Positions 1-64,000 of a stretch of 64,000 nucleotides of DNA are shown one piece after another (positions within the stretch are counted from its first letter, which is position 1; each line of letters starts with the position of its first letter). The position numbers were made by a program, and so were the translations under genes. The notes beneath the pieces are model-generated. The model was given only the letters and a program-made list of their open reading frames with translations. It did no database searches and was not told where the DNA came from. Origin of the DNA: Sulfuricystis thermophila (GTDB lineage: Bacteria; Pseudomonadota; Gammaproteobacteria; Burkholderiales; Rhodocyclaceae); NCBI RefSeq assembly GCF_004323595.1, contig NZ_AP019373.1, positions 2,418,001 to 2,482,000 on the forward strand. Direction: 5' to 3'.

Positions 1-3
1 TCG

Positions 4-405
4 ATGCCGGCCACTTCTGCTCAAAACCCCAAAGTCGGCGCTGGCAGGACGGCACCCAGCGCGCAGAATCGCCTCGTCATCCAGATCAACGAGGACGACG
101 GCAAGAAATGGATGGCGGTGCTCGCCAACATCAGGAACATTCAGGCCGAGCTGGGAAAGAAGAATGTCGCCATCGCCGTCGTCGCCATTGGCAGCGGCCT
201 CGGCATGCTGAAGGCCGATTCGGTGGCGGCCAACGACGTGCTGGATGCCATCGCCGCCGGCGTCGAGTTCATTGCTTGCGGTAACTCGATGCAGGTGCAA
301 CATCTCACCGCCGACGATCTCGTCGAGGGCGTCAAAATCGCCAAGGCCGGTTATGTCGAGATCATGAAGCGCCAGCAGGCCGGCTGGATCTATCTGCGCC
401 CATGA
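4..405 (+). CDS. DsrE-fold family protein
   Basis: 133 residues resembling small DsrE/DsrF/TusD-fold proteins, which in known members act in sulfur relay or as small oligomeric folds of unclear role. After an N-terminal extension of about 22 residues the family pattern starts (RLVIQINEDDGKKW, then NIRNIQAELG). A central AIGSGLGML strand-turn follows, then a single conserved-looking Cys in FIACGNSMQ, the position of the reactive Cys in this family. The extension contains one copy of a 24-bp motif that recurs through the window (reads KVGAGRTAP). The stop overlaps the next start by 4 bases. It begins 3 bases into the window, so an upstream start cannot be excluded. Confidence 0.75.
   Translation: MPATSAQNPKVGAGRTAPSAQNRLVIQINEDDGKKWMAVLANIRNIQAELGKKNVAIAVVAIGSGLGMLKADSVAANDVLDAIAAGVEFIACGNSMQVQHLTADDLVEGVKIAKAGYVEIMKRQQAGWIYLRP
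31..54 (+). repeat. copy of the dispersed 24-bp motif, inside dsrE-like gene
   Basis: Reads AAAGTCGGCGCTGGC and then AGGACGGCA. It encodes KVGAGRTA in the N-terminal extension of the DsrE-like protein. Sense orientation relative to the gene. Confidence 0.6.
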
Positions 406-1052
406 TCGACTGGAACGCCATCGACACCGTCCTGCTCGACATGGACGGCACCCTGCTCGATCTCCATTTCGACAACCATTTCTGGCAAGCCCATGTGCCG
501 CTGCGTTATGCAGAAGCGAAAGGGCTGCCGCTCGATGCGGCGCGCGAGGCGCTGATGGCACGCTATTCAGCCCGCGCCGGCACACTCGACTGGTATTCGG
601 TCGACTACTGGGAAACCGAGCTGGAGCTCGACATCATGGCGCTCAAGGCGGAAGTGGCCCATCTGATTGCCGTGCATCCGTCGGTCGTCGCTTTCCTCGC
701 CCGGCTGCGAGAGCTGGGCAAACGCGTCGTCCTGGCGACCAATGCCCATCACAAGAGCATCACGCTGAAGATGGCGAAAACCGGGCTCGAACCGCATTTC
801 GATGCGATCGTCTCCGCCCACGCGCTCGGTTTCGCCAAAGAACAGCGTGGCTTCTGGGAAAAGTTGCGCGCCATCGAACCCTTCGCTCCCGAACGCACCC
901 TGCTCGTCGACGACAGCCTGCCGGTGCTCGATGCGGCGCGCGCTTACGGCATCCGGCATCTGATCTCGGTGCGCAGGCCCGATACGAAGCAGCCGCCGAA
1001 AGACACGCGCGATTATCTGGCGATTGACAGCTTCGAGGAATTGCTTACATAA
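402..1052 (+). CDS. HAD-superfamily hydrolase, GMP/IMP nucleotidase (YrfG) type
   Basis: 216 residues. HAD motif I is LLDMDGTLLD near residue 12, with both nucleophile and acid Asp. Motif II lies at VVLATNA and motif IV is LLVDDSLPVL near residue 168. The opening MIDWNAIDTVLLDMDGT and the overall length match YrfG-like 5'-nucleotidases that dephosphorylate GMP and IMP in the cytoplasm. Its ATG overlaps the DsrE stop (ATGA), so the two are probably co-translated. The stop codon abuts the Fur-box-like palindrome that precedes feoB, so transcription probably restarts after this gene. Substrate is inferred from similarity only. Confidence 0.82.
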   Translation: MIDWNAIDTVLLDMDGTLLDLHFDNHFWQAHVPLRYAEAKGLPLDAAREALMARYSARAGTLDWYSVDYWETELELDIMALKAEVAHLIAVHPSVVAFLARLRELGKRVVLATNAHHKSITLKMAKTGLEPHFDAIVSAHALGFAKEQRGFWEKLRAIEPFAPERTLLVDDSLPVLDAARAYGIRHLISVRRPDTKQPPKDTRDYLAIDSFEELLT

Positions 1053-1069
1053 TGAGAACAATTCTCAAA
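1051..1069. promoter_or_regulatory. Fur-box-like palindrome
   Basis: AATGAGAACAATTCTCAAA is a near-perfect inverted repeat (TGAGAA-CAA-TTCTCA). It matches the NATGAGAAT-N-ATTCTCATN form of the ferric uptake regulator box. It starts inside the stop codon of the nucleotidase gene and lies 17 bases before the proposed start of the FeoB-like gene, where Fur with Fe2+ would repress an iron importer. Confidence 0.6.
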
Positions 1070-1085
1070 TAAGCAGTTCACGATC

Positions 1086-3143
1086 TTGTCCTCTTCTTCT
1101 CTGCGGCCTCCCCATACCTTTCCCCTCGCCGGCCCCCTGTTGCGCGGCAGCCGCTGTCCGCGCGTGGCGATCATTGGCCAGGCGCGCGCAGGCAAGAGCC
1201 GCATCTTCCGCGCCGCTTCGAGCACGGCCGTGCGTCACGAGCGACTGGCGGGCGTCGGCCCGGCCTACGAGGAGTGCCTCGTCGATGTCGGCCTCGACCA
1301 GATTTCGCTCGTCGATCTGCCGCCCGTCGAAACCTTTCACACCCTGTCGAACGACACGGCGGTGATCCTCAAATACCTGCTGTGGGGCGACCGCTGGCCG
1401 GCGATCGCCCGGCATGAGGCCCACCAGCCGGCACAATCCTTCGCCGCGCCGGACGTCTTGCTGTTGGTGATGGATGCCACGGCGTTGGAGCGCGACCTGG
1501 AACTCGCGCTGGAGCTCGCGCAGATCGGCAAACCCATGGTCGTCGCGTTGAACCGCATGGATGAAGCGCGCGCCAAGCGCATGTTCATCAATGTCGGTGC
1601 ATTGGCCGAGAAGCTCGGCGCACCGGTCGTGCCGACCGTCGCCCACATGGGGCTGGGACTTGCAGATTTGTTTTCCACCGTCGTGCGCGCCGCGCGTGAA
1701 AAACGCGCCCCGACACCACAACCGCCGTCACCCTACATTGCGGCCCATCTGGCGCCCATCGCCGAGATCGCCAGAGACCCCGGCGTGGTCGATGCCTTCG
1801 CGGTGCCGGCCAGTTTCCTCGCCCTGCAACTGGCCGAGAACGACGATTATTTCGCCCAGGAACTGCGCTGCCATTTCCCGAAGCTCCATCAGTCCCTGCT
1901 CGCAGCGCGCGAGGCCGCCGATGCGGTACTGCCGCGTCCCTTGGGCGAGGAGATCCATGCCGACCGGCATCACCGTGCCGCGCTGCTCTTCGAGGCCGTC
2001 TCGCGGCCGGGTGGCGGCGAGAAGCTGCCCGCCTGGCAACGCTGGCTGGACGAGCTCTTTCTGCATCCACGCTGGGGCTTCGCCGGCACGCTGGCGGTGT
2101 TTGCGCTGGTGCTGTTCTTCGTCTTCGAAGTCAGCAGCTGGCTCGATAGTCACACCGTCGCGCGGCTGATCGCCTGGGCCGAACCCTGGCAGCCGACCGA
2201 TCTTGCCGGCGTCATCCTGCGCGCGGTGGCAGACGGCCTGATCGGACTCGCCGGCATCGTCATTCCCTACATGATCCCACTCGTGCTGCTGCTCGCTTTT
2301 CTCGAAGAGTCGGGCATCATGCACCGCGTCGCCTTCGTCGTCGATCGCGGCTTTCACCAGCTGGGGCTGCACGGCGGCGTGGCGCTGCCGTTTTTGATGG
2401 GCTTGGGCTGCAACGTGCCGGCGCTCGCCGCCACGGCGGCCGTCACCCACGGCCGCGACCGCACCGTCGCGGCGCTGTTGATCACCTTCCTGCCCTGTTC
2501 GGCACGCTCGGCGATCATCCTCGCGTTGGGCGGCAAGTATCTCGGCGGCTTCGGGGTGTTTGCGCTGTTCATGCTGGCCCCCATCGTCGTCAGCCTGATC
2601 GGCAAGCTGCTCAAACATCGCTACCCGGAAACCACGCCGGGCATGATCCAGCACATCCCGCCCTATGCGCTGCCCGGAATACGCCGGCTCGCGTGGCTCA
2701 CCTGGGACAGAAGTCGCGACATCGTCACCATCGTGCTGCCCCTGCTCGTCATCGGCAGCGTCGTGCTCGCATTGCTCGCGCACTTTGGCATGGATCGCTG
2801 GATCAACCTCGCCTTGACCCCGATCACCCACTGGTGGCTGGGGCTGCCCGTGGTGCTCGGCGTGCCGATCCTGTTCGGGGTCCTACGCAAGGAGCTGTCG
2901 CTGTTGATGGTGTTCCAGGCACTCGGCACGCAGGAACTCGCCGGCGTGCTCGACACGACGCAGATCGCCACCTTCCTCGCCTTCCTCACTTTCTACGTGC
3001 CTTGCGTCTCGACTTTTGCGATGATGCTCAAGCTGCTCGGCAAGCGCGAGGCATTCTTCTCGGTCGCGCTGTCGATCGGCGCGGCATTGGCGGTGGCCAT
3101 GGCAGTGCGGCTGCCGCTGGAACTGATCGACTGGGTTTTCTGA
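1086..3143 (+). CDS. feoB: FeoB-like ferrous iron transporter with degenerate G domain
   Basis: 685 residues. The N-terminal GTPase region keeps a P-loop (GQARAGKS near residue 35) and an NRMD guanine-specificity motif. The G3 motif reads DLPPVETF where FeoB normally has DLPGTYSL. The membrane half carries both FeoB gate regions: LGCNVPALAAT with FLPCSARSA near residues 440-470, and FYVPCVSTF near 635, each with the pore Cys-containing motif. Role: Fe2+ import across the inner membrane. No FeoA or FeoC is adjacent. The start is TTG with a weak ribosome binding site; a GTG about 26 codons downstream, just before the P-loop, is an alternative. The upstream Fur-box-like site supports an iron role. 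The altered G domain may hydrolyse GTP poorly. Confidence 0.85.
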   Translation: MSSSSLRPPHTFPLAGPLLRGSRCPRVAIIGQARAGKSRIFRAASSTAVRHERLAGVGPAYEECLVDVGLDQISLVDLPPVETFHTLSNDTAVILKYLLWGDRWPAIARHEAHQPAQSFAAPDVLLLVMDATALERDLELALELAQIGKPMVVALNRMDEARAKRMFINVGALAEKLGAPVVPTVAHMGLGLADLFSTVVRAAREKRAPTPQPPSPYIAAHLAPIAEIARDPGVVDAFAVPASFLALQLAENDDYFAQELRCHFPKLHQSLLAAREAADAVLPRPLGEEIHADRHHRAALLFEAVSRPGGGEKLPAWQRWLDELFLHPRWGFAGTLAVFALVLFFVFEVSSWLDSHTVARLIAWAEPWQPTDLAGVILRAVADGLIGLAGIVIPYMIPLVLLLAFLEESGIMHRVAFVVDRGFHQLGLHGGVALPFLMGLGCNVPALAATAAVTHGRDRTVAALLITFLPCSARSAIILALGGKYLGGFGVFALFMLAPIVVSLIGKLLKHRYPETTPGMIQHIPPYALPGIRRLAWLTWDRSRDIVTIVLPLLVIGSVVLALLAHFGMDRWINLALTPITHWWLGLPVVLGVPILFGVLRKELSLLMVFQALGTQELAGVLDTTQIATFLAFLTFYVPCVSTFAMMLKLLGKREAFFSVALSIGAALAVAMAVRLPLELIDWVF

Positions 3144-3155
3144 CGGCGCTGGCGT

Positions 3156-4091
3156 TCAGCTGATCAGTGCCAATACCAGCGGCGTGGTCACCGACGACAG
3201 CAGCGTCGAGAGCACCAGGCCGGCAGCGACCGGTCCCTGTAGGCTGCGGAACTGCTGCGCCATCACATAGACGTTGATGCCCATCGCCAGCGAAGCGAGC
3301 AGCGTCACCACCCGGGTTTCCAGCGGCGGCAGGCCGAGTGCGCGCGCCAGCAGCCAGACGACGAGCGGTTGCACGGCGAGCTTGATGGCGCAGATCGCCA
3401 GACTCTGGTTCAGCCCCTCGCGGATGCGGTAGGCGGCGAGCCCCATGCCCAGTGCGACGAGCGAAAACGGCACGGCGCCCTGGCCGAGCATCTCCAGCGG
3501 CACGTCGATGAACGCGGGTAGCGGGATGCCGGCAAAGCCCCACAGCGTGCCGGCGAGAATCGAGGCGACGATCGGGTTGGTGAGCACGCCGCGCGCGGTC
3601 TTGCCGAAGCCATGCAGGGAAAAATCGCCATGGCGCGCCCATTCGACCGAGACGGTGACGAGCGTCCAGAGGATCAAGGCGTTGAAGACGATGACCAGCG
3701 ACACCGCAGGCAAGGCGGCATCGCCGAGCGTGGTCTTGGCGATCGCGATGCCGAGCATCACGTTGTTGGAGAACACGCCGCCGAGCGCGAACACCGACTG
3801 CGCGATGCCGTCGAGCCGAAAGACGAAAAGCGCAACCAACCGGCCAATCACGAAGACGACCAGACAGCCGCCAAAGAAGGCCGCGAGCAGGCGCAGATCG
3901 ACCGCCGGCAAGCGCGAGAAACCGCTCATCATGCGGAACAGCAGTGCCGGCAGGGCCACGGCATACGCGAAGCGGCCAAGCGCCTCGCCGACCGAATCCG
4001 GCCAGCGCCTAGAGCGCGCCAGCAGATAGCCCAGCAGCACCAGCAGGAACAGCGGGCTGGCGAGCGAAAAATGCTGAAGAAAGCCGGACAT
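3156..4091 (-). CDS. AEC family (auxin efflux carrier-like) transporter
   Basis: 311 residues with about ten hydrophobic segments in the two-bundle arrangement of the AEC family. It opens with LASPLFLLVLLGYLLAR, has the central NNVMLGIAI segment that follows the first bundle, and ends VAAGLVLSTLLSSVTTPLVLALI, as in YfdV/MdcF-like permeases. These inner-membrane carriers export or exchange small organic acids; the substrate here is unknown. Convergent with feoB across a 12-base gap. Single gene; a 175-bp palindromic element lies upstream of its start. Confidence 0.8.
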   Translation of the reverse strand: MSGFLQHFSLASPLFLLVLLGYLLARSRRWPDSVGEALGRFAYAVALPALLFRMMSGFSRLPAVDLRLLAAFFGGCLVVFVIGRLVALFVFRLDGIAQSVFALGGVFSNNVMLGIAIAKTTLGDAALPAVSLVIVFNALILWTLVTVSVEWARHGDFSLHGFGKTARGVLTNPIVASILAGTLWGFAGIPLPAFIDVPLEMLGQGAVPFSLVALGMGLAAYRIREGLNQSLAICAIKLAVQPLVVWLLARALGLPPLETRVVTLLASLAMGINVYVMAQQFRSLQGPVAAGLVLSTLLSSVTTPLVLALIS

Positions 4092-4131
4092 GTGCCGTCC
4101 TAATAGTCATGGTTCAGAAACTAGCCCTGCG

Positions 4132-4306
4132 GATGAAACCGGTGGGCCGTGAGGCGATTTGTGAGCGCATGTCGGCGGCCGTGGGTGAAGGGCGCGGATA
4201 AGGCAGCCACTTGTCTGAGCGGAGCGAGTTGTGGCTGCCCCGCGCCCAAACCCTACCGGCCGCCCTATGCGCGAACCATGAGCCGAACGGCCCACCGGTT
4301 TTCATC
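4132..4306. repeat. 175-bp imperfect long palindrome
   Basis: The outer arms 4132-4150 (GATGAAACCGGTGGGCCGT) and 4287-4306 are inverted copies differing by one inserted A. Pairing continues inward with mismatches (GCGCAT, GGCGGCCG and GGGCGCGG blocks) to an inner stem GGCAGCCAC / GTGGCTGCC around GTCTGAGCGGAGCGAG. Such a structure suggests a foldback, MITE-like or REP-type element, or a structured RNA. No ORF of interest and no target-site duplication could be established. It occupies most of the 281-base gap between the AEC and VOC genes. Confidence 0.6.
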
Positions 4307-4335
4307 TCCAGTTCTGTTTCACGCTAAACCTCGAC

Positions 4336-4361
4336 GGCGGGACGGCAACTGCCGTCCCGCC
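4336..4361 (-). terminator. terminator-like hairpin after the lgt-VOC operon
   Basis: Perfect 12-bp stem (GGCGGGACGGCA / TGCCGTCCCGCC) with a 2-base loop, beginning 11 bases downstream of the VOC gene stop on the minus strand. One arm is the tail of the dispersed 24-bp motif. No U-run follows, so intrinsic termination is uncertain; transcript 3'-end protection is possible. Confidence 0.5.
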
Positions 4362-4373
4362 AGCGCCGACTTT
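4350..4373 (-). repeat. copy of the dispersed 24-bp motif at a gene 3' end
   Basis: On the minus strand reads AAAGTCGGCGCTGGC and then GGGACGGCA. It starts on the last base of the VOC gene stop codon and forms one arm of the following hairpin. Sense orientation relative to that gene. Confidence 0.65.
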
Positions 4374-4837
4374 TACTCACCCAACGCCGCAATCACCTCG
4401 GGAGGAGCTTGGACGAGCTCAATCAACACGCCCTCGCCGGCGATCGGGAACTCCTCGCTCGCCTTCGGATGTAGAAAGCAGATGTCGTAACCCGCTGCGC
4501 CCTTGCGGATGCCGCCCGGTGCGAAACGCACGCCCTGCGCCGTGAGCCATTCGACCGCCTTCGGCAGGTCATCGATCCACAGGCCGACATGGTTGAGTGG
4601 CGTCGTGTGCACCGCCGGCTTCTTTTCCGGGTCGAGCGGCTGCATCAAATCCACTTCGACCTTGTGCGCGCCCTGGCCGATCGCGCAGATGTCTTCATCG
4701 ACGTTCTCGCGCTCGGAAACGAAGTTGCCGGTCACCGCGAGGCCGAGCATGTCGACCCACAGCCGGCGCAGCTTCTCTTTCGACGGCCCGCCGATGGCGA
4801 TCTGCTGGATGCCCAGCACCCTGAATGGTCTGGTCAT
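4373..4837 (-). CDS. VOC (glyoxalase/epimerase-like) family protein
   Basis: 154 residues with the two beta-alpha-beta-beta-beta modules of the vicinal oxygen chelate fold. The second module keeps a likely metal His ([10 protein letters not shown]) and Glu (VLIELVQAP). At the usual first metal His the first module has Gln ([10 protein letters not shown]), so the metal site may be altered. The pattern is closest to lactoylglutathione lyase/methylmalonyl-CoA epimerase-like proteins, but the substrate cannot be assigned. Its ATG overlaps the lgt stop (ATGA), so it is translated from the lgt message. The stop codon is followed at once by the dispersed motif and a hairpin. Confidence 0.75.
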
Positions 4838-5616
4838 TGTTTTCTCCCTCTGACGAATAGAACGATGCCGATGACGATCATCGGCAAGGACAGCCACTGC
4901 CCCATGCTGACGACGTAGGAAACGCCGAAGATGCCATGATCCGGCTCGCGGAAATATTCCCCACACCAGCGCGCCACGCCATAGCCGATCAAAAACAGTG
5001 CCGAGACCTGCCCGCGCGGCCGCTGTCGCGACGAAAACCACCACAAGAGCGCCCACAGCAGCAGGCCTTCGCCGCAGGCCTGATAGAGCTGCGAGGGATG
5101 GCGCGGCAGACCATCGACCTGCGGAAAGACCATCGCCCACGGCAGATCGGGCGAAGCGACGCGGCCCCATAGCTCGCCGTTGATGAAGTTGCCGATGCGT
5201 CCGAGCCCCAGCCCGATCGGCACCAGCGGCGCGATGAAATCGGTGAGCTGCCAGAAGCCCAAGCCATGTTTTCTTGCATAGAGCCCGACGGCGACGAGCA
5301 CGCCGAGAAAGCCGCCATGGAAGCTCATGCCGCCCTTCCAGACCGCAAAGATTTCCAGCGGATGCGCGAAGTAGTAGGCCGGCTCGTAGAACAGCACCTG
5401 GCCGAGCCGACCGCCGATCACCACGCCGAGCACACCGTAGAACAGCAGATCGTCGATGTGCTGCGGTGTGAGGCCATGCCAGGGCTGCAGCAGCGCGCGA
5501 CGTTTGCCGAGCACGAGGAAGGCGAGGAAGGCAGCGAGATACATCAACCCATACCAGCGCACGGCGAGCGGGCCAAGACTAACGGCGACGGGATCGAACT
5601 GCGGGTGGATGAGCAT
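4834..5616 (-). CDS. lgt: prolipoprotein diacylglyceryl transferase
   Basis: 260 residues, the usual Lgt length. It carries the Lgt signature [14 protein letters not shown] near residue 140, the SFHGGFLG segment with the essential His near residue 100, and about seven membrane segments. Lgt transfers diacylglycerol from phosphatidylglycerol to the lipobox Cys of prelipoproteins at the inner membrane, the first step of lipoprotein maturation. It is divergent from ilvD across 62 bases and first in a two-gene operon with the VOC gene. Confidence 0.97.
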
Positions 5617-5678
5617 GGGCAGGCGGCAAGGGCTAAACTAACGAAACGCATTCTACGTTGCCAGCAAAGGAGTCCTCG

Positions 5679-7529
5679 ATGCCCGTCTATCGTTCCCATA
5701 CCTCGACCCATGGCCGCAACATGGCCGGCGCGCGTGCGCTCTGGCGCGCCACCGGCATGAAGGATGGCGACTTCGACAAACCGATCATCGCCGTCGTCAA
5801 TTCCTTCACCCAGTTCGTGCCGGGGCATGTGCATCTGAAGGACATGGGCCAACTCGTCGCCCGTCAGATCGAGGCAGCCGGGGGCGTCGCGAAGGAATTC
5901 AACACCATCGCCATCGACGATGGCATCGCGATGGGCCACGGCGGCATGCTCTATAGCCTTCCCAGCCGCGATCTGATCGCCGATTCGGTCGAATACATGT
6001 GCAATGCGCATACCGTCGATGCGATGGTCTGCATTTCGAACTGCGACAAGATCACCCCGGGCATGCTGATGGCGGCCCTGCGCCTCAACATTCCCGCCGT
6101 GTTCGTTTCCGGCGGGCCGATGGAGGCCGGCAAGGTGCGCTGGCATGGCGAGACGCGCAAGGTCGATCTGATCGATGCGATGATCGAGGCCGCCGACCCG
6201 AAGAATTCCGACCGGGAAGTGGCAGCGATGGAGCGCTCGGCCTGCCCGACCTGCGGCTCCTGCTCGGGCATGTTCACCGCCAATTCGATGAACTGCCTGG
6301 CGGAAGCCCTGGGGCTGGCGCTGCCCGGCAACGGCACGCTGGTGGCGACGCATGCCGACCGCGAAAAGCTGTTCGTCAAGGCAGGCGCCTTGATCGTGGC
6401 GCTCGCCAAACGCTATTACGAACACGACGACGCCAGCGTGCTGCCGCGTTCGATCGCCAACTTCCAGGCCTTCGAGAACGCGATGAGCCTCGACATCGCG
6501 ATGGGCGGCTCGACCAACACCGTGCTGCATCTGCTCGCCTGCGCGCAGGAAGCCGGGGTGAATTTCACGATGGCCGACATCGACCGGCTGTCGCGCAAGG
6601 TGCCAAACCTCTGCAAGGTCGCGCCCTCGACGCAGAAATACCACATGGAAGACGTGCATCGCGCCGGCGGCATCATGGCCATCCTCGGCGAGCTCGAGCG
6701 CGCCGGCCTGATCCACCGCGACTGCCCGACCGTGCTCTATCCTTCGATGGGCGAGCAGATCGATCTGTGCGACGTGCGCCGCAATGCCGACAAAAAGGTG
6801 CATGAGTTCTACCGCGCCGCGCCCGGTGGCGTGCCGACACAGGTCGCCTTCTCGCAATCGCGCCGCTATCCGACGCTCGATCTCGACCGAGAAAACGGCT
6901 GCATCCGCGATATCGAGCACGCCTACTCGAAAGACGGGGGGCTCGCGGTGCTGTTCGGCAACATCGCCGAGAAGGGCTGCATCGTCAAGACCGCCGGCGT
7001 CGATGAATCGATCCTCAAATTCACCGGCCGCGCCCGCGTCTGCGAATCGCAGGAAGAGGCGGTGGAGAAAATTCTCGGCGGCCAGATTCAACCCGGCGAC
7101 GTGGTGGTGATTCGCTATGAAGGCCCGAAGGGCGGTCCAGGCATGCAGGAGATGCTTTATCCCACCTCGTATCTGAAGTCGATGGGCCTGGGCAAGCAAT
7201 GCGCATTGCTCACTGACGGGCGTTTCTCCGGCGGCACCTCTGGCTTGTCGATTGGCCATGTCTCTCCGGAAGCGGCCGCCGGCGGGGCGATCGCGCTGGT
7301 CGAAGAAGGCGACACGATCGAGATCGACATCCCCAACCGCCGCATCGAACTCAAAGTCGACAAGTCGGCGCTGGCGAGACGGCACGCCGCGATGCTCGCG
7401 AAAGGGGAACGCGCCTGGAAACCGGCCAAACGCGAACGTGCGGTCTCGAATGCGCTCAAGGTCTATGCGGCGATGGCGACCTCGGCCGATACCGGTGCCG
7501 TGCGCGACGTGTCACGATTGCAACATTGA
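5679..7529 (+). CDS. ilvD: dihydroxy-acid dehydratase
   Basis: 616 residues, equal to the E. coli enzyme. It converts 2,3-dihydroxy-3-methylbutanoate or -pentanoate to the 2-oxo acids in valine/isoleucine synthesis. Visible are the Fe-S cluster Cys regions ([15 protein letters not shown] near 120, [18 protein letters not shown] near 195), the [10 protein letters not shown] motif and the C-terminal [16 protein letters not shown] motifs. The ATG at 5679 is chosen over the in-frame TTG at 5658 because AAAGGAG lies just ahead of it. A 24-bp dispersed-motif match lies at 7361-7384 (KSALARRHA). No other ilv gene is adjacent. Confidence 0.97.
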
Positions 7530-7548
7530 GTTATTTGGGAGGCAACCA

Positions 7549-8148
7549 ATGGCGCTACCGCAACGTCGCGATGATCGGCATTACACCTATGCCGATTACC
7601 TCACCTGGGATGACGATCTGCGCTGGGAGCTGATCGATGGCCGGGCGTTCGCGATGGCGCCAGCGCCATCATTGCGTCACCAAGATTACGCCGGACGTAT
7701 CTATGCCCAGGCTTTGTCTGCCTTGCGCGGCAAGCCCTGTCGGGTCTTCATCGCACCGGTCGATGTGCGCCTGCCCAAGCCTGGCCAAAGCGTCGAAAAG
7801 ACCGATACCGTTGTCCAGCCGGACGTGCTGGCCGTCTGCGATCCGGCCAAGCTCGACGAAAAAGGCGTGACCGGCGCCCCCGACTGGGTCGTCGAAGTGC
7901 TCTCACCGACGACCGCTTCGCATGACAACATCCTCAAGCGCCGCGTCTATGAGGAGGCCGGCGTGCGTGAATACTGGCTCGTGCATCCCGACGATCGGCT
8001 GGTGTTCATCTACCGGCTCATCGATGGCGCTTACGGCAAGCCGGAGATTCAGGACTTGACGGGCACGACGCCCATCGCTGCGCTTCCGGACGTCATCATC
8101 GACTGGGACGCGATCGTCGGCGCTTTTCCGCAGGCAGCATCGCCGTGA
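7549..8148 (+). CDS. Uma2-type (DUF820) PD-(D/E)XK nuclease-like protein
   Basis: 199 residues with the Uma2 pattern: opening YTYADYLTWDDDLRWELIDG, central VQPDVLAVCDPAK, then PDWVVEVLSPTTASHD and YEEAGVREYWLVHP. The Asp in QPD and the Glu in VVEVLSP are the PD-(D/E)XK-like acidic residues. Uma2 proteins are abundant in cyanobacteria and scattered in proteobacteria; their role is unknown. The ATG has GGGAGG six bases upstream. It follows ilvD by 19 bases and overlaps the next gene (GTGA), so it may be transcribed with ilvD, though no functional link is evident. Confidence 0.8.
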   Translation: MALPQRRDDRHYTYADYLTWDDDLRWELIDGRAFAMAPAPSLRHQDYAGRIYAQALSALRGKPCRVFIAPVDVRLPKPGQSVEKTDTVVQPDVLAVCDPAKLDEKGVTGAPDWVVEVLSPTTASHDNILKRRVYEEAGVREYWLVHPDDRLVFIYRLIDGAYGKPEIQDLTGTTPIAALPDVIIDWDAIVGAFPQAASP

Positions 8149-8564
8149 GTGAATTTCAGGCGCTCTTCTCCGGCCGGCTGTGGTCGGTGATGTCCTGGGA
8201 GCAGCTCGATGCCTTCTGGAAGCGCATCGATCCGGCGGCAGGATGGTATGTCTATGCCGTCGGCGAGCCGCCGCCGACCGAACCCGCTTCGGCCGAGGCA
8301 GTCGCCGCGTTCATCGAAAAGATCGACGCGCTGCTGCGCCGCGAACATCATCACGACTATTGCGGCATCGTCTATGCCGATCAACTCGATGCGCCGAGCT
8401 TCGTGAAGATCTTCGACCCGAACAATCTCGGCGTATCCTGCGGCTTTTCTGACAACCCGCCGCTGCCCGGCTGGATCCTCTGTCGGGTGCCACCAGAGGA
8501 TCTGCGGCCCGCCGCGCCCTTGCCCGAGGGCCGCAAGCGCTGGTGGCGCGCACTCTTTGGCTGA
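8145..8564 (+). CDS. conserved hypothetical protein
   Basis: 139 residues starting at GTG, overlapping the stop of the Uma2-type gene by 4 bases. No membrane segment or signal peptide. The sequence is aromatic-rich (MSWEQLDAFWKRIDPAAGWYVY), has an HHHDYCG stretch near residue 66, and FVKIFDPNNLGVSCG followed by PPLPGWILCRVPPEDL. I do not recognise a family. Translational coupling to the gene before it and a 19-base gap to the CheZ-like gene place it in the middle of a small operon. Confidence 0.65.
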   Translation: MSEFQALFSGRLWSVMSWEQLDAFWKRIDPAAGWYVYAVGEPPPTEPASAEAVAAFIEKIDALLRREHHHDYCGIVYADQLDAPSFVKIFDPNNLGVSCGFSDNPPLPGWILCRVPPEDLRPAAPLPEGRKRWWRALFG

Positions 8565-8583
8565 TTTTCGAAGGGGAGAAACG

Positions 8584-9090
8584 ATGGCAACTGCAATCAA
8601 GAAAAAACCCGCGGCGAAAAAACCTGCCGCACGGCGAGCCAAACCGCAAGACACCGGACAAGTGCTCACCGAGCTCAAACAGCTCGCCAAAGAGCTCAAC
8701 CAGGCTGCCAAGGGGCTCTCCAAACGCACGGCGGGCAATCCCAAGGAAGTCGCGGGGATTCTCGGCAGCGTCGAGCGCATGACTGCCGACGCCGCCACCA
8801 AGTCGCTCGCCGAGGCCGAAGCGGCCAAGCAGCTCGTCAAGGAGGCCCAAACCTCGTTGGGCCGGGACTGGAGCCGCAGGGAACTCGAAGAAAAACTCGC
8901 CGGCATCAGCGGTCATCTGACCAACATCATCGTCGCACAGGAATTCCAGGATCTGGCCGGCCAGGCCCTGCGCAAGGCGATGAAGGCGCTGGTCGGCGCG
9001 ATCATCGTCATCGAGGGTGGCGGCCCCACCGAGGAACAGCGTCTTTCGCAAAAGGACGTCGATAGCCTGCTCAAAGACCTGATGCCTTGA
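8584..9090 (+). CDS. short CheZ-like phosphatase
   Basis: 168 residues. A Lys/Ala-rich head (about 1-22) leads into a long predicted helix. Near residue 120 comes VAQEFQDLAGQALRK, matching the CheZ active-site helix QDFQDLTGQ, with the catalytic Asp and Gln. The C-terminus SQKDVDSLLKDLMP resembles the CheZ tail that binds phosphorylated CheY. CheZ normally exceeds 200 residues, so this is a compact version. It would dephosphorylate a CheY-type regulator. No cheA, cheY or cheW lies in the window. A Shine-Dalgarno AAGGGGAG precedes the ATG; an upstream in-frame GTG at 8557 is less likely. Confidence 0.72.
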   Translation: MATAIKKKPAAKKPAARRAKPQDTGQVLTELKQLAKELNQAAKGLSKRTAGNPKEVAGILGSVERMTADAATKSLAEAEAAKQLVKEAQTSLGRDWSRRELEEKLAGISGHLTNIIVAQEFQDLAGQALRKAMKALVGAIIVIEGGGPTEEQRLSQKDVDSLLKDLMP

Positions 9091-9146
9091 TCTTTATCCG
9101 AGTAATTTGATCGGGTATGATTGGGTCTTCCCTGAGGAGACCCGAA

Positions 9147-10955
9147 ATGGCAACTCTCAACCGCCTCGCCGGCGAGACTTCCCCCTATCTGTTGCAGCAC
9201 GCGGCCAACCCGGTCGACTGGCTGCCGTGGAGCGAAGAAGCCCTGGCGCTGGCGCACACCGAGGACAAGCCGATCCTGCTGTCGATCGGTTATTCGGCCT
9301 GCCACTGGTGTCATGTGATGGCGCACGAATCCTTCGAGGACGAGGCCGTCGCGGCGGTGATGAACCGGCTGTTCGTCAACATCAAGGTCGACCGTGAAGA
9401 GCGTCCCGATCTCGACCAGATCTATCAGACCGCGCACCAGATGCTCACCGGGCGCGCCGGCGGCTGGCCGCTGACGCTGTTCCTCACGCCCGACGGCACG
9501 CCGTTCTATGGCGGCACCTACTTTCCCAAGGAGGCGCGTTTCGGCCTGCCCGGCTTCGTCGAATTGTGCGAGCGCGTCGGGGAGATCTGGCGCACGCGCC
9601 GGCATGACATCGAAGCGCAGAACCGTGAGTTGCGGGCGGCGTTGCAGCGTCCCACCCCGACTCATACCTCATCCCTGGACGACCGCCCCATCCATGCCCT
9701 GCGCGCGCTGCTCTTGGGCAGCCTGGACCGGGATTTCGGCGGCTTTGGCAGCGCGCCGAAGTTTCCGCACCCGACCGATCTCGCCTTTCTGCTCGCCCGC
9801 AAGGGCGACGCGCCCGCGCAGGAAGCCGCCTTATTCACCCTGCGCTCGATGGCGCAAGGCGGCATCCATGACCAGCTCGGCGGCGGCTTCTATCGCTACA
9901 GCGTCGATGAACGCTGGGAGATTCCACACTTCGAGAAGATGCTCTATGACAACGCGCAGTTACTCGCCCTCTACGCCGCTGCCTTCACGCTGACCGGCGA
10001 GCCGTATTTCCGGGAGGTGGCCGAAGGCATCGTCGGCTGGCTGCTGCGCGAAATGACCCATCCCGAAGGCGCCTTCTATTCGTCGCTCGATGCCGATACG
10101 GAAGGCGAGGAAGGCAGGTTCTACCTCTGGGATCGCGCCGAGGTCGCCCGCCTGCTCACGCCCGAAGAGTCGGCGCTGGCGATACGGCACTGGGGGCTCG
10201 ATGAGCGGCCGAATTTCGAAAATCGCTCCTGGCATCTGAAAATTGCCCAGCCGCTCGCGGCGGGCGAAGCAGCCTTGCGGGACAGCGCGCGCGCCAAGCT
10301 CTTCGCCGCGCGCAAACAGCGCGTCCGCCCCGGCTGCGACGACAAGATCCTGACGAGCTGGAATGCGTTGATGATCGCTGGGCTCGCCCATGCGGCACGA
10401 CTGCTCGATCGGCCGGAATGGCTGGCCCACGCGCGCCGGGCGCTCGACTACCTGCAGGCGCGTCATTGGCGGCATGGCCGGCTGCTCGCCACCTCGCGTG
10501 ATGGCCAGGCCCATCTGCCCGCCTATCTCGATGACTACGCCTTCCTGCTCGTCGCGCTACTCGAAGCGTATGAAACCGACCCCCACGCGGAGGATCTCGA
10601 TTTCGCACGGCAACTCGCCGATGTCTTGCTGACACACTTCGAGGACCAGGAAAACGGCGGCTTCTTCTTCACCGCCCACGACCATGAAAACCTGATCCAG
10701 CGCCCCAAGAGCGCATACGACAACGCCCTGCCTTCCGGCAATGGCGTCGCGGCACGCGCCTTGCAACGGCTTGGCCAACGAGTCGCCGACATCCGTTACG
10801 AGCTGGCCGCGCGGCGCACCCTGCAAGCCTTTGCTGTGCAGATGCAAACGCAACCGGCGGGCTGCGCGACGCTGATCATGGCGCTCGAAGCCGAGCTCGC
10901 CGTCAACCCGCCCGCCTGCGACGGCGTTAGTTGCAGTGTGCCGGCGGCCGGATGA
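9147..10955 (+). CDS. thioredoxin-domain DUF255/YyaL (SSP411-like) protein
   Basis: 602 residues. The N-terminal thioredoxin-like DUF255 domain has [21 protein letters not shown], then [18 protein letters not shown] with a C-x-x-C, then [13 protein letters not shown] and [13 protein letters not shown]. The C-terminal two-thirds is a six-hairpin glycosidase-like barrel ([13 protein letters not shown] near residue 530). Members are cytosolic and of unknown activity; a thiol-redox or sugar-epimerase-like role has been guessed. The ATG at 9147 has GAGGAG 7 bases upstream and is preferred over 9117. It stands alone between the CheZ-like gene and the cytochrome c gene. Confidence 0.88.
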
Positions 10956-10970
10956 GCCCCCCCAGGCGAA

Positions 10971-10999
10971 TTTTCAAAACCGGCGATTTCGGCTACACT
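10971..10999 (+). promoter_or_regulatory. sigma-70-type promoter for the cytochrome c gene
   Basis: TTTTCA, a 17-base spacer and TACACT, ending 48 bases before the cytochrome c ATG. Each hexamer matches its consensus at four of six positions. Placement and spacing are right, but the call rests on pattern alone. Confidence 0.4.
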
Positions 11000-11046
11000 G
11001 GCGCGCGGATTTTTCCCCAAACTCAACGAGAAAGAGGAACGAAGCA

Positions 11047-11367
11047 ATGAAACTGATCAAACTGGTCGCCCCCGCCCTGATCGCCGCCGGCGTAATGGTT
11101 TCCGCTCCCGCGCTGGCTAACCTCGAGCTGGCCAAGAAGAGCAACTGCATGTCCTGCCACCAGGTCGACAAGAAGCTGGTCGGCCCGTCCTATCAGGATG
11201 TCGCCAAGAAATATGCCGGCGACAAAGATGCCGTCAAGAAGCTCAGCGAGAAGGTCAAGAAGGGCGGCAAGGGCGTCTGGGGTGAAGTGCCCATGCCGCC
11301 CAACGCCGCCGTCAAGGATGCTGACATCGAAACCCTGGTGAAGTGGATCCTCGCCGGCGCGAAGTAA
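11047..11367 (+). CDS. class I cytochrome c (c551/c552 type), periplasmic
   Basis: 106 residues. A Sec signal peptide (MKLIKLVAPALIAAGVMVSA) is probably cleaved after PALA near residue 23. The mature part of about 83 residues has heme site CMSCH and distal Met in VPMPPNAAV, then the C-terminal helix DIETLVKWILAGAK. This is the layout of Pseudomonas/Nitrosomonas c551/c552, a small soluble periplasmic electron shuttle to terminal oxidases or nitrite reductase. It has a promoter-like element upstream and a strong terminator downstream, so it is a monocistronic unit. The ATG is set by AGAGGAA upstream. Confidence 0.92.
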   Translation: MKLIKLVAPALIAAGVMVSAPALANLELAKKSNCMSCHQVDKKLVGPSYQDVAKKYAGDKDAVKKLSEKVKKGGKGVWGEVPMPPNAAVKDADIETLVKWILAGAK

Positions 11368-11392
11368 TCCCTGCGTCACGGTTTTGGCTATG

Positions 11393-11418
11393 AACGGGGA
11401 GCCGCGGCTCCCCGTTTT
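11393..11418. terminator. rho-independent terminator, probably bidirectional
   Basis: AACGGGGAGCC pairs perfectly with GGCTCCCCGTT around a GC centre and is followed by TT on the plus strand. It lies between the cytochrome c gene and the convergent response regulator, where a shared terminator is expected. Confidence 0.85.
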
Positions 11419-11425
11419 CATTGCC

Positions 11426-12079
11426 TCACGACGTCGCGTCCACGCCGCTTTCCTGTCCTTGCGTCGCCGGAGCATCCGCCAGCAGGATCAGGCGGGCGAT
11501 CTCGGCAGTGGAATGCACGCCGAGCTTTTCCATCGCGTTGTGGCGGTGCACCTGCACGGTCTTGTCACTGATCGAGAGCTTTCGCGCAATGGTCTTGTTG
11601 CACTCGCCGGCCGCCAGCAGCTCGGCGACCTCACGCTCGCGGAGGGTCAGAGAAGCCAGCCGCGTCCGCGCCGCCTCGATGCTGGAACGCGTCATGCATT
11701 GCTGGATGCTGAAACGCACCGCGCGGCCGACGGCGTCGAGCAGCACATGATCCTTGCACGGTTTTTCGAGGAAATCGATCGCCCCGCGCTTCATCGCCTG
11801 CACGGCCATCGGCAGGTCGCCATGCGCGGTGAGGAAAATCACCGGCAGACAGATGTCCTGCGCACGCAGCTGGCGCTGCACCTCCAGGCCGCCCATGAGC
11901 GGCATCATCACGTCGAGCACCAGGCAGCCCGGCAGCCTGCGATCGAAGGCGGCAAAGAACTCCTGCGCACTGGCGCAGGTGCGAGTGTGCCAACCCGCAG
12001 CGTCGAGCAAAAAGTTGAGCGAGTCGCGCATCGCTGCGTCGTCGTCGACGACATAGATCACGGCATCTCGTTCGTTCAT
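11426..12079 (-). CDS. LuxR/FixJ-type response regulator, TtrR-like
   Basis: 217 residues. The receiver domain has VVDDDAAMRDS, phospho-acceptor Asp in CLVLDVMMP near residue 55, Thr in FLTAHGD and Lys in FLEKPCKD. The C-terminal LuxR-type HTH runs LTLREREVAELLAAGECNKTIARKL... near residues 150-205. It forms a two-component pair with the upstream kinase, whose stop overlaps its ATG (ATGA). By analogy with TtrRS it would activate genes for sulfur oxyanion metabolism; the divergent YeiH operon is the nearest target candidate. The ligand is not established. Confidence 0.88.
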   Translation of the reverse strand: MNERDAVIYVVDDDAAMRDSLNFLLDAAGWHTRTCASAQEFFAAFDRRLPGCLVLDVMMPLMGGLEVQRQLRAQDICLPVIFLTAHGDLPMAVQAMKRGAIDFLEKPCKDHVLLDAVGRAVRFSIQQCMTRSSIEAARTRLASLTLREREVAELLAAGECNKTIARKLSISDKTVQVHRHNAMEKLGVHSTAEIARLILLADAPATQGQESGVDATS

Positions 12080-13881
12080 GCGTTCTCCTCCTCCGGCAGC
12101 CAGAAGCTGGCGCACACGCCGTCACCCTCATTGTGCAGGTTCAGAATGCCGCCGTGGGATTCGACGATTCCCTTGCTGAGCGACAAGCCAAGCCCCAGGC
12201 CTTCCGGCTTGGTGGTGAAAAACGGTTCGAACAGCCGCGCGTGTTGTTGATCGTCCAGCCCGCCGCCCCGGTCGCGCACCGCGACACGGCAGCCGTTCTG
12301 CTCGGTCACCAGAGACACCTCGAGCGGATCGCCGGGGTTACCCCGCGCTCCTTGAGCATCGAAGGCATTCTGCAACAGGTTGAGCACGACCTGCTGGATC
12401 TGGATCGCATCGGCCCGCACCCGGACCCGTTCGGCGTCGCTTTCCGCCCACCAACTGATGCGGGCGGGCGGGCAGGCCGCCCCGAACAGCTCGACCGCCT
12501 CCCTGACGAGGGGCGCCAGCGCCAGCGTTTCCACACTGCCGCCGCTTTTGCGGGCGAAGGCGCGGATTTTCTCGATGGTCTGTGCCGCGCGCGTGCTCTG
12601 GCGTTCGATTTCCCGGCAGACATGCTGCAAAGGCTCCGCCTCCACTCGCCCGGCGGCGATGCGCCGCTCGATCCCGCGCGCATAGTTGGCGATCGCCGCC
12701 AACGGTTGTTTCAGTTCGTGGGCAATGGCACTCGCCATGCCGCCGAGGATCGCCATGCGCCTCGCATGTTCGAGCTCGCTCTGCCTCTCGCGCATCGCCG
12801 CCGCCAAACGCTCTTTTTCCGCATGCATCTCGCCGAGCTCGCGGGTGCGGCGCGTGACCAGATAATCGACGCGCACGGCATGGATGATGAGGGCGAACAG
12901 CAGCACGGCGACGACGCTGAGGCCGATGCGATGCCGCTGGATCAGCGCCGCCAGGGTCTCTTCCTGCAAGCTCGCATAGCGGCCAATGCCCAGATCGCGA
13001 AACAGATCGTCGACGATGTCGTAATGCGCCGGCGTCGACCATTGATTGCCGTTCGGCGAACGCGGCATTTCCAAAAGTGCGATCGCCACCCGCTTGGCGA
13101 GCCCTGGATCGGTATGCGCGAGCGCGGCGAACGGCCAGTCGGGATAGAGCCGCGAGGAGGTCTGGCAGGCAAAGCCGGGAATTTGTCGCGGCGAGAGTAC
13201 GCGTAACGCACCGGGCTCGATTTCTCCGCTGGCGACCATCTGCTCGATCAGGCAGGTCTTGACGATGCCGGCATCGGCCTTGCCGTCCCGGACGGCACGG
13301 GCGATCGACTGGATCGGAAAACCGACGAATTCCAGGCGCCCCAAATCGCTTTCCGGATCGACGCCGGCCAGCTTCAACTCGCGCGCGGCGATCTGGTAAC
13401 AGCAAAAGGCCTCGGGGCTGGCAGCCAACAGATGTTTGCCGCGCAGATCGGTGAGCTCGGCGAGCGATGAATCCGCGCGCACGATCACCGCCGAGCCGAC
13501 GGCTTGCGCCGGTGAAAGACCGAGCGGCGAATCGAGGGTCACCAGACGCGTGAGACCGTCACTGTGCTCAAGCTCACTGTAATTGCCTGCGTTGGTGATG
13601 ACGAAGTCGACGCTGTGTTCCTTGACCGCCTGGCGCAGGCCCGGATGATCGAGGCCAACGAGGATGAATGCGAATTCCGGCAGCCGCCGGTCGAGCCAGT
13701 CGAAGACGTAGGCCCATTCCTGTTCGGCATTTTCGATGCCCTTGTCGGCGAGCACCGCGACGCGGACCGGCTGACGTTTTGCGGCGTGGAGACTATCCGA
13801 CGGCCCGGCTTGCGCGCAGAGCGGTAGGAGGAACAGCCACACGGCGCATATCACAAAACTCCGGGACAGTAAATTGGGCAA
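12076..13881 (-). CDS. sensor histidine kinase with PhnD-type periplasmic domain, TtrS-like
   Basis: About 601 residues from a TTG at 13881, preferred because GAGG lies 8 bases upstream and a clean signal peptide (MPNLLSRSFVICAVWLFLLP, cleaved after AQA) follows. Residues about 30-300 form a PhnD/TtrS-like binding domain (PVRVAVLADKGIENA, AFCCYQIAARELK). A membrane helix lies near 318-336. The kinase has an AIAHELKQPL H-box with His near 388, an N-box NLLQNAFDA, and GLGLGLSLSKGIVESHGG. TtrS senses tetrathionate in Salmonella; its betaproteobacterial relatives are linked to sulfur compounds. It sits divergent from the YeiH operon with 291 bases between. The precise ligand is inference. Confidence 0.85.
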   Translation of the reverse strand: MPNLLSRSFVICAVWLFLLPLCAQAGPSDSLHAAKRQPVRVAVLADKGIENAEQEWAYVFDWLDRRLPEFAFILVGLDHPGLRQAVKEHSVDFVITNAGNYSELEHSDGLTRLVTLDSPLGLSPAQAVGSAVIVRADSSLAELTDLRGKHLLAASPEAFCCYQIAARELKLAGVDPESDLGRLEFVGFPIQSIARAVRDGKADAGIVKTCLIEQMVASGEIEPGALRVLSPRQIPGFACQTSSRLYPDWPFAALAHTDPGLAKRVAIALLEMPRSPNGNQWSTPAHYDIVDDLFRDLGIGRYASLQEETLAALIQRHRIGLSVVAVLLFALIIHAVRVDYLVTRRTRELGEMHAEKERLAAAMRERQSELEHARRMAILGGMASAIAHELKQPLAAIANYARGIERRIAAGRVEAEPLQHVCREIERQSTRAAQTIEKIRAFARKSGGSVETLALAPLVREAVELFGAACPPARISWWAESDAERVRVRADAIQIQQVVLNLLQNAFDAQGARGNPGDPLEVSLVTEQNGCRVAVRDRGGGLDDQQHARLFEPFFTTKPEGLGLGLSLSKGIVESHGGILNLHNEGDGVCASFWLPEEENA

Positions 13882-14172
13882 ATCGAGTACCTCGTTTGGG
13901 GGATCGACCAATATCCATCTTCGATCGGCCTGCTTATATTGCCAAAAAAAGAAACTATGCACCTGAGGCGCATTCCGGCAATCGGCACCCGCGGAGGATG
14001 AAAACCCCATGCGCAAAAATAAACACCCGCCCCCCTTCGCCCCCCTCTCGGGGGGTTCCCATTTGCGCGGCGTTGCCGCGAGTGTTGGCTGCCGTCAAGG
14101 AAACGAAGGGCAACGCACTTTTTGCTTTGTATTTCACGTTAAACGTTTTCAACCAACGGAGGAGGGGAAAAC
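13882..14172. promoter_or_regulatory. divergent control region between the TtrS-like kinase and yeiH
   Basis: The 291-base gap holds the promoters of both transcripts. It contains a GCGCAAA ... TTTGCGC inverted repeat (about 14013-14078). Inside that is a C-run/G-run hairpin (CCCCCCTCTCGGGGGG at 14045-14060) preceded by CCCCCTTCG, which resembles the end of the 108-bp repeat near 26.7-26.9 kb read on the other strand. ACGTTAAACGT lies near 14139-14149. No ORF is credible here. Confidence 0.45.
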
Positions 14173-15318
14173 ATGAGTACCGCGAAAGAAACGGGCTTCC
14201 TGGGCAAGCTGCCCGGCGCGCTGCCCGGCCTGGCGCTGCTGATCGGCACGATGGTGGTGATCCGGCTCTGGGTCGAGCCCTGGATGGCCAACGCCGTGGT
14301 CTTTGATCAGAAAGGCTGGCTGATCAAGGTCACGCACCTCAATTACATCCTGCTCGGCATCATCATGGGCATGCTCTACCGTAACGTGCTCTTCGGCGGC
14401 AAGCTGCCGGAAATCTTCGCCGACGGGTTCAGACTGTCACGCTTGTTCATCAAGACCGGCATCATCCTGCTCGGTTCGCTCTATACCGTGCAGGCGATCG
14501 TCAAGCTCGGCGCGCTGGCGATCTTCCTGATCGGCGGCTTCGTCGTGCTGTCCATCGTGATGGTGCTCTGGCTCGGCAAACTCTTCGGCATGGAACGATC
14601 GATGACCGGCGTGATGGCCAACGCCTGTTCGATCTGCGGCGTCTCGGCGGCAGTCGCCACCGCGCCGGCGGTCGAGGCCAAGGCGACGCATGTGGCCTAT
14701 GCGATCGCCACCATCCTCGGCTTCGGCATCCTGACGATGTTCATCAGCCCATTCATCGGTCATGCACTGGGACTCAACGATCTGCAATACGGCGCCTGGG
14801 TCGGCACCGGCATCCTCAACTCGGGCCAGGTGCTCGCCGCCTGTCTCGCCTTCAATCCGAACGTCGCCCCGGGCACCGCGGTATCGGTCGGCGAAATCTG
14901 GAACATCATGCGCGTGATCTCGATCCCCTTCGCGGTATTCGCCGTCACCGTCTGGTACTGGGCCGGCCACGAGCAGCCGCAGGGACAACGCAAGTCGCTG
15001 GGCACCTTGCTCGTCGAGAAATTCCCGGTGTTCGTGCTCGGTTTCCTCGGCATGGTACTGCTCACCAGCATCGGCGCCTTCGGTGACGTGGGCATCAAAG
15101 GCGGACCGCCGGCCTCCGCGACGATCAAGATGATCCGCGACTGGATGCAGTGGATCTTTGGCATCGGCCTGGTCGGCATGGGGGGCTACATCGACTTCAA
15201 GGAACTCCGCCAGGCCGGTGGCACGCCGCTCAAGGTCGGACTGATCGTCGGTGTCACCAAGTATGTGCTCGCGCTGGTCGTGGTGCTGTTGATCCGCGAC
15301 TATCTCGTCGAAATCTGA
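14173..15318 (+). CDS. yeiH: YeiH/UPF0324 family putative sulfate exporter
   Basis: 381 residues, about ten membrane segments, homologous to the YeiH (TIGR00698) family. Family features are NYILLGIIMGMLYRN, FIKTGIILLGSLYT near 97, NACSICGVSAAVATAPAV near 158, and GTGILNSGQVLAACLAFNP near 215. Members are inner-membrane proteins annotated as sulfate/sulfite exporters. GGAGGAGGGG precedes the ATG, predicting strong translation. It leads an operon with a 49-residue membrane protein and a Usp protein, opposite a TtrS/R-like system, consistent with sulfur oxyanion export under that system. Confidence 0.85.
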   Translation: MSTAKETGFLGKLPGALPGLALLIGTMVVIRLWVEPWMANAVVFDQKGWLIKVTHLNYILLGIIMGMLYRNVLFGGKLPEIFADGFRLSRLFIKTGIILLGSLYTVQAIVKLGALAIFLIGGFVVLSIVMVLWLGKLFGMERSMTGVMANACSICGVSAAVATAPAVEAKATHVAYAIATILGFGILTMFISPFIGHALGLNDLQYGAWVGTGILNSGQVLAACLAFNPNVAPGTAVSVGEIWNIMRVISIPFAVFAVTVWYWAGHEQPQGQRKSLGTLLVEKFPVFVLGFLGMVLLTSIGAFGDVGIKGGPPASATIKMIRDWMQWIFGIGLVGMGGYIDFKELRQAGGTPLKVGLIVGVTKYVLALVVVLLIRDYLVEI

Positions 15319-15334
15319 TCCCGAGGAGGACATC

Positions 15335-15484
15335 ATGGCAGAAGTGAAAATCGGCTCCGAAACCGTGGCCAGCGCCAGCAAAGGCAAGATGACGCTGTTC
15401 CGTGACGACCGGCAGGAAGACTGGGGGGCGATCGTCTTCAGCATCCTGATCATCGCCGTCATCGTCCTCTTGACGATGAAATGA
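15335..15484 (+). CDS. 49-residue single-pass membrane protein
   Basis: Small ORF with a good ribosome binding site (GAGGAGGA, 7 bases before ATG), 16 bases after yeiH. Its TGA overlaps the ATG of the Usp gene (ATGA). The product starts MAEVKIGSETVASASKGK, has a charged stretch RDDRQEDWG, then one hydrophobic helix (AIVFSILIIAVIVLLTMK) ending at the C-terminus. I know no family. Its position between exporter and Usp, with overlapping stop and start, suggests an accessory subunit or regulator of the YeiH-type exporter. Too short for many gene finders. Confidence 0.7.
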   Translation: MAEVKIGSETVASASKGKMTLFRDDRQEDWGAIVFSILIIAVIVLLTMK

Positions 15485-15930
15485 ACGCGGCACGTCCCAT
15501 CGCCGTCGCCGTCGATGGTTCGCCGGCCAGCAATGCCCCGCTCGCGGAGGCATTGCGGCTGGCGCAGGCCGGCAACCGGCCGCTCATCGGCATCTTCGTG
15601 CTCGATACCGGCTGGGTGGATTACATCGGCAACGACTGGCAGTCCGCCGCAGGCGCGCGCCAAGGCTTTCTCGACTACATTCGCGATCAGCTCGAAACCC
15701 AGGCCGAAGCTGCCCGCGCGCAGTTCGCTGCGGCGACACGCGATCATCCCGCGGCACACTTCACGGTGATTCCCGGCGACCCGCTCGAAACACTCTGCGA
15801 GCTGATGGCGCGTGGCGAGGCCGAGACGCTGATCGCGGGCAGAGAAGCATTTCAGGTCTGCGGCCGGCCCAGCGTCAAGACGCTGGCGCGTGATCTGGCA
15901 CAGCGCGTGCCGTCACTGCGCATCGTCTGA
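15481..15930 (+). CDS. universal stress protein (UspA-like) domain protein
   Basis: 149 residues with the Usp alpha/beta start (PIAVAVDGSPASNAPLAEAL), a long central helix rich in Ala/Arg/Gln, and VIPGDPLETLCELMARGEAETLIAG. The C-terminal nucleotide-binding loop typical of ATP-binding Usps (G-x2-G-x9-G-S/T) is not clear, so nucleotide binding is uncertain. Translationally coupled to the small membrane protein, it may modulate the YeiH exporter, as Usp domains do for other transporters; that is inference. Confidence 0.75.
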   Translation: MNAARPIAVAVDGSPASNAPLAEALRLAQAGNRPLIGIFVLDTGWVDYIGNDWQSAAGARQGFLDYIRDQLETQAEAARAQFAAATRDHPAAHFTVIPGDPLETLCELMARGEAETLIAGREAFQVCGRPSVKTLARDLAQRVPSLRIV

Positions 15931-15959
15931 TCCGCTTCATCTTGAGGACGTGACGCGAT

Positions 15960-15988
15960 TTGACACGCGCAATGGCGCGCGCCACAAT
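15960..15988 (+). promoter_or_regulatory. sigma-70-type promoter for the liv operon
   Basis: Perfect TTGACA, 17-base spacer, CACAAT (four of six), ending 48 bases before the substrate-binding protein ATG. The best sigma-70-like match I saw in the window. Confidence 0.6.
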
Positions 15989-16036
15989 CAGCCACTCTTT
16001 CACCGAACAACGACAAGCCAAGAAGGAGCCGCTCCG

Positions 16037-17272
16037 ATGAACACCTCTCTGAAAGTCCTTTCGCTGTCCGTCGCCACCGCCCTCGCGATGCTGGGCTGCG
16101 GCAAGAAGGAGGAAGCGCCGAAACCCGCCCAGCAGGCTGCGGCGCCCGCTCCTGCCGCGCCTCAACCGGTCACCGTCAAGATCGGCCATGTCGGCCCGCT
16201 GACCGGGGGCATCGCCCACCTCGGCAAGGACAACGAAAATGGCGCCCGCCTGGCGGTCGACGAGGCCAACGCCGCCGGCATCAAACTCGGCGGCGCACCG
16301 GTCGTCTTCGAGCTGTTGCCCGAAGACGACCAGGCAGACCCGAAGATCGGCAACACGGTCGCCCAGAAGCTGGTCGATGCCAAAGTCGTCGGCGTCGTCG
16401 GCCACCTCAATTCCGGCACGACGATCCCCGCCTCGGCGATCTACAACCAGGCCGGCATCCCGATGATCTCGGGTTCCTCCACCAACCCGGCGCTGACCGA
16501 GCAGGGCTTCAAGAACGTCTTCCGCGTCGTCGGCCGCGATGACCAACAAGGCCCGGCGGTCGCCAACTACCTGATCGCCACCGCCAAGCCCAAGGTCGCG
16601 GCGGTGATCGACGATGCCACCGCCTATGGCGAGGGGCTGGCCAACGAGGTCGAAAAGACCCTCAAGGCCGCCGGCGTCACGGTGCTGCCGCGCGAGAAGG
16701 GCACCGACAAGACGGCGGACTGGAAGGCCGTGCTGACCAAGATCAAAGGCAAGAAGCCCGACGTCGTGTTCTATGGCGGCATGGACGCCACCGGCGGCCC
16801 GCTCCTGAAGCAGGCGCGCGAGCTGAAGATCGGAGCCGTGTTCAGCTTCGGCGACGGCGCCTGTACCGACAAGATGGCGGAGCTCGCCGGCGCCGCCGCC
16901 GAGGGACTGATCTGCTCGCAGGCCGGCATTCCGGTGCAGGCGGCGGGCAAGAAGTTCCTCGACGCCTACAAGGCCAAGTTCAACATCGACCCGATCCTCT
17001 ACTCGCCCTTCACCTACGATGCGGCCTGGCTCTTGATCGAGGCGATGAAGAAGGCCGATTCCGCCGATCCGGCCAAGTACCTGCCGGCGCTGCAGTCGAT
17101 TCAGTATGACGGCGCCTCGGGCCACATCGAGTTCGACGAGAAGGGTGACCGCAAGGATGCCGAAATGACCATCTTCACGATGAAGGACGGCAAGGTCACC
17201 CCGCTGGCGATCATCAAGGGCGGCAAGTCGCTGACGCTCGCCGAATACGCCGCCCAGTCCGCCGCGAAGTAA
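16037..17272 (+). CDS. livJ: branched-chain amino acid ABC transporter, substrate-binding lipoprotein
   Basis: 411 residues. The leader MNTSLKVLSLSVATALAMLG ends at GCGKK, a lipobox-like Cys near residue 21 (the -3 residue is Met, so slightly off consensus). An Ala/Pro linker follows, then a type I periplasmic binding fold (VKIGHVGPLTGGIAHLGKDN, SGSSTNPALTEQGFKNVFRV, KADSADPAKYLPAL). It captures leucine/isoleucine/valine or related amides for LivHMGF. AGAAGGAG precedes the ATG. A hairpin separates it from livH, which would keep the binding protein in excess of the permease. Confidence 0.92.
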   Translation: MNTSLKVLSLSVATALAMLGCGKKEEAPKPAQQAAAPAPAAPQPVTVKIGHVGPLTGGIAHLGKDNENGARLAVDEANAAGIKLGGAPVVFELLPEDDQADPKIGNTVAQKLVDAKVVGVVGHLNSGTTIPASAIYNQAGIPMISGSSTNPALTEQGFKNVFRVVGRDDQQGPAVANYLIATAKPKVAAVIDDATAYGEGLANEVEKTLKAAGVTVLPREKGTDKTADWKAVLTKIKGKKPDVVFYGGMDATGGPLLKQARELKIGAVFSFGDGACTDKMAELAGAAAEGLICSQAGIPVQAAGKKFLDAYKAKFNIDPILYSPFTYDAAWLLIEAMKKADSADPAKYLPALQSIQYDGASGHIEFDEKGDRKDAEMTIFTMKDGKVTPLAIIKGGKSLTLAEYAAQSAAK

Positions 17273-17293
17273 GCCGGCATCTCACCCCACCCG

Positions 17294-17329
17294 CAACGGC
17301 GCCCGTCGGTTTTCCACAGGGCGCCGTTG
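17294..17329 (+). terminator. hairpin between livJ and livH (attenuator-like)
   Basis: Perfect 11-bp stem CAACGGCGCCC / GGGCGCCGTTG with a 14-base loop. It lies 21 bases after the livJ stop and 26 bases before the livH start, and is followed by TTGCG rather than a long U-run. Likely lowers or stabilises differential expression within the operon. Confidence 0.6.
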
Positions 17330-17355
17330 TTGCGTCTGCCGTATCATCCGCGCCC

Positions 17356-18348
17356 GTGGAAATCTTTCTCCAGCAAATCATCAATGGCCTGACCACCGGC
17401 AGCGTCTATGCCATCGTCGCGCTCGGCTACACGATGGTTTACGGCGTGATCCAGCTGATCAACTTCGCCCACGGCGAAGTGGTGATGGTCGGCGCGATGA
17501 CCGCCTTCACGGTGATCATGGCACTGGTTGGTGCCGGTGTGCCGTTGCCGCCGGCGCTGATCGTGCTCGCCGGCGTGCTCGCCGCGATTCCCGTCTGCAT
17601 GGCGATCGGCTATGCGCTGGAGCGTCTCGCCTATCGACCGCTCAGGCATGCCCCACGGCTGGCGCCTTTGATCACGGCGATCGGCATGTCGATCATCCTG
17701 CAACACGTCGCGCTGCTGATCTGGGGCCGCGATCCGCGCGCCTTTCCGCAGATCATGGAAAACGCCAGCTTCGCGATCGGCGGCGCGGCGATCAGCACGG
17801 TGCAGATCGCCATCATCCTGCTCTCGCTCCTGATGATGGCCGGCCTCACCTGGTTCGTCTATCGCACCAAGTTCGGCATCGCGATGCGCGCCACCGCCGA
17901 AGACGTGCGGGTCGCCGCGTTGATGGGCATCGATGCCAACCGCGTGATCGCCGCCACCTTCGTGATCGGCGCCGCACTGGGCGCCGTCGCCGGCGTGATG
18001 GTCGGCACCTACTATGGCATCGCCCATTACACGATGGGCTTCACCCTCGGCCTGAAAGCCTTCTCCGCCGCGGTGCTGGGCGGCATCGGCAACCTCGCCG
18101 GCGCGATGGCGGGCGGCATTCTCCTCGGCCTCGTCGAGGCGCTCGGCACCGGCTACATCAGCGAGATCAGCGACCTGTGCCGCTGGCCGCTGGTCGGCGA
18201 CCTCATCACCGAGCGCTGTGCCGCCGACGGCCACGTCATTCTGTTCGGCAGCAATTACCAGGACGTGTTCGCCTTCCTGGTGCTGATCCTCGTCCTCGTC
18301 TTCCGGCCCTCGGGTCTACTCGGCGAGCGCGTCGCGGAGCGAGCATGA
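17356..18348 (+). CDS. livH: branched-chain amino acid ABC transporter permease
   Basis: 330 residues, about eight membrane helices, opening FLQQIINGLTTGSVYAIVAL as LivH proteins do. It has NFAHGEVVMVG, RTKFGIAMRATAEDVRVAALMGID (the cytoplasmic coupling loop with EAA-like features) and GLKAFSAAVLGGIGNLAGAM. Start is GTG. It forms the inner-membrane channel with LivM, driven by LivG/LivF. Its stop overlaps livM (ATGA). Confidence 0.94.
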   Translation: MEIFLQQIINGLTTGSVYAIVALGYTMVYGVIQLINFAHGEVVMVGAMTAFTVIMALVGAGVPLPPALIVLAGVLAAIPVCMAIGYALERLAYRPLRHAPRLAPLITAIGMSIILQHVALLIWGRDPRAFPQIMENASFAIGGAAISTVQIAIILLSLLMMAGLTWFVYRTKFGIAMRATAEDVRVAALMGIDANRVIAATFVIGAALGAVAGVMVGTYYGIAHYTMGFTLGLKAFSAAVLGGIGNLAGAMAGGILLGLVEALGTGYISEISDLCRWPLVGDLITERCAADGHVILFGSNYQDVFAFLVLILVLVFRPSGLLGERVAERA

Positions 18349-19403
18349 AACGCCACGTCGTCGGCATCGCGCTCATCGCCTTGGCCCTGCTGGCCCTGCC
18401 GCTGGTGCTCACCCAGATCGGCACCGCCTGGGTGCGCATCACCAATCTGGCGATCCTGTTCGTGTTTCTCTCACTCGGCCTCAACATCGTCGTCGGCATG
18501 GCCGGCCTGCTCGATCTGGGTTATGTCGCTTTCTATGCCGTCGGTGCCTATACCTGGGCACTCTTGGCTTCGCCGCATTTCGATCTGCATCTGCCGTTCT
18601 GGGTCATCCTGCCACTGGGCGCCCTATTCGCCGGCGTCGCCGGTGCCGTGTTGGGAGCGCCGACTTTGCGCCTCAGGGGCGACTATCTGGCGATCGTCAC
18701 GCTGGGTTTTGGCGAAATCGTGCGCATCTTCATGAACAATCTCTCGGCGCCCTTCAACATCACCAACGGGCCGAAGGGCATCTCGCGCATCGACGGTTTC
18801 AAGATCGGTGATTTCAGTTTCACCCAGACCGACACGCTGTTCGGCATCGCCTTCACCGGTCCGGCCAAGTATTACTACCTGTTGTTGCTGCTGCTCCTCG
18901 GCGTCATCGTCGTCAATCTGCGCCTGCAGAATTCGCGCATCGGCCGCGCCTGGGTGGCGATCCGCGAAGACGAGATCGCCGCCAAGGCCTGCGGCATCAA
19001 TACGCGCAACGTGAAGCTGCTCGCCTTCGCGATGGGCGCCACCTTCGGCGGTATCGCCGGCGGCATGTTCGCGGCGATGCAGGGTTTCGTCAGCCCGGAG
19101 AGCTTCGTGCTCAACGAATCGATCATGATCCTGGCGATGGTGGTGTTGGGCGGCATGGGCAATGTCTGGGGCGTGATCGCTGGAGCGTTGCTGCTGTCCT
19201 TCGTGCCCGAATTCCTGCGTTACTCGGTCGAGCCATTGCAGCGCGCCGTGTTCGGCCGCATGCTGATCGATCCCGAAGTGCTGCGCATGCTGCTGTTCGG
19301 CATCGCGCTGGTGCTCACCATGCGCTTCCGTCCCGCCGGCCTGTGGCCGGAAAAGCGCCACAAACGCGAGATGAACGAGGCTGCAGAAGGGGCTGGTGCA
19401 TGA
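18345..19403 (+). CDS. livM: branched-chain amino acid ABC transporter permease
   Basis: 352 residues from the ATG overlapping the livH stop. LivM pattern: LAILFVFLSLGLNIVVGMAGLLDLGYVAFYAVGAY, LRLRGDYLAIVTLGFGEIVR and the coupling loop NSRIGRAWVAIREDEIAAKACGI, then VVLGGMGNVWGVIAGA. Second channel subunit of the Liv transporter. It ends in a charged tail and overlaps livG by 4 bases. A longer upstream reading frame exists but overlaps livH and lacks support. Confidence 0.94.
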   Translation: MKRHVVGIALIALALLALPLVLTQIGTAWVRITNLAILFVFLSLGLNIVVGMAGLLDLGYVAFYAVGAYTWALLASPHFDLHLPFWVILPLGALFAGVAGAVLGAPTLRLRGDYLAIVTLGFGEIVRIFMNNLSAPFNITNGPKGISRIDGFKIGDFSFTQTDTLFGIAFTGPAKYYYLLLLLLLGVIVVNLRLQNSRIGRAWVAIREDEIAAKACGINTRNVKLLAFAMGATFGGIAGGMFAAMQGFVSPESFVLNESIMILAMVVLGGMGNVWGVIAGALLLSFVPEFLRYSVEPLQRAVFGRMLIDPEVLRMLLFGIALVLTMRFRPAGLWPEKRHKREMNEAAEGAGA

Positions 19404-20179
19404 CGGCGCAGTCCCCGGTGATGCTCGAAGCACGCAACATCAGCAAGCGCTTCGGGGGCGTTGCGGCCCTCAAGGAGGTCTCGCTCACCATCCGCAGCGG
19501 CGAAATCTATGGCCTGATCGGGCCGAACGGCGCAGGCAAGACCACCTTCTTCAACGTGCTCACCGGGCTCTACCAGCGCGACAGCGGCGACGTGTTGTTC
19601 CTCGATCAAGCGCTCGATCTTTCGAGCCCCAACCGCGTCGCGGCCGCCGGTATCGCCCGCACCTTCCAGAACATCCGCCTGTTCGGCAACATGACGGCGC
19701 TGGAAAACGTGATGGTCGGCCGTCACGTGCGCACCCATGCCGGCGTGTTCGGTGCCATCCTGCGCACCGCTAGGCAGCGCGCCGAAGAAGCCGCAATCAA
19801 GCGCCGCGCCATGGAATTGCTGCATTACGTCGGCATCGCCCACCGCGCGCACGATCTCGCGCGTCACCTCTCCTATGGCGACCAGCGCCGCCTGGAGATC
19901 GCCCGCGCCCTGGCCACCGAACCGAAGCTCCTGGCGCTCGACGAGCCGGCCGCCGGCATGAATGCCACCGAGACCGCGGGCTTGCGCCAGCTGATCGAAG
20001 GGCTGCGCGCCGATGGCCTGACGGTGCTCCTGATCGAACACGACGTGAAGCTGGTGATGGGTCTGTGCGACCGTGTCGCGGTGCTCGACTATGGCGTGAA
20101 GATCGCCGAGGATATTCCGGCGGTGGTGCAGAAAAATCCAAAGGTCATCGAGGCCTATCTCGGAGGGGGCGTCGCCTGA
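19400..20179 (+). CDS. livG: branched-chain amino acid ABC transporter ATPase
   Basis: 259 residues. Walker A GPNGAGKTT near 43; signature LSYGDQRRLEIARAL; Walker B LLALDEPAAGMN with catalytic Glu; H-loop VLLIEHDVKLVM with His. The AAGIARTFQNIRLFGNMTALENV segment is typical of LivG. Hydrolyses ATP for Liv import. ATG overlaps the livM stop and its own stop overlaps livF (TGATG). Confidence 0.95.
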   Translation: MTAQSPVMLEARNISKRFGGVAALKEVSLTIRSGEIYGLIGPNGAGKTTFFNVLTGLYQRDSGDVLFLDQALDLSSPNRVAAAGIARTFQNIRLFGNMTALENVMVGRHVRTHAGVFGAILRTARQRAEEAAIKRRAMELLHYVGIAHRAHDLARHLSYGDQRRLEIARALATEPKLLALDEPAAGMNATETAGLRQLIEGLRADGLTVLLIEHDVKLVMGLCDRVAVLDYGVKIAEDIPAVVQKNPKVIEAYLGGGVA

Positions 20180-20886
20180 TGCCACTGCTGGACGTACTCA
20201 ATCTCGAAGTCCATTACGGCGGTATCAGTGCGGTGAAGGGTATCTCCTTTGCCGTCGAGGAAGGCGAGATGGTCTGCCTGATCGGTGCGAACGGCGCGGG
20301 CAAGACCTCGACGCTCAAGGCGCTGGCACGCATGATTCCCTCCAGCGGCGAAATCCACTACCGGAAAGAACGTCTCGATCGCCTGCCGAGCCATGCGCTG
20401 ATCAAGAAGGGATTGGCGCTGGTGCCGGAAGGGCGCGGCATCTTCGCGCGTCTGACGGTGGCCGAGAACCTCGCGATGGGCGCCTATCACCGCCATGACC
20501 AGGCCGGCATCGTCGCCGATCTGGAGCACGTCTATGGTCTGCTGCCACGTCTCAAGGAACGCGCCGAGCAACTCGCCGGCACCCTTTCCGGCGGCGAGCA
20601 GCAGATGCTGGCGATCGGCCGTGCGCTGATGGGTCGACCGAAACTGCTGCTGCTCGACGAACCGTCGATGGGACTGGCGCCGCTGATGGTCGAAAAGGTC
20701 TTCGAGGTGATCCGCGCCGTCGCCGCCGAGGGCGTGACGATCTTCCTCGTCGAGCAGAACGCCCGGCTCGCGCTCGCCACCTGTGCGCGCGGCTATGTGA
20801 TGGAAAGCGGCAAGATCACCCTCGCCGACACCGCCGATAGATTGCTCGCCGACCCGCGCGTACGCGCCGCCTATCTGGGCGAGTAA
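20179..20886 (+). CDS. livF: branched-chain amino acid ABC transporter ATPase
   Basis: 235 residues. Starts LLDVLNLEVHYGGISAVKGI; Walker A GANGAGKTST; LVPEGRGIFARLTVAENLAMG typical of LivF; signature LSGGEQQMLAIGRAL; Walker B LLLLDEPSMGLAP; the H-loop position reads FLVEQNARLAL, with Gln as in other LivF proteins. Last gene of livJHMGF; convergent with the GGDEF-EAL gene 4 bases away. Confidence 0.95.
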   Translation: MPLLDVLNLEVHYGGISAVKGISFAVEEGEMVCLIGANGAGKTSTLKALARMIPSSGEIHYRKERLDRLPSHALIKKGLALVPEGRGIFARLTVAENLAMGAYHRHDQAGIVADLEHVYGLLPRLKERAEQLAGTLSGGEQQMLAIGRALMGRPKLLLLDEPSMGLAPLMVEKVFEVIRAVAAEGVTIFLVEQNARLALATCARGYVMESGKITLADTADRLLADPRVRAAYLGE

Positions 20887-20890
20887 GCGA

Positions 20891-23269
20891 TTACACGGGA
20901 ACCCGCGTGGCGATCGTCTTGATGATCCCCCGCAGGTTTTCGAGCAGATGATCGCGTCTGGCCAGCATCTCGGGCAACAGCCCACGCGCCGTGACGAAAT
21001 CATCGCGTTCGATCAGCGTGACGATCCGGCGGCCGAGTGCGTGGATTTCCTCATGGCGGGCGTCGATGGCCGCGAATTCCGGCAACTTGCCGTACCGTCT
21101 GCGGCCTTCGCCATGCAGCCAGATGCCGAAGCGGCAGGCTCGCGGATCGAGCGGGATCTGTTCGGCCCGATACGGTTCACGTTTCTCGACGCACGCCACC
21201 AGTCTTTCAACCCAGCGGCGATGGTCGACCGCGGCGGTGATGAGCGGCAGGTCGGTGCGCGGCAGCACATGTCCAGAAGCCTCGCGCAGCGCAGCATGCG
21301 GTTGCCAGGCGGCAATCCAGCCGGGCAGCGCCGCAGGCGGCATCGGCCGTGCGATGCCATAGCCTTGTACCCGATCACAACCGAGATGCAGCAACATCAG
21401 CGCATGATCGAGGGTCTCGACGCCCTCGGCGATCACCTCGTCGCGGAAGGCCGTCGCCAGTCCGAGCACCCCTTCGACGATCGCCAGATCGTCCGGATCG
21501 TGCAGCATGTCGCGCACGAAGGACTGGTCGATCTTCAACAAATCGATCGGCAGCCGGCGTAGATAGGCGAGTGATGCATAGCCGGTGCCGAAGTCGTCGA
21601 GCGCGAATTTCACGCCCAGCGCGCGACACTGCTCCATGCGTGCCGAGACGCCGGCGACATCTTCGAGCGCCGCCGATTCCAGAACTTCGAGCTCGAAGCG
21701 CTGCGGCGGTGCCTGCGGATGACGCGCCAGCGCCGCGGCAAGGAAGTCCGCGAAGGCAGGCTGTTGCAGATGCACCGCCGGCAGATTGATGCTGATGCCG
21801 ATGTCGAGCCCCTGTGCCTGCCAGGCTTCCAGCTGCGTCAGCGCCGTATCGATCACCCATGCCGAGAGACGGATACTGAAATCGCGATCCTCGGCAGCGA
21901 GGGGGAGGAATTCGGATGGGCCAAGCAAACCGTGTTCCGGGTGCTGCCAGCGCAGCAGCGCTTCCACGCCGATGATGCGCATCGCGCGCAGATCGGCCTT
22001 CGGCTGGTAGTAAAGACGAAACTCGCCGTCTTCCAGCGCACGGGCGAGACGATCGAGGGCTTCCCGCCGCGCTTGTGTGTCGCGATCCTCGCTGGCGTCG
22101 AAGACGTGATAGCGGTTGCGCCCGGACTGCTTGGCGATATACATCGCCTGGTCGGCGTGACGGATCAGCGCATCGGCGGCGGCATCATCATCGGGAAAGA
22201 ACGTGACGCCGATGCTCGCCGAGAGGGTCACATGCTCGCCATCGATCGGATAGGGCTGCGCCAGCGCGGCGAGGACCCGCCTCAGCAGATGCAGATGATC
22301 GCTCGTGTCGTTCGTACCGGACAGCACCAGCACGAATTCGTCGCCGCCCAGCCGCGCGATGGTGTCGGTTTCGCGCAGAGTCGTGCGCAGACGGTTGGCG
22401 ACTTCGACCAGAACGAGATCGCCGACGGCATGCCCCCAGGTGTCATTGACTGGCTTGAAGCCGTCGAGATCGAGCAGCGCAACGGCGACACGACCGCCGT
22501 TGCGACGCGCCAGCGCCAGCGCCATCGTCAGGCGGTCGGCGAGCAGTGCCCGATTCGGCAGCTGGGTGAGCGTGTCGTAGTGAGCGCGTTTGATGAGACT
22601 GTCGGCCATGCGATTGAAGGCATCGGCGAGTCTGGAGAGCTCGTCGGCGCCGGACAGGGAGATGCGCGTGTCGAGCCGGCCAGAGGCCAGGCGCTGAGCG
22701 GCGCGTTCGAGCGTGCCAAGCCGGCGCGTGAGCCAGAAATCAAGGGGCAACAAGAGGGCGAGGCCGAGCAGGATGCCGATGAAGCCGATTTTCAGTAGCT
22801 CGGTGGTCAGGTGCTCACGCGCCTGCGCGATGAAGTGGAGCGCAATGCCGTAATGCAGCTCGCCAAGCGTCTGACCGGCGTATTCGATCGGCACGTGCAC
22901 ATGCCGCACGCCGTCTCGCTCTTCGCCAGACGGCGGCAATGCCACCTCGGCCGGCCAGCCGACTCGCGCGATCGTCCTTCCCTGGTGATCGAGAATCACC
23001 ATATGCGTCACGGTCCCCTGGGCAACGAAGCGCTCGGCGCTGCCTGCCAATGTCGCGTAATCGCGCTGCGCGAGCGGTAACGCGAGCGAGGCGGAAAGCA
23101 GCGTGTCGGTGCGCGCCACATGCGTCTGCAGCTGGCCGCGCAACTCTTCTTCGAGCAGGGTCCAGGTCTTCCAGACCAGCAGCCCGAGGAGGACGAGGAG
23201 CGCCGCCAGCGTCATGATGGCCAGCTTGGCGCGAAACGAGAAATGGGCGAAGCCGATCTGCATCTTCAC
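20891..23269 (-). CDS. membrane GGDEF-EAL protein with C-terminal CZB domain
   Basis: 792 residues. Membrane helix about 14-36, periplasmic domain to about 155 with the marker LPLAQRDYA near 64-72, second helix about 158-180, HAMP to about 232. GGDEF domain: RLGGDEF near 306-312 intact. EAL domain: GVEALLRW, DDFGTGYAS, LKIDQSF, AEGVET and QGYGIA all present. The last 100 residues match a chemoreceptor zinc-binding (CZB) domain: AAVDHRRWVERL, ACRFGIWLHGEG, then IDARHEEIHALG, giving the His/Cys/His/His set. It could make or degrade c-di-GMP, modulated by zinc and by the PhnD-type protein encoded 7 bases upstream. Confidence 0.88.
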   Translation of the reverse strand: MKMQIGFAHFSFRAKLAIMTLAALLVLLGLLVWKTWTLLEEELRGQLQTHVARTDTLLSASLALPLAQRDYATLAGSAERFVAQGTVTHMVILDHQGRTIARVGWPAEVALPPSGEERDGVRHVHVPIEYAGQTLGELHYGIALHFIAQAREHLTTELLKIGFIGILLGLALLLPLDFWLTRRLGTLERAAQRLASGRLDTRISLSGADELSRLADAFNRMADSLIKRAHYDTLTQLPNRALLADRLTMALALARRNGGRVAVALLDLDGFKPVNDTWGHAVGDLVLVEVANRLRTTLRETDTIARLGGDEFVLVLSGTNDTSDHLHLLRRVLAALAQPYPIDGEHVTLSASIGVTFFPDDDAAADALIRHADQAMYIAKQSGRNRYHVFDASEDRDTQARREALDRLARALEDGEFRLYYQPKADLRAMRIIGVEALLRWQHPEHGLLGPSEFLPLAAEDRDFSIRLSAWVIDTALTQLEAWQAQGLDIGISINLPAVHLQQPAFADFLAAALARHPQAPPQRFELEVLESAALEDVAGVSARMEQCRALGVKFALDDFGTGYASLAYLRRLPIDLLKIDQSFVRDMLHDPDDLAIVEGVLGLATAFRDEVIAEGVETLDHALMLLHLGCDRVQGYGIARPMPPAALPGWIAAWQPHAALREASGHVLPRTDLPLITAAVDHRRWVERLVACVEKREPYRAEQIPLDPRACRFGIWLHGEGRRRYGKLPEFAAIDARHEEIHALGRRIVTLIERDDFVTARGLLPEMLARRDHLLENLRGIIKTIATRVPV

Positions 23270-23276
23270 GGACGAT

Positions 23277-24161
23277 TCATGGCTGGCTCATCACGCGCCG
23301 CGTCTCCGGCAGGAAACGATCGAGCACGGCGAGCGTTTTCATCTCGGGCAGAGCGAATCCCATCTGACCGGATTCCTTGCCGAAGCGACGTCCTGCGGCG
23401 CTGTCACTGAATTCCAACGCCGCCTGCCTGATCGATTCCGGCGACGGCAGATCGGCGGCCGGCCGCATCATCAACATGCCGCCCGGCAGCGCTTCGGAGC
23501 GATACAGGATTTGTAATGTGTCGCGCAATTCGGCGGGCAGATCCGGCCAGGCCACATCCGGACAGGCCGCGGCGGCGGCCTCGCCGAGCGCCACTGCCTG
23601 GACGGCGTTGAACGGCGTCTTTTCGGTGCGCAAAATCACATCGCTGCCAGGCTCGAGGCCACTCTCGCGCAACACGGCCGCAGCCACCTGGGCGGTCACC
23701 GTGAGCGGGTCGATCGTCGCCACCGTCTTGCCGCGCAGGTCGGCAAGCTGGCGCATCGGCCCGCCCTTTGCCACCACCAGGTAAATCCTCAAGACCGCCT
23801 TGGCGACCGCCAGCACGAGATGGTGGCGATCGCGATGCGTCTGCCAGCCGGGGCCGGGACCGATGAAGTAGATGTCGAACTCGCCGTCGAGCGCGCGACG
23901 CTGGAAGGTCTTGAAATCGGGCGCGGTCGACAGCGCGACCGGCCGCTGGAAGACCGCCGCGAAATGTGCACGCAACGGCTCGAAGATGGTCAGCAGTCGG
24001 GCAGTCGGCAGATAGGGCACGACGCCGAATTCGAGCGGCCGCTCCCGGGCGAGTGGCCCGGCACCGCGGCTCTGACGGGCGAGCACGGCCAGCGCCACGC
24101 CCAGCGATGCCGTGAGCATGCACCGGCGCGTTGGGTCGATTTCGGGCCTCCTCCCTGCCAT
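23277..24161 (-). CDS. PhnD-type periplasmic binding protein (module 1)
   Basis: 294 residues with a Tat-like leader (DPTRRCMLTASLGVALAVLA). The PhnD-family fold follows: LEFGVVPYLPTARLLTIFEPL, FDIYFIGPGPGW, LRGKTVATIDPLT and AVQAVALGEAAAA. The family binds phosphonate, phosphite or other oxyanions for ABC import, but no permease or ATPase is nearby. The downstream gene is a membrane GGDEF-EAL protein, 7 bases away, so this more likely delivers a ligand signal to that protein's periplasmic domain. Confidence 0.82.
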   Translation of the reverse strand: MAGRRPEIDPTRRCMLTASLGVALAVLARQSRGAGPLARERPLEFGVVPYLPTARLLTIFEPLRAHFAAVFQRPVALSTAPDFKTFQRRALDGEFDIYFIGPGPGWQTHRDRHHLVLAVAKAVLRIYLVVAKGGPMRQLADLRGKTVATIDPLTVTAQVAAAVLRESGLEPGSDVILRTEKTPFNAVQAVALGEAAAAACPDVAWPDLPAELRDTLQILYRSEALPGGMLMMRPAADLPSPESIRQAALEFSDSAAGRRFGKESGQMGFALPEMKTLAVLDRFLPETRRVMSQP

Positions 24162-24232
24162 GACGGCCTCCGCGTGAAGAATCGGAATTCCGTAATCATA
24201 GCCGGAATTGCGCGGAAGGCACCTGCCAGGGG

Positions 24233-24256
24233 TGCCGTGCTGCCAGCGCCGACTTC
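24233..24256 (-). repeat. copy of the dispersed 24-bp motif at a gene 3' end
   Basis: On the minus strand reads GAAGTCGGCGCTGGC and then AGCACGGCA, 14 bases after the stop of the reductase gene, in its sense orientation. A short hairpin (GGCACC-N7-GGTGCC at 24219-24237) overlaps its end. Confidence 0.6.
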
Positions 24257-24270
24257 CGGGGGTCTATTGA

Positions 24271-25275
24271 CTACTTCGCCGCATAGGAAAACACGTCGGC
24301 GAAGAATTCCTCCGGCGGCAGCCCATGCGCGACGAAATCGCGCTGCGCCGCCTCGCACATCGCCGGCGCGCCACAGACATAAGCCTGATAGGCCGAGAGG
24401 TCGGGATGGTCGGCGAGCACGGCCTCATGGACCAGGCCGCTGCGGCCTGGCCAGTCGGCGTCCGGCTCGGAGAGCACCGGTGTGTAGGCAATGCCGTTTT
24501 CCCGTGCCCAGCGCTCGGCCAGCGCGTTCAGGTAGAGACCGGCACGGTTCTTCGCCCCCCAGTAAAGCTGCATGGGGCGTTTGATCCCGATGTGGAGCGC
24601 ATGCTCGATCAGGCCCTTGATCGGCGCGAAACCGGTGCCCCCGGCGACGAGCAAGATCGGCTTGGTGGAATCCTCGCGCAGAGTGAAGCTGCCGAACGGC
24701 CCTTCGATGCGCAGGATGTCCTTTTCCTTCATCTTCGTGAACACATGTTCGGTGAAATTGCCGCCCGGAATGTGGCGCACGTGCAGCTCGAGCAGGTCGT
24801 CGGCGTGCGGCGCATTGGCGAGCGAGAAGGCGCGGCGCTTGCCATCGGGCAGCAGGAATTCGATGTATTGACCGGCGAGGAACTGCAAGCGCTCGTTGGT
24901 CGGCAGCTTGAGATGAATCACCATCACGTCGGGGGCGACGCGTTCCAGTTTCTGCACGCGGCAGGGCAGGGTTTTCACCGGAATGTCCAGGACGCTGGCG
25001 ACCTCATGCACCTCGACGGTCACGTCGGTGAGCGGCTTCGCGCAGCACAACAGCGCCATGCCGGCGACACGCTCCGCGGCCGGCAGCGCGCTTTCCTGGG
25101 CGGCGCCGAGATCGACCGTCCCCCCGAGCACCTTGGCCTTGCAGGCGCCGCAGGCGCCGTTCTTGCAGCCGTAGGGCAGGTTGATGCCGGCATCGAGCGC
25201 GGCTTCGAGGATCGTGGCGCCGTCCGCGACGCTGAAAGAGTGGCCGCTGGGCTGAAGGGTGACTTGATGAGCCAT
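24271..25275 (-). CDS. ferredoxin-domain NAD(P)H:flavin oxidoreductase (AscD/CDP-deoxyglucoseen reductase type)
   Basis: 334 residues. The N-terminal plant-type [2Fe-2S] ferredoxin domain has YGCKNGACGACKAKVL near 35-50 and the fourth Cys in MALLCCAKP. The FAD domain has RAFSLANAP (RxxS). The NAD(P) domain has LLVAGGTGFAPIKGL and YVCGAPAMCEAA, ending in a short aromatic tail. Such proteins pass electrons from NADH through FAD and the cluster to a partner enzyme. No obvious oxygenase or dehydratase partner is adjacent. Divergent from the SDR gene across 14 bases. Confidence 0.85.
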   Translation of the reverse strand: MAHQVTLQPSGHSFSVADGATILEAALDAGINLPYGCKNGACGACKAKVLGGTVDLGAAQESALPAAERVAGMALLCCAKPLTDVTVEVHEVASVLDIPVKTLPCRVQKLERVAPDVMVIHLKLPTNERLQFLAGQYIEFLLPDGKRRAFSLANAPHADDLLELHVRHIPGGNFTEHVFTKMKEKDILRIEGPFGSFTLREDSTKPILLVAGGTGFAPIKGLIEHALHIGIKRPMQLYWGAKNRAGLYLNALAERWARENGIAYTPVLSEPDADWPGRSGLVHEAVLADHPDLSAYQAYVCGAPAMCEAAQRDFVAHGLPPEEFFADVFSYAAK

Positions 25276-25289
25276 GCGATAATCGTCCG

Positions 25290-26174
25290 GTGAGAAAAAG
25301 AAGATTGTTGATCGTCGGTTGCGGGGATGTCGTGCGGCGCGCGCTGCCCTGCCTCGCGCGTCGCTGGCAGATCACCGCGCTGGTGCGCCACTACGACCCC
25401 GGCCTTAGTAGCCACGGGGTACGGCAGATCGTCGGCGATCTCGACCAACCGGAGAGCCTCGCGCGGCTCGCAGGCCTCGCCCACGCGGTGCTGCACAGTG
25501 CGCCGCCCCCCGGCGAAGGCAACGACGACCCGCGCACCCGTCATCTCCTCGCAACGCTGGGAAGAGCGCGGAGTCTACCACGCAGGCTGGTCTACATCAG
25601 CACCAGCGGCGTGTATGGCCCCTGCGGTGGCGAACGTGTCACCGAGACACGCCGCCTGGCCGCCGCCACCCCGCGCGCGCGCCGCCGTGTGGCGGCGGAA
25701 ACCCGGCTGCGTGCCGCCGGCCGACGCGGCATCCGGGTCAGCATTCTGCGCGCGCCCGGCATCTATGCCGCCGACCGGCTACCGCTGGAACGCGTGCGAC
25801 GCGGCGATCCGGTGCTGCTCAAGGACGAGGACTCCTTCACCAACCACATCCACGCCGAAGACCTCGCCGCCGCCTGTTGCGCGGCGCTGGAGCGCGGCCG
25901 GCCGAACCGCAGTTACAACATCAGCGACGACTCGGACATCCGCATGGGTGACTGGTTCGACAAGCTCGCCGATGCGTTCCGGCTGCCCCGCCCGCCGCGC
26001 GTGACACGCGCCGAGGCGCAGACCCGTCTGTCGCCCCAACTGCTGTCCTTCATGAACGAGTCGCGCCGGCTCGACAACACGCGCATGAAGCGCGAGCTGC
26101 GGCTGAAACTTCGCTATCCCACTGTCGATGCCGGCATCGAAGCTGCCTCGAGGAATCCGCCATGCTGTGGCTGA
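25290..26174 (+). CDS. NAD(P)-binding epimerase/SDR-like protein (YeeZ type)
   Basis: 294 residues from a GTG. Rossmann start RRLLIVGCGDVVRRALPCL (GxGxxx). YISTSGVYGPCGGE has a Ser/Tyr pair as in extended SDRs, but the typical YxxxK is not preserved, since RRRVAAE follows. RVSILRAPGIYAADR and FTNHIHAEDLAAACCAAL match the YeeZ-like NAD-dependent epimerase group. Substrate unknown. Unusually Arg-rich. The last 13 bases overlap the hemJ start. Confidence 0.78.
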   Translation: MRKRRLLIVGCGDVVRRALPCLARRWQITALVRHYDPGLSSHGVRQIVGDLDQPESLARLAGLAHAVLHSAPPPGEGNDDPRTRHLLATLGRARSLPRRLVYISTSGVYGPCGGERVTETRRLAAATPRARRRVAAETRLRAAGRRGIRVSILRAPGIYAADRLPLERVRRGDPVLLKDEDSFTNHIHAEDLAAACCAALERGRPNRSYNISDDSDIRMGDWFDKLADAFRLPRPPRVTRAEAQTRLSPQLLSFMNESRRLDNTRMKRELRLKLRYPTVDAGIEAASRNPPCCG

Positions 26175-26578
26175 AAGCTTTTCACATCTTCTTCGTCGTC
26201 TCCTGGTTCGCGGGACTGTTCTATCTGCCGCGCATCTTCGTCAATCTGGCGATGGTGCCGATAGAGAGCGCGCCCGAGCGCGAACGCCTGCTCGTGATGG
26301 CCAGAAAGCTCTACAAATTCGTCACGCCCATCGGCCTGCTGGCAGTCATCACCGGCCTTGCCCTGTGGTTCGGTTTTGGCTTTTCCGGTGGCTGGCTGCA
26401 CGTCAAGACCACGCTGGTCGTCGGCCTGCTCGCCTATCACTTCTACTGCGGCCATCTGCTGCGGCAGTTCCAGGCGGGCAGCAATACGCATTCGCATGTC
26501 TGGTATCGCGTCTTCAACGAGCTGCCGGTGCTGGTGCTGCTCGCGGTCGTGATCCTCGTCGTGGTGAAACCGTTTTGA
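26162..26578 (+). CDS. hemJ: protoporphyrinogen IX oxidase, HemJ type
   Basis: 138 residues with four membrane helices. The HemJ pattern is clear: MLWLKAFHIFFVVSWFAGLFYLPRIFV with the conserved His near residue 8, KLYKFVTPIGLLAVITG and the conserved Lys in WLHVKTTLVVGLLAYHFYCG near 80. Oxidises protoporphyrinogen IX to protoporphyrin IX at the membrane in heme synthesis. It overlaps the upstream SDR gene by 13 bases. Another heme gene, hemE, is in this window at 46-47 kb. A hairpin and duplicated repeats follow. Confidence 0.88.
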   Translation: MLWLKAFHIFFVVSWFAGLFYLPRIFVNLAMVPIESAPERERLLVMARKLYKFVTPIGLLAVITGLALWFGFGFSGGWLHVKTTLVVGLLAYHFYCGHLLRQFQAGSNTHSHVWYRVFNELPVLVLLAVVILVVVKPF

Positions 26579-26640
26579 GGCGCAGGGCCGTTCCTGACCG
26601 CGAGCACGGTGACCGCGCAGAACGCGGCAGCGGCGACGCC

Positions 26641-26665
26641 GTGCCGCCCCAAGCCGGGGCGGCAC
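26641..26665 (+). terminator. hairpin downstream of hemJ
   Basis: GTGCCGCCCC pairs with GGGGCGGCAC around AAGCC, 62 bases after the hemJ stop and directly before the first 108-bp repeat copy. No U-run; possibly part of the repeat element. Confidence 0.45.
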
Positions 26666-26673
26666 GCGCCGGA

Positions 26674-26781
26674 GGCGCAAACCGCGACGCAGCGGCTTTG
26701 ATGCCACCCTCATTTTCAGGCGCCGCAAGGCGGCGCGTGCTGATAAGAACCCCCCGCGAGGGGGGCGAAGGGGGGAGGGCC
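26674..26781. repeat. 108-bp direct repeat, copy 1
   Basis: Identical over 108 bases to 26848-26955, offset 174 bases (58 codons, so reading frame is kept). It contains GGCGCCGCAAGGCGGCGC and CCCCCCGCGAGGGGGG palindromic segments, an ATG at 26701 and an open frame reading MPPSFSGAARRR on the plus strand. It looks like a dispersed intergenic element of GC-rich proteobacteria. Confidence 0.85.
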
Positions 26782-26847
26782 GATATCAGCAAACACACGG
26801 CAGCGCCGCCGACGGGCCGCCCCGAGGCGGCGCGGCATGCGCAGCAA

Positions 26848-26955
26848 GGCGCAAACCGCGACGCAGCGGCTTTGATGCCACCCTCATTTTCAGGCGCCGC
26901 AAGGCGGCGCGTGCTGATAAGAACCCCCCGCGAGGGGGGCGAAGGGGGGAGGGCC
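26848..26955. repeat. 108-bp direct repeat, copy 2 (carries the rlmL start)
   Basis: Second copy of the 108-bp unit. Its end abuts codons HFFATCPRGLEALL, the normal beginning of RlmL-type proteins, and it contains the candidate rlmL starts (ATG 26875, GTG 26911). Between the copies are 66 unrelated GC-rich bases with an imperfect hairpin. Confidence 0.85.
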
Positions 26956-28098
26956 CATTTCTTCGCCACCTGTCCGCGCGGGCTGGAGGCGCTGTTGGCG
27001 GAAGACATCATCGCCGCCGGAGGCACGGAAGTAGCTGTAACGCCCGGCGGCGCGGGATTTTCGGGCAGCCAGGAAACCTGCTACCGGCTGAACCTCCATT
27101 CGCGCATCGCCACGCGGGTACTGTGCCGTCTCGGAAACAGAGAGTGTCAAAACGAGCAGGACATCTATCGGCTGGCCTACGGGATCGCCTGGCCGAAACT
27201 GTTCGATGTCTCACGCAGCATCCGCGTCCATGTCACCGCGGTCAAGGCGCCGTTCCGGAGCCTCGAATACCTCACGCTGAAGGTCAAGGATGCCGTCTGC
27301 GACCGTTTCCGCGCCGATGTTGGCCGCCGGCCCGACGTGAATACCGCCGCGCCCGACGTGCGCATCCACCTCTACGTCACGGCCAATGAGGCCACGCTCT
27401 ATGTCGATACTTCGGGCGAACCGCTCTGGCTCAGAGGCCAGAAGATCGCCAAGGTGGCAGCGCCGCTCAAGGAAAACCTCGCTGCCGGCATCCTGCGCTT
27501 GAGCGGCTGGACGCCGGGCACCCCGCTGCTCGATCCGATGTGCGGTTCGGGCACCCTGCTGCTCGAAGCCGCCGGGATGGCGCTCGATGACGCCCCGGGC
27601 TTGTCGCGCGCGATGAAGGATTTCGGCTTCACGAAACTGCTCGACTATCAGCCGGCACTGTGGAAGCGGCTGTGCACCGAGGCGGCCGCACGCCGCCAGA
27701 CAGCGGAGAAACTACCCATCTGGGGGGCGGACAACGACGCGGATGCCGTGGCGCGCGCGCGGCAGAACCTCGCCCATGCCGGCCTCGATCGCCTGATCGA
27801 GGTGAAACACGCCGACATTCTCGACCTCACTCCACCGGCGCCGAGCGGCGTGCTGGTCAGCAACCCACCGTATGGCGAGCGGCTCGGCGAGCTCGACGCG
27901 CTGGCGGCTTTCTATCCGCGCCTCGGCGATGCGCTCAAAAAGCGCTTCGCCGGCTGGTACTGCTGGTTTCTCTCGGCGGATGCGCGCCTGCCTAAGCTGA
28001 TCGGCCTGCGGCCGGATCGCAAAATTCCGCTCTTCAACGGCGCGCTCGAGTGCCGGCTCTATGGCTTCAGGATCGTCGCCGGCAGCGCACGCAAATGA
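26875..28098 (+). CDS. rlmL: 23S rRNA guanine-N2 methyltransferase, RlmL N-half (YcbY) type
   Basis: 407 residues from ATG 26875. The conserved part begins at HFFATCPRGLEALLAEDI near residue 28. It has a THUMP region to about 190 and a methyltransferase domain with LLDPMCGSGTLLLEAA (SAM motif) and VLVSNPPYGERLG (NPPY catalytic motif). It corresponds to the N-terminal half of E. coli RlmL, which makes m2G2445. No native start codon precedes the conserved part: the 5' end lies inside the 108-bp repeat, with ATG 26875 or GTG 26911 the likely starts. The frame stays open upstream through the first repeat and into hemJ, but those codons look non-native. Confidence 0.85.
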   Translation: MPPSFSGAARRRVLIRTPREGGEGGRAHFFATCPRGLEALLAEDIIAAGGTEVAVTPGGAGFSGSQETCYRLNLHSRIATRVLCRLGNRECQNEQDIYRLAYGIAWPKLFDVSRSIRVHVTAVKAPFRSLEYLTLKVKDAVCDRFRADVGRRPDVNTAAPDVRIHLYVTANEATLYVDTSGEPLWLRGQKIAKVAAPLKENLAAGILRLSGWTPGTPLLDPMCGSGTLLLEAAGMALDDAPGLSRAMKDFGFTKLLDYQPALWKRLCTEAAARRQTAEKLPIWGADNDADAVARARQNLAHAGLDRLIEVKHADILDLTPPAPSGVLVSNPPYGERLGELDALAAFYPRLGDALKKRFAGWYCWFLSADARLPKLIGLRPDRKIPLFNGALECRLYGFRIVAGSARK

Positions 28099-28101
28099 TG
28101 G

Positions 28102-28590
28102 CTATTTGCTGAACAGGGGCAGGAGGTACTGCCAGACGAGATACAGAACGAGCAGGACGATCGCCAGCTTGCCCACCATGGAGAAGAACCCGCCGCTGCT
28201 TTCTCCGCTGTGCTGAACGTGGGTCACCGGCTGAGGCTTGACACCGATCTCCCGCTCTTCGCGGGCGATGCCGTCCCGCGCCACGAGGGGATCGAGCGGG
28301 TCGCCCAGATCCGCGCCGCGGTCCTGTTTGTCGACCTTTTGATAAGCCTCGCGCAGTGGTATCTGCAGTTTGCGCGCGAGATCGATGGCGCGGATCAGCT
28401 TGTTGATCTCGGCGAGGAACAGCAATTCAGCCGTCACCTCGACGGGGAAACCGCTGCGTTGGCCATCGCGCGTATCCGTCATCAAGTGCGTGATGTACTG
28501 GTCGAGATCGTGGGTGCCCCACAGCATGCAGATGCGATTGCGCACGTGCGGGAAGGCTTCGATGGCGCTGGCTTCGCTGGCTGGCTTCAT
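28102..28590 (-). CDS. hypothetical protein with C-terminal membrane anchor
   Basis: 162 residues. The N-terminal part is soluble and charged (ICMLWGTHDLDQYITHLMTD, VEVTAELLFLAEINKLIRAI). A polar linker follows, then one C-terminal helix (MVGKLAIVLLVLYLVWQYLL) ending FSK: a tail-anchored topology. I do not recognise the family. It lies 20 bases downstream of pilU on the same strand, so it may be co-transcribed with the pilus motor genes; a link to twitching motility is only positional. Confidence 0.6.
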   Translation of the reverse strand: MKPASEASAIEAFPHVRNRICMLWGTHDLDQYITHLMTDTRDGQRSGFPVEVTAELLFLAEINKLIRAIDLARKLQIPLREAYQKVDKQDRGADLGDPLDPLVARDGIAREEREIGVKPQPVTHVQHSGESSGGFFSMVGKLAIVLLVLYLVWQYLLPLFSK

Positions 28591-28610
28591 GGTCGGGCGT
28601 CCTGAACGGG

Positions 28611-29747
28611 TTAAATGATGTCGAGATGCTTGATGCCGCTTTGCAGATCGCGCTCGGCCATTTCCTTGCCGTGCAGCTTGATCTGCAGGCGCACTTCGTT
28701 CATCGAGTCGGCGAAGCGGAGCGCATCCTCATAGCTGATCTTGCCGGCTTCATAAAGATCGAACAGCGCCTGGTCGAAGGTCTGCATGCCAAGCTCGCGC
28801 GAACGCTTCATCACTTCCTTGATCTCGTGCACCTCGCCCTTGCCGATCAGATCGGAGATCAGCGGCGAGTTGATCAGAATCTCGACCGCCGCGACACGCC
28901 CCTTGCCTTCACGCGCCGGCAGCAGCCGCTGCGAAACGACGGCCTTGAGGTTCAGCGACAGATCCATCAAGAGCTGCGGGCGCCGCTCTTCGGGGAAGAA
29001 GTTGATGATGCGGTCCATCGCCTGGTTGGCGTTGTTGGCGTGCAGCGTGCCCATGCACAGGTGGCCGGTCTCGGCAAAGGCGATCGCATGTTCCATCGTC
29101 TCGCGGTCGCGGATCTCGCCGATCAGGATCACGTCCGGCGCCTGGCGCAACGTATTCTTCAGTGCCGCCTCCCAGGAATCGGTATCGACGCCGACCTCGC
29201 GCTGGGTGATGATGCAGTTCTTGTGCTCATGCACGTATTCGACCGGATCCTCGATCGTGATGATGTGACCGTAGCTGTGTTCGTTGCGGTAGCCGATCAT
29301 CGCCGCCAGCGAAGTCGACTTGCCAGAACCGGTGCCGCCGACGAACAGCACCAGGCCGCGCTTGGTCATGCCGATGTCCTTGAGGATGGGCGGCAGGCCG
29401 AGATCCTCGAACTTCGGGATCGCGGTGTTGATGGTGCGGAACACCAGGCCGACGCGCCCCTGCTGGATGAAGGCATTGACACGGAATCTGCCGATGCCGG
29501 CTGGCGAGATCGCGAAGTTGCACTCCTTGGTTTCCTCGAAGGTGGCCGCCTGCTTGTCGTTCATCACCGCGTGCGCCAGTTCGATGGTGTGCTGGGGCAT
29601 CAGCGGCTGCGCGGTGACCGGTGTCACCTTGCCGTCGACCTTGATCGCCGGTGGAAAGCCGGCGGTAATGAACAGGTCCGAGCCCTTCTTCTGCACCAGC
29701 ATCGCCAAGAGCTGGTAGAGGAATTTGAGCGATTCGTCGCGTTCCAT
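28611..29747 (-). CDS. pilU: type IV pilus retraction ATPase, PilU
   Basis: 378 residues. GspE/PilT-type ATPase with Walker A VGGTGSGKST near 131, Asp box TIEDPVEYVHEH, Walker B ILIGEIRDRETMEHA and His box GHLCMGTLHANNANQA. The C-terminal extension (SGIKHLDII) and divergence from the AIRNLIRE motif mark it as PilU rather than PilT. Assists pilus retraction as an accessory of PilT at the cytoplasmic base. It follows pilT by 5 bases. Confidence 0.93.
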   Translation of the reverse strand: MERDESLKFLYQLLAMLVQKKGSDLFITAGFPPAIKVDGKVTPVTAQPLMPQHTIELAHAVMNDKQAATFEETKECNFAISPAGIGRFRVNAFIQQGRVGLVFRTINTAIPKFEDLGLPPILKDIGMTKRGLVLFVGGTGSGKSTSLAAMIGYRNEHSYGHIITIEDPVEYVHEHKNCIITQREVGVDTDSWEAALKNTLRQAPDVILIGEIRDRETMEHAIAFAETGHLCMGTLHANNANQAMDRIINFFPEERRPQLLMDLSLNLKAVVSQRLLPAREGKGRVAAVEILINSPLISDLIGKGEVHEIKEVMKRSRELGMQTFDQALFDLYEAGKISYEDALRFADSMNEVRLQIKLHGKEMAERDLQSGIKHLDII

Positions 29748-29752
29748 GCGCT

Positions 29753-30796
29753 TTACCCGAGGAAACTATCCTTGTTGGCCGCCTTGGCGCGCGCCTCGGC
29801 CGCCGAGACGATGTTGCGCTTGACCAGATCCGCCAGACACTGGTCGAGGGTTTGCATGCCGAATTGCTGGCCGGTCTGGATCGCCGAATACATTTGCGCG
29901 ACCTTGTTCTCGCGGATCAGGTTGCGGATCGCCGGTGTGCCGATCATGATCTCGTGTGCAGCCACCCGGCCATTGCCGTCCTTGGTCTTCAACAGCGTCT
30001 GCGCGATCACCGCGCGCAAGGATTCGGACAACATCGAACGCACCATCTCCTTTTCCGCCGCGGGGAAGACGTCGACGATCCGGTCGATGGTCTTGGCCGC
30101 CGACGAGGTATGCAGCGTGCCGAACACCAGGTGGCCGGTTTCGGCGGCGGTGAGCGCCAGGCGAATGGTTTCCAGGTCGCGCATTTCGCCGACGAGGATC
30201 ACGTCCGGATCCTCGCGCAGCGCCGAGCGCAGGGCATTGGCGAACGACAACGTGTGCGGTCCGACTTCGCGTTGGTTGATCAGGCACTTCTTCGACTCAT
30301 GGACGAATTCGATCGGGTCCTCGACGGTGAGGATGTGGGCGAATTCCTTTTCGTTGATGTGATCGATCATCGCCGCCAGTGTCGTCGATTTGCCGGAGCC
30401 GGTCGGCCCGGTGACCAGCACGATGCCGCGCGGCTGGTCGGCGATCTCGGCGAAAATCTTCGGCGCGTTGAGCTGTTCGAGGGTGAGCACCTTCGAGGGA
30501 ATGGTGCGGAACGCCGCCGCCGCACCGCGGTTCTGCACGTAGGCATTGACGCGGAAGCGCGCCAGATTGGGCACCGCGAACGAGAAGTCGCATTCCAGCG
30601 TCTCTTCGTAGTGCTTGCGCTGGGCATCGTTCATGATGTCATAGACCATCGCATGCACGTCCTTGTGCTCCATCGGCGGCAGGTTGATGCGCCGGATGTC
30701 ACCGTGCACGCGGATCATCGGCGGCAGACCGGAAGACAGGTGCAGGTCCGAGGCCTTGTTCTTGACGGCAAACGCCAGCAATTCAGTGATGTCCAT
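29753..30796 (-). CDS. pilT: type IV pilus twitching motility ATPase, PilT
   Basis: 347 residues. Starts MDITELLAFAVKNKASDLHL; Walker A TGPTGSGKST near 129; TVEDPIEFVHESKKCLINQREVG; Walker B ILVGEMRDLETIRLAL; GHLVFGTLHTSSA; and the PilT-specific AIRNLIREN near 285. Hexameric motor that depolymerises the pilus during retraction. First gene of pilT-pilU, divergent from yggS across 67 bases, an arrangement widespread in beta- and gammaproteobacteria. Confidence 0.96.
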   Translation of the reverse strand: MDITELLAFAVKNKASDLHLSSGLPPMIRVHGDIRRINLPPMEHKDVHAMVYDIMNDAQRKHYEETLECDFSFAVPNLARFRVNAYVQNRGAAAAFRTIPSKVLTLEQLNAPKIFAEIADQPRGIVLVTGPTGSGKSTTLAAMIDHINEKEFAHILTVEDPIEFVHESKKCLINQREVGPHTLSFANALRSALREDPDVILVGEMRDLETIRLALTAAETGHLVFGTLHTSSAAKTIDRIVDVFPAAEKEMVRSMLSESLRAVIAQTLLKTKDGNGRVAAHEIMIGTPAIRNLIRENKVAQMYSAIQTGQQFGMQTLDQCLADLVKRNIVSAAEARAKAANKDSFLG

Positions 30797-30863
30797 GTGA
30801 GAAACGCTCCGTGCGACCGGTCAGGCCGGTTCGGTATACTGATTTCAGCAATTCAAACGCTAT

Positions 30864-31553
30864 ATGACAACAATTTCCGCCAACCTGCAAGCCGTGAAAA
30901 GGCGCATTATCGACGCCTGTTCCGCCGCCGGGCGCGATCCGGGCACGGTAGAACTGCTCGCCGTCTCGAAAACCTTTCCGGCCCAAGCGGTGCGCGCGGC
31001 CCATGCCGCCGGCCAGCGGGCCTTCGGCGAAAGCTACGTTCAGGAAGCCTTGGCGAAGCAGGCCCAACTTGCCGATCTCGATCTCGAATGGCATTTCATC
31101 GGCCCGCTGCAGAGCAACAAGACGAAAGCGGTCGCGGCGCATTTCGCCTGGGTGCATTCGGTCGATCGCCTGAAGATCGCCGAGCGGCTCTCGGCGCAGC
31201 GCCCGGCCGACCTGCCGCCGCTCAATGTCTGCGTCGAGATAAATGTCAGCGGCGAAGCGACCAAGAGCGGCTGCACGCCAGAGGAAGCGCCGGCCTTGTG
31301 CCACGCGGTGGCGAAGCTCCCCAATCTCCAGCTGCGCGGCCTGATGACGATCCCGGCGCCGACGCCGGACTCGGCGCTGGTCAAACGGCAGTTCGCCCGG
31401 TTGCGTGGCCTGTTCGAACAAATCAGACGGGACGGTCTGGAACTCGATACCTTGTCGATGGGCATGAGCCACGACCTCGAAGAGGCCATCCACGAGGGGG
31501 CGACCATCGTGCGCATCGGCACAGCCATTTTTGGAGAGCGAAACAAGACATGA
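30864..31553 (+). CDS. yggS: YggS/PROSC-type pyridoxal phosphate homeostasis protein
   Basis: 229 residues with the PLP-binding barrel of the family: LLAVSKTFPAQAVRAA with the PLP Lys near residue 35, FGESYVQEALAKQ, WHFIGPLQSNKTKAVA near 77, LSMGMSHDLEEAIHEGATIVRIGTAIFG at the end. Binds PLP and helps amino/keto acid homeostasis. First of five tightly packed genes; its stop overlaps proC (ATGA). TATACT at 30835-30840 could be its -10 element. Confidence 0.95.
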   Translation: MTTISANLQAVKRRIIDACSAAGRDPGTVELLAVSKTFPAQAVRAAHAAGQRAFGESYVQEALAKQAQLADLDLEWHFIGPLQSNKTKAVAAHFAWVHSVDRLKIAERLSAQRPADLPPLNVCVEINVSGEATKSGCTPEEAPALCHAVAKLPNLQLRGLMTIPAPTPDSALVKRQFARLRGLFEQIRRDGLELDTLSMGMSHDLEEAIHEGATIVRIGTAIFGERNKT

Positions 31554-32362
31554 AGATCACGTTCATCGGCGGTGGCAACATGGCCACCGCACTGATCGGC
31601 GGGTTGAAGAAGCAGGGCTTCTCGGTCGCCGGCATTCAGGTCGTCGATCCTGTCGAGGAAACCTGTGCATGGCTCACCGAGACTTTCGGTGTGCGCTGCG
31701 CACCGGCGATCGACGCCGCCGCCCTCAACTGCGAAGTGCTGATGCTCGCCGTCAAGCCGCAGGTCATGAAGGAAGCCCTCCTGCCTGCCGCCGGCAAGCT
31801 GACGAACCAGCTCGTGATCAGCATTGCCGCCGGATTGCGGCTCGCCGACATCAGTCGCTGGCTCGGTGGTTACCACCGTATCGTGCGCAGCATGCCGAAC
31901 ACGCCGGCGCTGATCGGCGCCGGCATCACGGGGCTTTACGCTCCGCCGGGTGTCGATCACGAAGACCGCGCCACCGCCGAGAAGATCCTGCGCGCCGTCG
32001 GTCGCACGCTGTGGGTCGAGGACGAGGCGTTGATGGACGTCGTCACCGCCGTCTCGGGCAGCGGGCCGGCCTATGTCTTCTACTTCATCGAAGCCCTGCA
32101 AAACGCCGGCACGGCGCTGGGTCTATCGCATGAGACGGCGCGCCTGTTGGCGATCGAAACCTTCCTCGGTGCGGCCAAACTCGCCGCCGAGAGCGCCGAG
32201 CCGGTAGATCAACTGCGCCAGCGCGTCACCTCGAAGGGCGGCACGACGGCAGCGGCGCTCGACGTATTCGCCAGAGAAGCGCTCGATGCGATCATCGCCC
32301 GCGGGGTGGCCGCCGCGGCCGCACGCGGCCGCGAACTCAGTGAAATCCTCGGGAAAGACTGA
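31550..32362 (+). CDS. proC: pyrroline-5-carboxylate reductase
   Basis: 270 residues from the ATG overlapping the yggS stop. Rossmann start ITFIGGGNMATALIGGL; LMLAVKPQVMKEAL; SMPNTPALIGAGITGLY; and the C-terminal ProC signature (AVSGSGPAYVFYFIEAL, then VTSKGGTTAAALDVF). Last step of proline synthesis, NAD(P)H-dependent. Overlaps yggT by one base (TGATG). A much longer frame running back through pilT is not coding. Confidence 0.96.
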   Translation: MKITFIGGGNMATALIGGLKKQGFSVAGIQVVDPVEETCAWLTETFGVRCAPAIDAAALNCEVLMLAVKPQVMKEALLPAAGKLTNQLVISIAAGLRLADISRWLGGYHRIVRSMPNTPALIGAGITGLYAPPGVDHEDRATAEKILRAVGRTLWVEDEALMDVVTAVSGSGPAYVFYFIEALQNAGTALGLSHETARLLAIETFLGAAKLAAESAEPVDQLRQRVTSKGGTTAAALDVFAREALDAIIARGVAAAAARGRELSEILGKD

Positions 32363-32907
32363 TGCTGACGCAGATCCTCTCGCTGCTGCTCGGCACCGCG
32401 GCGAGCCTGTTCTCCCTCGCCTGCCTCGCCCGCCTGTGGATGCAGTGGGTGCGCGCGCCCTTCCGCAACCCCGTCGGCCAGGCCGTCGTCGTGCTCACCA
32501 ACTGGGCCGTGCTGCCGTTGCGGCGCCTCGTCCCCGGGCTGTTCGGCCTCGATCTGGCCAGCGTGCTGGCCGCCTGGCTGACGCAATGCGTGTATTTTTT
32601 CGTCATGGCCAGCCTGACCGGTGTAGACATCCTCGCCCTCGGCGGCTTTTTCACCCTCGTCTGGGTCGCCACCCTGGCGCTCCTCAAACTGTTCGTCTAT
32701 CTGCTGATGGGCATCGTGATCATCGCCGCGCTGTTGTCATGGATCGCGCCCTACGCCCCGGCGGCGCCGCTATTCCACGGCCTCGCAGCGCCGCTCCTGA
32801 TGCCGGTGCGCCGTCTCGTGCCGGTGATCGGCGGACTCGACTTCGCCCCGCTCATCGTCGTCCTGCTGCTGCAGGTGGTGCTGATCGTGCTGGAGAACCT
32901 GCGCTGA
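32362..32907 (+). CDS. yggT: YggT family membrane protein
   Basis: 181 residues in two YggT repeats of two helices each (QWVRAPFRNPVGQAVVVLTN and SWIAPYAPAAP... PLLMPVRRLVPVIGGLDFAPL). Inner-membrane protein; relatives are tied to chloroplast/bacterial division or osmotic tolerance. The P-x-R-x-x-P-x-x-x-G-x-x-D/L motif appears in both halves. Coupled to proC and to yggU by TGATG overlaps. Confidence 0.9.
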   Translation: MLTQILSLLLGTAASLFSLACLARLWMQWVRAPFRNPVGQAVVVLTNWAVLPLRRLVPGLFGLDLASVLAAWLTQCVYFFVMASLTGVDILALGGFFTLVWVATLALLKLFVYLLMGIVIIAALLSWIAPYAPAAPLFHGLAAPLLMPVRRLVPVIGGLDFAPLIVVLLLQVVLIVLENLR

Positions 32908-33197
32908 TGGCGGACTGGATCCGATCGGACGGCAAGGGCGTGATCCTCCTGCTCCACATCCAGCCGGGGGCGAAGAAGACCGAGGTCGTCGGCCGGCATG
33001 GCGAGGCGCTGAAGATCCGCCTGGCCGCACCGCCGGTCGATGGCAAGGCCAACGAAGCGCTCATCGCTTACCTCGCCGCGAAACTCGGCGTTGGCAGGAC
33101 GGCAGTGGGACTCGTCAGCGGCCAGACAGCGCGCGCCAAGCGGGTGCGCATCGACGGCGTCGGCGCTGAAGAAGTGCTGGCGGCATTGGAGAAGTGA
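32907..33197 (+). CDS. yggU: DUF167 (YggU) family protein
   Basis: 96 residues, YggU fold: LLLHIQPGAKKTEVVGRHG, LKIRLAAPPVDGKANEALIAYLA, VGLVSGQTARAKRVRIDG. Function unknown; often encoded next to yggT. Bases 33081-33104 match the dispersed 24-bp motif at 22 of 24 positions (KLGVGRTA), in a normally conserved stretch. Directly abuts apaH. Confidence 0.9.
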   Translation: MADWIRSDGKGVILLLHIQPGAKKTEVVGRHGEALKIRLAAPPVDGKANEALIAYLAAKLGVGRTAVGLVSGQTARAKRVRIDGVGAEEVLAALEK

Positions 33198-34034
33198 TTG
33201 GCCACTTACGCGATCGGTGACGTCCAGGGTTGTTTCGAACCGTTGCAGCGGTTGCTCGACTACCTCCTCTTCTCACCCGCGACGGATCGCCTCTGGTTCG
33301 TCGGCGATCTGGTCAATCGCGGCCCCCAGTCGCTCGAAGTGCTGCGCTTCGTCAAATCGCTGGGCGATGCGGCCATCACCGTGCTCGGCAATCACGATCT
33401 GCATCTGGTGATGCAGGCCGCCGGTTTCGGCAAGGCCAGCAATGAAGACACGCTCGATGCGGTGCTCGCGGCGCCGGACCGCGACGACTTGCTCGCCTGG
33501 CTGCGCAGCTGCCCGTTGTTCCACGTCGAGGGCGAATGGGCGATGGTGCATGCCGGGCTTTTGCCCTCTTGGGACGTGGCCAAGGCACAAGCGCTCTCGG
33601 ACGAAGTCTCCGCCGCGCTCACCGCGCCCGATTACCGCGACTTTCTTGCCCACATGTGGGGCTCGGAGCCGGATGCCTGGCGCGATGATCTCACCGGCTG
33701 GGACCGTCTGCGCGTGATCGTCAATGCGATGACGCGGATGCGTTTCGTCACGCCGGAGGGGCGCATGGAATTTCGCGCACCGGGATCGAAAGGGCCGCCG
33801 GAACGGGGCCCTGTCGGCACCCTGCCCTGGTTCGCCTTGCCAGAGCGAAAAAGCGCCGATCACCTGATCGTGTTCGGCCACTGGTCGGCGCTCGGTTTCC
33901 GGCAGATGGACAAGGTGCTGGCGCTGGATTCCGGCTGCCTGTGGGGCGGCAGCCTCACCGCGGTGCGGCTCGAAGACCGGCGTGTGTTCCAGATGCCCTG
34001 CGGGCAGGCGGCCCAACCAACGGGGTGGGAATAA
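33198..34034 (+). CDS. apaH: bis(5'-nucleosyl)-tetraphosphatase, symmetrical
   Basis: 278 residues from TTG immediately after the yggU stop. Metallophosphatase motifs: [48 protein letters not shown] and [10 protein letters not shown], then [10 protein letters not shown]: the ApaH set of Asp/His/Asn metal ligands. Splits Ap4A into two ADP, controlling alarmone and capped-RNA levels. Last gene of the yggS operon. The TTG start is notable but every upstream alternative falls within yggU. Confidence 0.94.
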
Positions 34035-34051
34035 GCATCAGGCTGCGTTAT

Positions 34052-34234
34052 TCAGCACCGCGAAGAAGTGGCAACCGCCCGGTCACGACGAAACCGTGCC
34101 AAATTCCGCGAACGTAGCGGATACGCGAACTTAAGCACGTAGAACGCCATGCCCGCCGTATAGGGGAGACCGACGACGACGCGCCCAGCGAGCGGCAGGG
34201 CCACTGTCAGGACGAACTTGAGCAGAAGTCTCGA
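34052..34234 (-). pseudogene. possible remnant of a membrane protein gene
   Basis: A minus-strand open stretch of 61 codons between stops. It reads LLLKFVLTVALPLAGRVVVG, then LPYTAGMAFYVLKFAYPLRS and a basic tail. Codon third positions are strongly G/C like real genes here, and two hydrophobic stretches are plausible. It has no ATG at its 5' end and no clear ribosome binding site, and composition changes abruptly at its upstream boundary. It could be the 3' part of a lost gene. I do not recognise the family. Confidence 0.25.
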
Positions 34235-34326
34235 TTATTCATCACGCTGTCGGCAGTTTTTACATTTTCTTGTCTGATAGCAACAGGAGAACACCATAGG
34301 CATTGTTTTGATTATTTTTTTACATT

Positions 34327-34343
34327 TGGCACAAATGATGCTT
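34327..34343 (+). promoter_or_regulatory. sigma-54-type (-24/-12) promoter of the PEP-CTERM gene
   Basis: TGGCACAAATGATGCTT has GG at 34328-34329 and GC at 34340-34341, ten bases apart, matching TGGCAC-N5-TGC. A start of transcription near 34353 would give a leader of about 47 bases ending in GGGAGAAG ahead of the ATG. PEP-CTERM genes are commonly under RpoN control through PrsK/PrsR-like regulators. Confidence 0.65.
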
Positions 34344-34399
34344 TTCCTTCATTGGGCTTTCCAGAGATGCTTCCCTGGAGGCAAAATTGGGAGAAGACT

Positions 34400-34975
34400 A
34401 TGAAAAAAATTGCATTCGCAGTGGCAAGCGTGCTTACGGTGTTCTGTTCCGTTCCAGCGCAAGCAGGTACGGTGTGGGCATCTAACGGGCATGAGTATGA
34501 GGTGTTTACGGCCGAAGGAATCACCTGGAACGATGCACGAACCGCGGCGCAAGGACTCGGTGCGGGCTGGGATCTGGCAACCATCACATCGGCAGCTGAA
34601 AACAGCTTCGTAACTGGTTTGCTGCCAGCCACCAACAGCGTCCCGTTATGGTCATATTTTTGGCTGGGCGGAACGGACCTTGAGTCTGAAGGAACATGGA
34701 CCTGGGTCACCGGCGAGTCGTTCGCCTACACCAACTGGTACCCTGGAGAACCCAATAACTGGCAGGACGAGGACTATCTCGTGTATATCACCGACAATTC
34801 TGCCTGGTCCTGGAACGACTCGGTGGTCGGCGGGTGGGGCAATGTGAAGGGCTACATTGCCGAACGTCATGCAAGCAACCAGGCCGGGGGGTCCATTCCC
34901 GAACCCGCCTCACTTGCACTGCTAGGCCTTGGCTTGGTGGGCTTAGGCGCGATACGCCGCAACCGACGAAACTGA
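34400..34975 (+). CDS. C-type lectin-like PEP-CTERM secreted protein
   Basis: 191 residues. Signal peptide MKKIAFAVASVLTVFCSVPA cleaved after AQA. The body is a C-type lectin-like domain: HEYEVFTAEGITWNDARTAA, WLGGTDLESEGTWTWVTGE, then NWYPGEPNNWQDEDYLVY (the EPN sugar/Ca2+ motif and WND-like NDSVVGGW). The C-terminus has IPEPASLALLGLGLVGLGAI followed by RRNRRN: a PEP-CTERM sorting signal (PEP motif, helix, Arg cluster) for exosortase. Likely a surface or biofilm-matrix protein. Codon usage is less GC-biased than its neighbours, suggesting acquisition. Exosortase genes are not in the window. Confidence 0.88.
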   Translation: MKKIAFAVASVLTVFCSVPAQAGTVWASNGHEYEVFTAEGITWNDARTAAQGLGAGWDLATITSAAENSFVTGLLPATNSVPLWSYFWLGGTDLESEGTWTWVTGESFAYTNWYPGEPNNWQDEDYLVYITDNSAWSWNDSVVGGWGNVKGYIAERHASNQAGGSIPEPASLALLGLGLVGLGAIRRNRRN

Positions 34976-35047
34976 TCCAGTCCGTCTGGCAATGTGTTGG
35001 GGGCGGCCTTTTGGGGCGGCCCCATGTCGGATTTTCTTACATCCGAC

Positions 35048-36142
35048 TCACACGTTGAACAGGAAATTCATCACGTCGCCGTCCTTGACGACGTAATCCT
35101 TGCCCTCGGCGCGCATCTTGCCGGCATCCTTCGCGCCCTGTTCGCCGCCATAGGCGATGAAGTCCTCGTAGGAAATCGTCTGGGCGCGGATGAAGCCGCG
35201 CTCGAAGTCGCTGTGGATCACGCCGGCGGCCTGTGGCGCGGTGTCGCCCTGATGGATGGTCCAGGCACGCACTTCCTTGACCCCGGCGGTGAAATAGGTC
35301 TGCAGCCCCAACAGGTGATAGGCGGCGCGGATCAGCCGGTTGAGGCCCGGCTCGGTCATGCCCATGTCGGCGAGGAACACCTGCTTGTCTTCGTCGGCGA
35401 GATCGGCGATCTCGGCCTCGATCGCCGCGCAGATCGGCACCACGTCCGCGCCCTCCTTGGCGGCATGTTCGATCACCGCATCGAGGAATGGATTGTTCGT
35501 GAAGCCGTCCTCCTTGACGTTGGCGGCATAGAGCACGGGCTTGGCGGTGAGCAGGAAGAATTGGCGCAGGTTGCCCCGTTCCTCCTTGGACAGATCGAGC
35601 GCGCGCACCGGCTTCGCCTGATCGAGCTGGGCGCGGCATTTTTCCAGCACGTCGCTGATGCGCTTCGCCTCCTTGTCGCCGCCCGCCTTGGCCTGCTTCG
35701 AATAACGCGCCAGCGCTTTGTCGACGGTCGCGAGGTCGGCGAGACACAGCTCGGTGTCGATCACCTCGATGTCGCGCAGCGGATCGACGCTGCCCGAGAC
35801 ATGGACGACGTTCGGATCGTCGAAGCAGCGCACGACATGGACGATCGCATCGGTCTCGCGGATGTTGGCGAGGAACTGGTTGCCCAAGCCTTCGCCCTTG
35901 CTCGCACCGGCGACGAGGCCGGCGATGTCGACGAATTCGACCACGGCCGGCACGACGCGCTGCGGCTTGACGATCTTGGCGAGCTCGGCCAAGCGCGGGT
36001 CGGGTACCTCGACGATGCCGACGTTCGGCTCGATGGTGCAGAACGGATAGTTCTCCGCGGCGATGCCCGACTTGGTCAGTGCATTGAACAGGGTGGACTT
36101 GCCGACGTTGGGCAGGCCGACGATGCCGCATTTCAAACTCAT
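35048..36142 (-). CDS. ychF: ribosome-associated ATPase/GTPase YchF (OLA1 family)
   Basis: 364 residues. G1 [15 protein letters not shown]3 [20 protein letters not shown], and NVKEDGF in place of NKxD, which is the basis for ATP over GTP preference in YchF. The C-terminal TGS domain ends MNFLFNV. Translation/stress-associated cytosolic P-loop NTPase. ATG overlaps the pth stop (ATGA). Last gene of the prs-rplY-pth-ychF block. Confidence 0.96.
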
Positions 36143-36747
36143 GATGCTTCCTTTTTCGGTGCCGCGGGACGCGCATTGATGCGCTGCATCGCGGCGTTGA
36201 AATCGCCGTTGGCGATGAGCGGCCAGACGGCCAGCGCGCGCTCGAGCGCAGCGTCGATTTCCGCCGCTTCTTCCTTGCGCGGCGGCTTCAACACATAGTC
36301 GATCACTTGGTTGCGGTCGCCCGGATGGCCGATGCCGATCCTAAGCCGCCAGTAATCCTGCGTGCCGAGGTGGCTGGTGATGTCCTTCAGGCCGTTGTGA
36401 CCCCCGAGCCCGCCGCCAAACTTGAGGCGCAATTGGCCCGGCGGCAGGTCGAGCTCGTCATGGACGACGAGCATTTCGGCAGGCTCGATGCGGTAGAAAT
36501 GCGCCAGCGCCTGCACCGACAGGCCGGAGCGGTTCATGAAGGTCTGCGGTTTCAAGAGGAAAAAATCGGCGCTGCCGACACGGCACTTGGCGACGAACCC
36601 ATGAAAACGGGCTTCGCGCGCGAATGGCACGCCAAGCTCACGCGCCAGCCGCTCACAAAACCAAAACCCGGCATTGTGCCGGGTTTCGGAGTAGTCGGGG
36701 CCGGGGTTGCCCAGCCCGACGACGAGTTTGACACGCACACTCGACAA
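36139..36747 (-). CDS. pth: peptidyl-tRNA hydrolase
   Basis: 202 residues. [21 protein letters not shown] with the catalytic His near 24, [23 protein letters not shown] with catalytic Asp, [13 protein letters not shown] and [10 protein letters not shown]. Releases tRNA from peptidyl-tRNA dropped by ribosomes. It follows rplY with no gap and overlaps ychF by 4 bases. Confidence 0.96.
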
Positions 36748-37413
36748 TTACTTCTTCTCTGGCTTTTTCTCGGGCGCGGCTGCCGGCTTCTTCTCGGTGA
36801 TGATCTGTGTTTCGGCCGGCGCGGCTTCTTCCTCGCTGGCGGCACCGGCGCCACGCACCACGATGGTGACGACGACCGGATCGCCCTCGCCATGATGCAC
36901 GGCCTCGACACCTGCAGGCAGCGTGAGCTGCGAGACGTGCAACGACTGGCCGCCTTGCAGATCCTTGAGGTCGACCTCGATGAACTCGGGCAGGTCCTTC
37001 GGCAGGCACTTGACATCGAGTTCGGTCATCACATGCTGCACCATGCCGCCGTCGAGCTTGACGCCCGGGGCGATCTCGGCGTTGATGAAGTGCAGCGGCA
37101 CCTTCTGGTGGATCTTGTGGGTGGCGTCGATGCGCTGGAAGTCGACGTGACGAATCTGCCGCTTGACCGGGTGCATCTGCACATCGCGCAGCAGGCACAT
37201 TTCCTTCGTATCGCCGATGACGAGGTTGATGATCGAGGAATGGAAGGCTTCCTTGCGCAGCGCCTGGAAGAGCTCATTGTGATCGAGCTCGATCATCTGC
37301 GGGGCGCTGCCGCCGCCGTAAAGAATGCCGGGAACCCGGCCGGCGCGACGCAGGCGGCGGCTCGCACTCGTTCCCTGCGCCTCGCGCTTGGTTGCATTGA
37401 TTTCGAATTGCAT
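36748..37413 (-). CDS. rplY: 50S ribosomal protein L25 (general stress protein Ctc type)
   Basis: 221 residues. N-terminal L25 domain (INATKREAQGTSASRRLRRAGRVPGILYGG, 5S rRNA binding) and C-terminal TL5/CTC beta domain (VPLHFINAEIAPGVKLDGG, LPEFIEVDLKDLQGGQSLHV). The tail is a low-complexity Ala/Glu/Lys stretch (EEEAAPAETQIITEKKPAAA) typical of long betaproteobacterial L25. A good Shine-Dalgarno sequence (GGAGCAC) precedes ATG. Between prs and pth as in many betaproteobacteria. Confidence 0.95.
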   Translation of the reverse strand: MQFEINATKREAQGTSASRRLRRAGRVPGILYGGGSAPQMIELDHNELFQALRKEAFHSSIINLVIGDTKEMCLLRDVQMHPVKRQIRHVDFQRIDATHKIHQKVPLHFINAEIAPGVKLDGGMVQHVMTELDVKCLPKDLPEFIEVDLKDLQGGQSLHVSQLTLPAGVEAVHHGEGDPVVVTIVVRGAGAASEEEAAPAETQIITEKKPAAAPEKKPEKK

Positions 37414-37467
37414 GGTGTGCTCCAGAAAATGTCCAGACCCGCGACCAGGCCGGACGGTTGATAAAAC

Positions 37468-38418
37468 CTATTCCATGAACAGCGAAGAGACCGACTCTTC
37501 GTTGCTGATGCGGATGATGGTTTCGGCCAGCAGGCCGGCGATCGAGACGACACGGATGCGCTTGCAGGCGAGCGCGTCTTCGCGCAGCGGGATGGTGTCG
37601 GTGACGACCAGCTCGTCGAGATCGGATTCCTCGATACGCGCCACCGCGCTGCCGGAGAGCACCGGGTGCGTGCAGTAGGCGATCACCTTCTTGGCGCCAT
37701 GTTCTTTCAGCGCGCGCGCCGCTTTGACCAGCGTGCCGGCAGTATCGACGATGTCGTCCATGATCACGCAGCTTCTGCCCTCGACGTCGCCGATGATGTG
37801 CATCACCTCGGCGACGTTGGCGCGCGGCCGGCGCTTGTCGATGATCGCCAGATCCGTTTCCAGGCGCTTGGCCGCGGCACGCGCACGCAGCACGCCGCCG
37901 ACGTCGGGCGAGACGACGAGAAGATCGTCGTGGCGTTGCTTCCAGATGTCGCCGAGCAGGATCGGCGTCGCGTAGATGTTGTCGACGGGAATGTCGAAAA
38001 AGCCCTGGATCTGGTCGGCGTGCAGATCGACGGTGAGCACGCGCTGCACGCCGACGGCCTGCAGCATGTTGGCGACCACCTTGGCGGCGATCGGCACGCG
38101 CGCCGAGCGCGGTCGGCGGTCCTGGCGTGCATAGCCGTAGTAGGGCACCGCGGCGGTGATGCGCCCGGCCGAGGCACGTTTCAGCGCATCGGCGAGGATC
38201 ACCAGTTCCATCAGGTTGTCGTTGGCCGGCGCGCAGGTCGGCTGCAGGATGAAGACATCCTTGCCACGCACGTTTTCCAGCAGCTCGACGTTGCTCTCAC
38301 CGTCCGAGAAGCGGCCAACGGTGGCGCGGCCCAGCGAGATGTTGAGACGCTTGGCGACGTCGGACGCCAACTTCGGGTTGGCGTTGCCGGTGAAGACCAT
38401 CAGACTGTCGTAGGCCAT
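37468..38418 (-). CDS. prs: ribose-phosphate pyrophosphokinase
   Basis: 316 residues from the ATG giving [24 protein letters not shown] synthase signatures: [48 protein letters not shown], and the PRPP-binding loop [18 protein letters not shown] near 215. Makes PRPP from ribose-5-phosphate and ATP for nucleotide, His and Trp synthesis. The tRNA-Gln gene lies 62 bases upstream on the same strand, a conserved order. The longer frame upstream of this ATG runs through the tRNA and is rejected. Confidence 0.97.
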
Positions 38419-38480
38419 GGCGTCCCTGAAAGAGAAACGGGCAGCCTCAGGATCTGGGACCGGGTCTGCCCGTGAGTGTC

Positions 38481-38557
38481 TGGCTGGGGAGGAAGGATTC
38501 GAACCCTCGTATGCCGGAATCAAAATCCGGTGCCTTAACCAACTTGGCGACTCCCCA
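38481..38557 (-). tRNA. tRNA-Gln (anticodon TTG)
   Basis: 77 bases including encoded CCA. Acceptor TGGGGAG/CTCCCCA with a U1-A72 pair as in bacterial tRNA-Gln; D-arm GCCAAGTTGGTTAAGGC; anticodon arm CCGGA-TTTTGAT-TCCGG giving UUG; variable loop; T-arm GAGGG-TTCGAAT-CCTTC. It precedes prs on the same strand. In many betaproteobacteria ispE precedes this tRNA, but here the next gene upstream is a divergent CDP-alcohol phosphatidyltransferase. Confidence 0.97.
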
Positions 38558-38658
38558 TTCTCTGACCGCAGCAAAAGGCTGCAGCGCGAAAGGCCGCGAA
38601 TTTTCCGGGTTTTGGGCTAGGCTGTCAATGCCTTGCGCGCCCTCAGTAGAATTCTTCC

Positions 38659-39222
38659 ATGCTTTCGAATCGGGTCCTCACCCTGCCGAACATCATCACC
38701 TTCGCCCGCCTCGGTCTGTTGCCGCTGCTGTTATGGATGCTTGCAGTGCGGCGCTACGAGCTGGCGTTTTGGCTCTTCGTCGCCGCCAGTGTCGGCGATG
38801 GTCTCGACGGTTTTCTCGCGCGCCGGCTCGATCAGCGTTCGCGCCTCGGCGCGCTGCTGGATCCGATCGCCGACAAGCTGACGATCCTCGGCATCGCCTG
38901 GATTCTCGCCGCCCAAGGATTGTTGCCGGTGTGGGTCGCGGCGCTGATGAGTCTGCGCGATCTGGTCATCGTCGCCGGCGCGCTCGCCTACCGGCAGCTG
39001 GTCGGCGGGCTGGAGATGGCGCCGACGCTGCTCTCCAAGCTCAACACGCTGCTCGAATTCCTGCTGCTCGCGCTCGTGCTAATGGCGCAAAACCACTGGA
39101 TCGACACGGCGCCCTGGCTTGGGCAGTATCTCGCCGTCGTCGCCTTCACGATCGTCGCCTCGGGCGCGCAGTATGTCTGGGTGTGGGGCAACAAGGCGCG
39201 AGATCATGCGTATCGGCATTGA
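38659..39222 (+). CDS. CDP-alcohol phosphatidyltransferase (PgsA-like)
   Basis: 187 residues, about five or six membrane helices, opening [20 protein letters not shown]. The catalytic motif DG-x2-AR-x8-G-x3-D-x3-D is complete: [20 protein letters not shown] then LLDPIADK near residues 47-74. Probably makes phosphatidylglycerophosphate or a related lipid from CDP-diacylglycerol. The length is typical for PgsA, but other CDP-alcohol substrates are possible. Its last 17 bases overlap the ROK gene. Confidence 0.85.
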
Positions 39223-40045
39223 TCTGGGCGGCACGAAGATCGAGATCATCGTGCTGGGCGACGATGGCGCGATGCTGTTGCGCGAGCGCGTGCCCACCCC
39301 GCGCGGCGATTATGCGGCGACGGTGGCGACGATCGCCGGCCTCGTGACGATGGCCGAGCGAAAAGTCGGCCATGACGGGACGGCACCGCCGATCCCCGTG
39401 GGTATCGGCATCCCCGGCGCCGAATCGCGCGTCACCGGCCTCATCAAGAACGCCAATTCGACCTGGCTGATCGGCCGCCCCTTGCGCGCCGATCTCGAAG
39501 CCGCCTTGGGGCGCGCCGTGCGCATCGAAAACGACGCCAACTGCTTCGCGCTTTCGGAAGCGGTCGATGGCGCGGCCGCGGGCGCGCGGGTCGTGTTCGG
39601 CGTGATCCTCGGCACCGGCGTCGGCGGCGGTATCGTCGTCGATGGTCGCGTGCTGGTCGGGCCGAATGCGATCGCCGGCGAATGGGGCCACAACCCGCTG
39701 CCGGGCGCGACCGAAGGACGCCCCTGCTATTGCGGCCGCACGGATTGCATCGAAACCTATCTTTCCGGGCCGGCGTTGGCGGCAGATGGCGGAGCGGAAA
39801 ACGCAGCGGCCCTCGAGCGCTACGAGCAGCGGCTCGCCCGCGCGCTGGCGCAGGTGATCAACATCCTCGACCCGGACGTGATCGTGCTGGGCGGCGGCGT
39901 GTCGAACCTCGACCGGCTGTATGATCGCGTTCCCCGGCTGTGGGGCGAGTGGGTGTTCTCCGACCACGTCGCCACACGGCTGCTCAAGAACCGACATGGC
40001 GACTCGTCCGGGGTCAGAGGCGCCGCCTGGCTGTGGAACCGTTGA
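39206..40045 (+). CDS. ROK family sugar kinase
   Basis: 279 residues. Phosphate-binding [37 protein letters not shown], catalytic Asp in [29 protein letters not shown]. The ROK zinc motif is [20 protein letters not shown] then CIETY (His plus three Cys). Acts on a hexose such as fructose, glucose or N-acetylglucosamine; specificity not readable. Bases 39362-39385 match the dispersed 24-bp motif at 21 of 24 positions (KVGHDGTAP) in a surface-loop segment. Abuts the thioredoxin gene. Confidence 0.9.
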
Positions 40046-40408
40046 ATGCATCTTCCCCACCCCCAACCCGAATTCATCTTCGATGTCGATCTGGCCGGCT
40101 TCGAGGCGCAAGTGATCGAGGCCTCGAAAACGACGCCGGTGATCGTCGATTTCTGGGCCGACTGGTGCCCGCCCTGCCGCGCGCTCACGCCGGTGCTGGA
40201 ACGGATCGCCCACGCCATGCAGGGCCAACTCCTGCTCGCCAAGGTCGAGGTCGATGAGGGCGCGAACATGAAGCTCGCCGGCCGCTATGGCCTGAAGGGT
40301 TTCCCCACCGTGCTGCTGTTCATCGACGGCGAGATCAGGGGGCGCTTCTCCGGCGCGCGCGCCGAACACTGGGTGCGCGATTTCCTGAAAGAACACGGAG
40401 CTGCATGA
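40046..40408 (+). CDS. thioredoxin-like protein with WCPPC active site
   Basis: 120 residues. Thioredoxin fold with VIVDFWADWCPPCRALTPVLERIA; the redox Cys pair is C41-P-P-C44 rather than the usual CGPC. The cis-Pro loop is in GFPTVLLF and KVEVDEGANMKLAGRYGLKG matches thioredoxins. No signal peptide, so cytosolic. The CPPC dipeptide usually shifts redox potential. Follows the ROK gene with no gap and overlaps the MFS gene, an unexplained grouping. Confidence 0.85.
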   Translation: MHLPHPQPEFIFDVDLAGFEAQVIEASKTTPVIVDFWADWCPPCRALTPVLERIAHAMQGQLLLAKVEVDEGANMKLAGRYGLKGFPTVLLFIDGEIRGRFSGARAEHWVRDFLKEHGAA

Positions 40409-41646
40409 TCATGACGCCCCTATCCCCGCCCAATCCATGGACACGCATCTTCGCCCCGTTCGCGGTCGGCTATTTCCTCTCCTACCTGCTGAGAAATGCG
40501 AATGCCGTCATCTCGCCCGAGCTGCGCGGCGATCTCGGTCTTTCCGCCGCCGATCTGGGGCTCTTGACCTCGGCCTATCTGCTCGCCTTCGGCGCCTTCC
40601 AACTGCCGTTGGGGCTGCTGCTCGACCGTTTCGGCCCGCGCCGTGTCGAGACAACGCTGCTGCTCATTTGCGCCGCCGGCTGCGCGCTGTTCGCCGCCGG
40701 GCATGACATCGGCCAACTGACGCTGGGTCGGGCGCTCATCGGACTGGGCGTCTCGGCCTGTTTGATGGGCAGCTTCAAGTCCTTCTCGCTGTGGTTCCCG
40801 CTCGAACGGCAGGCATCGCTCAATGCGGCGATCATGGCGGCGGGCGGCCTGGGCGCATTGACGGCCAGCGCTCCACTCTCGGCCTTGTTACCCACGCTCG
40901 GCTGGCGCGGCATTTTCTTCGCGCTGGCAGCGCTCACCCTGCTGGTTGCAGGGCTGATCTTCACTTCACCCGAGAAGCGGGTCGACGGTCAGCGCGAGAC
41001 GCTCGGCCAGCAGCTCGCCGGACTCGCCACGATCGTCAAGAGCCGCGCCTTCTGGCGCTTTCTGCCCCAGACGACGCTGATCGTCGGCGGCTTCATGGCG
41101 TTGCAGGGACTCTGGGCAGTGCCGTACATGACGCAGGTCGACGGCCTGACGCGTGAAGCCGCGGCCAACGTGCTGCTGTTGATGGCGGCGGCGATGATGA
41201 CCGGTTTCCTGTTCATCGCCTTCTTCGTGCGTCGACTGGCGCAGGTCGGGCTGCCGCCGGCGCGACTATTGGCCATCGGCATCGGCTGTGGGCTCGCCGC
41301 CACGCTCGGCATCGCGCTGCAGCTCGCGCCCGCCTGGCTGCTCTGGCCGATCCTCGGGCTGGTCTTCGCAGTGAGCAATCTCGCCTATGCGCTGCTCTCC
41401 GCCAATTTCCCGCCACAACTCGCCGGGCGCGCCAACACGGCGCTCAATTTCGGTGCCTTCGTCGGCGCCTTCGCCATCCAGTGGCTGTTCGGCGTGGCGG
41501 TGGATGGCTTCCAGTCCGCCGGCCTCGAGGCATCTGCCGCCTACCGCGCCAGCCTCGCCGGCCTGCTCGTGCTGCAAACGGTGGGGTGGGGGTGGTATGT
41601 ATTGGAGACGCGCCGCGCACAGCGCGGCGATGTCACGCCGCCATGA
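40405..41646 (+). CDS. major facilitator superfamily transporter
   Basis: 413 residues, twelve predicted helices. MFS signature between helices 2 and 3 (LLLDRFGPRRVETTLLL). Helix 1 region FAVGYFLSYLLRNANAVISPELRGDL resembles the organophosphate:phosphate/nitrate-type MFS group. FKSFSLWFPLERQASLNAAIMAAGGLG near 125. Substrate unknown. Overlaps the thioredoxin gene (ATGA) and, at its 3' end, the convergent mlaF by 14 bases. Confidence 0.85.
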   Translation: MIMTPLSPPNPWTRIFAPFAVGYFLSYLLRNANAVISPELRGDLGLSAADLGLLTSAYLLAFGAFQLPLGLLLDRFGPRRVETTLLLICAAGCALFAAGHDIGQLTLGRALIGLGVSACLMGSFKSFSLWFPLERQASLNAAIMAAGGLGALTASAPLSALLPTLGWRGIFFALAALTLLVAGLIFTSPEKRVDGQRETLGQQLAGLATIVKSRAFWRFLPQTTLIVGGFMALQGLWAVPYMTQVDGLTREAAANVLLLMAAAMMTGFLFIAFFVRRLAQVGLPPARLLAIGIGCGLAATLGIALQLAPAWLLWPILGLVFAVSNLAYALLSANFPPQLAGRANTALNFGAFVGAFAIQWLFGVAVDGFQSAGLEASAAYRASLAGLLVLQTVGWGWYVLETRRAQRGDVTPP

Positions 41647-42445
41647 GCCGCAGGTCGTTCCTGAATGGCGGCGCAGGGTGGTGGAAGGCCACCGGGCCGT
41701 CGGGTTTGGCGTGGATGAACTGATGCACCGCCGGGTCGGGCGAATGGAGCAATTCGTCGGGCGTGCCGCTGGCGACGACCATGCCGTCATGGATGAAATA
41801 GGCGTAATCGACGACCTTCAGCGTTTCCGGCACGTCGTAGGTGACGACGATCGAGGTGGCGCCGAGCGCATCGTTGAGACGGCGGATCAGCTGCGCGATG
41901 ACGTTGAGCGAGATCGGGTCGAGACCGGCGAAGGGCTCGTCATACATCGTCAGCACCGGGTCGAGCGCGATCGCGCGCGCCAGCGCCACGCGCCGCGCCA
42001 TGCCGCCGGAGAGCTCGTTGGGCATCAGCTGGCTGGCGCCGCGCAAGCCCACGGCATGGAGTTTCATCAGCACCAGATCGTGGATGATTTCTTCCGGCAG
42101 GTCGGTGAGCTCACGCATCGGGAAGGCGATGTTGTCATAGACGGAAATGTCGGAGAACAGCCCGCCGGCCTGGAACATCATGCCGATCTCGCGGCGCAGC
42201 CGGTAGAGCCCGTCATCGTCGAGTTCGTGCACCACCTTGCCGTCGAGGACCACACGGCCGCGCTGCGGCTTCAGCTGGCCGCCGATCAGCCGCAGCAAGG
42301 TGCTCTTGCCCGCGCCCGAAACACCGAGGATGCCGACCAGCTTGCCGCGCGGCACGGTCAGCCGGATGCCACGCAGCACCTGATGGGCGTTATAGGCGAA
42401 ATGCAGATCGTCGATTTCGATCAGCGGTGCGCCGGCTTCAGGCAT
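41633..42445 (-). CDS. ABC transporter ATPase, MlaF-like
   Basis: 270 residues. [19 protein letters not shown]; Walker [10 protein letters not shown] near 40; Q-loop [20 protein letters not shown]; signature [17 protein letters not shown]; Walker [15 protein letters not shown]. All of this is MlaF-like, for the Mla lipid-transport system. The H-loop His is replaced: [10 protein letters not shown] where VVSHDV is usual. No mlaE, mlaD, mlaB or mlaC gene is adjacent; an MFS gene ends where the permease would be expected. It starts inside the end of the chemoreceptor gene (8-base overlap), so it is probably coupled to it. Confidence 0.82.
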
Positions 42446-43559
42446 GGCACAGCAGGCTCGAATCGTTTTCGCCGCTCGCCGCGAGCTTTTCCAGGCTGGC
42501 GAGCACCTTGAAGCTCATCTCCTCGAGCTTGGCGACCTCTGCGAAACAGCGTTCCACGTCGCCTGCCGCATTCGCGGCAAGCGCCGCCTGGCCGGCGTCG
42601 TGGAAGGCCTGGTGCGGGCCTTCCATTTCGGCGTAGCCGGGCAGCTTCGAGAAGCAGTCGCGGCCTTCGCCCTCGAAATACCACTTGCCGAGCCGGCAGG
42701 CGGTATGCGACGCGAAATCGGCCGCCGTCTTGGTCGACACCCCCATCAACACGCGATAGATCTCGAACTTGTAAAGCAGATGATCGATCTTCGCCACCTC
42801 GACGAAGCTCCTGAGCGCGGCGGCGGCGATCGTCCCTTCCATGCGCCTCGAGAGATCGAACAGGCCGCGCATCTCCTCGGTCGCGGCGGCGCCTTCCCTG
42901 CCAAAATCGGCACTGCGGCTGGCCCATTGCTCCATCTGTTCGCGCGTGGCGCGCGTTTCGGTCTGGATCGCACTCACCAGGCTGGAAATCTCGTTGGTCG
43001 CGGTCGCGGTTCGCTCGGCGAGTTTTCTTACTTCGTCGGCGACCACCGCGAAGCCGCGCCCCATCTCGCCGGCGCGCGCCGCCTCGATGGCGGCGTTCAA
43101 GGCCAGGAGGTTGGTCTGGTCGGCGATCTCGCGGATCAGCTGGACGATGCCGCCGATCTGCTGCGCGCGCTCGGCGAGGTTTTGCACGTTCTGCGCCATC
43201 GCGGCGGAATCGCCCGCCTGTGCAGCGAGGCTGCCGGCGATGTTCTCCATCGATTGCCGGCAGCTGCCGGAAACCGTGGCCGCTTCGACCGCATGACGCT
43301 TTTCTTCACGCAGGTCGTTGGCGATACTGCCTTGCGAACGCTGAATCTCGATCAACGAATCGCCAAACGACTGCATGGTCTTGTAGATGCGCTGGCAACG
43401 GTCGAGTTCGCCGTTGAGCAGCGCGAGGTTTTCTTCCGCCGCGCGCTGTTTCTGAAGCGCCGCATCCCGCTCGCGCTCGGCCGCTTCCGCCCGCGCGCGC
43501 TCGGCGCGCAGCTCGGCTTCCAGCGCTTCGATTTTCTTCTTGTAGCTGCCGCAAAACAT
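42438..43559 (-). CDS. soluble methyl-accepting chemotaxis protein with CZB domain
   Basis: 373 residues, no membrane segment. N-terminal coiled coil ([20 protein letters not shown]). The MCP signalling tip is [20 protein letters not shown] then [18 protein letters not shown] near 146-185. A CZB domain lies at about 255-365: [45 protein letters not shown], supplying the His/Cys/His/His zinc set. This is the TlpD-like architecture, a cytoplasmic chemoreceptor for oxidative/zinc signals. No che cluster is near; a CheZ-like gene lies at 8.6 kb. Overlaps mlaF. Confidence 0.9.
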
Positions 43560-43670
43560 GGTGTCCTCTTATCCCCGCTTGCCGATTCGCTCGCCCGTTT
43601 ATGGCGAAAGTCGAATGTTACGCTCGTTCGAAGGCGTCTGGCGTTTGAAAAAATCGCCGAGAGTGTCCAT

Positions 43671-45659
43671 TCAATAATCCAGCGGATCGACGTCTAGATG
43701 CCAGCGCAGTCCGCGCGGCGTCTTCAGGGCATGGAGCGTCGTCAGCCAGTCATCGAGGAAGGCATGGAGCTCACGGCGGCTCTTCGCTTCGACGAGCAGT
43801 TGCGCGCGCTCGCGGCTGTTGACGCGGAAGAGGCGCATCGGTACCGGGTCATAGAGGGTGACGCCGGCAAAACTCGGCGCTCGTGACACGGCATCCTTCA
43901 GAAAGGCGAGCGCGTCGGCAAGCTCGCCGGCTTCGGCGCGCAGCATCGCCTGGAAAGAAAACGGCGGAAAGCCGGCGGCCTCGCGGTCATCGAGCTGCTC
44001 GCGGGCGAACGCGGCATAGTCGTGCGCGGCGAGCGCCCGGTAGAGGGGGTGATCCGGGTATTCGGTCTGGATCAGCACCTCGCCGGGAAGCTGATGGCGG
44101 CCCGAGCGGCCGCCGACCTGCATCAGCTGACCGAACAGCCGCTCGGGAGCGCGAAAGTCGGCGGCAAACAGGGCTGCATCGGCGCCGACGACGCCGACCA
44201 GCGTGAGTCGCGGGAAATCATGGCCCTTGGCGAGCATCTGTGTGCCGATGAGGATGTCCGCCTCGCCGCGATGGATTTTTTCCAGCAGCGCCTGCCATTT
44301 CCGGGGCGAGTCGGCCGAGTCGCGGTCGATGCGCAGGATGCGCGCTTCGGGAAAGAGGGTGGCGAGCCGTTCTTCGAGTCGCTGCGTGCCGCGACCGAAA
44401 GGCTGGGTGTCGAGATTGCCGCAATCGGGACAGGCGCGCGGGATCGGGGCTTCGAGGCCACAGTGATGGCAGCGCAGGCGGCGGTCGACGAGATGCAGCA
44501 CCAGATTCGCCGCGCAGCGCCGGCAGCGCGAGATCCAGCCGCAGGCGGGGCAGGCGAGCACCGGCGCATAGCCGCGCCGGTTGAGGAAGACCAGGCTCTG
44601 TTCCTTGCGTTGCAGACGCTCGCTCACCGCAGCGATCAGCTCCTGGCTCAGGCCGTCCTGCAGTTTCTGCTGGCGCGTATCGACGGTGACGACGGTGGGC
44701 AACTCGGCTGTGGCAACCGCCCGTTCGGGGAGCGCAAGCAGGGTGTAACGGCCGTTCATCGCATGGTGAAAGGTTTCGAGCGAGGGGGTGGCCGAGCCGA
44801 GCACGATCGGCACGTTCCGCTGCCGGGCGCGCCAGATCGCCACGTCACGCGCCGAGTATCTGAGGCCGTCTTGCTGCTTGAACGAGGGATCGTGCTCCTC
44901 ATCGACGACGATCAGGCCAAGCCGCGGCAGTGGCATGAACACCGCGAGTCGTGTGCCCAGCACGATGTCGGCCTCCCCCGCGAGCGCGGCGAGGAAGGCG
45001 CGGGCGCGCGCCGCATCGGCCACACCGCTCGTCGCCACGACGATCCGCGCCGCCGGAAAACGATCGCGCACCCGGGCTTCGAGCTGCGGGGTGAGCGCGA
45101 TCTCCGGTACCAGCATCAGCGCCTGCCCCCCTTTTGCGAGCACCGCCTCGATCGCGCGCAGATACACTTCGGTCTTGCCGCTGCCGGTGACGCCATGGAG
45201 GAGGAAGGTCGTGAACCCCTGCGCAGCGACGATCGCGTCGATGGCGGTCTGCTGGTCGGCCGTCGGGCGATTGCCGGCCGGGGGTGCCGTCTCGCCAGCG
45301 CCGACTTTCGGCTGCAACTGGCGCGGCCGCTTCCCTTGGCGCAGCAGCGGCGGCAACGCAAAGGCCATCACCTGGCCGAGCGGATGATGGTAGTACTGGG
45401 CGCAAAACCGGCACAGTTCGAGCCATTCATGCGGCAGCGCCGGCAGGGTGGCGACGATTTCGGCGGCTTTGAGCTTTTCCGCCGGCTGGTCGCTGTGAGT
45501 GATCGCGCCGACCACCACGCCGATCTTGCTGGGCTTGCCGGACGGCCCGAACGGCACCTTGACCAGCCGTCCGGCAGGATCGCCCTCGATGGCGCCTTCG
45601 AGACGGTAATCGAACAGCCGGGGCACCGGCAGGTCGAGGGCGACCTGAACCAGCCTCAC
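43671..45659 (-). CDS. priA: primosomal replication restart helicase
   Basis: 662 residues, shorter than the 732 of E. coli. DNA-binding head (VQVALDLPVPRLFDYRL), Walker A LLHGVTGSGKTEVYLRAI near 153, DEEH box VVDEEHDPSFKQQDGLRYSA, zinc Cys pairs (CPACGWISRCRRCAANL, CHHCGLEA, CPDCGNLD) and ILIGTQMLAKGHDFPRLTLV. Reloads the replisome at stalled forks. The linker between head and helicase holds one 24-bp dispersed motif (KVGAGETAP, near residue 118). DnaA-box-like sites lie upstream. Confidence 0.96.
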   Translation of the reverse strand: MRLVQVALDLPVPRLFDYRLEGAIEGDPAGRLVKVPFGPSGKPSKIGVVVGAITHSDQPAEKLKAAEIVATLPALPHEWLELCRFCAQYYHHPLGQVMAFALPPLLRQGKRPRQLQPKVGAGETAPPAGNRPTADQQTAIDAIVAAQGFTTFLLHGVTGSGKTEVYLRAIEAVLAKGGQALMLVPEIALTPQLEARVRDRFPAARIVVATSGVADAARARAFLAALAGEADIVLGTRLAVFMPLPRLGLIVVDEEHDPSFKQQDGLRYSARDVAIWRARQRNVPIVLGSATPSLETFHHAMNGRYTLLALPERAVATAELPTVVTVDTRQQKLQDGLSQELIAAVSERLQRKEQSLVFLNRRGYAPVLACPACGWISRCRRCAANLVLHLVDRRLRCHHCGLEAPIPRACPDCGNLDTQPFGRGTQRLEERLATLFPEARILRIDRDSADSPRKWQALLEKIHRGEADILIGTQMLAKGHDFPRLTLVGVVGADAALFAADFRAPERLFGQLMQVGGRSGRHQLPGEVLIQTEYPDHPLYRALAAHDYAAFAREQLDDREAAGFPPFSFQAMLRAEAGELADALAFLKDAVSRAPSFAGVTLYDPVPMRLFRVNSRERAQLLVEAKSRRELHAFLDDWLTTLHALKTPRGLRWHLDVDPLDY
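45285..45308 (-). repeat. copy of the dispersed 24-bp motif inside priA
   Basis: On the minus strand reads AAAGTCGGCGCTGGC and then GAGACGGCA, encoding KVGAGETA in the interdomain linker of PriA. Sense orientation. Confidence 0.6.
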
Positions 45660-46020
45660 TTAGCGACGCTCCTTCGAGAAAAACTACGCAATCGGCTTCA
45701 ATCGATTGCTTGGAAAGCCTTTTTTCATCCCCAGCCCAGCCTGTGGATAATTTTGTGAACAATCCGTGGCGAAAACGATCAGAAAAGCGCCATGGCCCAC
45801 CAAAGCCATAGACGGCATACGAATCGAATACGATTTTCCTTTGTTTTTCATTAAGTTGTTGAACAAGCTCTCGTCACCGACTGGAAAACCGCTTGCAAAT
45901 CATGGGGATCGTGATTCTGTGCATAACTCGGTTGCCGAGCGGTCCGGAATCGCCCACGGGATGCGGGTCGCCGTCGGGTGGTCGCCTCGATCGTCGGCGG
46001 GAAGCGGGTTCCCGCCCACC
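45660..46020. promoter_or_regulatory. 361-base priA upstream region with DnaA-box-like sites
   Basis: The segment nearest priA (about 45670-45940) is AT-rich for this genome. TGTGGATAA at 45742-45750 is an exact DnaA box; TGTGCATAA at 45918-45926 differs by one base. The region presumably carries the priA promoter, with the hemE 3' hairpin at its far end. No ORF is convincing. It is too sparse in boxes to be called an origin. Confidence 0.45.
45996..46016 (-). terminator. hairpin after hemE
   Basis: GGCGGGAA pairs with TTCCCGCC around a five-base loop, four bases past the hemE stop. No U-run follows; a terminator or 3'-protecting hairpin separating hemE from priA. Confidence 0.5.
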
Positions 46021-47079
46021 TCATTGACGGATGTGGCGGTGGACGGTATCGACCAGCACCGCGACGTTGTCCGGCGGGGTGTGCTGATGGATGCCGTGGC
46101 CCAGGTTGAAGACGTGGCCGGTATCGCCGCCGCCGAAGCCGTCCAGTACGCGCGTCGCCTCCCGGGCGACCGCTTCCGGGGAGGCGAACAGCGCGATCGG
46201 GTCCATGTTGCCCTGCAAGGCCACCTTGTCGCCCACGCGGCGGCGCGCCTCGCCCAAATCGGTCGTCCAGTCGAGACCGACCGCATCGCAGCCGGAAGCG
46301 GCGATCGCTTCGAGCCACTGGCCGCCCCCCTTGGTGAACACGATGCAGGGAACACGCTCGCCATCATGAGTTTTCATCAATCCCGCGATCACGCGCTCAA
46401 TGTAAGCGAGCGAGAACTCACGGAATGCGGCATGGGAAAGCGCGCCGCCCCAGGTATCGAAAATCTGCACCGCCTGGGCGCCGCATTCGATCTGGGCGTT
46501 CAGATAACGCGTCACGGCCTCGGCATTCACTTCGAGGATGCGATGCAGCAGGTCGGGGCGGTCGTAGAGCATCGTTTTCAGGATGCGGAAATCGTCCGAA
46601 GAGCCGCCCTCGACCATGTAACAGGCGAGCGTGAAAGGCGAGCCGGAAAAGCCGATCAGCGGCACGCTGTTATTGAGCGCACGGCGAATCTCGGCCACCG
46701 CGTCGAGCACATAGCGCAGATGGTCGTACGGGTCCGGCGCGGCGAGATCGCGAATCGCCCATTCCTCGCGCAACGGCCGCTCGAATTTCGGGCCCTCGCC
46801 ATCGGAAAAATAGAGCCCCAGCCCCATCGCGTCGGGAATGGTGAGGATGTCCGAAAACAGGATCGCCGCATCCAAATCGTAGCGTGCCAAGGGTTGCAGG
46901 GTCACCTCGCAGGCGAGGCTCGGCGTCTTACACAGATCGAGAAAGCTGCCAGCGCGCTTGCGGGTCTCGCAATACTCGGGCAGATAACGGCCCGCCTGGC
47001 GCATCAGCCACACGGGAGTGCGGGTCGTTGGTTCGCGCAGCAGCGCGCGCAGGAAATCGTCGTTTTCGGGACGGGCCAT
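46021..47079 (-). CDS. hemE: uroporphyrinogen decarboxylase
   Basis: 352 residues (E. coli 354). First signature [17 protein letters not shown] near 20, second [17 protein letters not shown] near 140. [15 protein letters not shown] has the catalytic Asp region; [14 protein letters not shown] and [11 protein letters not shown] also match. Converts uroporphyrinogen III to coproporphyrinogen III in heme synthesis. ATG chosen to give [17 protein letters not shown]; the longer frame overlaps the divergent phosphofructokinase leader. Divergent from that gene by 100 bases. Confidence 0.97.
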
Positions 47080-47179
47080 TTTCGAGAATCCCCTATGGAG
47101 GAATCGAATTATCGCATGCCAACCTCGCCGAAATCGCGGACAATCCGGAACGTGCAGCAGCGTGAGAAAGGGGGCTTTC

Positions 47180-48322
47180 ATGGCAACCAGACAGATCGGC
47201 ATCCTCACTGCCGGTGGCGACAGCCCCGGCCTGAACGCGGCGATCCGTGGCGTCGGCAAGGCAGCGATGGGCTATTACAAGATGCATGTGATCGGCTTTC
47301 GCGACGGGTTTCGCGGCCTGATGGAAAACCGCACGATGGCGCTCGACGGCGGCCAGCTCTCCGGCATCCTCACACTGGGCGGCACGATCCTCGGCACCAG
47401 CCGCGACAAGCCCCACAAAATGCCGGTCGGCGGCAAGCTGCTGGACATGACCGATGCGATCGTCGCCAACTATCACGAGCATCACCTCGACTGTCTCGTC
47501 TGTCTGGGCGGCGGCGGCACGTTGAAGAATGCGCTGCGCCTCAAGGAAAAGGGGCTCAACGTCATCAACCTGCCGAAGACCATCGACAACGACGTCTGGG
47601 GCACCGACACCACCTTCGGCTTCGATACCGCGCTTTCCATCGCCACCGAGTGCATCGACCGCCTGCACAGCACCGCGCACAGCCATCACCGCATCATCGT
47701 CGTCGAGATCATGGGCCATCGCGCCGGCTGGCTCGCGCTCGGCGCTGGGCTAGCCGGCGGCGCCGACGTGATCCTGATCCCCGAGATTCCCTACGATGTC
47801 GAAAGCATTGCCGAGGCGATCCGCGAGCGGGTCAACAGCGGCAAGCCGTTCTCGATCGTCGCCGTCGCGGAAGGGGCGATCTCGAAGCAGGATCTGGCCG
47901 CGCTCGCCGCGGCGAAACAGCAGAAAAAGGCCACCAAGGAAAAAGCCAGGAAGGCTGCAAAACCGCCCAGAAAAATGGATGACGGCGAGGCCGATGCCGC
48001 CGAACTGATCTACGCGAGTCGCACGCTCCGGCTCGCCAAGCAGCTCGAAAAACTCACCGGCCTCGAAGCGCGCCTGACCATCCTCGGTCACCTGCAGCGC
48101 GGCGGCGCGCCTTCAGCCGCCGACCGTATCCTCGCCACCCGGCTCGGCACCGCCGCCGCGGACCTGATCGCCAAGAAGCATTACGGCGTGCTGGTCGCCG
48201 CGCGAGGCGAGGGGACGCGGCCGTTACCGATCGAAGAGGTCGCCGGCAAGGTGAAGACCGTGCCGCCCGACCATCCGCTGATTCTCTCGGCACGACGGGT
48301 GGGCACGAACTTCGGCGACTGA
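47180..48322 (+). CDS. 6-phosphofructokinase, probably PPi-dependent or mixed type
   Basis: 380 residues. [19 protein letters not shown] near 8; [16 protein letters not shown] with the catalytic TIDND and a Lys in place of the Gly of ATP-type PGTIDND, typical of PPi-dependent or group III enzymes; [11 protein letters not shown]; and [14 protein letters not shown]. The Mg/phosphoryl-donor loop reads LGGGGTL where GGDGS, GGDDT or GGEGT is usual, so the acidic residue is missing. A Lys/Ala-rich insert ([19 protein letters not shown], about residues 255-275) is unusual. AAAGGGGG precedes the ATG, a modest ribosome binding site. Confidence 0.88.
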
Positions 48323-48329
48323 AGCGGCA

Positions 48330-48905
48330 TTGGAAGCGTTCCTGATCTCCACGGGCATCGTCGCGCTGGCCGAGGTCGGCGACAAGACGCAATTGCTCGC
48401 CCTCATCCTCGCCGCTCGGTTTCGCCGGCCGCTGCCGATCATCGCGGGCATTTTCCTCGCCACGGTGGTGAACCATGCGCTCGCCGGCGCACTCGGGTTG
48501 GGCATCGCGGCGTTGTTCGCGCCCGAGACGCTGCGCTGGCTGCTGGGACTGTCCTTCATCGGCATGGCGGTTTGGCTGCTCATTCCCGACGAGGTCGAGG
48601 AAGACGAAGCGCGCTTCGCCCGCCTCGGCGTGTTCGGCACCACGCTGGTGGCCTTCTTCCTTGCCGAGATGGGCGACAAGACGCAAATCGCCACGGTCGC
48701 GCTCGCGGCGCAGTTCAGCTCGGTCATGGCCGTCGTTCTCGGCACCACGCTGGGCATGATGATCGCCAACGTACCGGCCGTGCTGCTGGGCGAGCGCATC
48801 GCCCACAAGTTGCCGGAAAAGCTGATCCATGGCATTGCCGCGGTGATCTTCCTCATTCTCGGCATCGCCACGCTGCTCGGTCTTGACGAGCGCTTCGGGC
48901 TGTGA
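48330..48905 (+). CDS. UPF0016/Gdt1 family membrane protein (MneA-type Mn2+ exporter)
   Basis: 191 residues, six helices in two repeats. Both E-x-G-D-K-T/S motifs are present: ALAEVGDKTQLLALILAA near residue 14 and LAEMGDKTQIATVALAA near 113. Family members (TMEM165, Gdt1, MneA) exchange Mn2+/Ca2+ for protons. The start is TTG only 7 bases after the phosphofructokinase stop, so it is probably co-transcribed and no separate yybP-ykoY riboswitch is possible. Its stop abuts the dispersed motif. Confidence 0.85.
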   Translation: MEAFLISTGIVALAEVGDKTQLLALILAARFRRPLPIIAGIFLATVVNHALAGALGLGIAALFAPETLRWLLGLSFIGMAVWLLIPDEVEEDEARFARLGVFGTTLVAFFLAEMGDKTQIATVALAAQFSSVMAVVLGTTLGMMIANVPAVLLGERIAHKLPEKLIHGIAAVIFLILGIATLLGLDERFGL

Positions 48906-48928
48906 AAGTCGGCGCTGGCGAAACGGCT
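48905..48928 (+). repeat. copy of the dispersed 24-bp motif between convergent stops
   Basis: AAAGTCGGCGCTGGC and then GAAACGGCT. It begins on the last base of the Gdt1-like gene stop and runs into the trkH stop, filling the whole 21-base gap. Sense to the plus-strand gene. Confidence 0.6.
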
Positions 48929-50381
48929 ACTTCTTCCAGAAGGCGGGCGTCAGCACGACGAGCAAAGTGAAGATTTCCAGCCGGCCGAGCAGCATCGCGA
49001 AAGTGCACACCCAGGTCTGGAAATCGCTCAGCGAGGCAAACGTCGTCGCCGGGCCGACGTCGCCGAGGCCGGGGCCGGTATTGTTGATGCTGGCCACGAC
49101 GGCCGAAAACGCCGTGATGCTGTCGAGCCCCGAAAAGGACAGCACCAGCGTCAGCGTCGTCACCGCCACCATATAGACGAAGCCGAAGGCGAGCACCGCG
49201 AAGAGGATCTTGGCCTCGACCGGCGTGCCGCCGATGCGCACCAGCCAGACCGCCTTCGGGTGCATCGCGCGCATCAGCTCGCGATAGACCTGCTTGAAGA
49301 GGATGATCGCGCGCATCATCTTGATGCCGCCGCCGGTCGAGCCGGCGCTGGTCGCGAAGCTGCACAAAAACAGCATCCACAGCGGCACGAAGGACGGCCA
49401 GAGCGCATAGTCGGTGTTCGCATATCCGGTGGTCGTGGCGATCGAGACGACATTGAAGGCGGCAAAGCGCAGCGCCGTCGGGAAATCAGCATAAACGTCG
49501 TGTGCGTAAAGATAAAGCGCGATGCCGACGATGCTGCCCAGCACCACGGCAAAATACCAGCCAACCTCGGGGTCATGCCGATAGGGCCGCAGACTGCGGC
49601 CATGCACGGCGAGGAAGTGGGTGGCGAAGTTGATGCCCGCCAGCAGCATGAAGACGATCGCCACCGCTTCGACCGCCGGTGAATTCCAGTAGCCGAAGCT
49701 CGCGTCGTGGCTGGAGAAGCCGCCCAGCCCCATCGTCGTGAAGGCATGCACCACGGCGTCGAACCAGTCCATCCCCGCCCAGCGATAGCCGAGCACGCAG
49801 GCGAGCGTGATGCCGGCATAGACCGCCCACAGGCCTTTCGCGGTATGCGTCATGCGCGGCGTGAGCTGGGCATCCTTCATCGGGCCGGGCGTCTCGGCCT
49901 TGAACATCTGCCGGCCGCCAATGCCGAGGAGCGGCAGCACCGCAACCGCCAGCACGATCAGCCCCATGCCGCCCAGCCAGACCAGCATGCCGCGCCAGAG
50001 GTTGATCGACCGCGGCAGCGTGTCCAAATGATCGAGCACGGTCGCCCCAGTCGTCGTCAGTCCGGAAACGGCTTCGAAATAAGCATCGGTGAATGAGATG
50101 TGCAGGTGAAAAATCAGCGGCAGGCAAGCGAATGCAGGAAACAGGGTCCACACCATCACCACCAGCAGGAAGCCATCGCGCACCTTGAGCTCGTTCCTAT
50201 CGCGGTGCGTCAGCCACCAGAGCCACAGGCCGCTGGCCAAGGTGGCCAGGAAGGCTTCGTCGTAGGCCGAACTCGCGCCATCCTGCCACAGCCAGGAAAG
50301 CAGCAGGGGCACCAGCAAGGTGAACGAGAAGCCCGTCAGCAGCACGCCAAAGACGCGGATTACCGGGTAAAAACGTTTCAT
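48927..50381 (-). CDS. trkH: Trk potassium uptake channel subunit
   Basis: 484 residues, about ten membrane segments with four selectivity-filter repeats (AVSGLTTTGATVL, HAFTTMGLGGFSSHDAS, IATTTGYANTDYALWP, SINNTGPGLGDVGPA), the Gly-centred filters of TrkH. SSAGSTGGGIKMMR is also typical. Inner-membrane K+ translocating subunit gated by TrkA, encoded just upstream. Last gene of the ntr-trk block. Confidence 0.95.
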   Translation of the reverse strand: MKRFYPVIRVFGVLLTGFSFTLLVPLLLSWLWQDGASSAYDEAFLATLASGLWLWWLTHRDRNELKVRDGFLLVVMVWTLFPAFACLPLIFHLHISFTDAYFEAVSGLTTTGATVLDHLDTLPRSINLWRGMLVWLGGMGLIVLAVAVLPLLGIGGRQMFKAETPGPMKDAQLTPRMTHTAKGLWAVYAGITLACVLGYRWAGMDWFDAVVHAFTTMGLGGFSSHDASFGYWNSPAVEAVAIVFMLLAGINFATHFLAVHGRSLRPYRHDPEVGWYFAVVLGSIVGIALYLYAHDVYADFPTALRFAAFNVVSIATTTGYANTDYALWPSFVPLWMLFLCSFATSAGSTGGGIKMMRAIILFKQVYRELMRAMHPKAVWLVRIGGTPVEAKILFAVLAFGFVYMVAVTTLTLVLSFSGLDSITAFSAVVASINNTGPGLGDVGPATTFASLSDFQTWVCTFAMLLGRLEIFTLLVVLTPAFWKK

Positions 50382-50399
50382 GGCGACAGTTTGCTCTGC

Positions 50400-51791
50400 T
50401 CAGAGAAACTGGAAGCCGACCTGGAACAGCTTCTCGACCTGCGCGACCTCGCGCTTGCGCATGCAGAAGACGATCACGTGGTCGTCGGATTCGATCACCG
50501 TGTCATGGTGGGGAATGATGACGCGTCCGCCCTCTCCGCCAGAATCCTGGCGCACGATGGCGCCGATGTGCGCGCCGCGGATCTTCGGCAATTCCTCGAT
50601 GCGCCGGCCGACCACCTTCGAGGTCTTGCGGTCGCCGTGGGCGATCAGCTCGAGCGCCTCGGCCGCACCGCGCCGCAGGCTGTGCACCCGCGCGACGTCG
50701 CCGCGCCGCACATGGGTGAGCAGCGGGCCGATCGACACCTGGGCGGGTGACATGCCGATGTCGATCGGCCCGCCCTGCACCATGTCGGCATAGGCGCGGC
50801 GGTTGATCAGCGCCAGCACACGCTTGCAGCCGAGTCGCTTGGCCAGCGACGCGGCCATGATGTTGTCCTCGTCGTCGTTGGTCAGCGCCAGGAACATGTC
50901 GATCTCGTCGATGTTTTCCTGGATCAGCAGATTCTCGTCGGTGGCTTCGCCATGCAATACCAGCGTATTGGCGAGCTTGCCGGCGATCACTTCGGCGCGC
51001 CGGCGGTCGACCTCGATGAGCTTCACTTCGTAGCGGGTTTCCAGCGTGCGCGCCACACGCAGGCCGATATTGCCGCCGCCGGCGATCATCACGCGCTTGA
51101 CCGGCTCGGTGCTGCGGCGCAATTCGGTGAGCACCAGCCGGATGTACTGACTGTCGGCGACCAGAAACACCTCGTCGCCCTGCTCGATGACCGTGTCGCC
51201 GTCGGGATCGACCGGCTGGTGCTCGCGGAAGATCGCGGCGATGCGCGCATCGACACCGGGCGGCAGGTGGTCGCGCATCGCGCGGATCGGCTTGCCGACC
51301 AGAAGCCCACCCTGCTTGGCGCGCACACCGACCAGCGTCACCTTGCCGGCGGCGAATTCGAGCACCTGCAGCGCGCCGGGAAACTCGATCAGCTTGGCGA
51401 TGTAGTCGGTGATGTCCTGCTCCGGACAGATCGCATAATCGACGGCGAAGTTGTCGTTGGAGAGCAACACCGGGTCGAGCAGATCCGGCGAACGCAGACG
51501 CGCGATGCGCGTGGTGACGGAAAACAGGCTACGGGCGATCTTGCAGGCGACCAGATTGGTCTGGTCGGACTGGGTCACCGCGACGAGCAATTCGGTATCT
51601 TCGATGCCGGCTTCACGCAGCACCGACGGGTAGGCGGCATTGCCGGCCACCGTGCGCACGTCGAGCCGGTCGGCGAGCGCAGACAACGCCTGATGATCCT
51701 GATCGACGACGGTGATGTCGTTGGCTTCCGAGGCCAAGGCCTCGGCAACGGAGGCGCCGACCTGGCCGGCGCCGAGGATGAGGATCTTCAT
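50400..51791 (-). CDS. trkA: Trk system regulatory subunit, NAD-binding
   Basis: 463 residues in two RCK halves: MKILILGAGQVGASVAEALA and VMIAGGGNIGLRVARTLE, each a Rossmann NAD(H) site, each followed by a TrkA_C domain. Peripheral subunit that gates TrkH. Its ATG overlaps the ntrX stop (ATGA), so K+ uptake genes are coupled to the NtrX-like regulator, as in several betaproteobacteria. Confidence 0.96.
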   Translation of the reverse strand: MKILILGAGQVGASVAEALASEANDITVVDQDHQALSALADRLDVRTVAGNAAYPSVLREAGIEDTELLVAVTQSDQTNLVACKIARSLFSVTTRIARLRSPDLLDPVLLSNDNFAVDYAICPEQDITDYIAKLIEFPGALQVLEFAAGKVTLVGVRAKQGGLLVGKPIRAMRDHLPPGVDARIAAIFREHQPVDPDGDTVIEQGDEVFLVADSQYIRLVLTELRRSTEPVKRVMIAGGGNIGLRVARTLETRYEVKLIEVDRRRAEVIAGKLANTLVLHGEATDENLLIQENIDEIDMFLALTNDDEDNIMAASLAKRLGCKRVLALINRRAYADMVQGGPIDIGMSPAQVSIGPLLTHVRRGDVARVHSLRRGAAEALELIAHGDRKTSKVVGRRIEELPKIRGAHIGAIVRQDSGGEGGRVIIPHHDTVIESDDHVIVFCMRKREVAQVEKLFQVGFQFL

Positions 51792-53044
51792 TCTTCTTCT
51801 TTGGTGGCGTTGCGCAAGCCCAGGTCTTTCAGCTTGCGATAGAGGTGCGTGCGTTCGAGGCCGGTCTTTTCGGCCAGCCGTGTCATGCTGCCGCCATCGA
51901 CGCGCAGATGGTGCTCGAAGTAGAGCTTCTCGAACAGCTCGCGCGCCTCGCGTAGCGGCAACTCGAACATTTCCGGCAGCAGGCCGGGCGGTATCTCGGC
52001 AATCTCCGGGCGCCCGGGCGCGAGCAGATGGTTGACATCCTCGGCGCCGATTTCATCGTCGAGCGCAGCGAGCGCCAGCGACTTGAGCACGCTGCGCAGC
52101 TGCGGGTAGCCCTCCGGCCACGGATACTGCCGCAACGCATTCTGGGCGGCGACGGACAGGTGACGCACCGGCACTTCACCGCTCTCCGCCAGTTGCGCCA
52201 GCAGGTGGGTGGCGAGATCGGGAATCTCGTCCTTGAGCTCAGCGAACGACGGCAGACCGATGCTGACCTCGAACAGGCGGTCGATGACATCAGCATCCCA
52301 GCCGTGCTCGATGAGTACGCTGGCGGTGTGTGTCGTCGCGGTGACGAGGCGCAGGTTGTGCCGTTCGAGACGTTCGAACGCGAAGGCAAGGTTCTTCTGC
52401 TGCAGGCGCGTCATTTTCGCCAGCTCGCTGCAATACAGCACCCCGCCGCTCGCCTGGGCGAGAGAATCGAGCGAGATCGGACTGGAGTCCTGGCCGAGAT
52501 CGACCCAGGGCTTGCCGGGAATCTGCAAAGTGTGCGCGGCGAGTTCGACGATCGAGGCTGGCGGCGCGCGCAGCAGCACCGAGCGACTCTTGGCCGCCAC
52601 CTGTTCGAGGCGGCGGCGCAGGTCCTTGAGCAGTGCCGAACGCGGGAAGGCAGCCAGGGTGAGCACCGAGCCGGTTTTGGGATGATGCTCGAGCCCCTGC
52701 TTCACCGCGGCGAGCAGCTTCTGCATGCTGATCGGTTTTTCCAGGAAGCCGACCGCGCCGATCTTCGTCGCCTCGACGGCGGTCTCGATCGTCGCATGGC
52801 CGGACATCATCACCACCGGCATGTTGAGCTTGCCGGCCGCCGCCCATTCCTTGAGCAAGGTCACACCATCGGTATCGGGCATCCAGATGTCGAGCAACAC
52901 GAGATCGGGGCGATGACTGTCGCGGCAAGCGCGCGCCGCAGTGGCATTCTCCGCCGTGACGACATCGAAACCCTCGTCGGTGAGGATTTCACGGAGCAAT
53001 TCGCGGATGCCGACTTCGTCGTCGATGACCAGGATTTGCGACAT
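51788..53044 (-). CDS. ntrX: NtrX-like response regulator with degenerate AAA+ domain
   Basis: 418 residues. The receiver is intact: ILVIDDEVGIRELL, LVLLDIWMPDTDG (Asp near 52), VVMMSGHAT, GFLEKPIS. The middle aligns with an AAA+ sigma-54 activator domain but lacks the Walker A GE-x-G-x-GKE (LLRAPPASIVELAA instead) and GAFTGA loop. A trace of the Walker B region remains as SGGVLYCSEL. The Fis-type HTH is retained (GSMTRLAEKTGLERTHLYRK near 385-405). It should bind DNA in a phosphorylation-dependent way but not remodel RNA polymerase-sigma-54. Partner kinase NtrY is encoded upstream beyond two inserted genes. Confidence 0.85.
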   Translation of the reverse strand: MSQILVIDDEVGIRELLREILTDEGFDVVTAENATAARACRDSHRPDLVLLDIWMPDTDGVTLLKEWAAAGKLNMPVVMMSGHATIETAVEATKIGAVGFLEKPISMQKLLAAVKQGLEHHPKTGSVLTLAAFPRSALLKDLRRRLEQVAAKSRSVLLRAPPASIVELAAHTLQIPGKPWVDLGQDSSPISLDSLAQASGGVLYCSELAKMTRLQQKNLAFAFERLERHNLRLVTATTHTASVLIEHGWDADVIDRLFEVSIGLPSFAELKDEIPDLATHLLAQLAESGEVPVRHLSVAAQNALRQYPWPEGYPQLRSVLKSLALAALDDEIGAEDVNHLLAPGRPEIAEIPPGLLPEMFELPLREARELFEKLYFEHHLRVDGGSMTRLAEKTGLERTHLYRKLKDLGLRNATKEEE

Positions 53045-53116
53045 GGCTACAGATTATCCCGAAAATCAAAACCACCATGAAAGAAGTAGGCCGTGCATTT
53101 GCTTTTCCGACATCGG

Positions 53117-55885
53117 TCAACGCGCCGGCATGGCCAGCCGCGCCAGGAATGCCGTCACCGGTTGCGGCCGGCCAAACAAGTAACCTTGGAAATGATGGCA
53201 GCCATTGTGTTTGAGCCAGGTGAGTTGTGCCTCGGTCTCGACGCCTTCGGCGACGACTTCGAGGTGCATCTGCCGGGCGATCAGCAGGATGGTCTTCGAC
53301 AGCGCGGCATCGTCGGCATCCTGCGGCAGGCCGGCCACGAAAGCACGGTCGATCTTCAGCTCCTGGAGCGGCAGACGCTTCAGATAGGAGAGGGACGAAT
53401 AGCCAGTGCCGAAATCGTCGATCGAGAAACGGATACCGAGCGCCTGAAGCTCATGCATGCGCGCCGTCGCCTCGCCGAGATCGGTAAGCAGGAGGTTCTC
53501 GGTGATTTCGAGTACCAGCCGCAGAGGGTTTGCGCCGGTTTCGGCGAGTATCGTGCGCACCCGGGCGACGAAATCCGCCTTGCGGAACTGACGCGGGCTG
53601 ATGTTCACGGCGAGCCGCAGATCGTGGCCGGCCTCTTCCAGCGCCTTGAGCAGCATCGCCGCCTTGCGCAGCACCCACTCGCCGAGCTCGTCGATCAGAC
53701 CACTTTCCTCGGCGAGCGGAATGAAGGAGGTCGGCGGTACCAGTCCACGGCGCGGATGGGGCCAGCGCAGCAGAACCTCGGCGCCCTTGAGGCGTCCCTC
53801 CGCATCGTGCTGCCCCTGCAGGTAAAGCTCGAATTCTTCGCTGGCGATCGCGGCGTGCAGGTCGTTTTCGAGTGCCAGACGTTCTTCCACCAGCGACTGC
53901 ATCGCCGGCTCGAAGAAGCACACGGCATTGCGACCACCTTCCTTGGCCTGATACATCGCGGTATCGGCATGGCGCAGGATAGCCTCGCAGTTTTCGCCGA
54001 CTCCATCGGGAAACAGGGTCAGACCGATCGACGCCCCGAGGTGGCAAACCCCGCCGACCTGACCGAGCTCGAAGGGCTGAGAGAGCGCCAGCCGCAGCTT
54101 GTCGGCGACATGCCTCGCGGCAGCGGCAGCGGTTGCCGCATCGGCAGCGAGACCGGGCAGCAGGACGACGAATTCGTCGCCGCCGAGACGCGCGACGGTA
54201 TCCACCTCGCGCAATAGGCCTTTCAGGCGTGCTGCGGTTTCACGCAACACGGCATCGCCCGCGGTATGACCATGGGCATCGTTGATCTGCTTGAAATGGT
54301 CGAGATCAATGAACAAGAGCGCACCGTGATGACCGTTGCGGCGCGCCTCGGCAAACTCGCGTTCGAGACGGTCGAGCAACAAACGACGGTTGGGCAGATG
54401 AGTGAGCGGATCGTAGAACGCAAGCCGTTCGATCTCGTCCTGCGCGGCATGCCGTTCGGTGATGTCCAGATGCGTGCCGGTGATGCGCAGCGGCCGCCCT
54501 TCGGCATCTCTCGCCGTTACCCGGCCGCGGGATAGGATCCAGCGCCACTGCCCGTCCTTGCCGCGCATACGAAATTCGGCCTCGTATTGCGGTAGGCGTC
54601 CTTCGAGGTGATCCTTGAACGCGCGTTTCGCACCCGACAGATCGTCCGGGTGGATCAGTGCGATCCAAGGATCGGCGAGTGCGGCGAAATCTTCTGGGCG
54701 ATAGCCGAGCATGCCCGCCCAGCGCGCGTCGACGACGAGGGCGCCCGTCGTCAGGTCGCGATCCCATAGACCAAGGTTCGCGCCTTGGAGCGCCAGCGCC
54801 AGGCGGGTACGTTGGGCATCGAGATCGGCGCGCAGGCGATAGGACTCTGAAACGTCGCGGAACACCATCACCACGCCGATCAGCTGACCCGTGCCATCGC
54901 GGATCGGCGCCGCACTGTCGGAGATGTGGTAACGCCGGCCGTCTTTCGCCACCAACACCGTATGATTGGCCAGGCCCACTACCAGCCCCGTTTCCAGCAC
55001 GCGCCCGACCGGGATTTCCGCCGGCTGCCCCGTCAAGGCGTGTTCGATCTTGAAGATCTCGGCAATGCTGCGGCCGCGCGCTTCGGCTTCGGTCCAGCCG
55101 GTCAGCGCCTCGGCCACCGGATTGAGGTAGGACACGCGCATCGTCGCATCGGTCGTCACCAGGCCATCGCCGATGGACTGCAGAATCGCCGTCACCTCGC
55201 CTTCGCTGGCTGCGAGCTCCTGCACGGTCTGCTGCACGGTCTCGGCCATGCGGTTGAAATCGTGGGCGAGCCGGCCGATCTCGTCTTGCGTTTCATCTTC
55301 CACCCGCGCTTCGAGCCGGCCGGCAGTGATCTCGTGGGCGGTCGCGGCGAGCCGTGCGAGTCGACGCGTCAGTCGCCGGGAAAGGATGCGGAACAACACC
55401 GTCACCAGCGCCAAGGACAGCATTGCGGTGACGAGCATGGCCAGTCCCATGCGTTCCGACAATGCAGCGAAGCCGCCGGCGCCCAGACGCAGATGCACCC
55501 GGCCGAAACTCACACCACTCTCTTCGAGCTCGAAGATACTGTCTTTGCCGAAAGGTGATCGATTCGCTTCGTGCGCTTCGGCCACCATGGTGCCATCGTT
55601 CGAAACCACCTCGATCGCATCGATTGCGTCGCTCTTGATCAGTGCCTGTGCGATCTCGCGCACACTGGCGTAGTCGCGCTCGACCATCGGCCCGGTCAGC
55701 GCCGCGGCGAGCAGTGGCCGCAGCGTCGTTTCCTGCTGTTCGATACCGCGCTCGGCAGACCAGCGCAGCAATGCGAGCATCATCGCACCGAAAAGGAGCA
55801 GACCCAACAACGATGCGAACGCCGCCAAGAGGCTCAGCTTGTGGCGAATCGGCAGATCAGCAAAAAAACCTGACCGGCGGGACAC
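53117..55885 (-). CDS. membrane HAMP-PAS-PAS-GGDEF-EAL protein (module 2)
   Basis: 922 residues. Membrane helix about 16-41, periplasmic domain with the marker PMVERDYA near 66-73, second helix about 130-155, HAMP to about 210. Two PAS domains follow (about 220-340 and 350-470, the second with a PAC segment), then GGDEF (RLGGDEFVVLL intact) and EAL with EVL at its first position (GAEVLLRW), INISPRQF-like VNISPRQF, DDFGTGYSS, LKIDRAF, AEGVET and QGYLFG. Could be a dual c-di-GMP enzyme. The periplasmic domain resembles that of the 20.9-23.3 kb protein, and a PhnD-type gene abuts it in the same order. Confidence 0.9.
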   Translation of the reverse strand: MSRRSGFFADLPIRHKLSLLAAFASLLGLLLFGAMMLALLRWSAERGIEQQETTLRPLLAAALTGPMVERDYASVREIAQALIKSDAIDAIEVVSNDGTMVAEAHEANRSPFGKDSIFELEESGVSFGRVHLRLGAGGFAALSERMGLAMLVTAMLSLALVTVLFRILSRRLTRRLARLAATAHEITAGRLEARVEDETQDEIGRLAHDFNRMAETVQQTVQELAASEGEVTAILQSIGDGLVTTDATMRVSYLNPVAEALTGWTEAEARGRSIAEIFKIEHALTGQPAEIPVGRVLETGLVVGLANHTVLVAKDGRRYHISDSAAPIRDGTGQLIGVVMVFRDVSESYRLRADLDAQRTRLALALQGANLGLWDRDLTTGALVVDARWAGMLGYRPEDFAALADPWIALIHPDDLSGAKRAFKDHLEGRLPQYEAEFRMRGKDGQWRWILSRGRVTARDAEGRPLRITGTHLDITERHAAQDEIERLAFYDPLTHLPNRRLLLDRLEREFAEARRNGHHGALLFIDLDHFKQINDAHGHTAGDAVLRETAARLKGLLREVDTVARLGGDEFVVLLPGLAADAATAAAAARHVADKLRLALSQPFELGQVGGVCHLGASIGLTLFPDGVGENCEAILRHADTAMYQAKEGGRNAVCFFEPAMQSLVEERLALENDLHAAIASEEFELYLQGQHDAEGRLKGAEVLLRWPHPRRGLVPPTSFIPLAEESGLIDELGEWVLRKAAMLLKALEEAGHDLRLAVNISPRQFRKADFVARVRTILAETGANPLRLVLEITENLLLTDLGEATARMHELQALGIRFSIDDFGTGYSSLSYLKRLPLQELKIDRAFVAGLPQDADDAALSKTILLIARQMHLEVVAEGVETEAQLTWLKHNGCHHFQGYLFGRPQPVTAFLARLAMPAR

Positions 55886-56761
55886 TCAAGATTCCTCGTG
55901 CATCTGGCGATACAGTTCGACCACCAACGGATCGATCCCCTGCATTTCAGCGTCGGTGACCGGCACCAGCCCCTGATGACCGAGGGAAGCGATGAAGGTT
56001 TGGCCGCTTGGCTGCGCGGCAAAGTCGAACAGCGCCCGGCTGAGCGCTTCTGCCTTGTGAGCCAGCCGGGGTGACACATGGTAGATGACGGCCGCCAGGC
56101 CACGCCCCAGCGGCATCAGCACCCGAACCTTCGCCGCCAGCGCGGCATCGACCTGGGCGAGCGTGGTGCGCGAGACGATCGCCGCCTCGACGTCACCGAC
56201 CAGCAGGCGTTGCAGTGAATTGGCATGCGTGCCGGTGGTGACGAGGCGGAAATCGCGGCCGGCGATGCGTCCCGCGTCGCGCAGAAAACGCAAGCCGATC
56301 ACTCCCAGCGAGGCGACGCGGTCGGTGACCGCGATGGCGACCGCTCCCCATTTGAAATCCTTGAGACTCTTCTCTGGCACATCTGCACGCACGACGAGCA
56401 CCGGCTCGAGCGGCGCCTGAGTGCGCACGAGCGGCACATGGCCGAGCTCGCGCTGGGCGAGGCGAGCATGAATCATCGCATCGGCGACGATATCGTAGGC
56501 ACCGGCACGCATGCGGACGAGATGCTCTGCATAGTTCGGCGCGCTGGCAAGATCCACCTTCTGCCCCAGAACACCCTCGATGACCGGCAGCAGCGGGGAA
56601 TAAAAGCCGACGAGCCGGCGCGCCGGCAAATAGGGCACGATGGCGAATACCGGCCGCTCGCCGGCGCGCACCGCGGCGGGCAGCCATCCGGTTGCGGCGG
56701 CAGCGAGCGCGCCAGCCAGAAATCGGCGGCGTGGGAAGGAAGGATCACAGTGCATCGGCAT
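55886..56761 (-). CDS. PhnD-type periplasmic binding protein (module 2)
   Basis: 291 residues with a Tat-like leader (SFPRRRFLAGALAAAATGWL, AVRAGERP cleavage region). PhnD fold: FAIVPYLPARRLVGFYSPLL, YDIVADAMIHARLAQRELG, WGAVAIAVTDRVASLGVIGL, QRLLVGDVEAAIVSRTT. No transport genes nearby. It overlaps the end of ntrY by 17 bases and stops one base before the GGDEF-EAL gene begins, so the pair is translated together. Probable ligand-delivering partner of that enzyme; ligand unknown. Confidence 0.82.
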   Translation of the reverse strand: MPMHCDPSFPRRRFLAGALAAAATGWLPAAVRAGERPVFAIVPYLPARRLVGFYSPLLPVIEGVLGQKVDLASAPNYAEHLVRMRAGAYDIVADAMIHARLAQRELGHVPLVRTQAPLEPVLVVRADVPEKSLKDFKWGAVAIAVTDRVASLGVIGLRFLRDAGRIAGRDFRLVTTGTHANSLQRLLVGDVEAAIVSRTTLAQVDAALAAKVRVLMPLGRGLAAVIYHVSPRLAHKAEALSRALFDFAAQPSGQTFIASLGHQGLVPVTDAEMQGIDPLVVELYRQMHEES

Positions 56762-58583
56762 TTTCCCCTGATGGGGCGATGGGTAATTGTACGCAAACTC
56801 GTGCGCCGCCCCCTTCGGCTGCAGGCCGGTTGGCGAGCGTCACCGTGCCGCCGTGATCGACGACGATCTTGTGCACGATCGCCAATCCGAGGCCGGTGCC
56901 CTTCGGCTTGGTGGTCACATAGGGTTCGAACGCATGTTGGAGGATTTCGGGCGGGAAGCCGGGGCCGTTGTCAGCCACGACCAGCTCGGCCTTGCGGCCC
57001 GCATGGCGCGTCTTCACCAAAATCCGTGCCGTCCCGGAAGCAGAAACTTTGCGAGATGGGTCGGCGCCCGGCGGGACGTTTCCATTTCCGCCAGCACCAA
57101 CTTTGTCACCACAGGCTTCGGCAGCGTTCTTGATCAGGTTGTGCAGCACCTGGCGAATCTGATCGGCGTCGGCCAGCACCGGCGGGAGGAGCGGATCGAG
57201 CTCGGTTTCGATGTTGAAGCCGCTGTGGGCATAGAGTTCGAGCACCTCGGCAATCAGACGGTTCAGATCGAGCGGCTGCGGATTCGGCGGCGGCAGACGC
57301 GCATAGTCGCGGAAGTCGTTGACCATCGCCTTCATCGCCTCGACCTGATCGACGATGGTCTTCGTCGCCCGCTCGAGCATCGCGGCATCCTCCGGGGCGA
57401 GCTTCCCGGAGAGCTTCATCTGCAGACGCTCGGCCGAGAGCTGGATCGGAGTGAGGGGATTCTTGATCTCATGGGCGAGCCGCCGCGCCACCTCGCCCCA
57501 GACCGCGGCGCGTTGCGCGGCTTCACGCTCGACGCGTGCCTGGGAGAGCTGTTGCGTCATCTCGTTGAACGAGCGGGTCAGCACCCCCAGCTCGTCGTCG
57601 GTTTCCAGCACCGCACGCGGCGTCAGATCGCCCGCGGCGACGGCGCGCGTGCCTTCGGCGAGCATCAACAGCGGCTTGGCGAGCCGGCTGGCGAGGAAGA
57701 AGGCCAGCGCGATCGCGGCGAACAGCGCGAGCAGCAACGCAAAGGTCAGGGTCAGCGTATAGAGGCGTTTGAGGCCGGCGCGGCCGAGCTGCAGTTGCTG
57801 GTAATCGCGCTGCGCCGCCTCCACCAGGGCGGCGCTTTGCGCGATCGCGGCCGGCACCGGCTGTTCGAGCTGCAGGATCAGCGGCTCGGCCGCGAAACGG
57901 TAGGCGCGCACCGGCAAGAGGGCGCGCACCACGAAGCCGCTCGCCGCATCGCCTTCGACACGCGCGCTACCCGTGCCGGTACGCGCCTGCCGCAGCTCGA
58001 CCGGGTCGGGCAACGCGGGCATGAGCTCCGGCAATTCACTGGCGCTGCTGCTGGCGACCAGCTGGCCGTTCGCAGTCACCAGCACGGCGGCATTCACCCC
58101 GGCCTGCTCGCGCAGGCGATTGAGGAGCACCGCCCCCGGCGCAGGCACTTCGGCCAGGTCATAGGCCATCGAGCGGCCTTTGACGAGGAGCTCCGTCTGC
58201 ATCGTCTCGAACACGCTGCGGGCCAGATCGAGACCGCCGTCGAGCGCCGCCTCGATGCGCACGTCGAACCACGAATCGATGCTCTTCACGGCGAACTGCA
58301 TCGACACCGCATACACCAGCGCGCCGGGCAGCACCGCCATCATCGCCAGCATCATCAGCAGCCGCGTCTTGAGGCGGGCGCCGAACACGCCATTCCGGTA
58401 ATCGCGCCACAGGCGGCGCAACTGGGTGATGACCAGTCCGAGCAGCAGCAGGGCCGCCAGCGCATTGAGGATGATCAACAGCGGCGTGTGGCGGGCGAAC
58501 AGCGCGGTATCGGCCGAAGCCGACGTCAGCAAAATCACCAGCATGCCGCCGAGCGCCGCGGCGAGTGTCAAGGCGATGATCAT
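56745..58583 (-). CDS. ntrY: NtrY-like sensor histidine kinase
   Basis: 612 residues. Membrane helices near 1-20, 33-53, 72-92 and 275-298, a periplasmic sensor between the last two, HAMP to about 350, H-box RRLAHEIKNPLTPIQ with His 371, N-box HNLIKNAAEACG, G1 VVADNGPGF, G2 TGLGLAIVHKIV. Between the N-box and the next beta strand sits a Gly/Pro-rich segment (about 493-519) encoded by two diverged, adjacent copies of the dispersed motif. Pairs with NtrX in nitrogen or redox regulation. ATG overlaps the DUF4390 stop (ATGA). Confidence 0.9.
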   Translation of the reverse strand: MIIALTLAAALGGMLVILLTSASADTALFARHTPLLIILNALAALLLLGLVITQLRRLWRDYRNGVFGARLKTRLLMMLAMMAVLPGALVYAVSMQFAVKSIDSWFDVRIEAALDGGLDLARSVFETMQTELLVKGRSMAYDLAEVPAPGAVLLNRLREQAGVNAAVLVTANGQLVASSSASELPELMPALPDPVELRQARTGTGSARVEGDAASGFVVRALLPVRAYRFAAEPLILQLEQPVPAAIAQSAALVEAAQRDYQQLQLGRAGLKRLYTLTLTFALLLALFAAIALAFFLASRLAKPLLMLAEGTRAVAAGDLTPRAVLETDDELGVLTRSFNEMTQQLSQARVEREAAQRAAVWGEVARRLAHEIKNPLTPIQLSAERLQMKLSGKLAPEDAAMLERATKTIVDQVEAMKAMVNDFRDYARLPPPNPQPLDLNRLIAEVLELYAHSGFNIETELDPLLPPVLADADQIRQVLHNLIKNAAEACGDKVGAGGNGNVPPGADPSRKVSASGTARILVKTRHAGRKAELVVADNGPGFPPEILQHAFEPYVTTKPKGTGLGLAIVHKIVVDHGGTVTLANRPAAEGGGARVCVQLPIAPSGENADAL

Positions 58584-59170
58584 TGCGGCTCAGGCTGGGG
58601 CACGAACTGCCAGCTCAAGGTGCGGGCATCGACCCGCCAGTCGTCGTTGGCCAGCGCATCGATCTGCAAGGGTTTCGGCAACTGGTTCTGGTCGAGCGAA
58701 AGACGCACGGCGGCGGCGAGCGACTCGCCCTGCGGCAGGGTTCCCGCGTCGGCGACGTGCAGGCGCCGGATGTGGCCGAGCGCAGTGAGCGCCGCTTCGA
58801 GCGTATCGAAGTTCTGATACAGGCTGCCGACGGCGAGCCGATACTGTCGCGTCAGCGTCTGGTAGCTCAAGCGGTAATTGACGACACGGCCGGCCAGATG
58901 CTCATCGATCCAGTACCAGCGCTTGCGCTTGATCTGCACCTCGAAACGGAAATGAAGCGGCACGCCCTTGCCGACGGCATCGACGAGACGCGCGCCGAGC
59001 TCGACGTCGAATTCGGCATTCACCGCCCAGCCACGTTCATCCGGGACCACCTCGGCGCCTTTCGGCTGGATGCTACCCGCCCAGGCCAGCACGGTGACGA
59101 GCAGACCGAAGCCCAGCGCAACGAACCGTTCAAGGCGTCTTTTCCAGCAGGGCGTAGTAGAAGCCGTCAT
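58580..59170 (-). CDS. DUF4390 family protein
   Basis: 196 residues. The N-terminus has a hydrophobic leader (VALGFGLLVTVLAWAGS) after a basic stretch. The body matches the DUF4390 pattern preceding ntrY in betaproteobacteria: WAVNAEFDVELGARLVDAVG, PLHFRFEVQIKRKRWYWIDE, VVNYRLSYQTLTRQYRLAVG. Probably exported or anchored; function unknown. With this ATG it overlaps rsmB by 41 bases; a later start would remove the overlap but shorten the leader. Coupled to ntrY. Confidence 0.8.
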   Translation of the reverse strand: MTASTTPCWKRRLERFVALGFGLLVTVLAWAGSIQPKGAEVVPDERGWAVNAEFDVELGARLVDAVGKGVPLHFRFEVQIKRKRWYWIDEHLAGRVVNYRLSYQTLTRQYRLAVGSLYQNFDTLEAALTALGHIRRLHVADAGTLPQGESLAAAVRLSLDQNQLPKPLQIDALANDDWRVDARTLSWQFVPQPEPQ

Positions 59171-60410
59171 GAGTGGCCGAGGGCAAGAGTTGCAATTCTT
59201 CTTCGCTGCCGCCCGTCGGCAGGCGGCGCGCATCCGGATGACGCGCAAGGAACGCGCGCACCTGCCCGCCGTTTTCCGCGGGAAAGACCGAACAGGTGCA
59301 GTAGAGCATTTTGCCACCGGGGGCCATGAGCGGCCACAAGGCATCGAGGATGGCAGCCTGGGTCTGTGCGAATCCCGCCACATCCTCCGGGCGCCGCAGC
59401 CACTTGATGTCGGGATGGCGTCGCACCACGCCCGAGGCGGAACAGGGCACATCGGCGAGAATGCGCTCGAAAGGCCGCCCGTCCCACCAGTCCGCCGGTT
59501 TGCGTGCATCGCCGATTTTCACCGTCGCGGCAAGATGAAGCCGCGCGAGGTTTTCCTCGATGCGCCGAGCGCGCAGGGCATCCACTTCCAGCGCGGTCAG
59601 CTCGAGATCAGCGAGTTCGAGCAAATGAGCCGCCTTGCCCCCGGGCGCGGCGCAGGCATCGAGCACACGCATGCCGTCTCGGGCATCGAGGAGCCGCGCC
59701 GCGCGCTGCGCACCCCAGTCCTGCACCGAGACGCAACCCTCCTGAAAACCGGGGAGGCGCTCGACCGGCAAGGGGGGTTCGAGCAGGATCGCCGTCTCGT
59801 CGAGCGCCTGCCCTGCACCACCGGCCTCGGCCAACTGCGCGAGAAACTCGGCGCTGGTGACACGGCACCGCGCGTTCAGCCGCAGCGTCATCGGCGGATG
59901 AGCATTGCCGCTGGCGGCGATCTCCCGCCAGCGTTCCGGATAAGCCTCGCGCAACAGCGCGAGCCACCAACGAGGATGCCGCCAATGAGCCAATTCGTCG
60001 GCCTCCGCCGCAGCGATGAGCTCTGCGCGGCGGCGCTGGAAATTGCGCAGGATGGCATTGGTCAGTTTCTTGAACGGCTTGGCGGCAGCCTCGACGGCCT
60101 GATCGACGAGGGTGTGCGCGTCAGTGGGGCGGCGCTCCAGGCGGGCGAGCGCGACCAGCAACAGCGCCCGCGCCGCCTTGTCTTTCAGCGGCCGTTCGAG
60201 CAGACGGGCGAGGAAAAAATCGCCGCGGCCATGATCGCGCAAGGTGGTCAGCGCGAGATCGCGCGCGGCCGGCCGCAGCTCGATGGGCAGCGCGGCGAGC
60301 GCAACCTCCGGCGTGCGGCCGACGAGCACTTCCGCAACCGCTGCCGCCGCAGCGGCGAGCGCCCGGGAAAGCGGCGGGTTGCGAAAGGGGGGCGGGGAGG
60401 TGGCATTCAT
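59130..60410 (-). CDS. rsmB: 16S rRNA m5C967 methyltransferase
   Basis: 426 residues. N-terminal NusB-like domain (residues about 1-140) and C-terminal methyltransferase: VLDACAAPGGKAAHLLEL (SAM motif), ADVPCSASGVVRRHPD (first Cys), MLYCTCSVFPAENG (catalytic Cys). Methylates C967 of 16S rRNA. Usually next to fmt and def, but here an opposite-strand homospermidine synthase separates them. Confidence 0.94.
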   Translation of the reverse strand: MNATSPPPFRNPPLSRALAAAAAAVAEVLVGRTPEVALAALPIELRPAARDLALTTLRDHGRGDFFLARLLERPLKDKAARALLLVALARLERRPTDAHTLVDQAVEAAAKPFKKLTNAILRNFQRRRAELIAAAEADELAHWRHPRWWLALLREAYPERWREIAASGNAHPPMTLRLNARCRVTSAEFLAQLAEAGGAGQALDETAILLEPPLPVERLPGFQEGCVSVQDWGAQRAARLLDARDGMRVLDACAAPGGKAAHLLELADLELTALEVDALRARRIEENLARLHLAATVKIGDARKPADWWDGRPFERILADVPCSASGVVRRHPDIKWLRRPEDVAGFAQTQAAILDALWPLMAPGGKMLYCTCSVFPAENGGQVRAFLARHPDARRLPTGGSEEELQLLPSATHDGFYYALLEKTP

Positions 60411-60460
60411 TTCGGCTCAGGAAGCGCATGGTAACCGCGATTCTGTGGTAAACGTCATTC

Positions 60461-61876
60461 ATGAACCTTTCCGCCCATACCCCCATTCCCTTCCCGGGCC
60501 GGCTGACGATCGTCGGCTGGGGTGCGATCGCCCAAGGCGTTCTGCCGCTCCTGTTTCGTCATTTCGCGCTGCGCCCCGAGCAGGTGGCGATCGTCACCGC
60601 CGATGCCGAAGGCATCAGGGAGGCACGGGATTACGGTGTTTCGCATACGATCCTGCCGCTCGACCGCGATAATTTCCGGCAAGTGCTCGCCCCACTCGTC
60701 GGACCCGGCGACTTTCTGCTCAATCTTGCCGTCAATGTCGCGAGCGTGGCGCTAATCGAGTTCTGCCGCGAGCGTGGCGCCCTTTATCTCGATGCCTGTA
60801 TCGAACCCTGGGCGGGCGGTTACACCGATCCGCTGCTTTCCCCTTCGCAGCGTTCGAACTACGCGTTGCGCGAACAGGCGAAGGCGCTCCATCGCCCCGG
60901 TGCGCCGACCGCGGTGCTCACCCACGGCGCCAATCCCGGCTGGGTGTCGCATTTCGTCAAGCAGGCGCTGCTCGACATCGCGCGCGATTGCGGCCTCGAT
61001 GCCACGCCGCCCGCCGACCGTGCCGGCTGGGCGCGACTCGCGCAATCACTCGGCGTCCGGGTGATCCATATCGCCGAACGCGACTGGCAGGTGGCCGAAC
61101 CCAGGAAGCGTCCTGGCGAATTCGTCAACACCTGGTCGGTCGATGGCTTCGTCGGTGAAGGTTGCCAACCCGCCGAGCTCGGCTGGGGCAGCCACGAAAA
61201 GGCGTTGCCGCCGGACGGCCATCGCCACGGCTTCGGCTGCGAGGCGGCGATCTGGCTCGAACGCCCGGGCGCGGCGACACGCGTGCGCAGCTGGACACCG
61301 CTCGCCGGGCCGATGCACGGTTTCCTGATCACGCATGGCGAGGCGATCTCGATCGCCGACTATCTGACCATAGGCACCGGCACGACGCCGACATACCGGC
61401 CGACCGTGCATTACGCCTACCATCCTTGTGATGACGCGGTGCTCTCACTGCATGAGCTCGCCGGCCGCGAGTGGCATCTGCAGGAAAACAAACGCATCGT
61501 GCGCGACGAGATCCTTGCCGGCGTCGATGAGCTGGGTGTGCTGCTGATGGGCCATCCCAAGGGCGCTTACTGGTTCGGCTCGCGGCTTTCGCACGCAGAA
61601 GCGAAGCGGCTCGCCCCCTACAACTCGGCGACGGTGTTGCAGGTGACGGCCGGCGTGATGGCCGGTATGGCGTGGGCGATCGAAAATCCGGCGATGGGCG
61701 TGGTCGATCCCGACGAGCTGCCCTTTGCCGAGATGATCGAATGGTGCCGGCCTTATCTCGGCGAGGTGGTCGGCGTCTATTCCGACTGGACGCCGCTGAA
61801 AGACCGTGCCGGATTCTTCCCGCAGGACGTCGATGTCGACGACCCGTGGCAGTTCAAGAATTTCCGGGTGAGCTGA
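60461..61876 (+). CDS. hss: homospermidine synthase
   Basis: 471 residues, the usual length. NAD-binding start [91 protein letters not shown] and [12 protein letters not shown] match bacterial Hss. It makes homospermidine from two putrescines, NAD+-dependent. Opposite in strand to the flanking def-fmt and rsmB operons, and its last 23 bases overlap the fmt 3' end: a likely insertion. Codon usage is like its neighbours. Confidence 0.93.
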
Positions 61877-62786
61877 ATCTTTCACCGGCAGCGAGCGGAA
61901 AGCCGCGCAGGAAATCGGCAGCGGGGAGCCGGCGGCCGCCAGGCTTCTGCAGCTCGGTGAGTTTGAGCGCGCCATCGCCGCAGGCGACGACGATGCCGGA
62001 AGGTGCCACCGCGAGAATCTCGCCCGGCGCGCCCTGGCCTGGCGCGAGCTCCGCGCGCCAAAGTTTCAGCGTCGTGTCGTGAAGCTGCGCGCTACAACCC
62101 GGAAAGGGGTCGAAGGCGCGCATTTTCCTTTCGATCTCGACCGCCGGCCGCGTCCAATCGATCATGCCCTCCGCCTTGTCGATCTTCGCCGCATAAGTCA
62201 CACCTTCGGCGGGCTGCGGTGTCGGGGTGAGCGTGTCGAAGCATCGCAATGCTTCGACGATCAGCCGCCCGCCCAAGGAGGCGAGCTTGTCGTGCAGGCT
62301 CCCTGCCGTCTCGTCAGCGCCGATTTTCACGCTTTCGGCGAGCAGCAGCGGCCCGGTATCGAGGCCGGCGTCCATCTGCATGATCGTGATGCCCGTCTCT
62401 TTGTCGCCCGCCTCGATCGCGCGTTGGATCGGTGCCGCACCCCGCCAGCGCGGCAGAAGGGAGGCGTGGATGTTCACGCAGCCGTGCTTTGGGATGCCGA
62501 GCACCGCAGACGGCAAAATCAGCCCGTAGGCGGCGACCACCAGCACATCGGGCGCCGCTTCGATGAGCGGCGCATGGGTCGCGGGATCGCGCAGCTTTTC
62601 CGGCTGATGCACGGGGATGCCGTGTTCTTGGGCGACCGCCTTGACCGGACTCATGACGGGTTTCTGGCCGCGCCCGGCCGGGCGGTCGGGCTGGGTGAGC
62701 ACCAGCGGCACCGGAAAGCCCGCGGCAAGGATCGCCCGCAGGGCAACCGCAGCGAATTCGGGGGTGCCTGCGAAAGCGACCCTCAT
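61854..62786 (-). CDS. fmt: methionyl-tRNA formyltransferase
   Basis: 310 residues. [32 protein letters not shown], catalytic [18 protein letters not shown] near 135, [16 protein letters not shown]. The C-terminal OB domain ends [16 protein letters not shown]. Formylates initiator Met-tRNA. Overlaps def by one base (TGATG) and hss by 23 bases (convergent). Bases around 62302-62325 weakly match the dispersed motif (KIGADETAG), in a position where Fmt is normally conserved. Confidence 0.96.
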
Positions 62787-63289
62787 CAGGCCGTGATCCT
62801 CGCCTGCTTGGCGAGCTTGGCCTTGATGCGGGAGAGTTTCAGGCGGGAGAGGTATTCGACGAACACCTTGCCATCGAGGTGGTCGATCTCGTGCTGCAGG
62901 CAGATCGCCAGCAGACCATCGGCTTCGAGCTCGAAGGGTTCGCCGTCGAGATTCAGCGCGCGCACCTTGACGCGCTCGCTCCGTTTCACCGTCTCATAGA
63001 TGCCGGGCACCGACAGGCAGCCTTCCTCACCGACATGCTCGCCACTGCGTTCGAGGATTTCCGGGTTGATGAAGACCATCGGCTGCGATTTGTCCTCGGA
63101 CACATCGAGCACCAACAGGCGCTTGTGCACATCGACCTGGGTCGCCGCGAGGCCGATGCCTGGCGCCTGATACATGGTTTCCAGCATGTCGGCGGCAAGC
63201 TTCCTGATCCCGGCATCGACGGCCTCGACCGGCTTGGCCACCGTATGCAGGCGCGGATCGGGATAACGCAGAATCGGCAATAAGGCCAT
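62786..63289 (-). CDS. def: peptide deformylase
   Basis: 167 residues. Motif 1 GIGLAATQ near 45, motif 2 EEGCLSVP near 90 with metal Cys, motif 3 [12 protein letters not shown] near 130 with metal His pair and catalytic Glu. Removes the N-formyl group from new proteins. First gene of def-fmt, divergent from the LysM gene by 73 bases. Confidence 0.97.
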
Positions 63290-63308
63290 GAAAGTCTTCT
63301 TTAACAGG

Positions 63309-63337
63309 TTGATGCTCGCGGGATTTCCGGGCAGAAT
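63309..63337 (+). promoter_or_regulatory. candidate sigma-70 promoter for the LysM gene
   Basis: TTGATG, 17-base spacer, CAGAAT (four of six each), 25 bases before the ATG. Pattern match only. Confidence 0.35.
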
Positions 63338-63362
63338 CCGACGAATGTCCGGAGGCCCAACT

Positions 63363-64000
63363 ATGCGTCACATTATATTCGCGCTGATTTTTGGTTTTTC
63401 AACCGCTGCCGCAGTGGCCCAAAGCGCCAAGCCGATCGAGCTCGCGCCCGACGCCCCCGAACGCCACATCGTCGTGCCGGGCGACACACTGTGGGGCATC
63501 GCGGCGAAGTTTCTCAAGGATCCGTTCCGTTGGCCCGAGTTGTGGAAGATGAACGCGGAGCAGGTCAGGAACCCGCACCGGATCTATCCCGGCCAGGTGC
63601 TGATCCTCGATCGCAGCGGCGCCGAACCCCGCCTGCGGCTCGGTAACGTCATCAAACTGGGTCCCGAAGTGCGCGTCGAGACGCCGCCGCAGGAAATCCC
63701 GGCGATTCCTGCCAGCGCGATCGAACCCTTCCTGTCCCAGCCGCTGGTGATCAATCCCGGCGAGTTCGACACTGCACCGCGTATCGTCGCCACGCAGGAG
63801 GATCGTGTCTTCACCGGCACCGGCGACAAGATCTATGCCACCAACAACGCCGACCCGAAGATCAAGCGCTGGCATGTCTTCCGTCCCGGTCGCGCCCTCA
63901 AGGATCCGGACAACGGCGAGATCCTCGGCATCGAAGCCGTCTATCTCGGCAGCGCGCGCCCCGATGGCGAGCCGGGCGACGTGCTGCCGCTGGTGCTGAC
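63363..64000 (+). CDS. LysM domain exported protein (3' end beyond window)
   Basis: At least 212 residues, open to the window end. Signal peptide [20 protein letters not shown], cleaved near AVAQ. Then a LysM domain near 35-85: [48 protein letters not shown] segment continuing [16 protein letters not shown] and [25 protein letters not shown] follows, as in LysM proteins encoded divergently from def in betaproteobacteria. Probably binds peptidoglycan in the periplasm. GGAGGCCC precedes the ATG. Confidence 0.88.

Follow-up and report, generated by a model that had tools for sequence, protein, structure and literature searches.

Two PhnD-family binding proteins paired with membrane GGDEF-EAL enzymes in Sulfuricystis thermophila: probable bipartite periplasmic receptors of a known kind

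Introduction

PhnD-family genes take their name from phosphonate transport, and their products are generally regarded as aids to the uptake of phosphorus compounds. The closest described system to the locus studied here is XAC2383-XAC2382 of a plant bacterium, in which a PhnD-family periplasmic protein reportedly stands beside a receptor with a periplasmic Cache domain and a c-di-GMP module. In systems of this kind, the binding protein is said to dock on the Cache domain and thereby to control the enzyme, the ligand is said to be a phosphate-containing compound, and differing output modules have reportedly already been described in the same study. Two further binding protein-receptor systems are LuxP-LuxQ and NspS-MbaA. 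LuxP comes from a different binding-protein family, and its partner LuxQ, a hybrid kinase, has a more extensive periplasmic portion; NspS is a polyamine-binding protein outside PF12974.

Few systems have been studied for the control of c-di-GMP by periplasmic binding proteins. Among the PBP-clan domains in GGDEF/EAL/HD-GYP proteins, SBP_bac_3 is the sole one named as studied in the corresponding section of a review on c-di-GMP sensing (PMC8846402), and the stimulation of diguanylate cyclases and phosphodiesterases by binding proteins is given as a general mechanism in another source (PMC9602780).

This work describes two PhnD/GGDEF-EAL pairs in a window of 64 kb, the whole stretch of DNA analyzed here (positions 2418001-2482000 of the genome). 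The pair arrangement is already known from XAC2383-XAC2382, and the window pairs most probably belong to that kind. This precedent was found through a PDB title; a literature search of titles and abstract starts retrieved no paper on PhnD with GGDEF-EAL.

Materials and methods

The window is part of a complete, one-contig genome of 2,737,315 bases (2.74 Mb). PhnD1 and PhnD2, the binding proteins of the two pairs, served separately as queries against 150 family genomes (E ≤ 1e-10), and 42 of the 150 matched each time. The resulting set comprises 74 PhnD loci: all 67 distinct places found in other genomes, plus five loci and the two window pairs from the studied genome itself. A less biased sample was drawn with PF12974 in 41 family genomes (E ≤ 1e-15): 79 of the 114 matches were new to the set, and every second one was taken (n = 40).

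A profile of the periplasmic receptor domain (A5) was built from 47 PhnD-linked rows and run on the 150 family genomes, scoring no more than 28 candidates in each; it matched in 104 of them at E ≤ 1e-5. The upstream gene was examined for 90 matches of at least 50.9 bits, two of which lie at contig ends, leaving 88 determinable matches. A phylum sample of 398 genomes was searched likewise (up to 10 candidates scored per genome, E ≤ 1e-12).

Results

Two PhnD/GGDEF-EAL pairs in one window

The initial annotation had placed a PhnD gene directly upstream of a membrane GGDEF-EAL gene twice in the window (Table 1), and the coordinates, strands and gaps of both pairs were confirmed. PhnD1 and enzyme 1 are encoded on the same strand, 7 bases apart, whereas the second pair has a spacing of 0 bases, the TGA of PhnD2 abutting the GTG start of enzyme 2. 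Both GGDEF and EAL score above the Pfam cut-off in both enzymes, and the translation of enzyme 1 contains, by eye, a GGDEF with RxxD as well as an EAL motif. The common periplasmic layout proposed for the enzymes was recovered by hydropathy as two hydrophobic stretches around 125 (enzyme 1) and 109 (enzyme 2) residues, with the proposed markers at residues 64-72 and 66-73, respectively (counted by eye); the two receptor domains are 18% identical. The cytoplasmic halves differ as claimed, Pfam assigning a CZB tail to enzyme 1 and two PAS domains to enzyme 2. A third PhnD-like domain, described as fused to a histidine kinase, was likewise recovered by Pfam; its chain scores 350.7 bits against NF040750 (TtrS), below the cut-off of 750.

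Table 1. Features of the PhnD loci (window positions unless stated otherwise; the Pfam cut-off of PF12974 is 27 bits)
Feature	Position	Strand	Evidence
PhnD1, PhnD-family periplasmic binding protein, Tat-like leader (RR, residues 12-13)	23277..24161	-	PF12974 127.7 bits
Enzyme 1, TM-Cache-TM-HAMP-GGDEF-EAL-CZB membrane receptor	20891..23269	-	Pfam and hydropathy
Enzyme 1, periplasmic receptor (Cache/PDC) domain, predicted	22799..23173	-	
PhnD2, PhnD-family periplasmic binding protein, Tat-like leader	55886..56761	-	PF12974 101.3 bits
Enzyme 2, TM-Cache-TM-HAMP-PAS-PAS-GGDEF-EAL membrane receptor	53117..55885	-	Pfam
Enzyme 2, periplasmic receptor domain	55448..55774	-	A5 profile 87.5 bits (the domain is itself one row of A5); weak CHASE8, E 0.0063
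PhnD domain fused to histidine kinase, TtrS-like	12076..14016 (most upstream start)	-	PhnD 114.9 bits, HisKA, HATPase
LuxR/FixJ-type response regulator adjoining the PhnD-kinase	11426..12115	-	FixJ 213.9 and TtrR 167.4 bits, both below cut-off
Third PhnD/EAL pair (genome coordinates)	PhnD 794849-795559, EAL 797278-797976		

Against PDB sequences (E ≤ 0.01), PhnD2 matched two ArrX entries only (E 8e-4 and 1e-3). PhnD1 and PhnD2 both fall below the NCBIfam PhnD equivalog cut-off, at 30.6 and 22.0 versus 261.1 bits.

Enzyme 1 adjoins an ABC system of the branched-chain amino-acid type on the opposite strand (15890-20886; named by eye). Pair 2 sits between ntrY- and ntrX-like genes. The matched parts of these two genes are ~300 and ~60 bases apart in the congeners G019 and G080 and 3.7 kb apart in a third congener (G126), with the pair between them. 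Pair 2 is a cassette gained or lost inside the genus.

PhnD genes in the whole genome

PF12974 matched 12 places in the whole genome, nine of them at ≥ 101 bits, and EAL matched 17. Three PhnD-EAL pairs result, two in the window and one elsewhere, so that the notion of a two-gene system appearing twice in 64 kb is right for the window, with three as the genome total. Besides the three confident PhnD genes with GGDEF-EAL, three others adjoin a histidine kinase (934427, 8702 and 33195), one is the kinase fusion of the window, and two stand in tandem (1261375/1262147), for which no signaling partner was found.

The window had been annotated as lacking a phn-type permease, and indeed no BPD_transp_1 match lies within its 64 kb. 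This was the only permease family searched in the whole genome, where it has 11 members; none is near any of the nine confident PhnD genes, which speaks against the alternative, raised at the outset, that PhnD genes cluster with phn transport genes elsewhere. Only two weak PF12974 matches (1966404 and 1118415; 48 and 22 bits) adjoin such a permease.

PhnD genes adjoin signaling outputs across the family

PhnD genes adjoin GGDEF/EAL genes in other genomes as well: directly downstream of the 74 PhnD loci, 38 EAL proteins were found, with a TM–~120 aa–TM segment followed by GGDEF-EAL, together with 26 kinase/receiver proteins and 10 loci without a recognized partner. In four of these 10 (L096, L129, L133 and L135), the contig stops no more than 730 bases further on, and in L133 and L141 a receptor-domain match lies right behind the PhnD gene. 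The gap between PhnD and its partner ranges from -20 to +25 bases in 60 of 64 cases, 30 of which show a 4-base overlap. GGDEF and EAL are present in all 38 EAL partners and HAMP in 37, and all 26 kinase partners carry HisKA and HATPase. Among named genomes, four loci were retrieved, with a GGDEF-EAL partner in a Rhodocyclaceae and a marine-biofilm MAG and a kinase in a Burkholderiales MAG and Reyranella aquatilis; only the latter two add to the set.

A script sorted the 40 loci of the less biased sample into kinase next (13), GGDEF or EAL next (3), single chain with a kinase or GGDEF/EAL (9), ABC ATPase near (9), signaling genes near (4) and other (2). One flagged ABC ATPase is a UvrA-like protein by eye (L292), leaving 8/40 beside an ABC ATPase, and a locus whose ABC match overlaps its own frame (L273) was put in the class 'other'. 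Since our own permease profile gave no match in this sample, transport loci were judged by the ABC ATPase alone. A signaling output adjoins or is fused at 25 or more of the 40 loci. Pfam resolves three single-chain PhnD–PAS–GGDEF–EAL proteins (L286, L289 and L291) and two PhnD–PAS–GGDEF proteins (L268 and L270). Such natural fusions lend independent support to PhnD domains feeding outputs of this type.

The receptor domain is predicted to be of Cache type and occurs on some kinases

The periplasmic domain of the partners is predicted to have a Cache/PDC fold. The AF2 model of the enzyme 1 domain has a pLDDT of 94.3; Foldseek gave no match at E ≤ 0.001, the best being CdgS9 at 3.3e-3. The Cache assignment is based on the VIA-align Z, with 107-124 residues aligned to Cache-type structures, on matches of A5 to PDB sequences (5o7j, E 8.4e-7; CitA, 2.6e-4; DctB, 0.022; CdgS9, 0.064), and on Pfam matches among the 38 EAL partners at E ≤ 0.1 (sCache_3_2 in 16, CHASE8 in 15). 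Solved neighbors of the fold include CitA, PctA/PctC and DctB.

With a profile made from the periplasmic segments of EAL partners alone, nine of the 25 kinase partners reached scores of 100-123 bits, whereas three EAL proteins used as same-genome controls reached 13-18 bits. The other 16 kinase partners are less clearly related: eight score 19-58 bits, the lowest two (23 and 19) being about at control level, and eight, including the AioS-like L012 and L013, had no reported match to this profile.

The receptor domain is mostly but not always linked to PhnD

The share of A5 matches with PhnD next door is 31/31 at ≥ 120 bits, 10/13 at 100-120, 5/9 at 80-100, 6/13 at 60-80 and 8/22 at 50-60 bits, the top bins being circular because PhnD-linked rows had gone into the profile. 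Overall, PhnD lies upstream in 60 of the 88 determinable family matches, and the domain is thus commoner with PhnD than without, and not equally often in both settings, as the initial proposal's refuting condition would require. The remaining 28/88 suggest that it can also act on its own or with another partner; six such orphans (L194-L199) stand after argA-like genes (named by eye). The phylum sample is the better test of specificity: among its 22 A5 matches, 17 fall outside the genus, and 14 of these 17 have PhnD directly upstream, three of the 14 in one genus of another family (L242-L244). Of the idea of a dedicated receptor domain, conservation and predominant linkage to PhnD stand, whereas exclusivity is contradicted by its presence on some histidine kinases and by the 28 matches without PhnD.

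PhnD and receptor domain co-diverge

Across 37 PhnD/GGDEF-EAL pairs, PhnD distances correlate with those of the receptor domain at r = 0.76 versus 0.51 for GGDEF-EAL (partial correlations 0.70 and 0.33); PhnD and receptor distances across all 62 pairs correlate at 0.71. Physical linkage of neighboring genes may in part be behind this co-divergence, but receptor and output are encoded in one gene, so that linkage by itself does not easily account for the difference in r. The nearest PhnD has the same output class in 60/62 cases. Yet two kinase pairs, L082 and L083, have PhnD1-like proteins with 41 and 38% identity to PhnD1, which suggests that swapping of outputs does occur.

The ligand pocket varies

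The pocket residues of AioX, as given in PMC5908839, include S161, S163 and H192. Mapped by eye through the alignment, with a register that may be one column off, the S161 position holds S/T in 17/37 EAL-linked PhnDs, the S163 position S/T in 11/37 and the H192 position H in 23/37; PhnD1 carries T, T and P at these places. Many of the EAL-linked PhnDs thus lack part of the classical oxyanion set, and it should not be taken for granted that the ligand is a phosphonate. Assigning a ligand from the pocket was considered and discarded, since the pocket residues vary among EAL-linked PhnDs.

Discussion

In our view, each window pair forms a two-part periplasmic receptor like XAC2383-XAC2382, with a probability of roughly 85% on the genomic evidence. 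The PhnD-family protein would enclose a small periplasmic ligand and would dock, in its liganded or its free form, on the Cache domain; the change would run through TM2 and HAMP and would alter the balance between c-di-GMP production and degradation. Binding protein and Cache domain would evolve jointly, as a sensing cassette to which either GGDEF-EAL or hybrid histidine kinases can be attached. The initial annotation saw PhnD proteins as sensors feeding c-di-GMP enzymes via the periplasmic domain, a view of their function that is very likely correct given the contiguity, the conserved domain, the co-divergence, the phylum linkage and the fusions.

PF12974 carries an ABC-transport name, and likely transport loci do exist in the family, as the eight sampled matches beside an ABC ATPase indicate. 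The PhnD proteins could accordingly be transport binding proteins with a permease elsewhere, adjoining the enzymes by coincidence or mere co-regulation. We regard this as highly improbable in view of same-strand, immediate partners of one architecture at 64/74 loci and of the zero of nine confident PhnD genes near a BPD_transp_1 permease, such a permease adjoining two weak PF12974 matches only. An accessory role of PhnD, for example as a scavenger or as a competitor that withholds the ligand from a Cache domain sensing it by itself, would agree with direct ligand binding by CitA, PctA/PctC and DctB (according to PDB entry titles) and with the orphan receptor domains. Strong PhnD-receptor co-divergence, natural fusions without a Pfam match to a Cache domain, and the mechanisms reported for LuxP-LuxQ and XAC2383-XAC2382 make it unlikely.

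A broader picture can be tentatively drawn, to which we give less than even odds: in this family PhnD would be mainly a fold for sensing and not for transport, with one PhnD-Cache cassette moved by shuffling between GGDEF-EAL and hybrid-kinase outputs, PhnD domains also fused directly to a kinase or to GGDEF-EAL, many members reading ligands other than phosphorus or arsenic oxyanions, and at least seven parallel PhnD sensors in one small genome. The transport label often misleads in the genomes examined, with 8/40 loci beside an ABC ATPase versus at least 25/40 with a signaling output. With a common receptor domain and varied outputs, the pairs offer ready natural swaps for mapping how binding proteins control c-di-GMP.

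Among known systems, LuxP-LuxQ, as generally described, differs from the window pairs in its binding-protein family, its hybrid-kinase output and its larger periplasmic part. TtrS, the tetrathionate kinase, shares a PhnD domain that drives a signaling output, and the window's own PhnD-kinase fusion resembles it, but TtrS is one fused chain with a kinase output. In NspS-MbaA of Vibrio cholerae, a periplasmic binding protein likewise controls a membrane c-di-GMP enzyme; PhnD1 and PhnD2 match PF12974, whereas NspS is a polyamine-binding protein outside that family. AioX, ArxX and ArrX act with kinases of the AioS-AioR type, so that their output is a kinase instead of GGDEF-EAL (PMC5908839). The pocket serines of the AioX type are retained in a minority of EAL-linked PhnDs.

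XAC2383-XAC2382 comes closest. As in that system, the window PhnD genes directly adjoin their receptor genes on the same strand, the receptors have one predicted periplasmic Cache-type domain between two TM helices, and the enzymes carry cytoplasmic GGDEF and EAL. Homology of the receptor domains is supported through L243, which stands in for XAC2382: the L243 PhnD, the one of L242-L244 compared, is a close relative of XAC2383 (358 bits), its partner carries GGDEF and EAL, and A5 matches the L242-L244 partners at E 2.2e-13 to 3.7e-13. The window pairs differ in the CZB tail of enzyme 1 and the two PAS domains of enzyme 2, and in that PhnD1 and PhnD2 are distant from XAC2383, which scores 73 bits against the PhnD profile used here, compared with 150 for PtxB.

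Binding protein/GGDEF-EAL neighbours

The PhnD2/GGDEF-EAL pair is flanked by ntrY-like and ntrX-like genes. A pair of the same type is present between such genes in one of the three congeners searched (G126), whereas in the other two these neighbours are found near each other and the pair is absent. A fourth neighbouring pair (L146) combines a GGDEF-EAL gene with the gene of a Peripla_BP_4 binding protein (145 bits), which is unrelated to the PhnD type; the two genes overlap, and the enzyme gene encodes a single-Cache domain. At L150, a GGDEF-EAL gene whose product has the layout TM-~117 aa-TM is preceded, at a distance of 3 bases, by the gene of a small protein (142 residues) whose N-terminus is leader-like. 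The small protein had no match in Pfam at E ≤ 0.01 or in NCBIfam at E ≤ 1e-10; by eye, its sequence resembles a single lobe of a phosphate-binding-type protein.

Coordinates of the loci
Feature	Locus or window	Genome
PhnD2 pair with flanking genes	window 51788-58583	
L146 pair	L146:1767-5131	677766-681130
L150 pair	L150:1587-4412	450586-453411
PhnD-kinase cluster L012		5.9-14 kb
PhnD-kinase cluster L013		28-37 kb
Tandem PhnD-family genes	L015:7328-9065	

Other PhnD and receptor genes

At L015, PhnD-family genes stand in tandem near moaA/mobA-like genes (named by eye), and no signalling partner was recognised for them; L143 and L292 are grouped with this locus, L292 being a related, single PhnD near a uvrA-like gene. 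Orphan relatives of the Cache-bearing receptor protein occur without PhnD at six family loci (L194-L199), preceded by argA-like genes (also named by eye). Two clusters (L012, L013) unite PhnD, a kinase and a response regulator; each adjoins a molybdopterin oxidoreductase gene (PhsA/ArrA-like, with scores below cut-offs), an arrangement that resembles the aio/arr/arx sensing sets.
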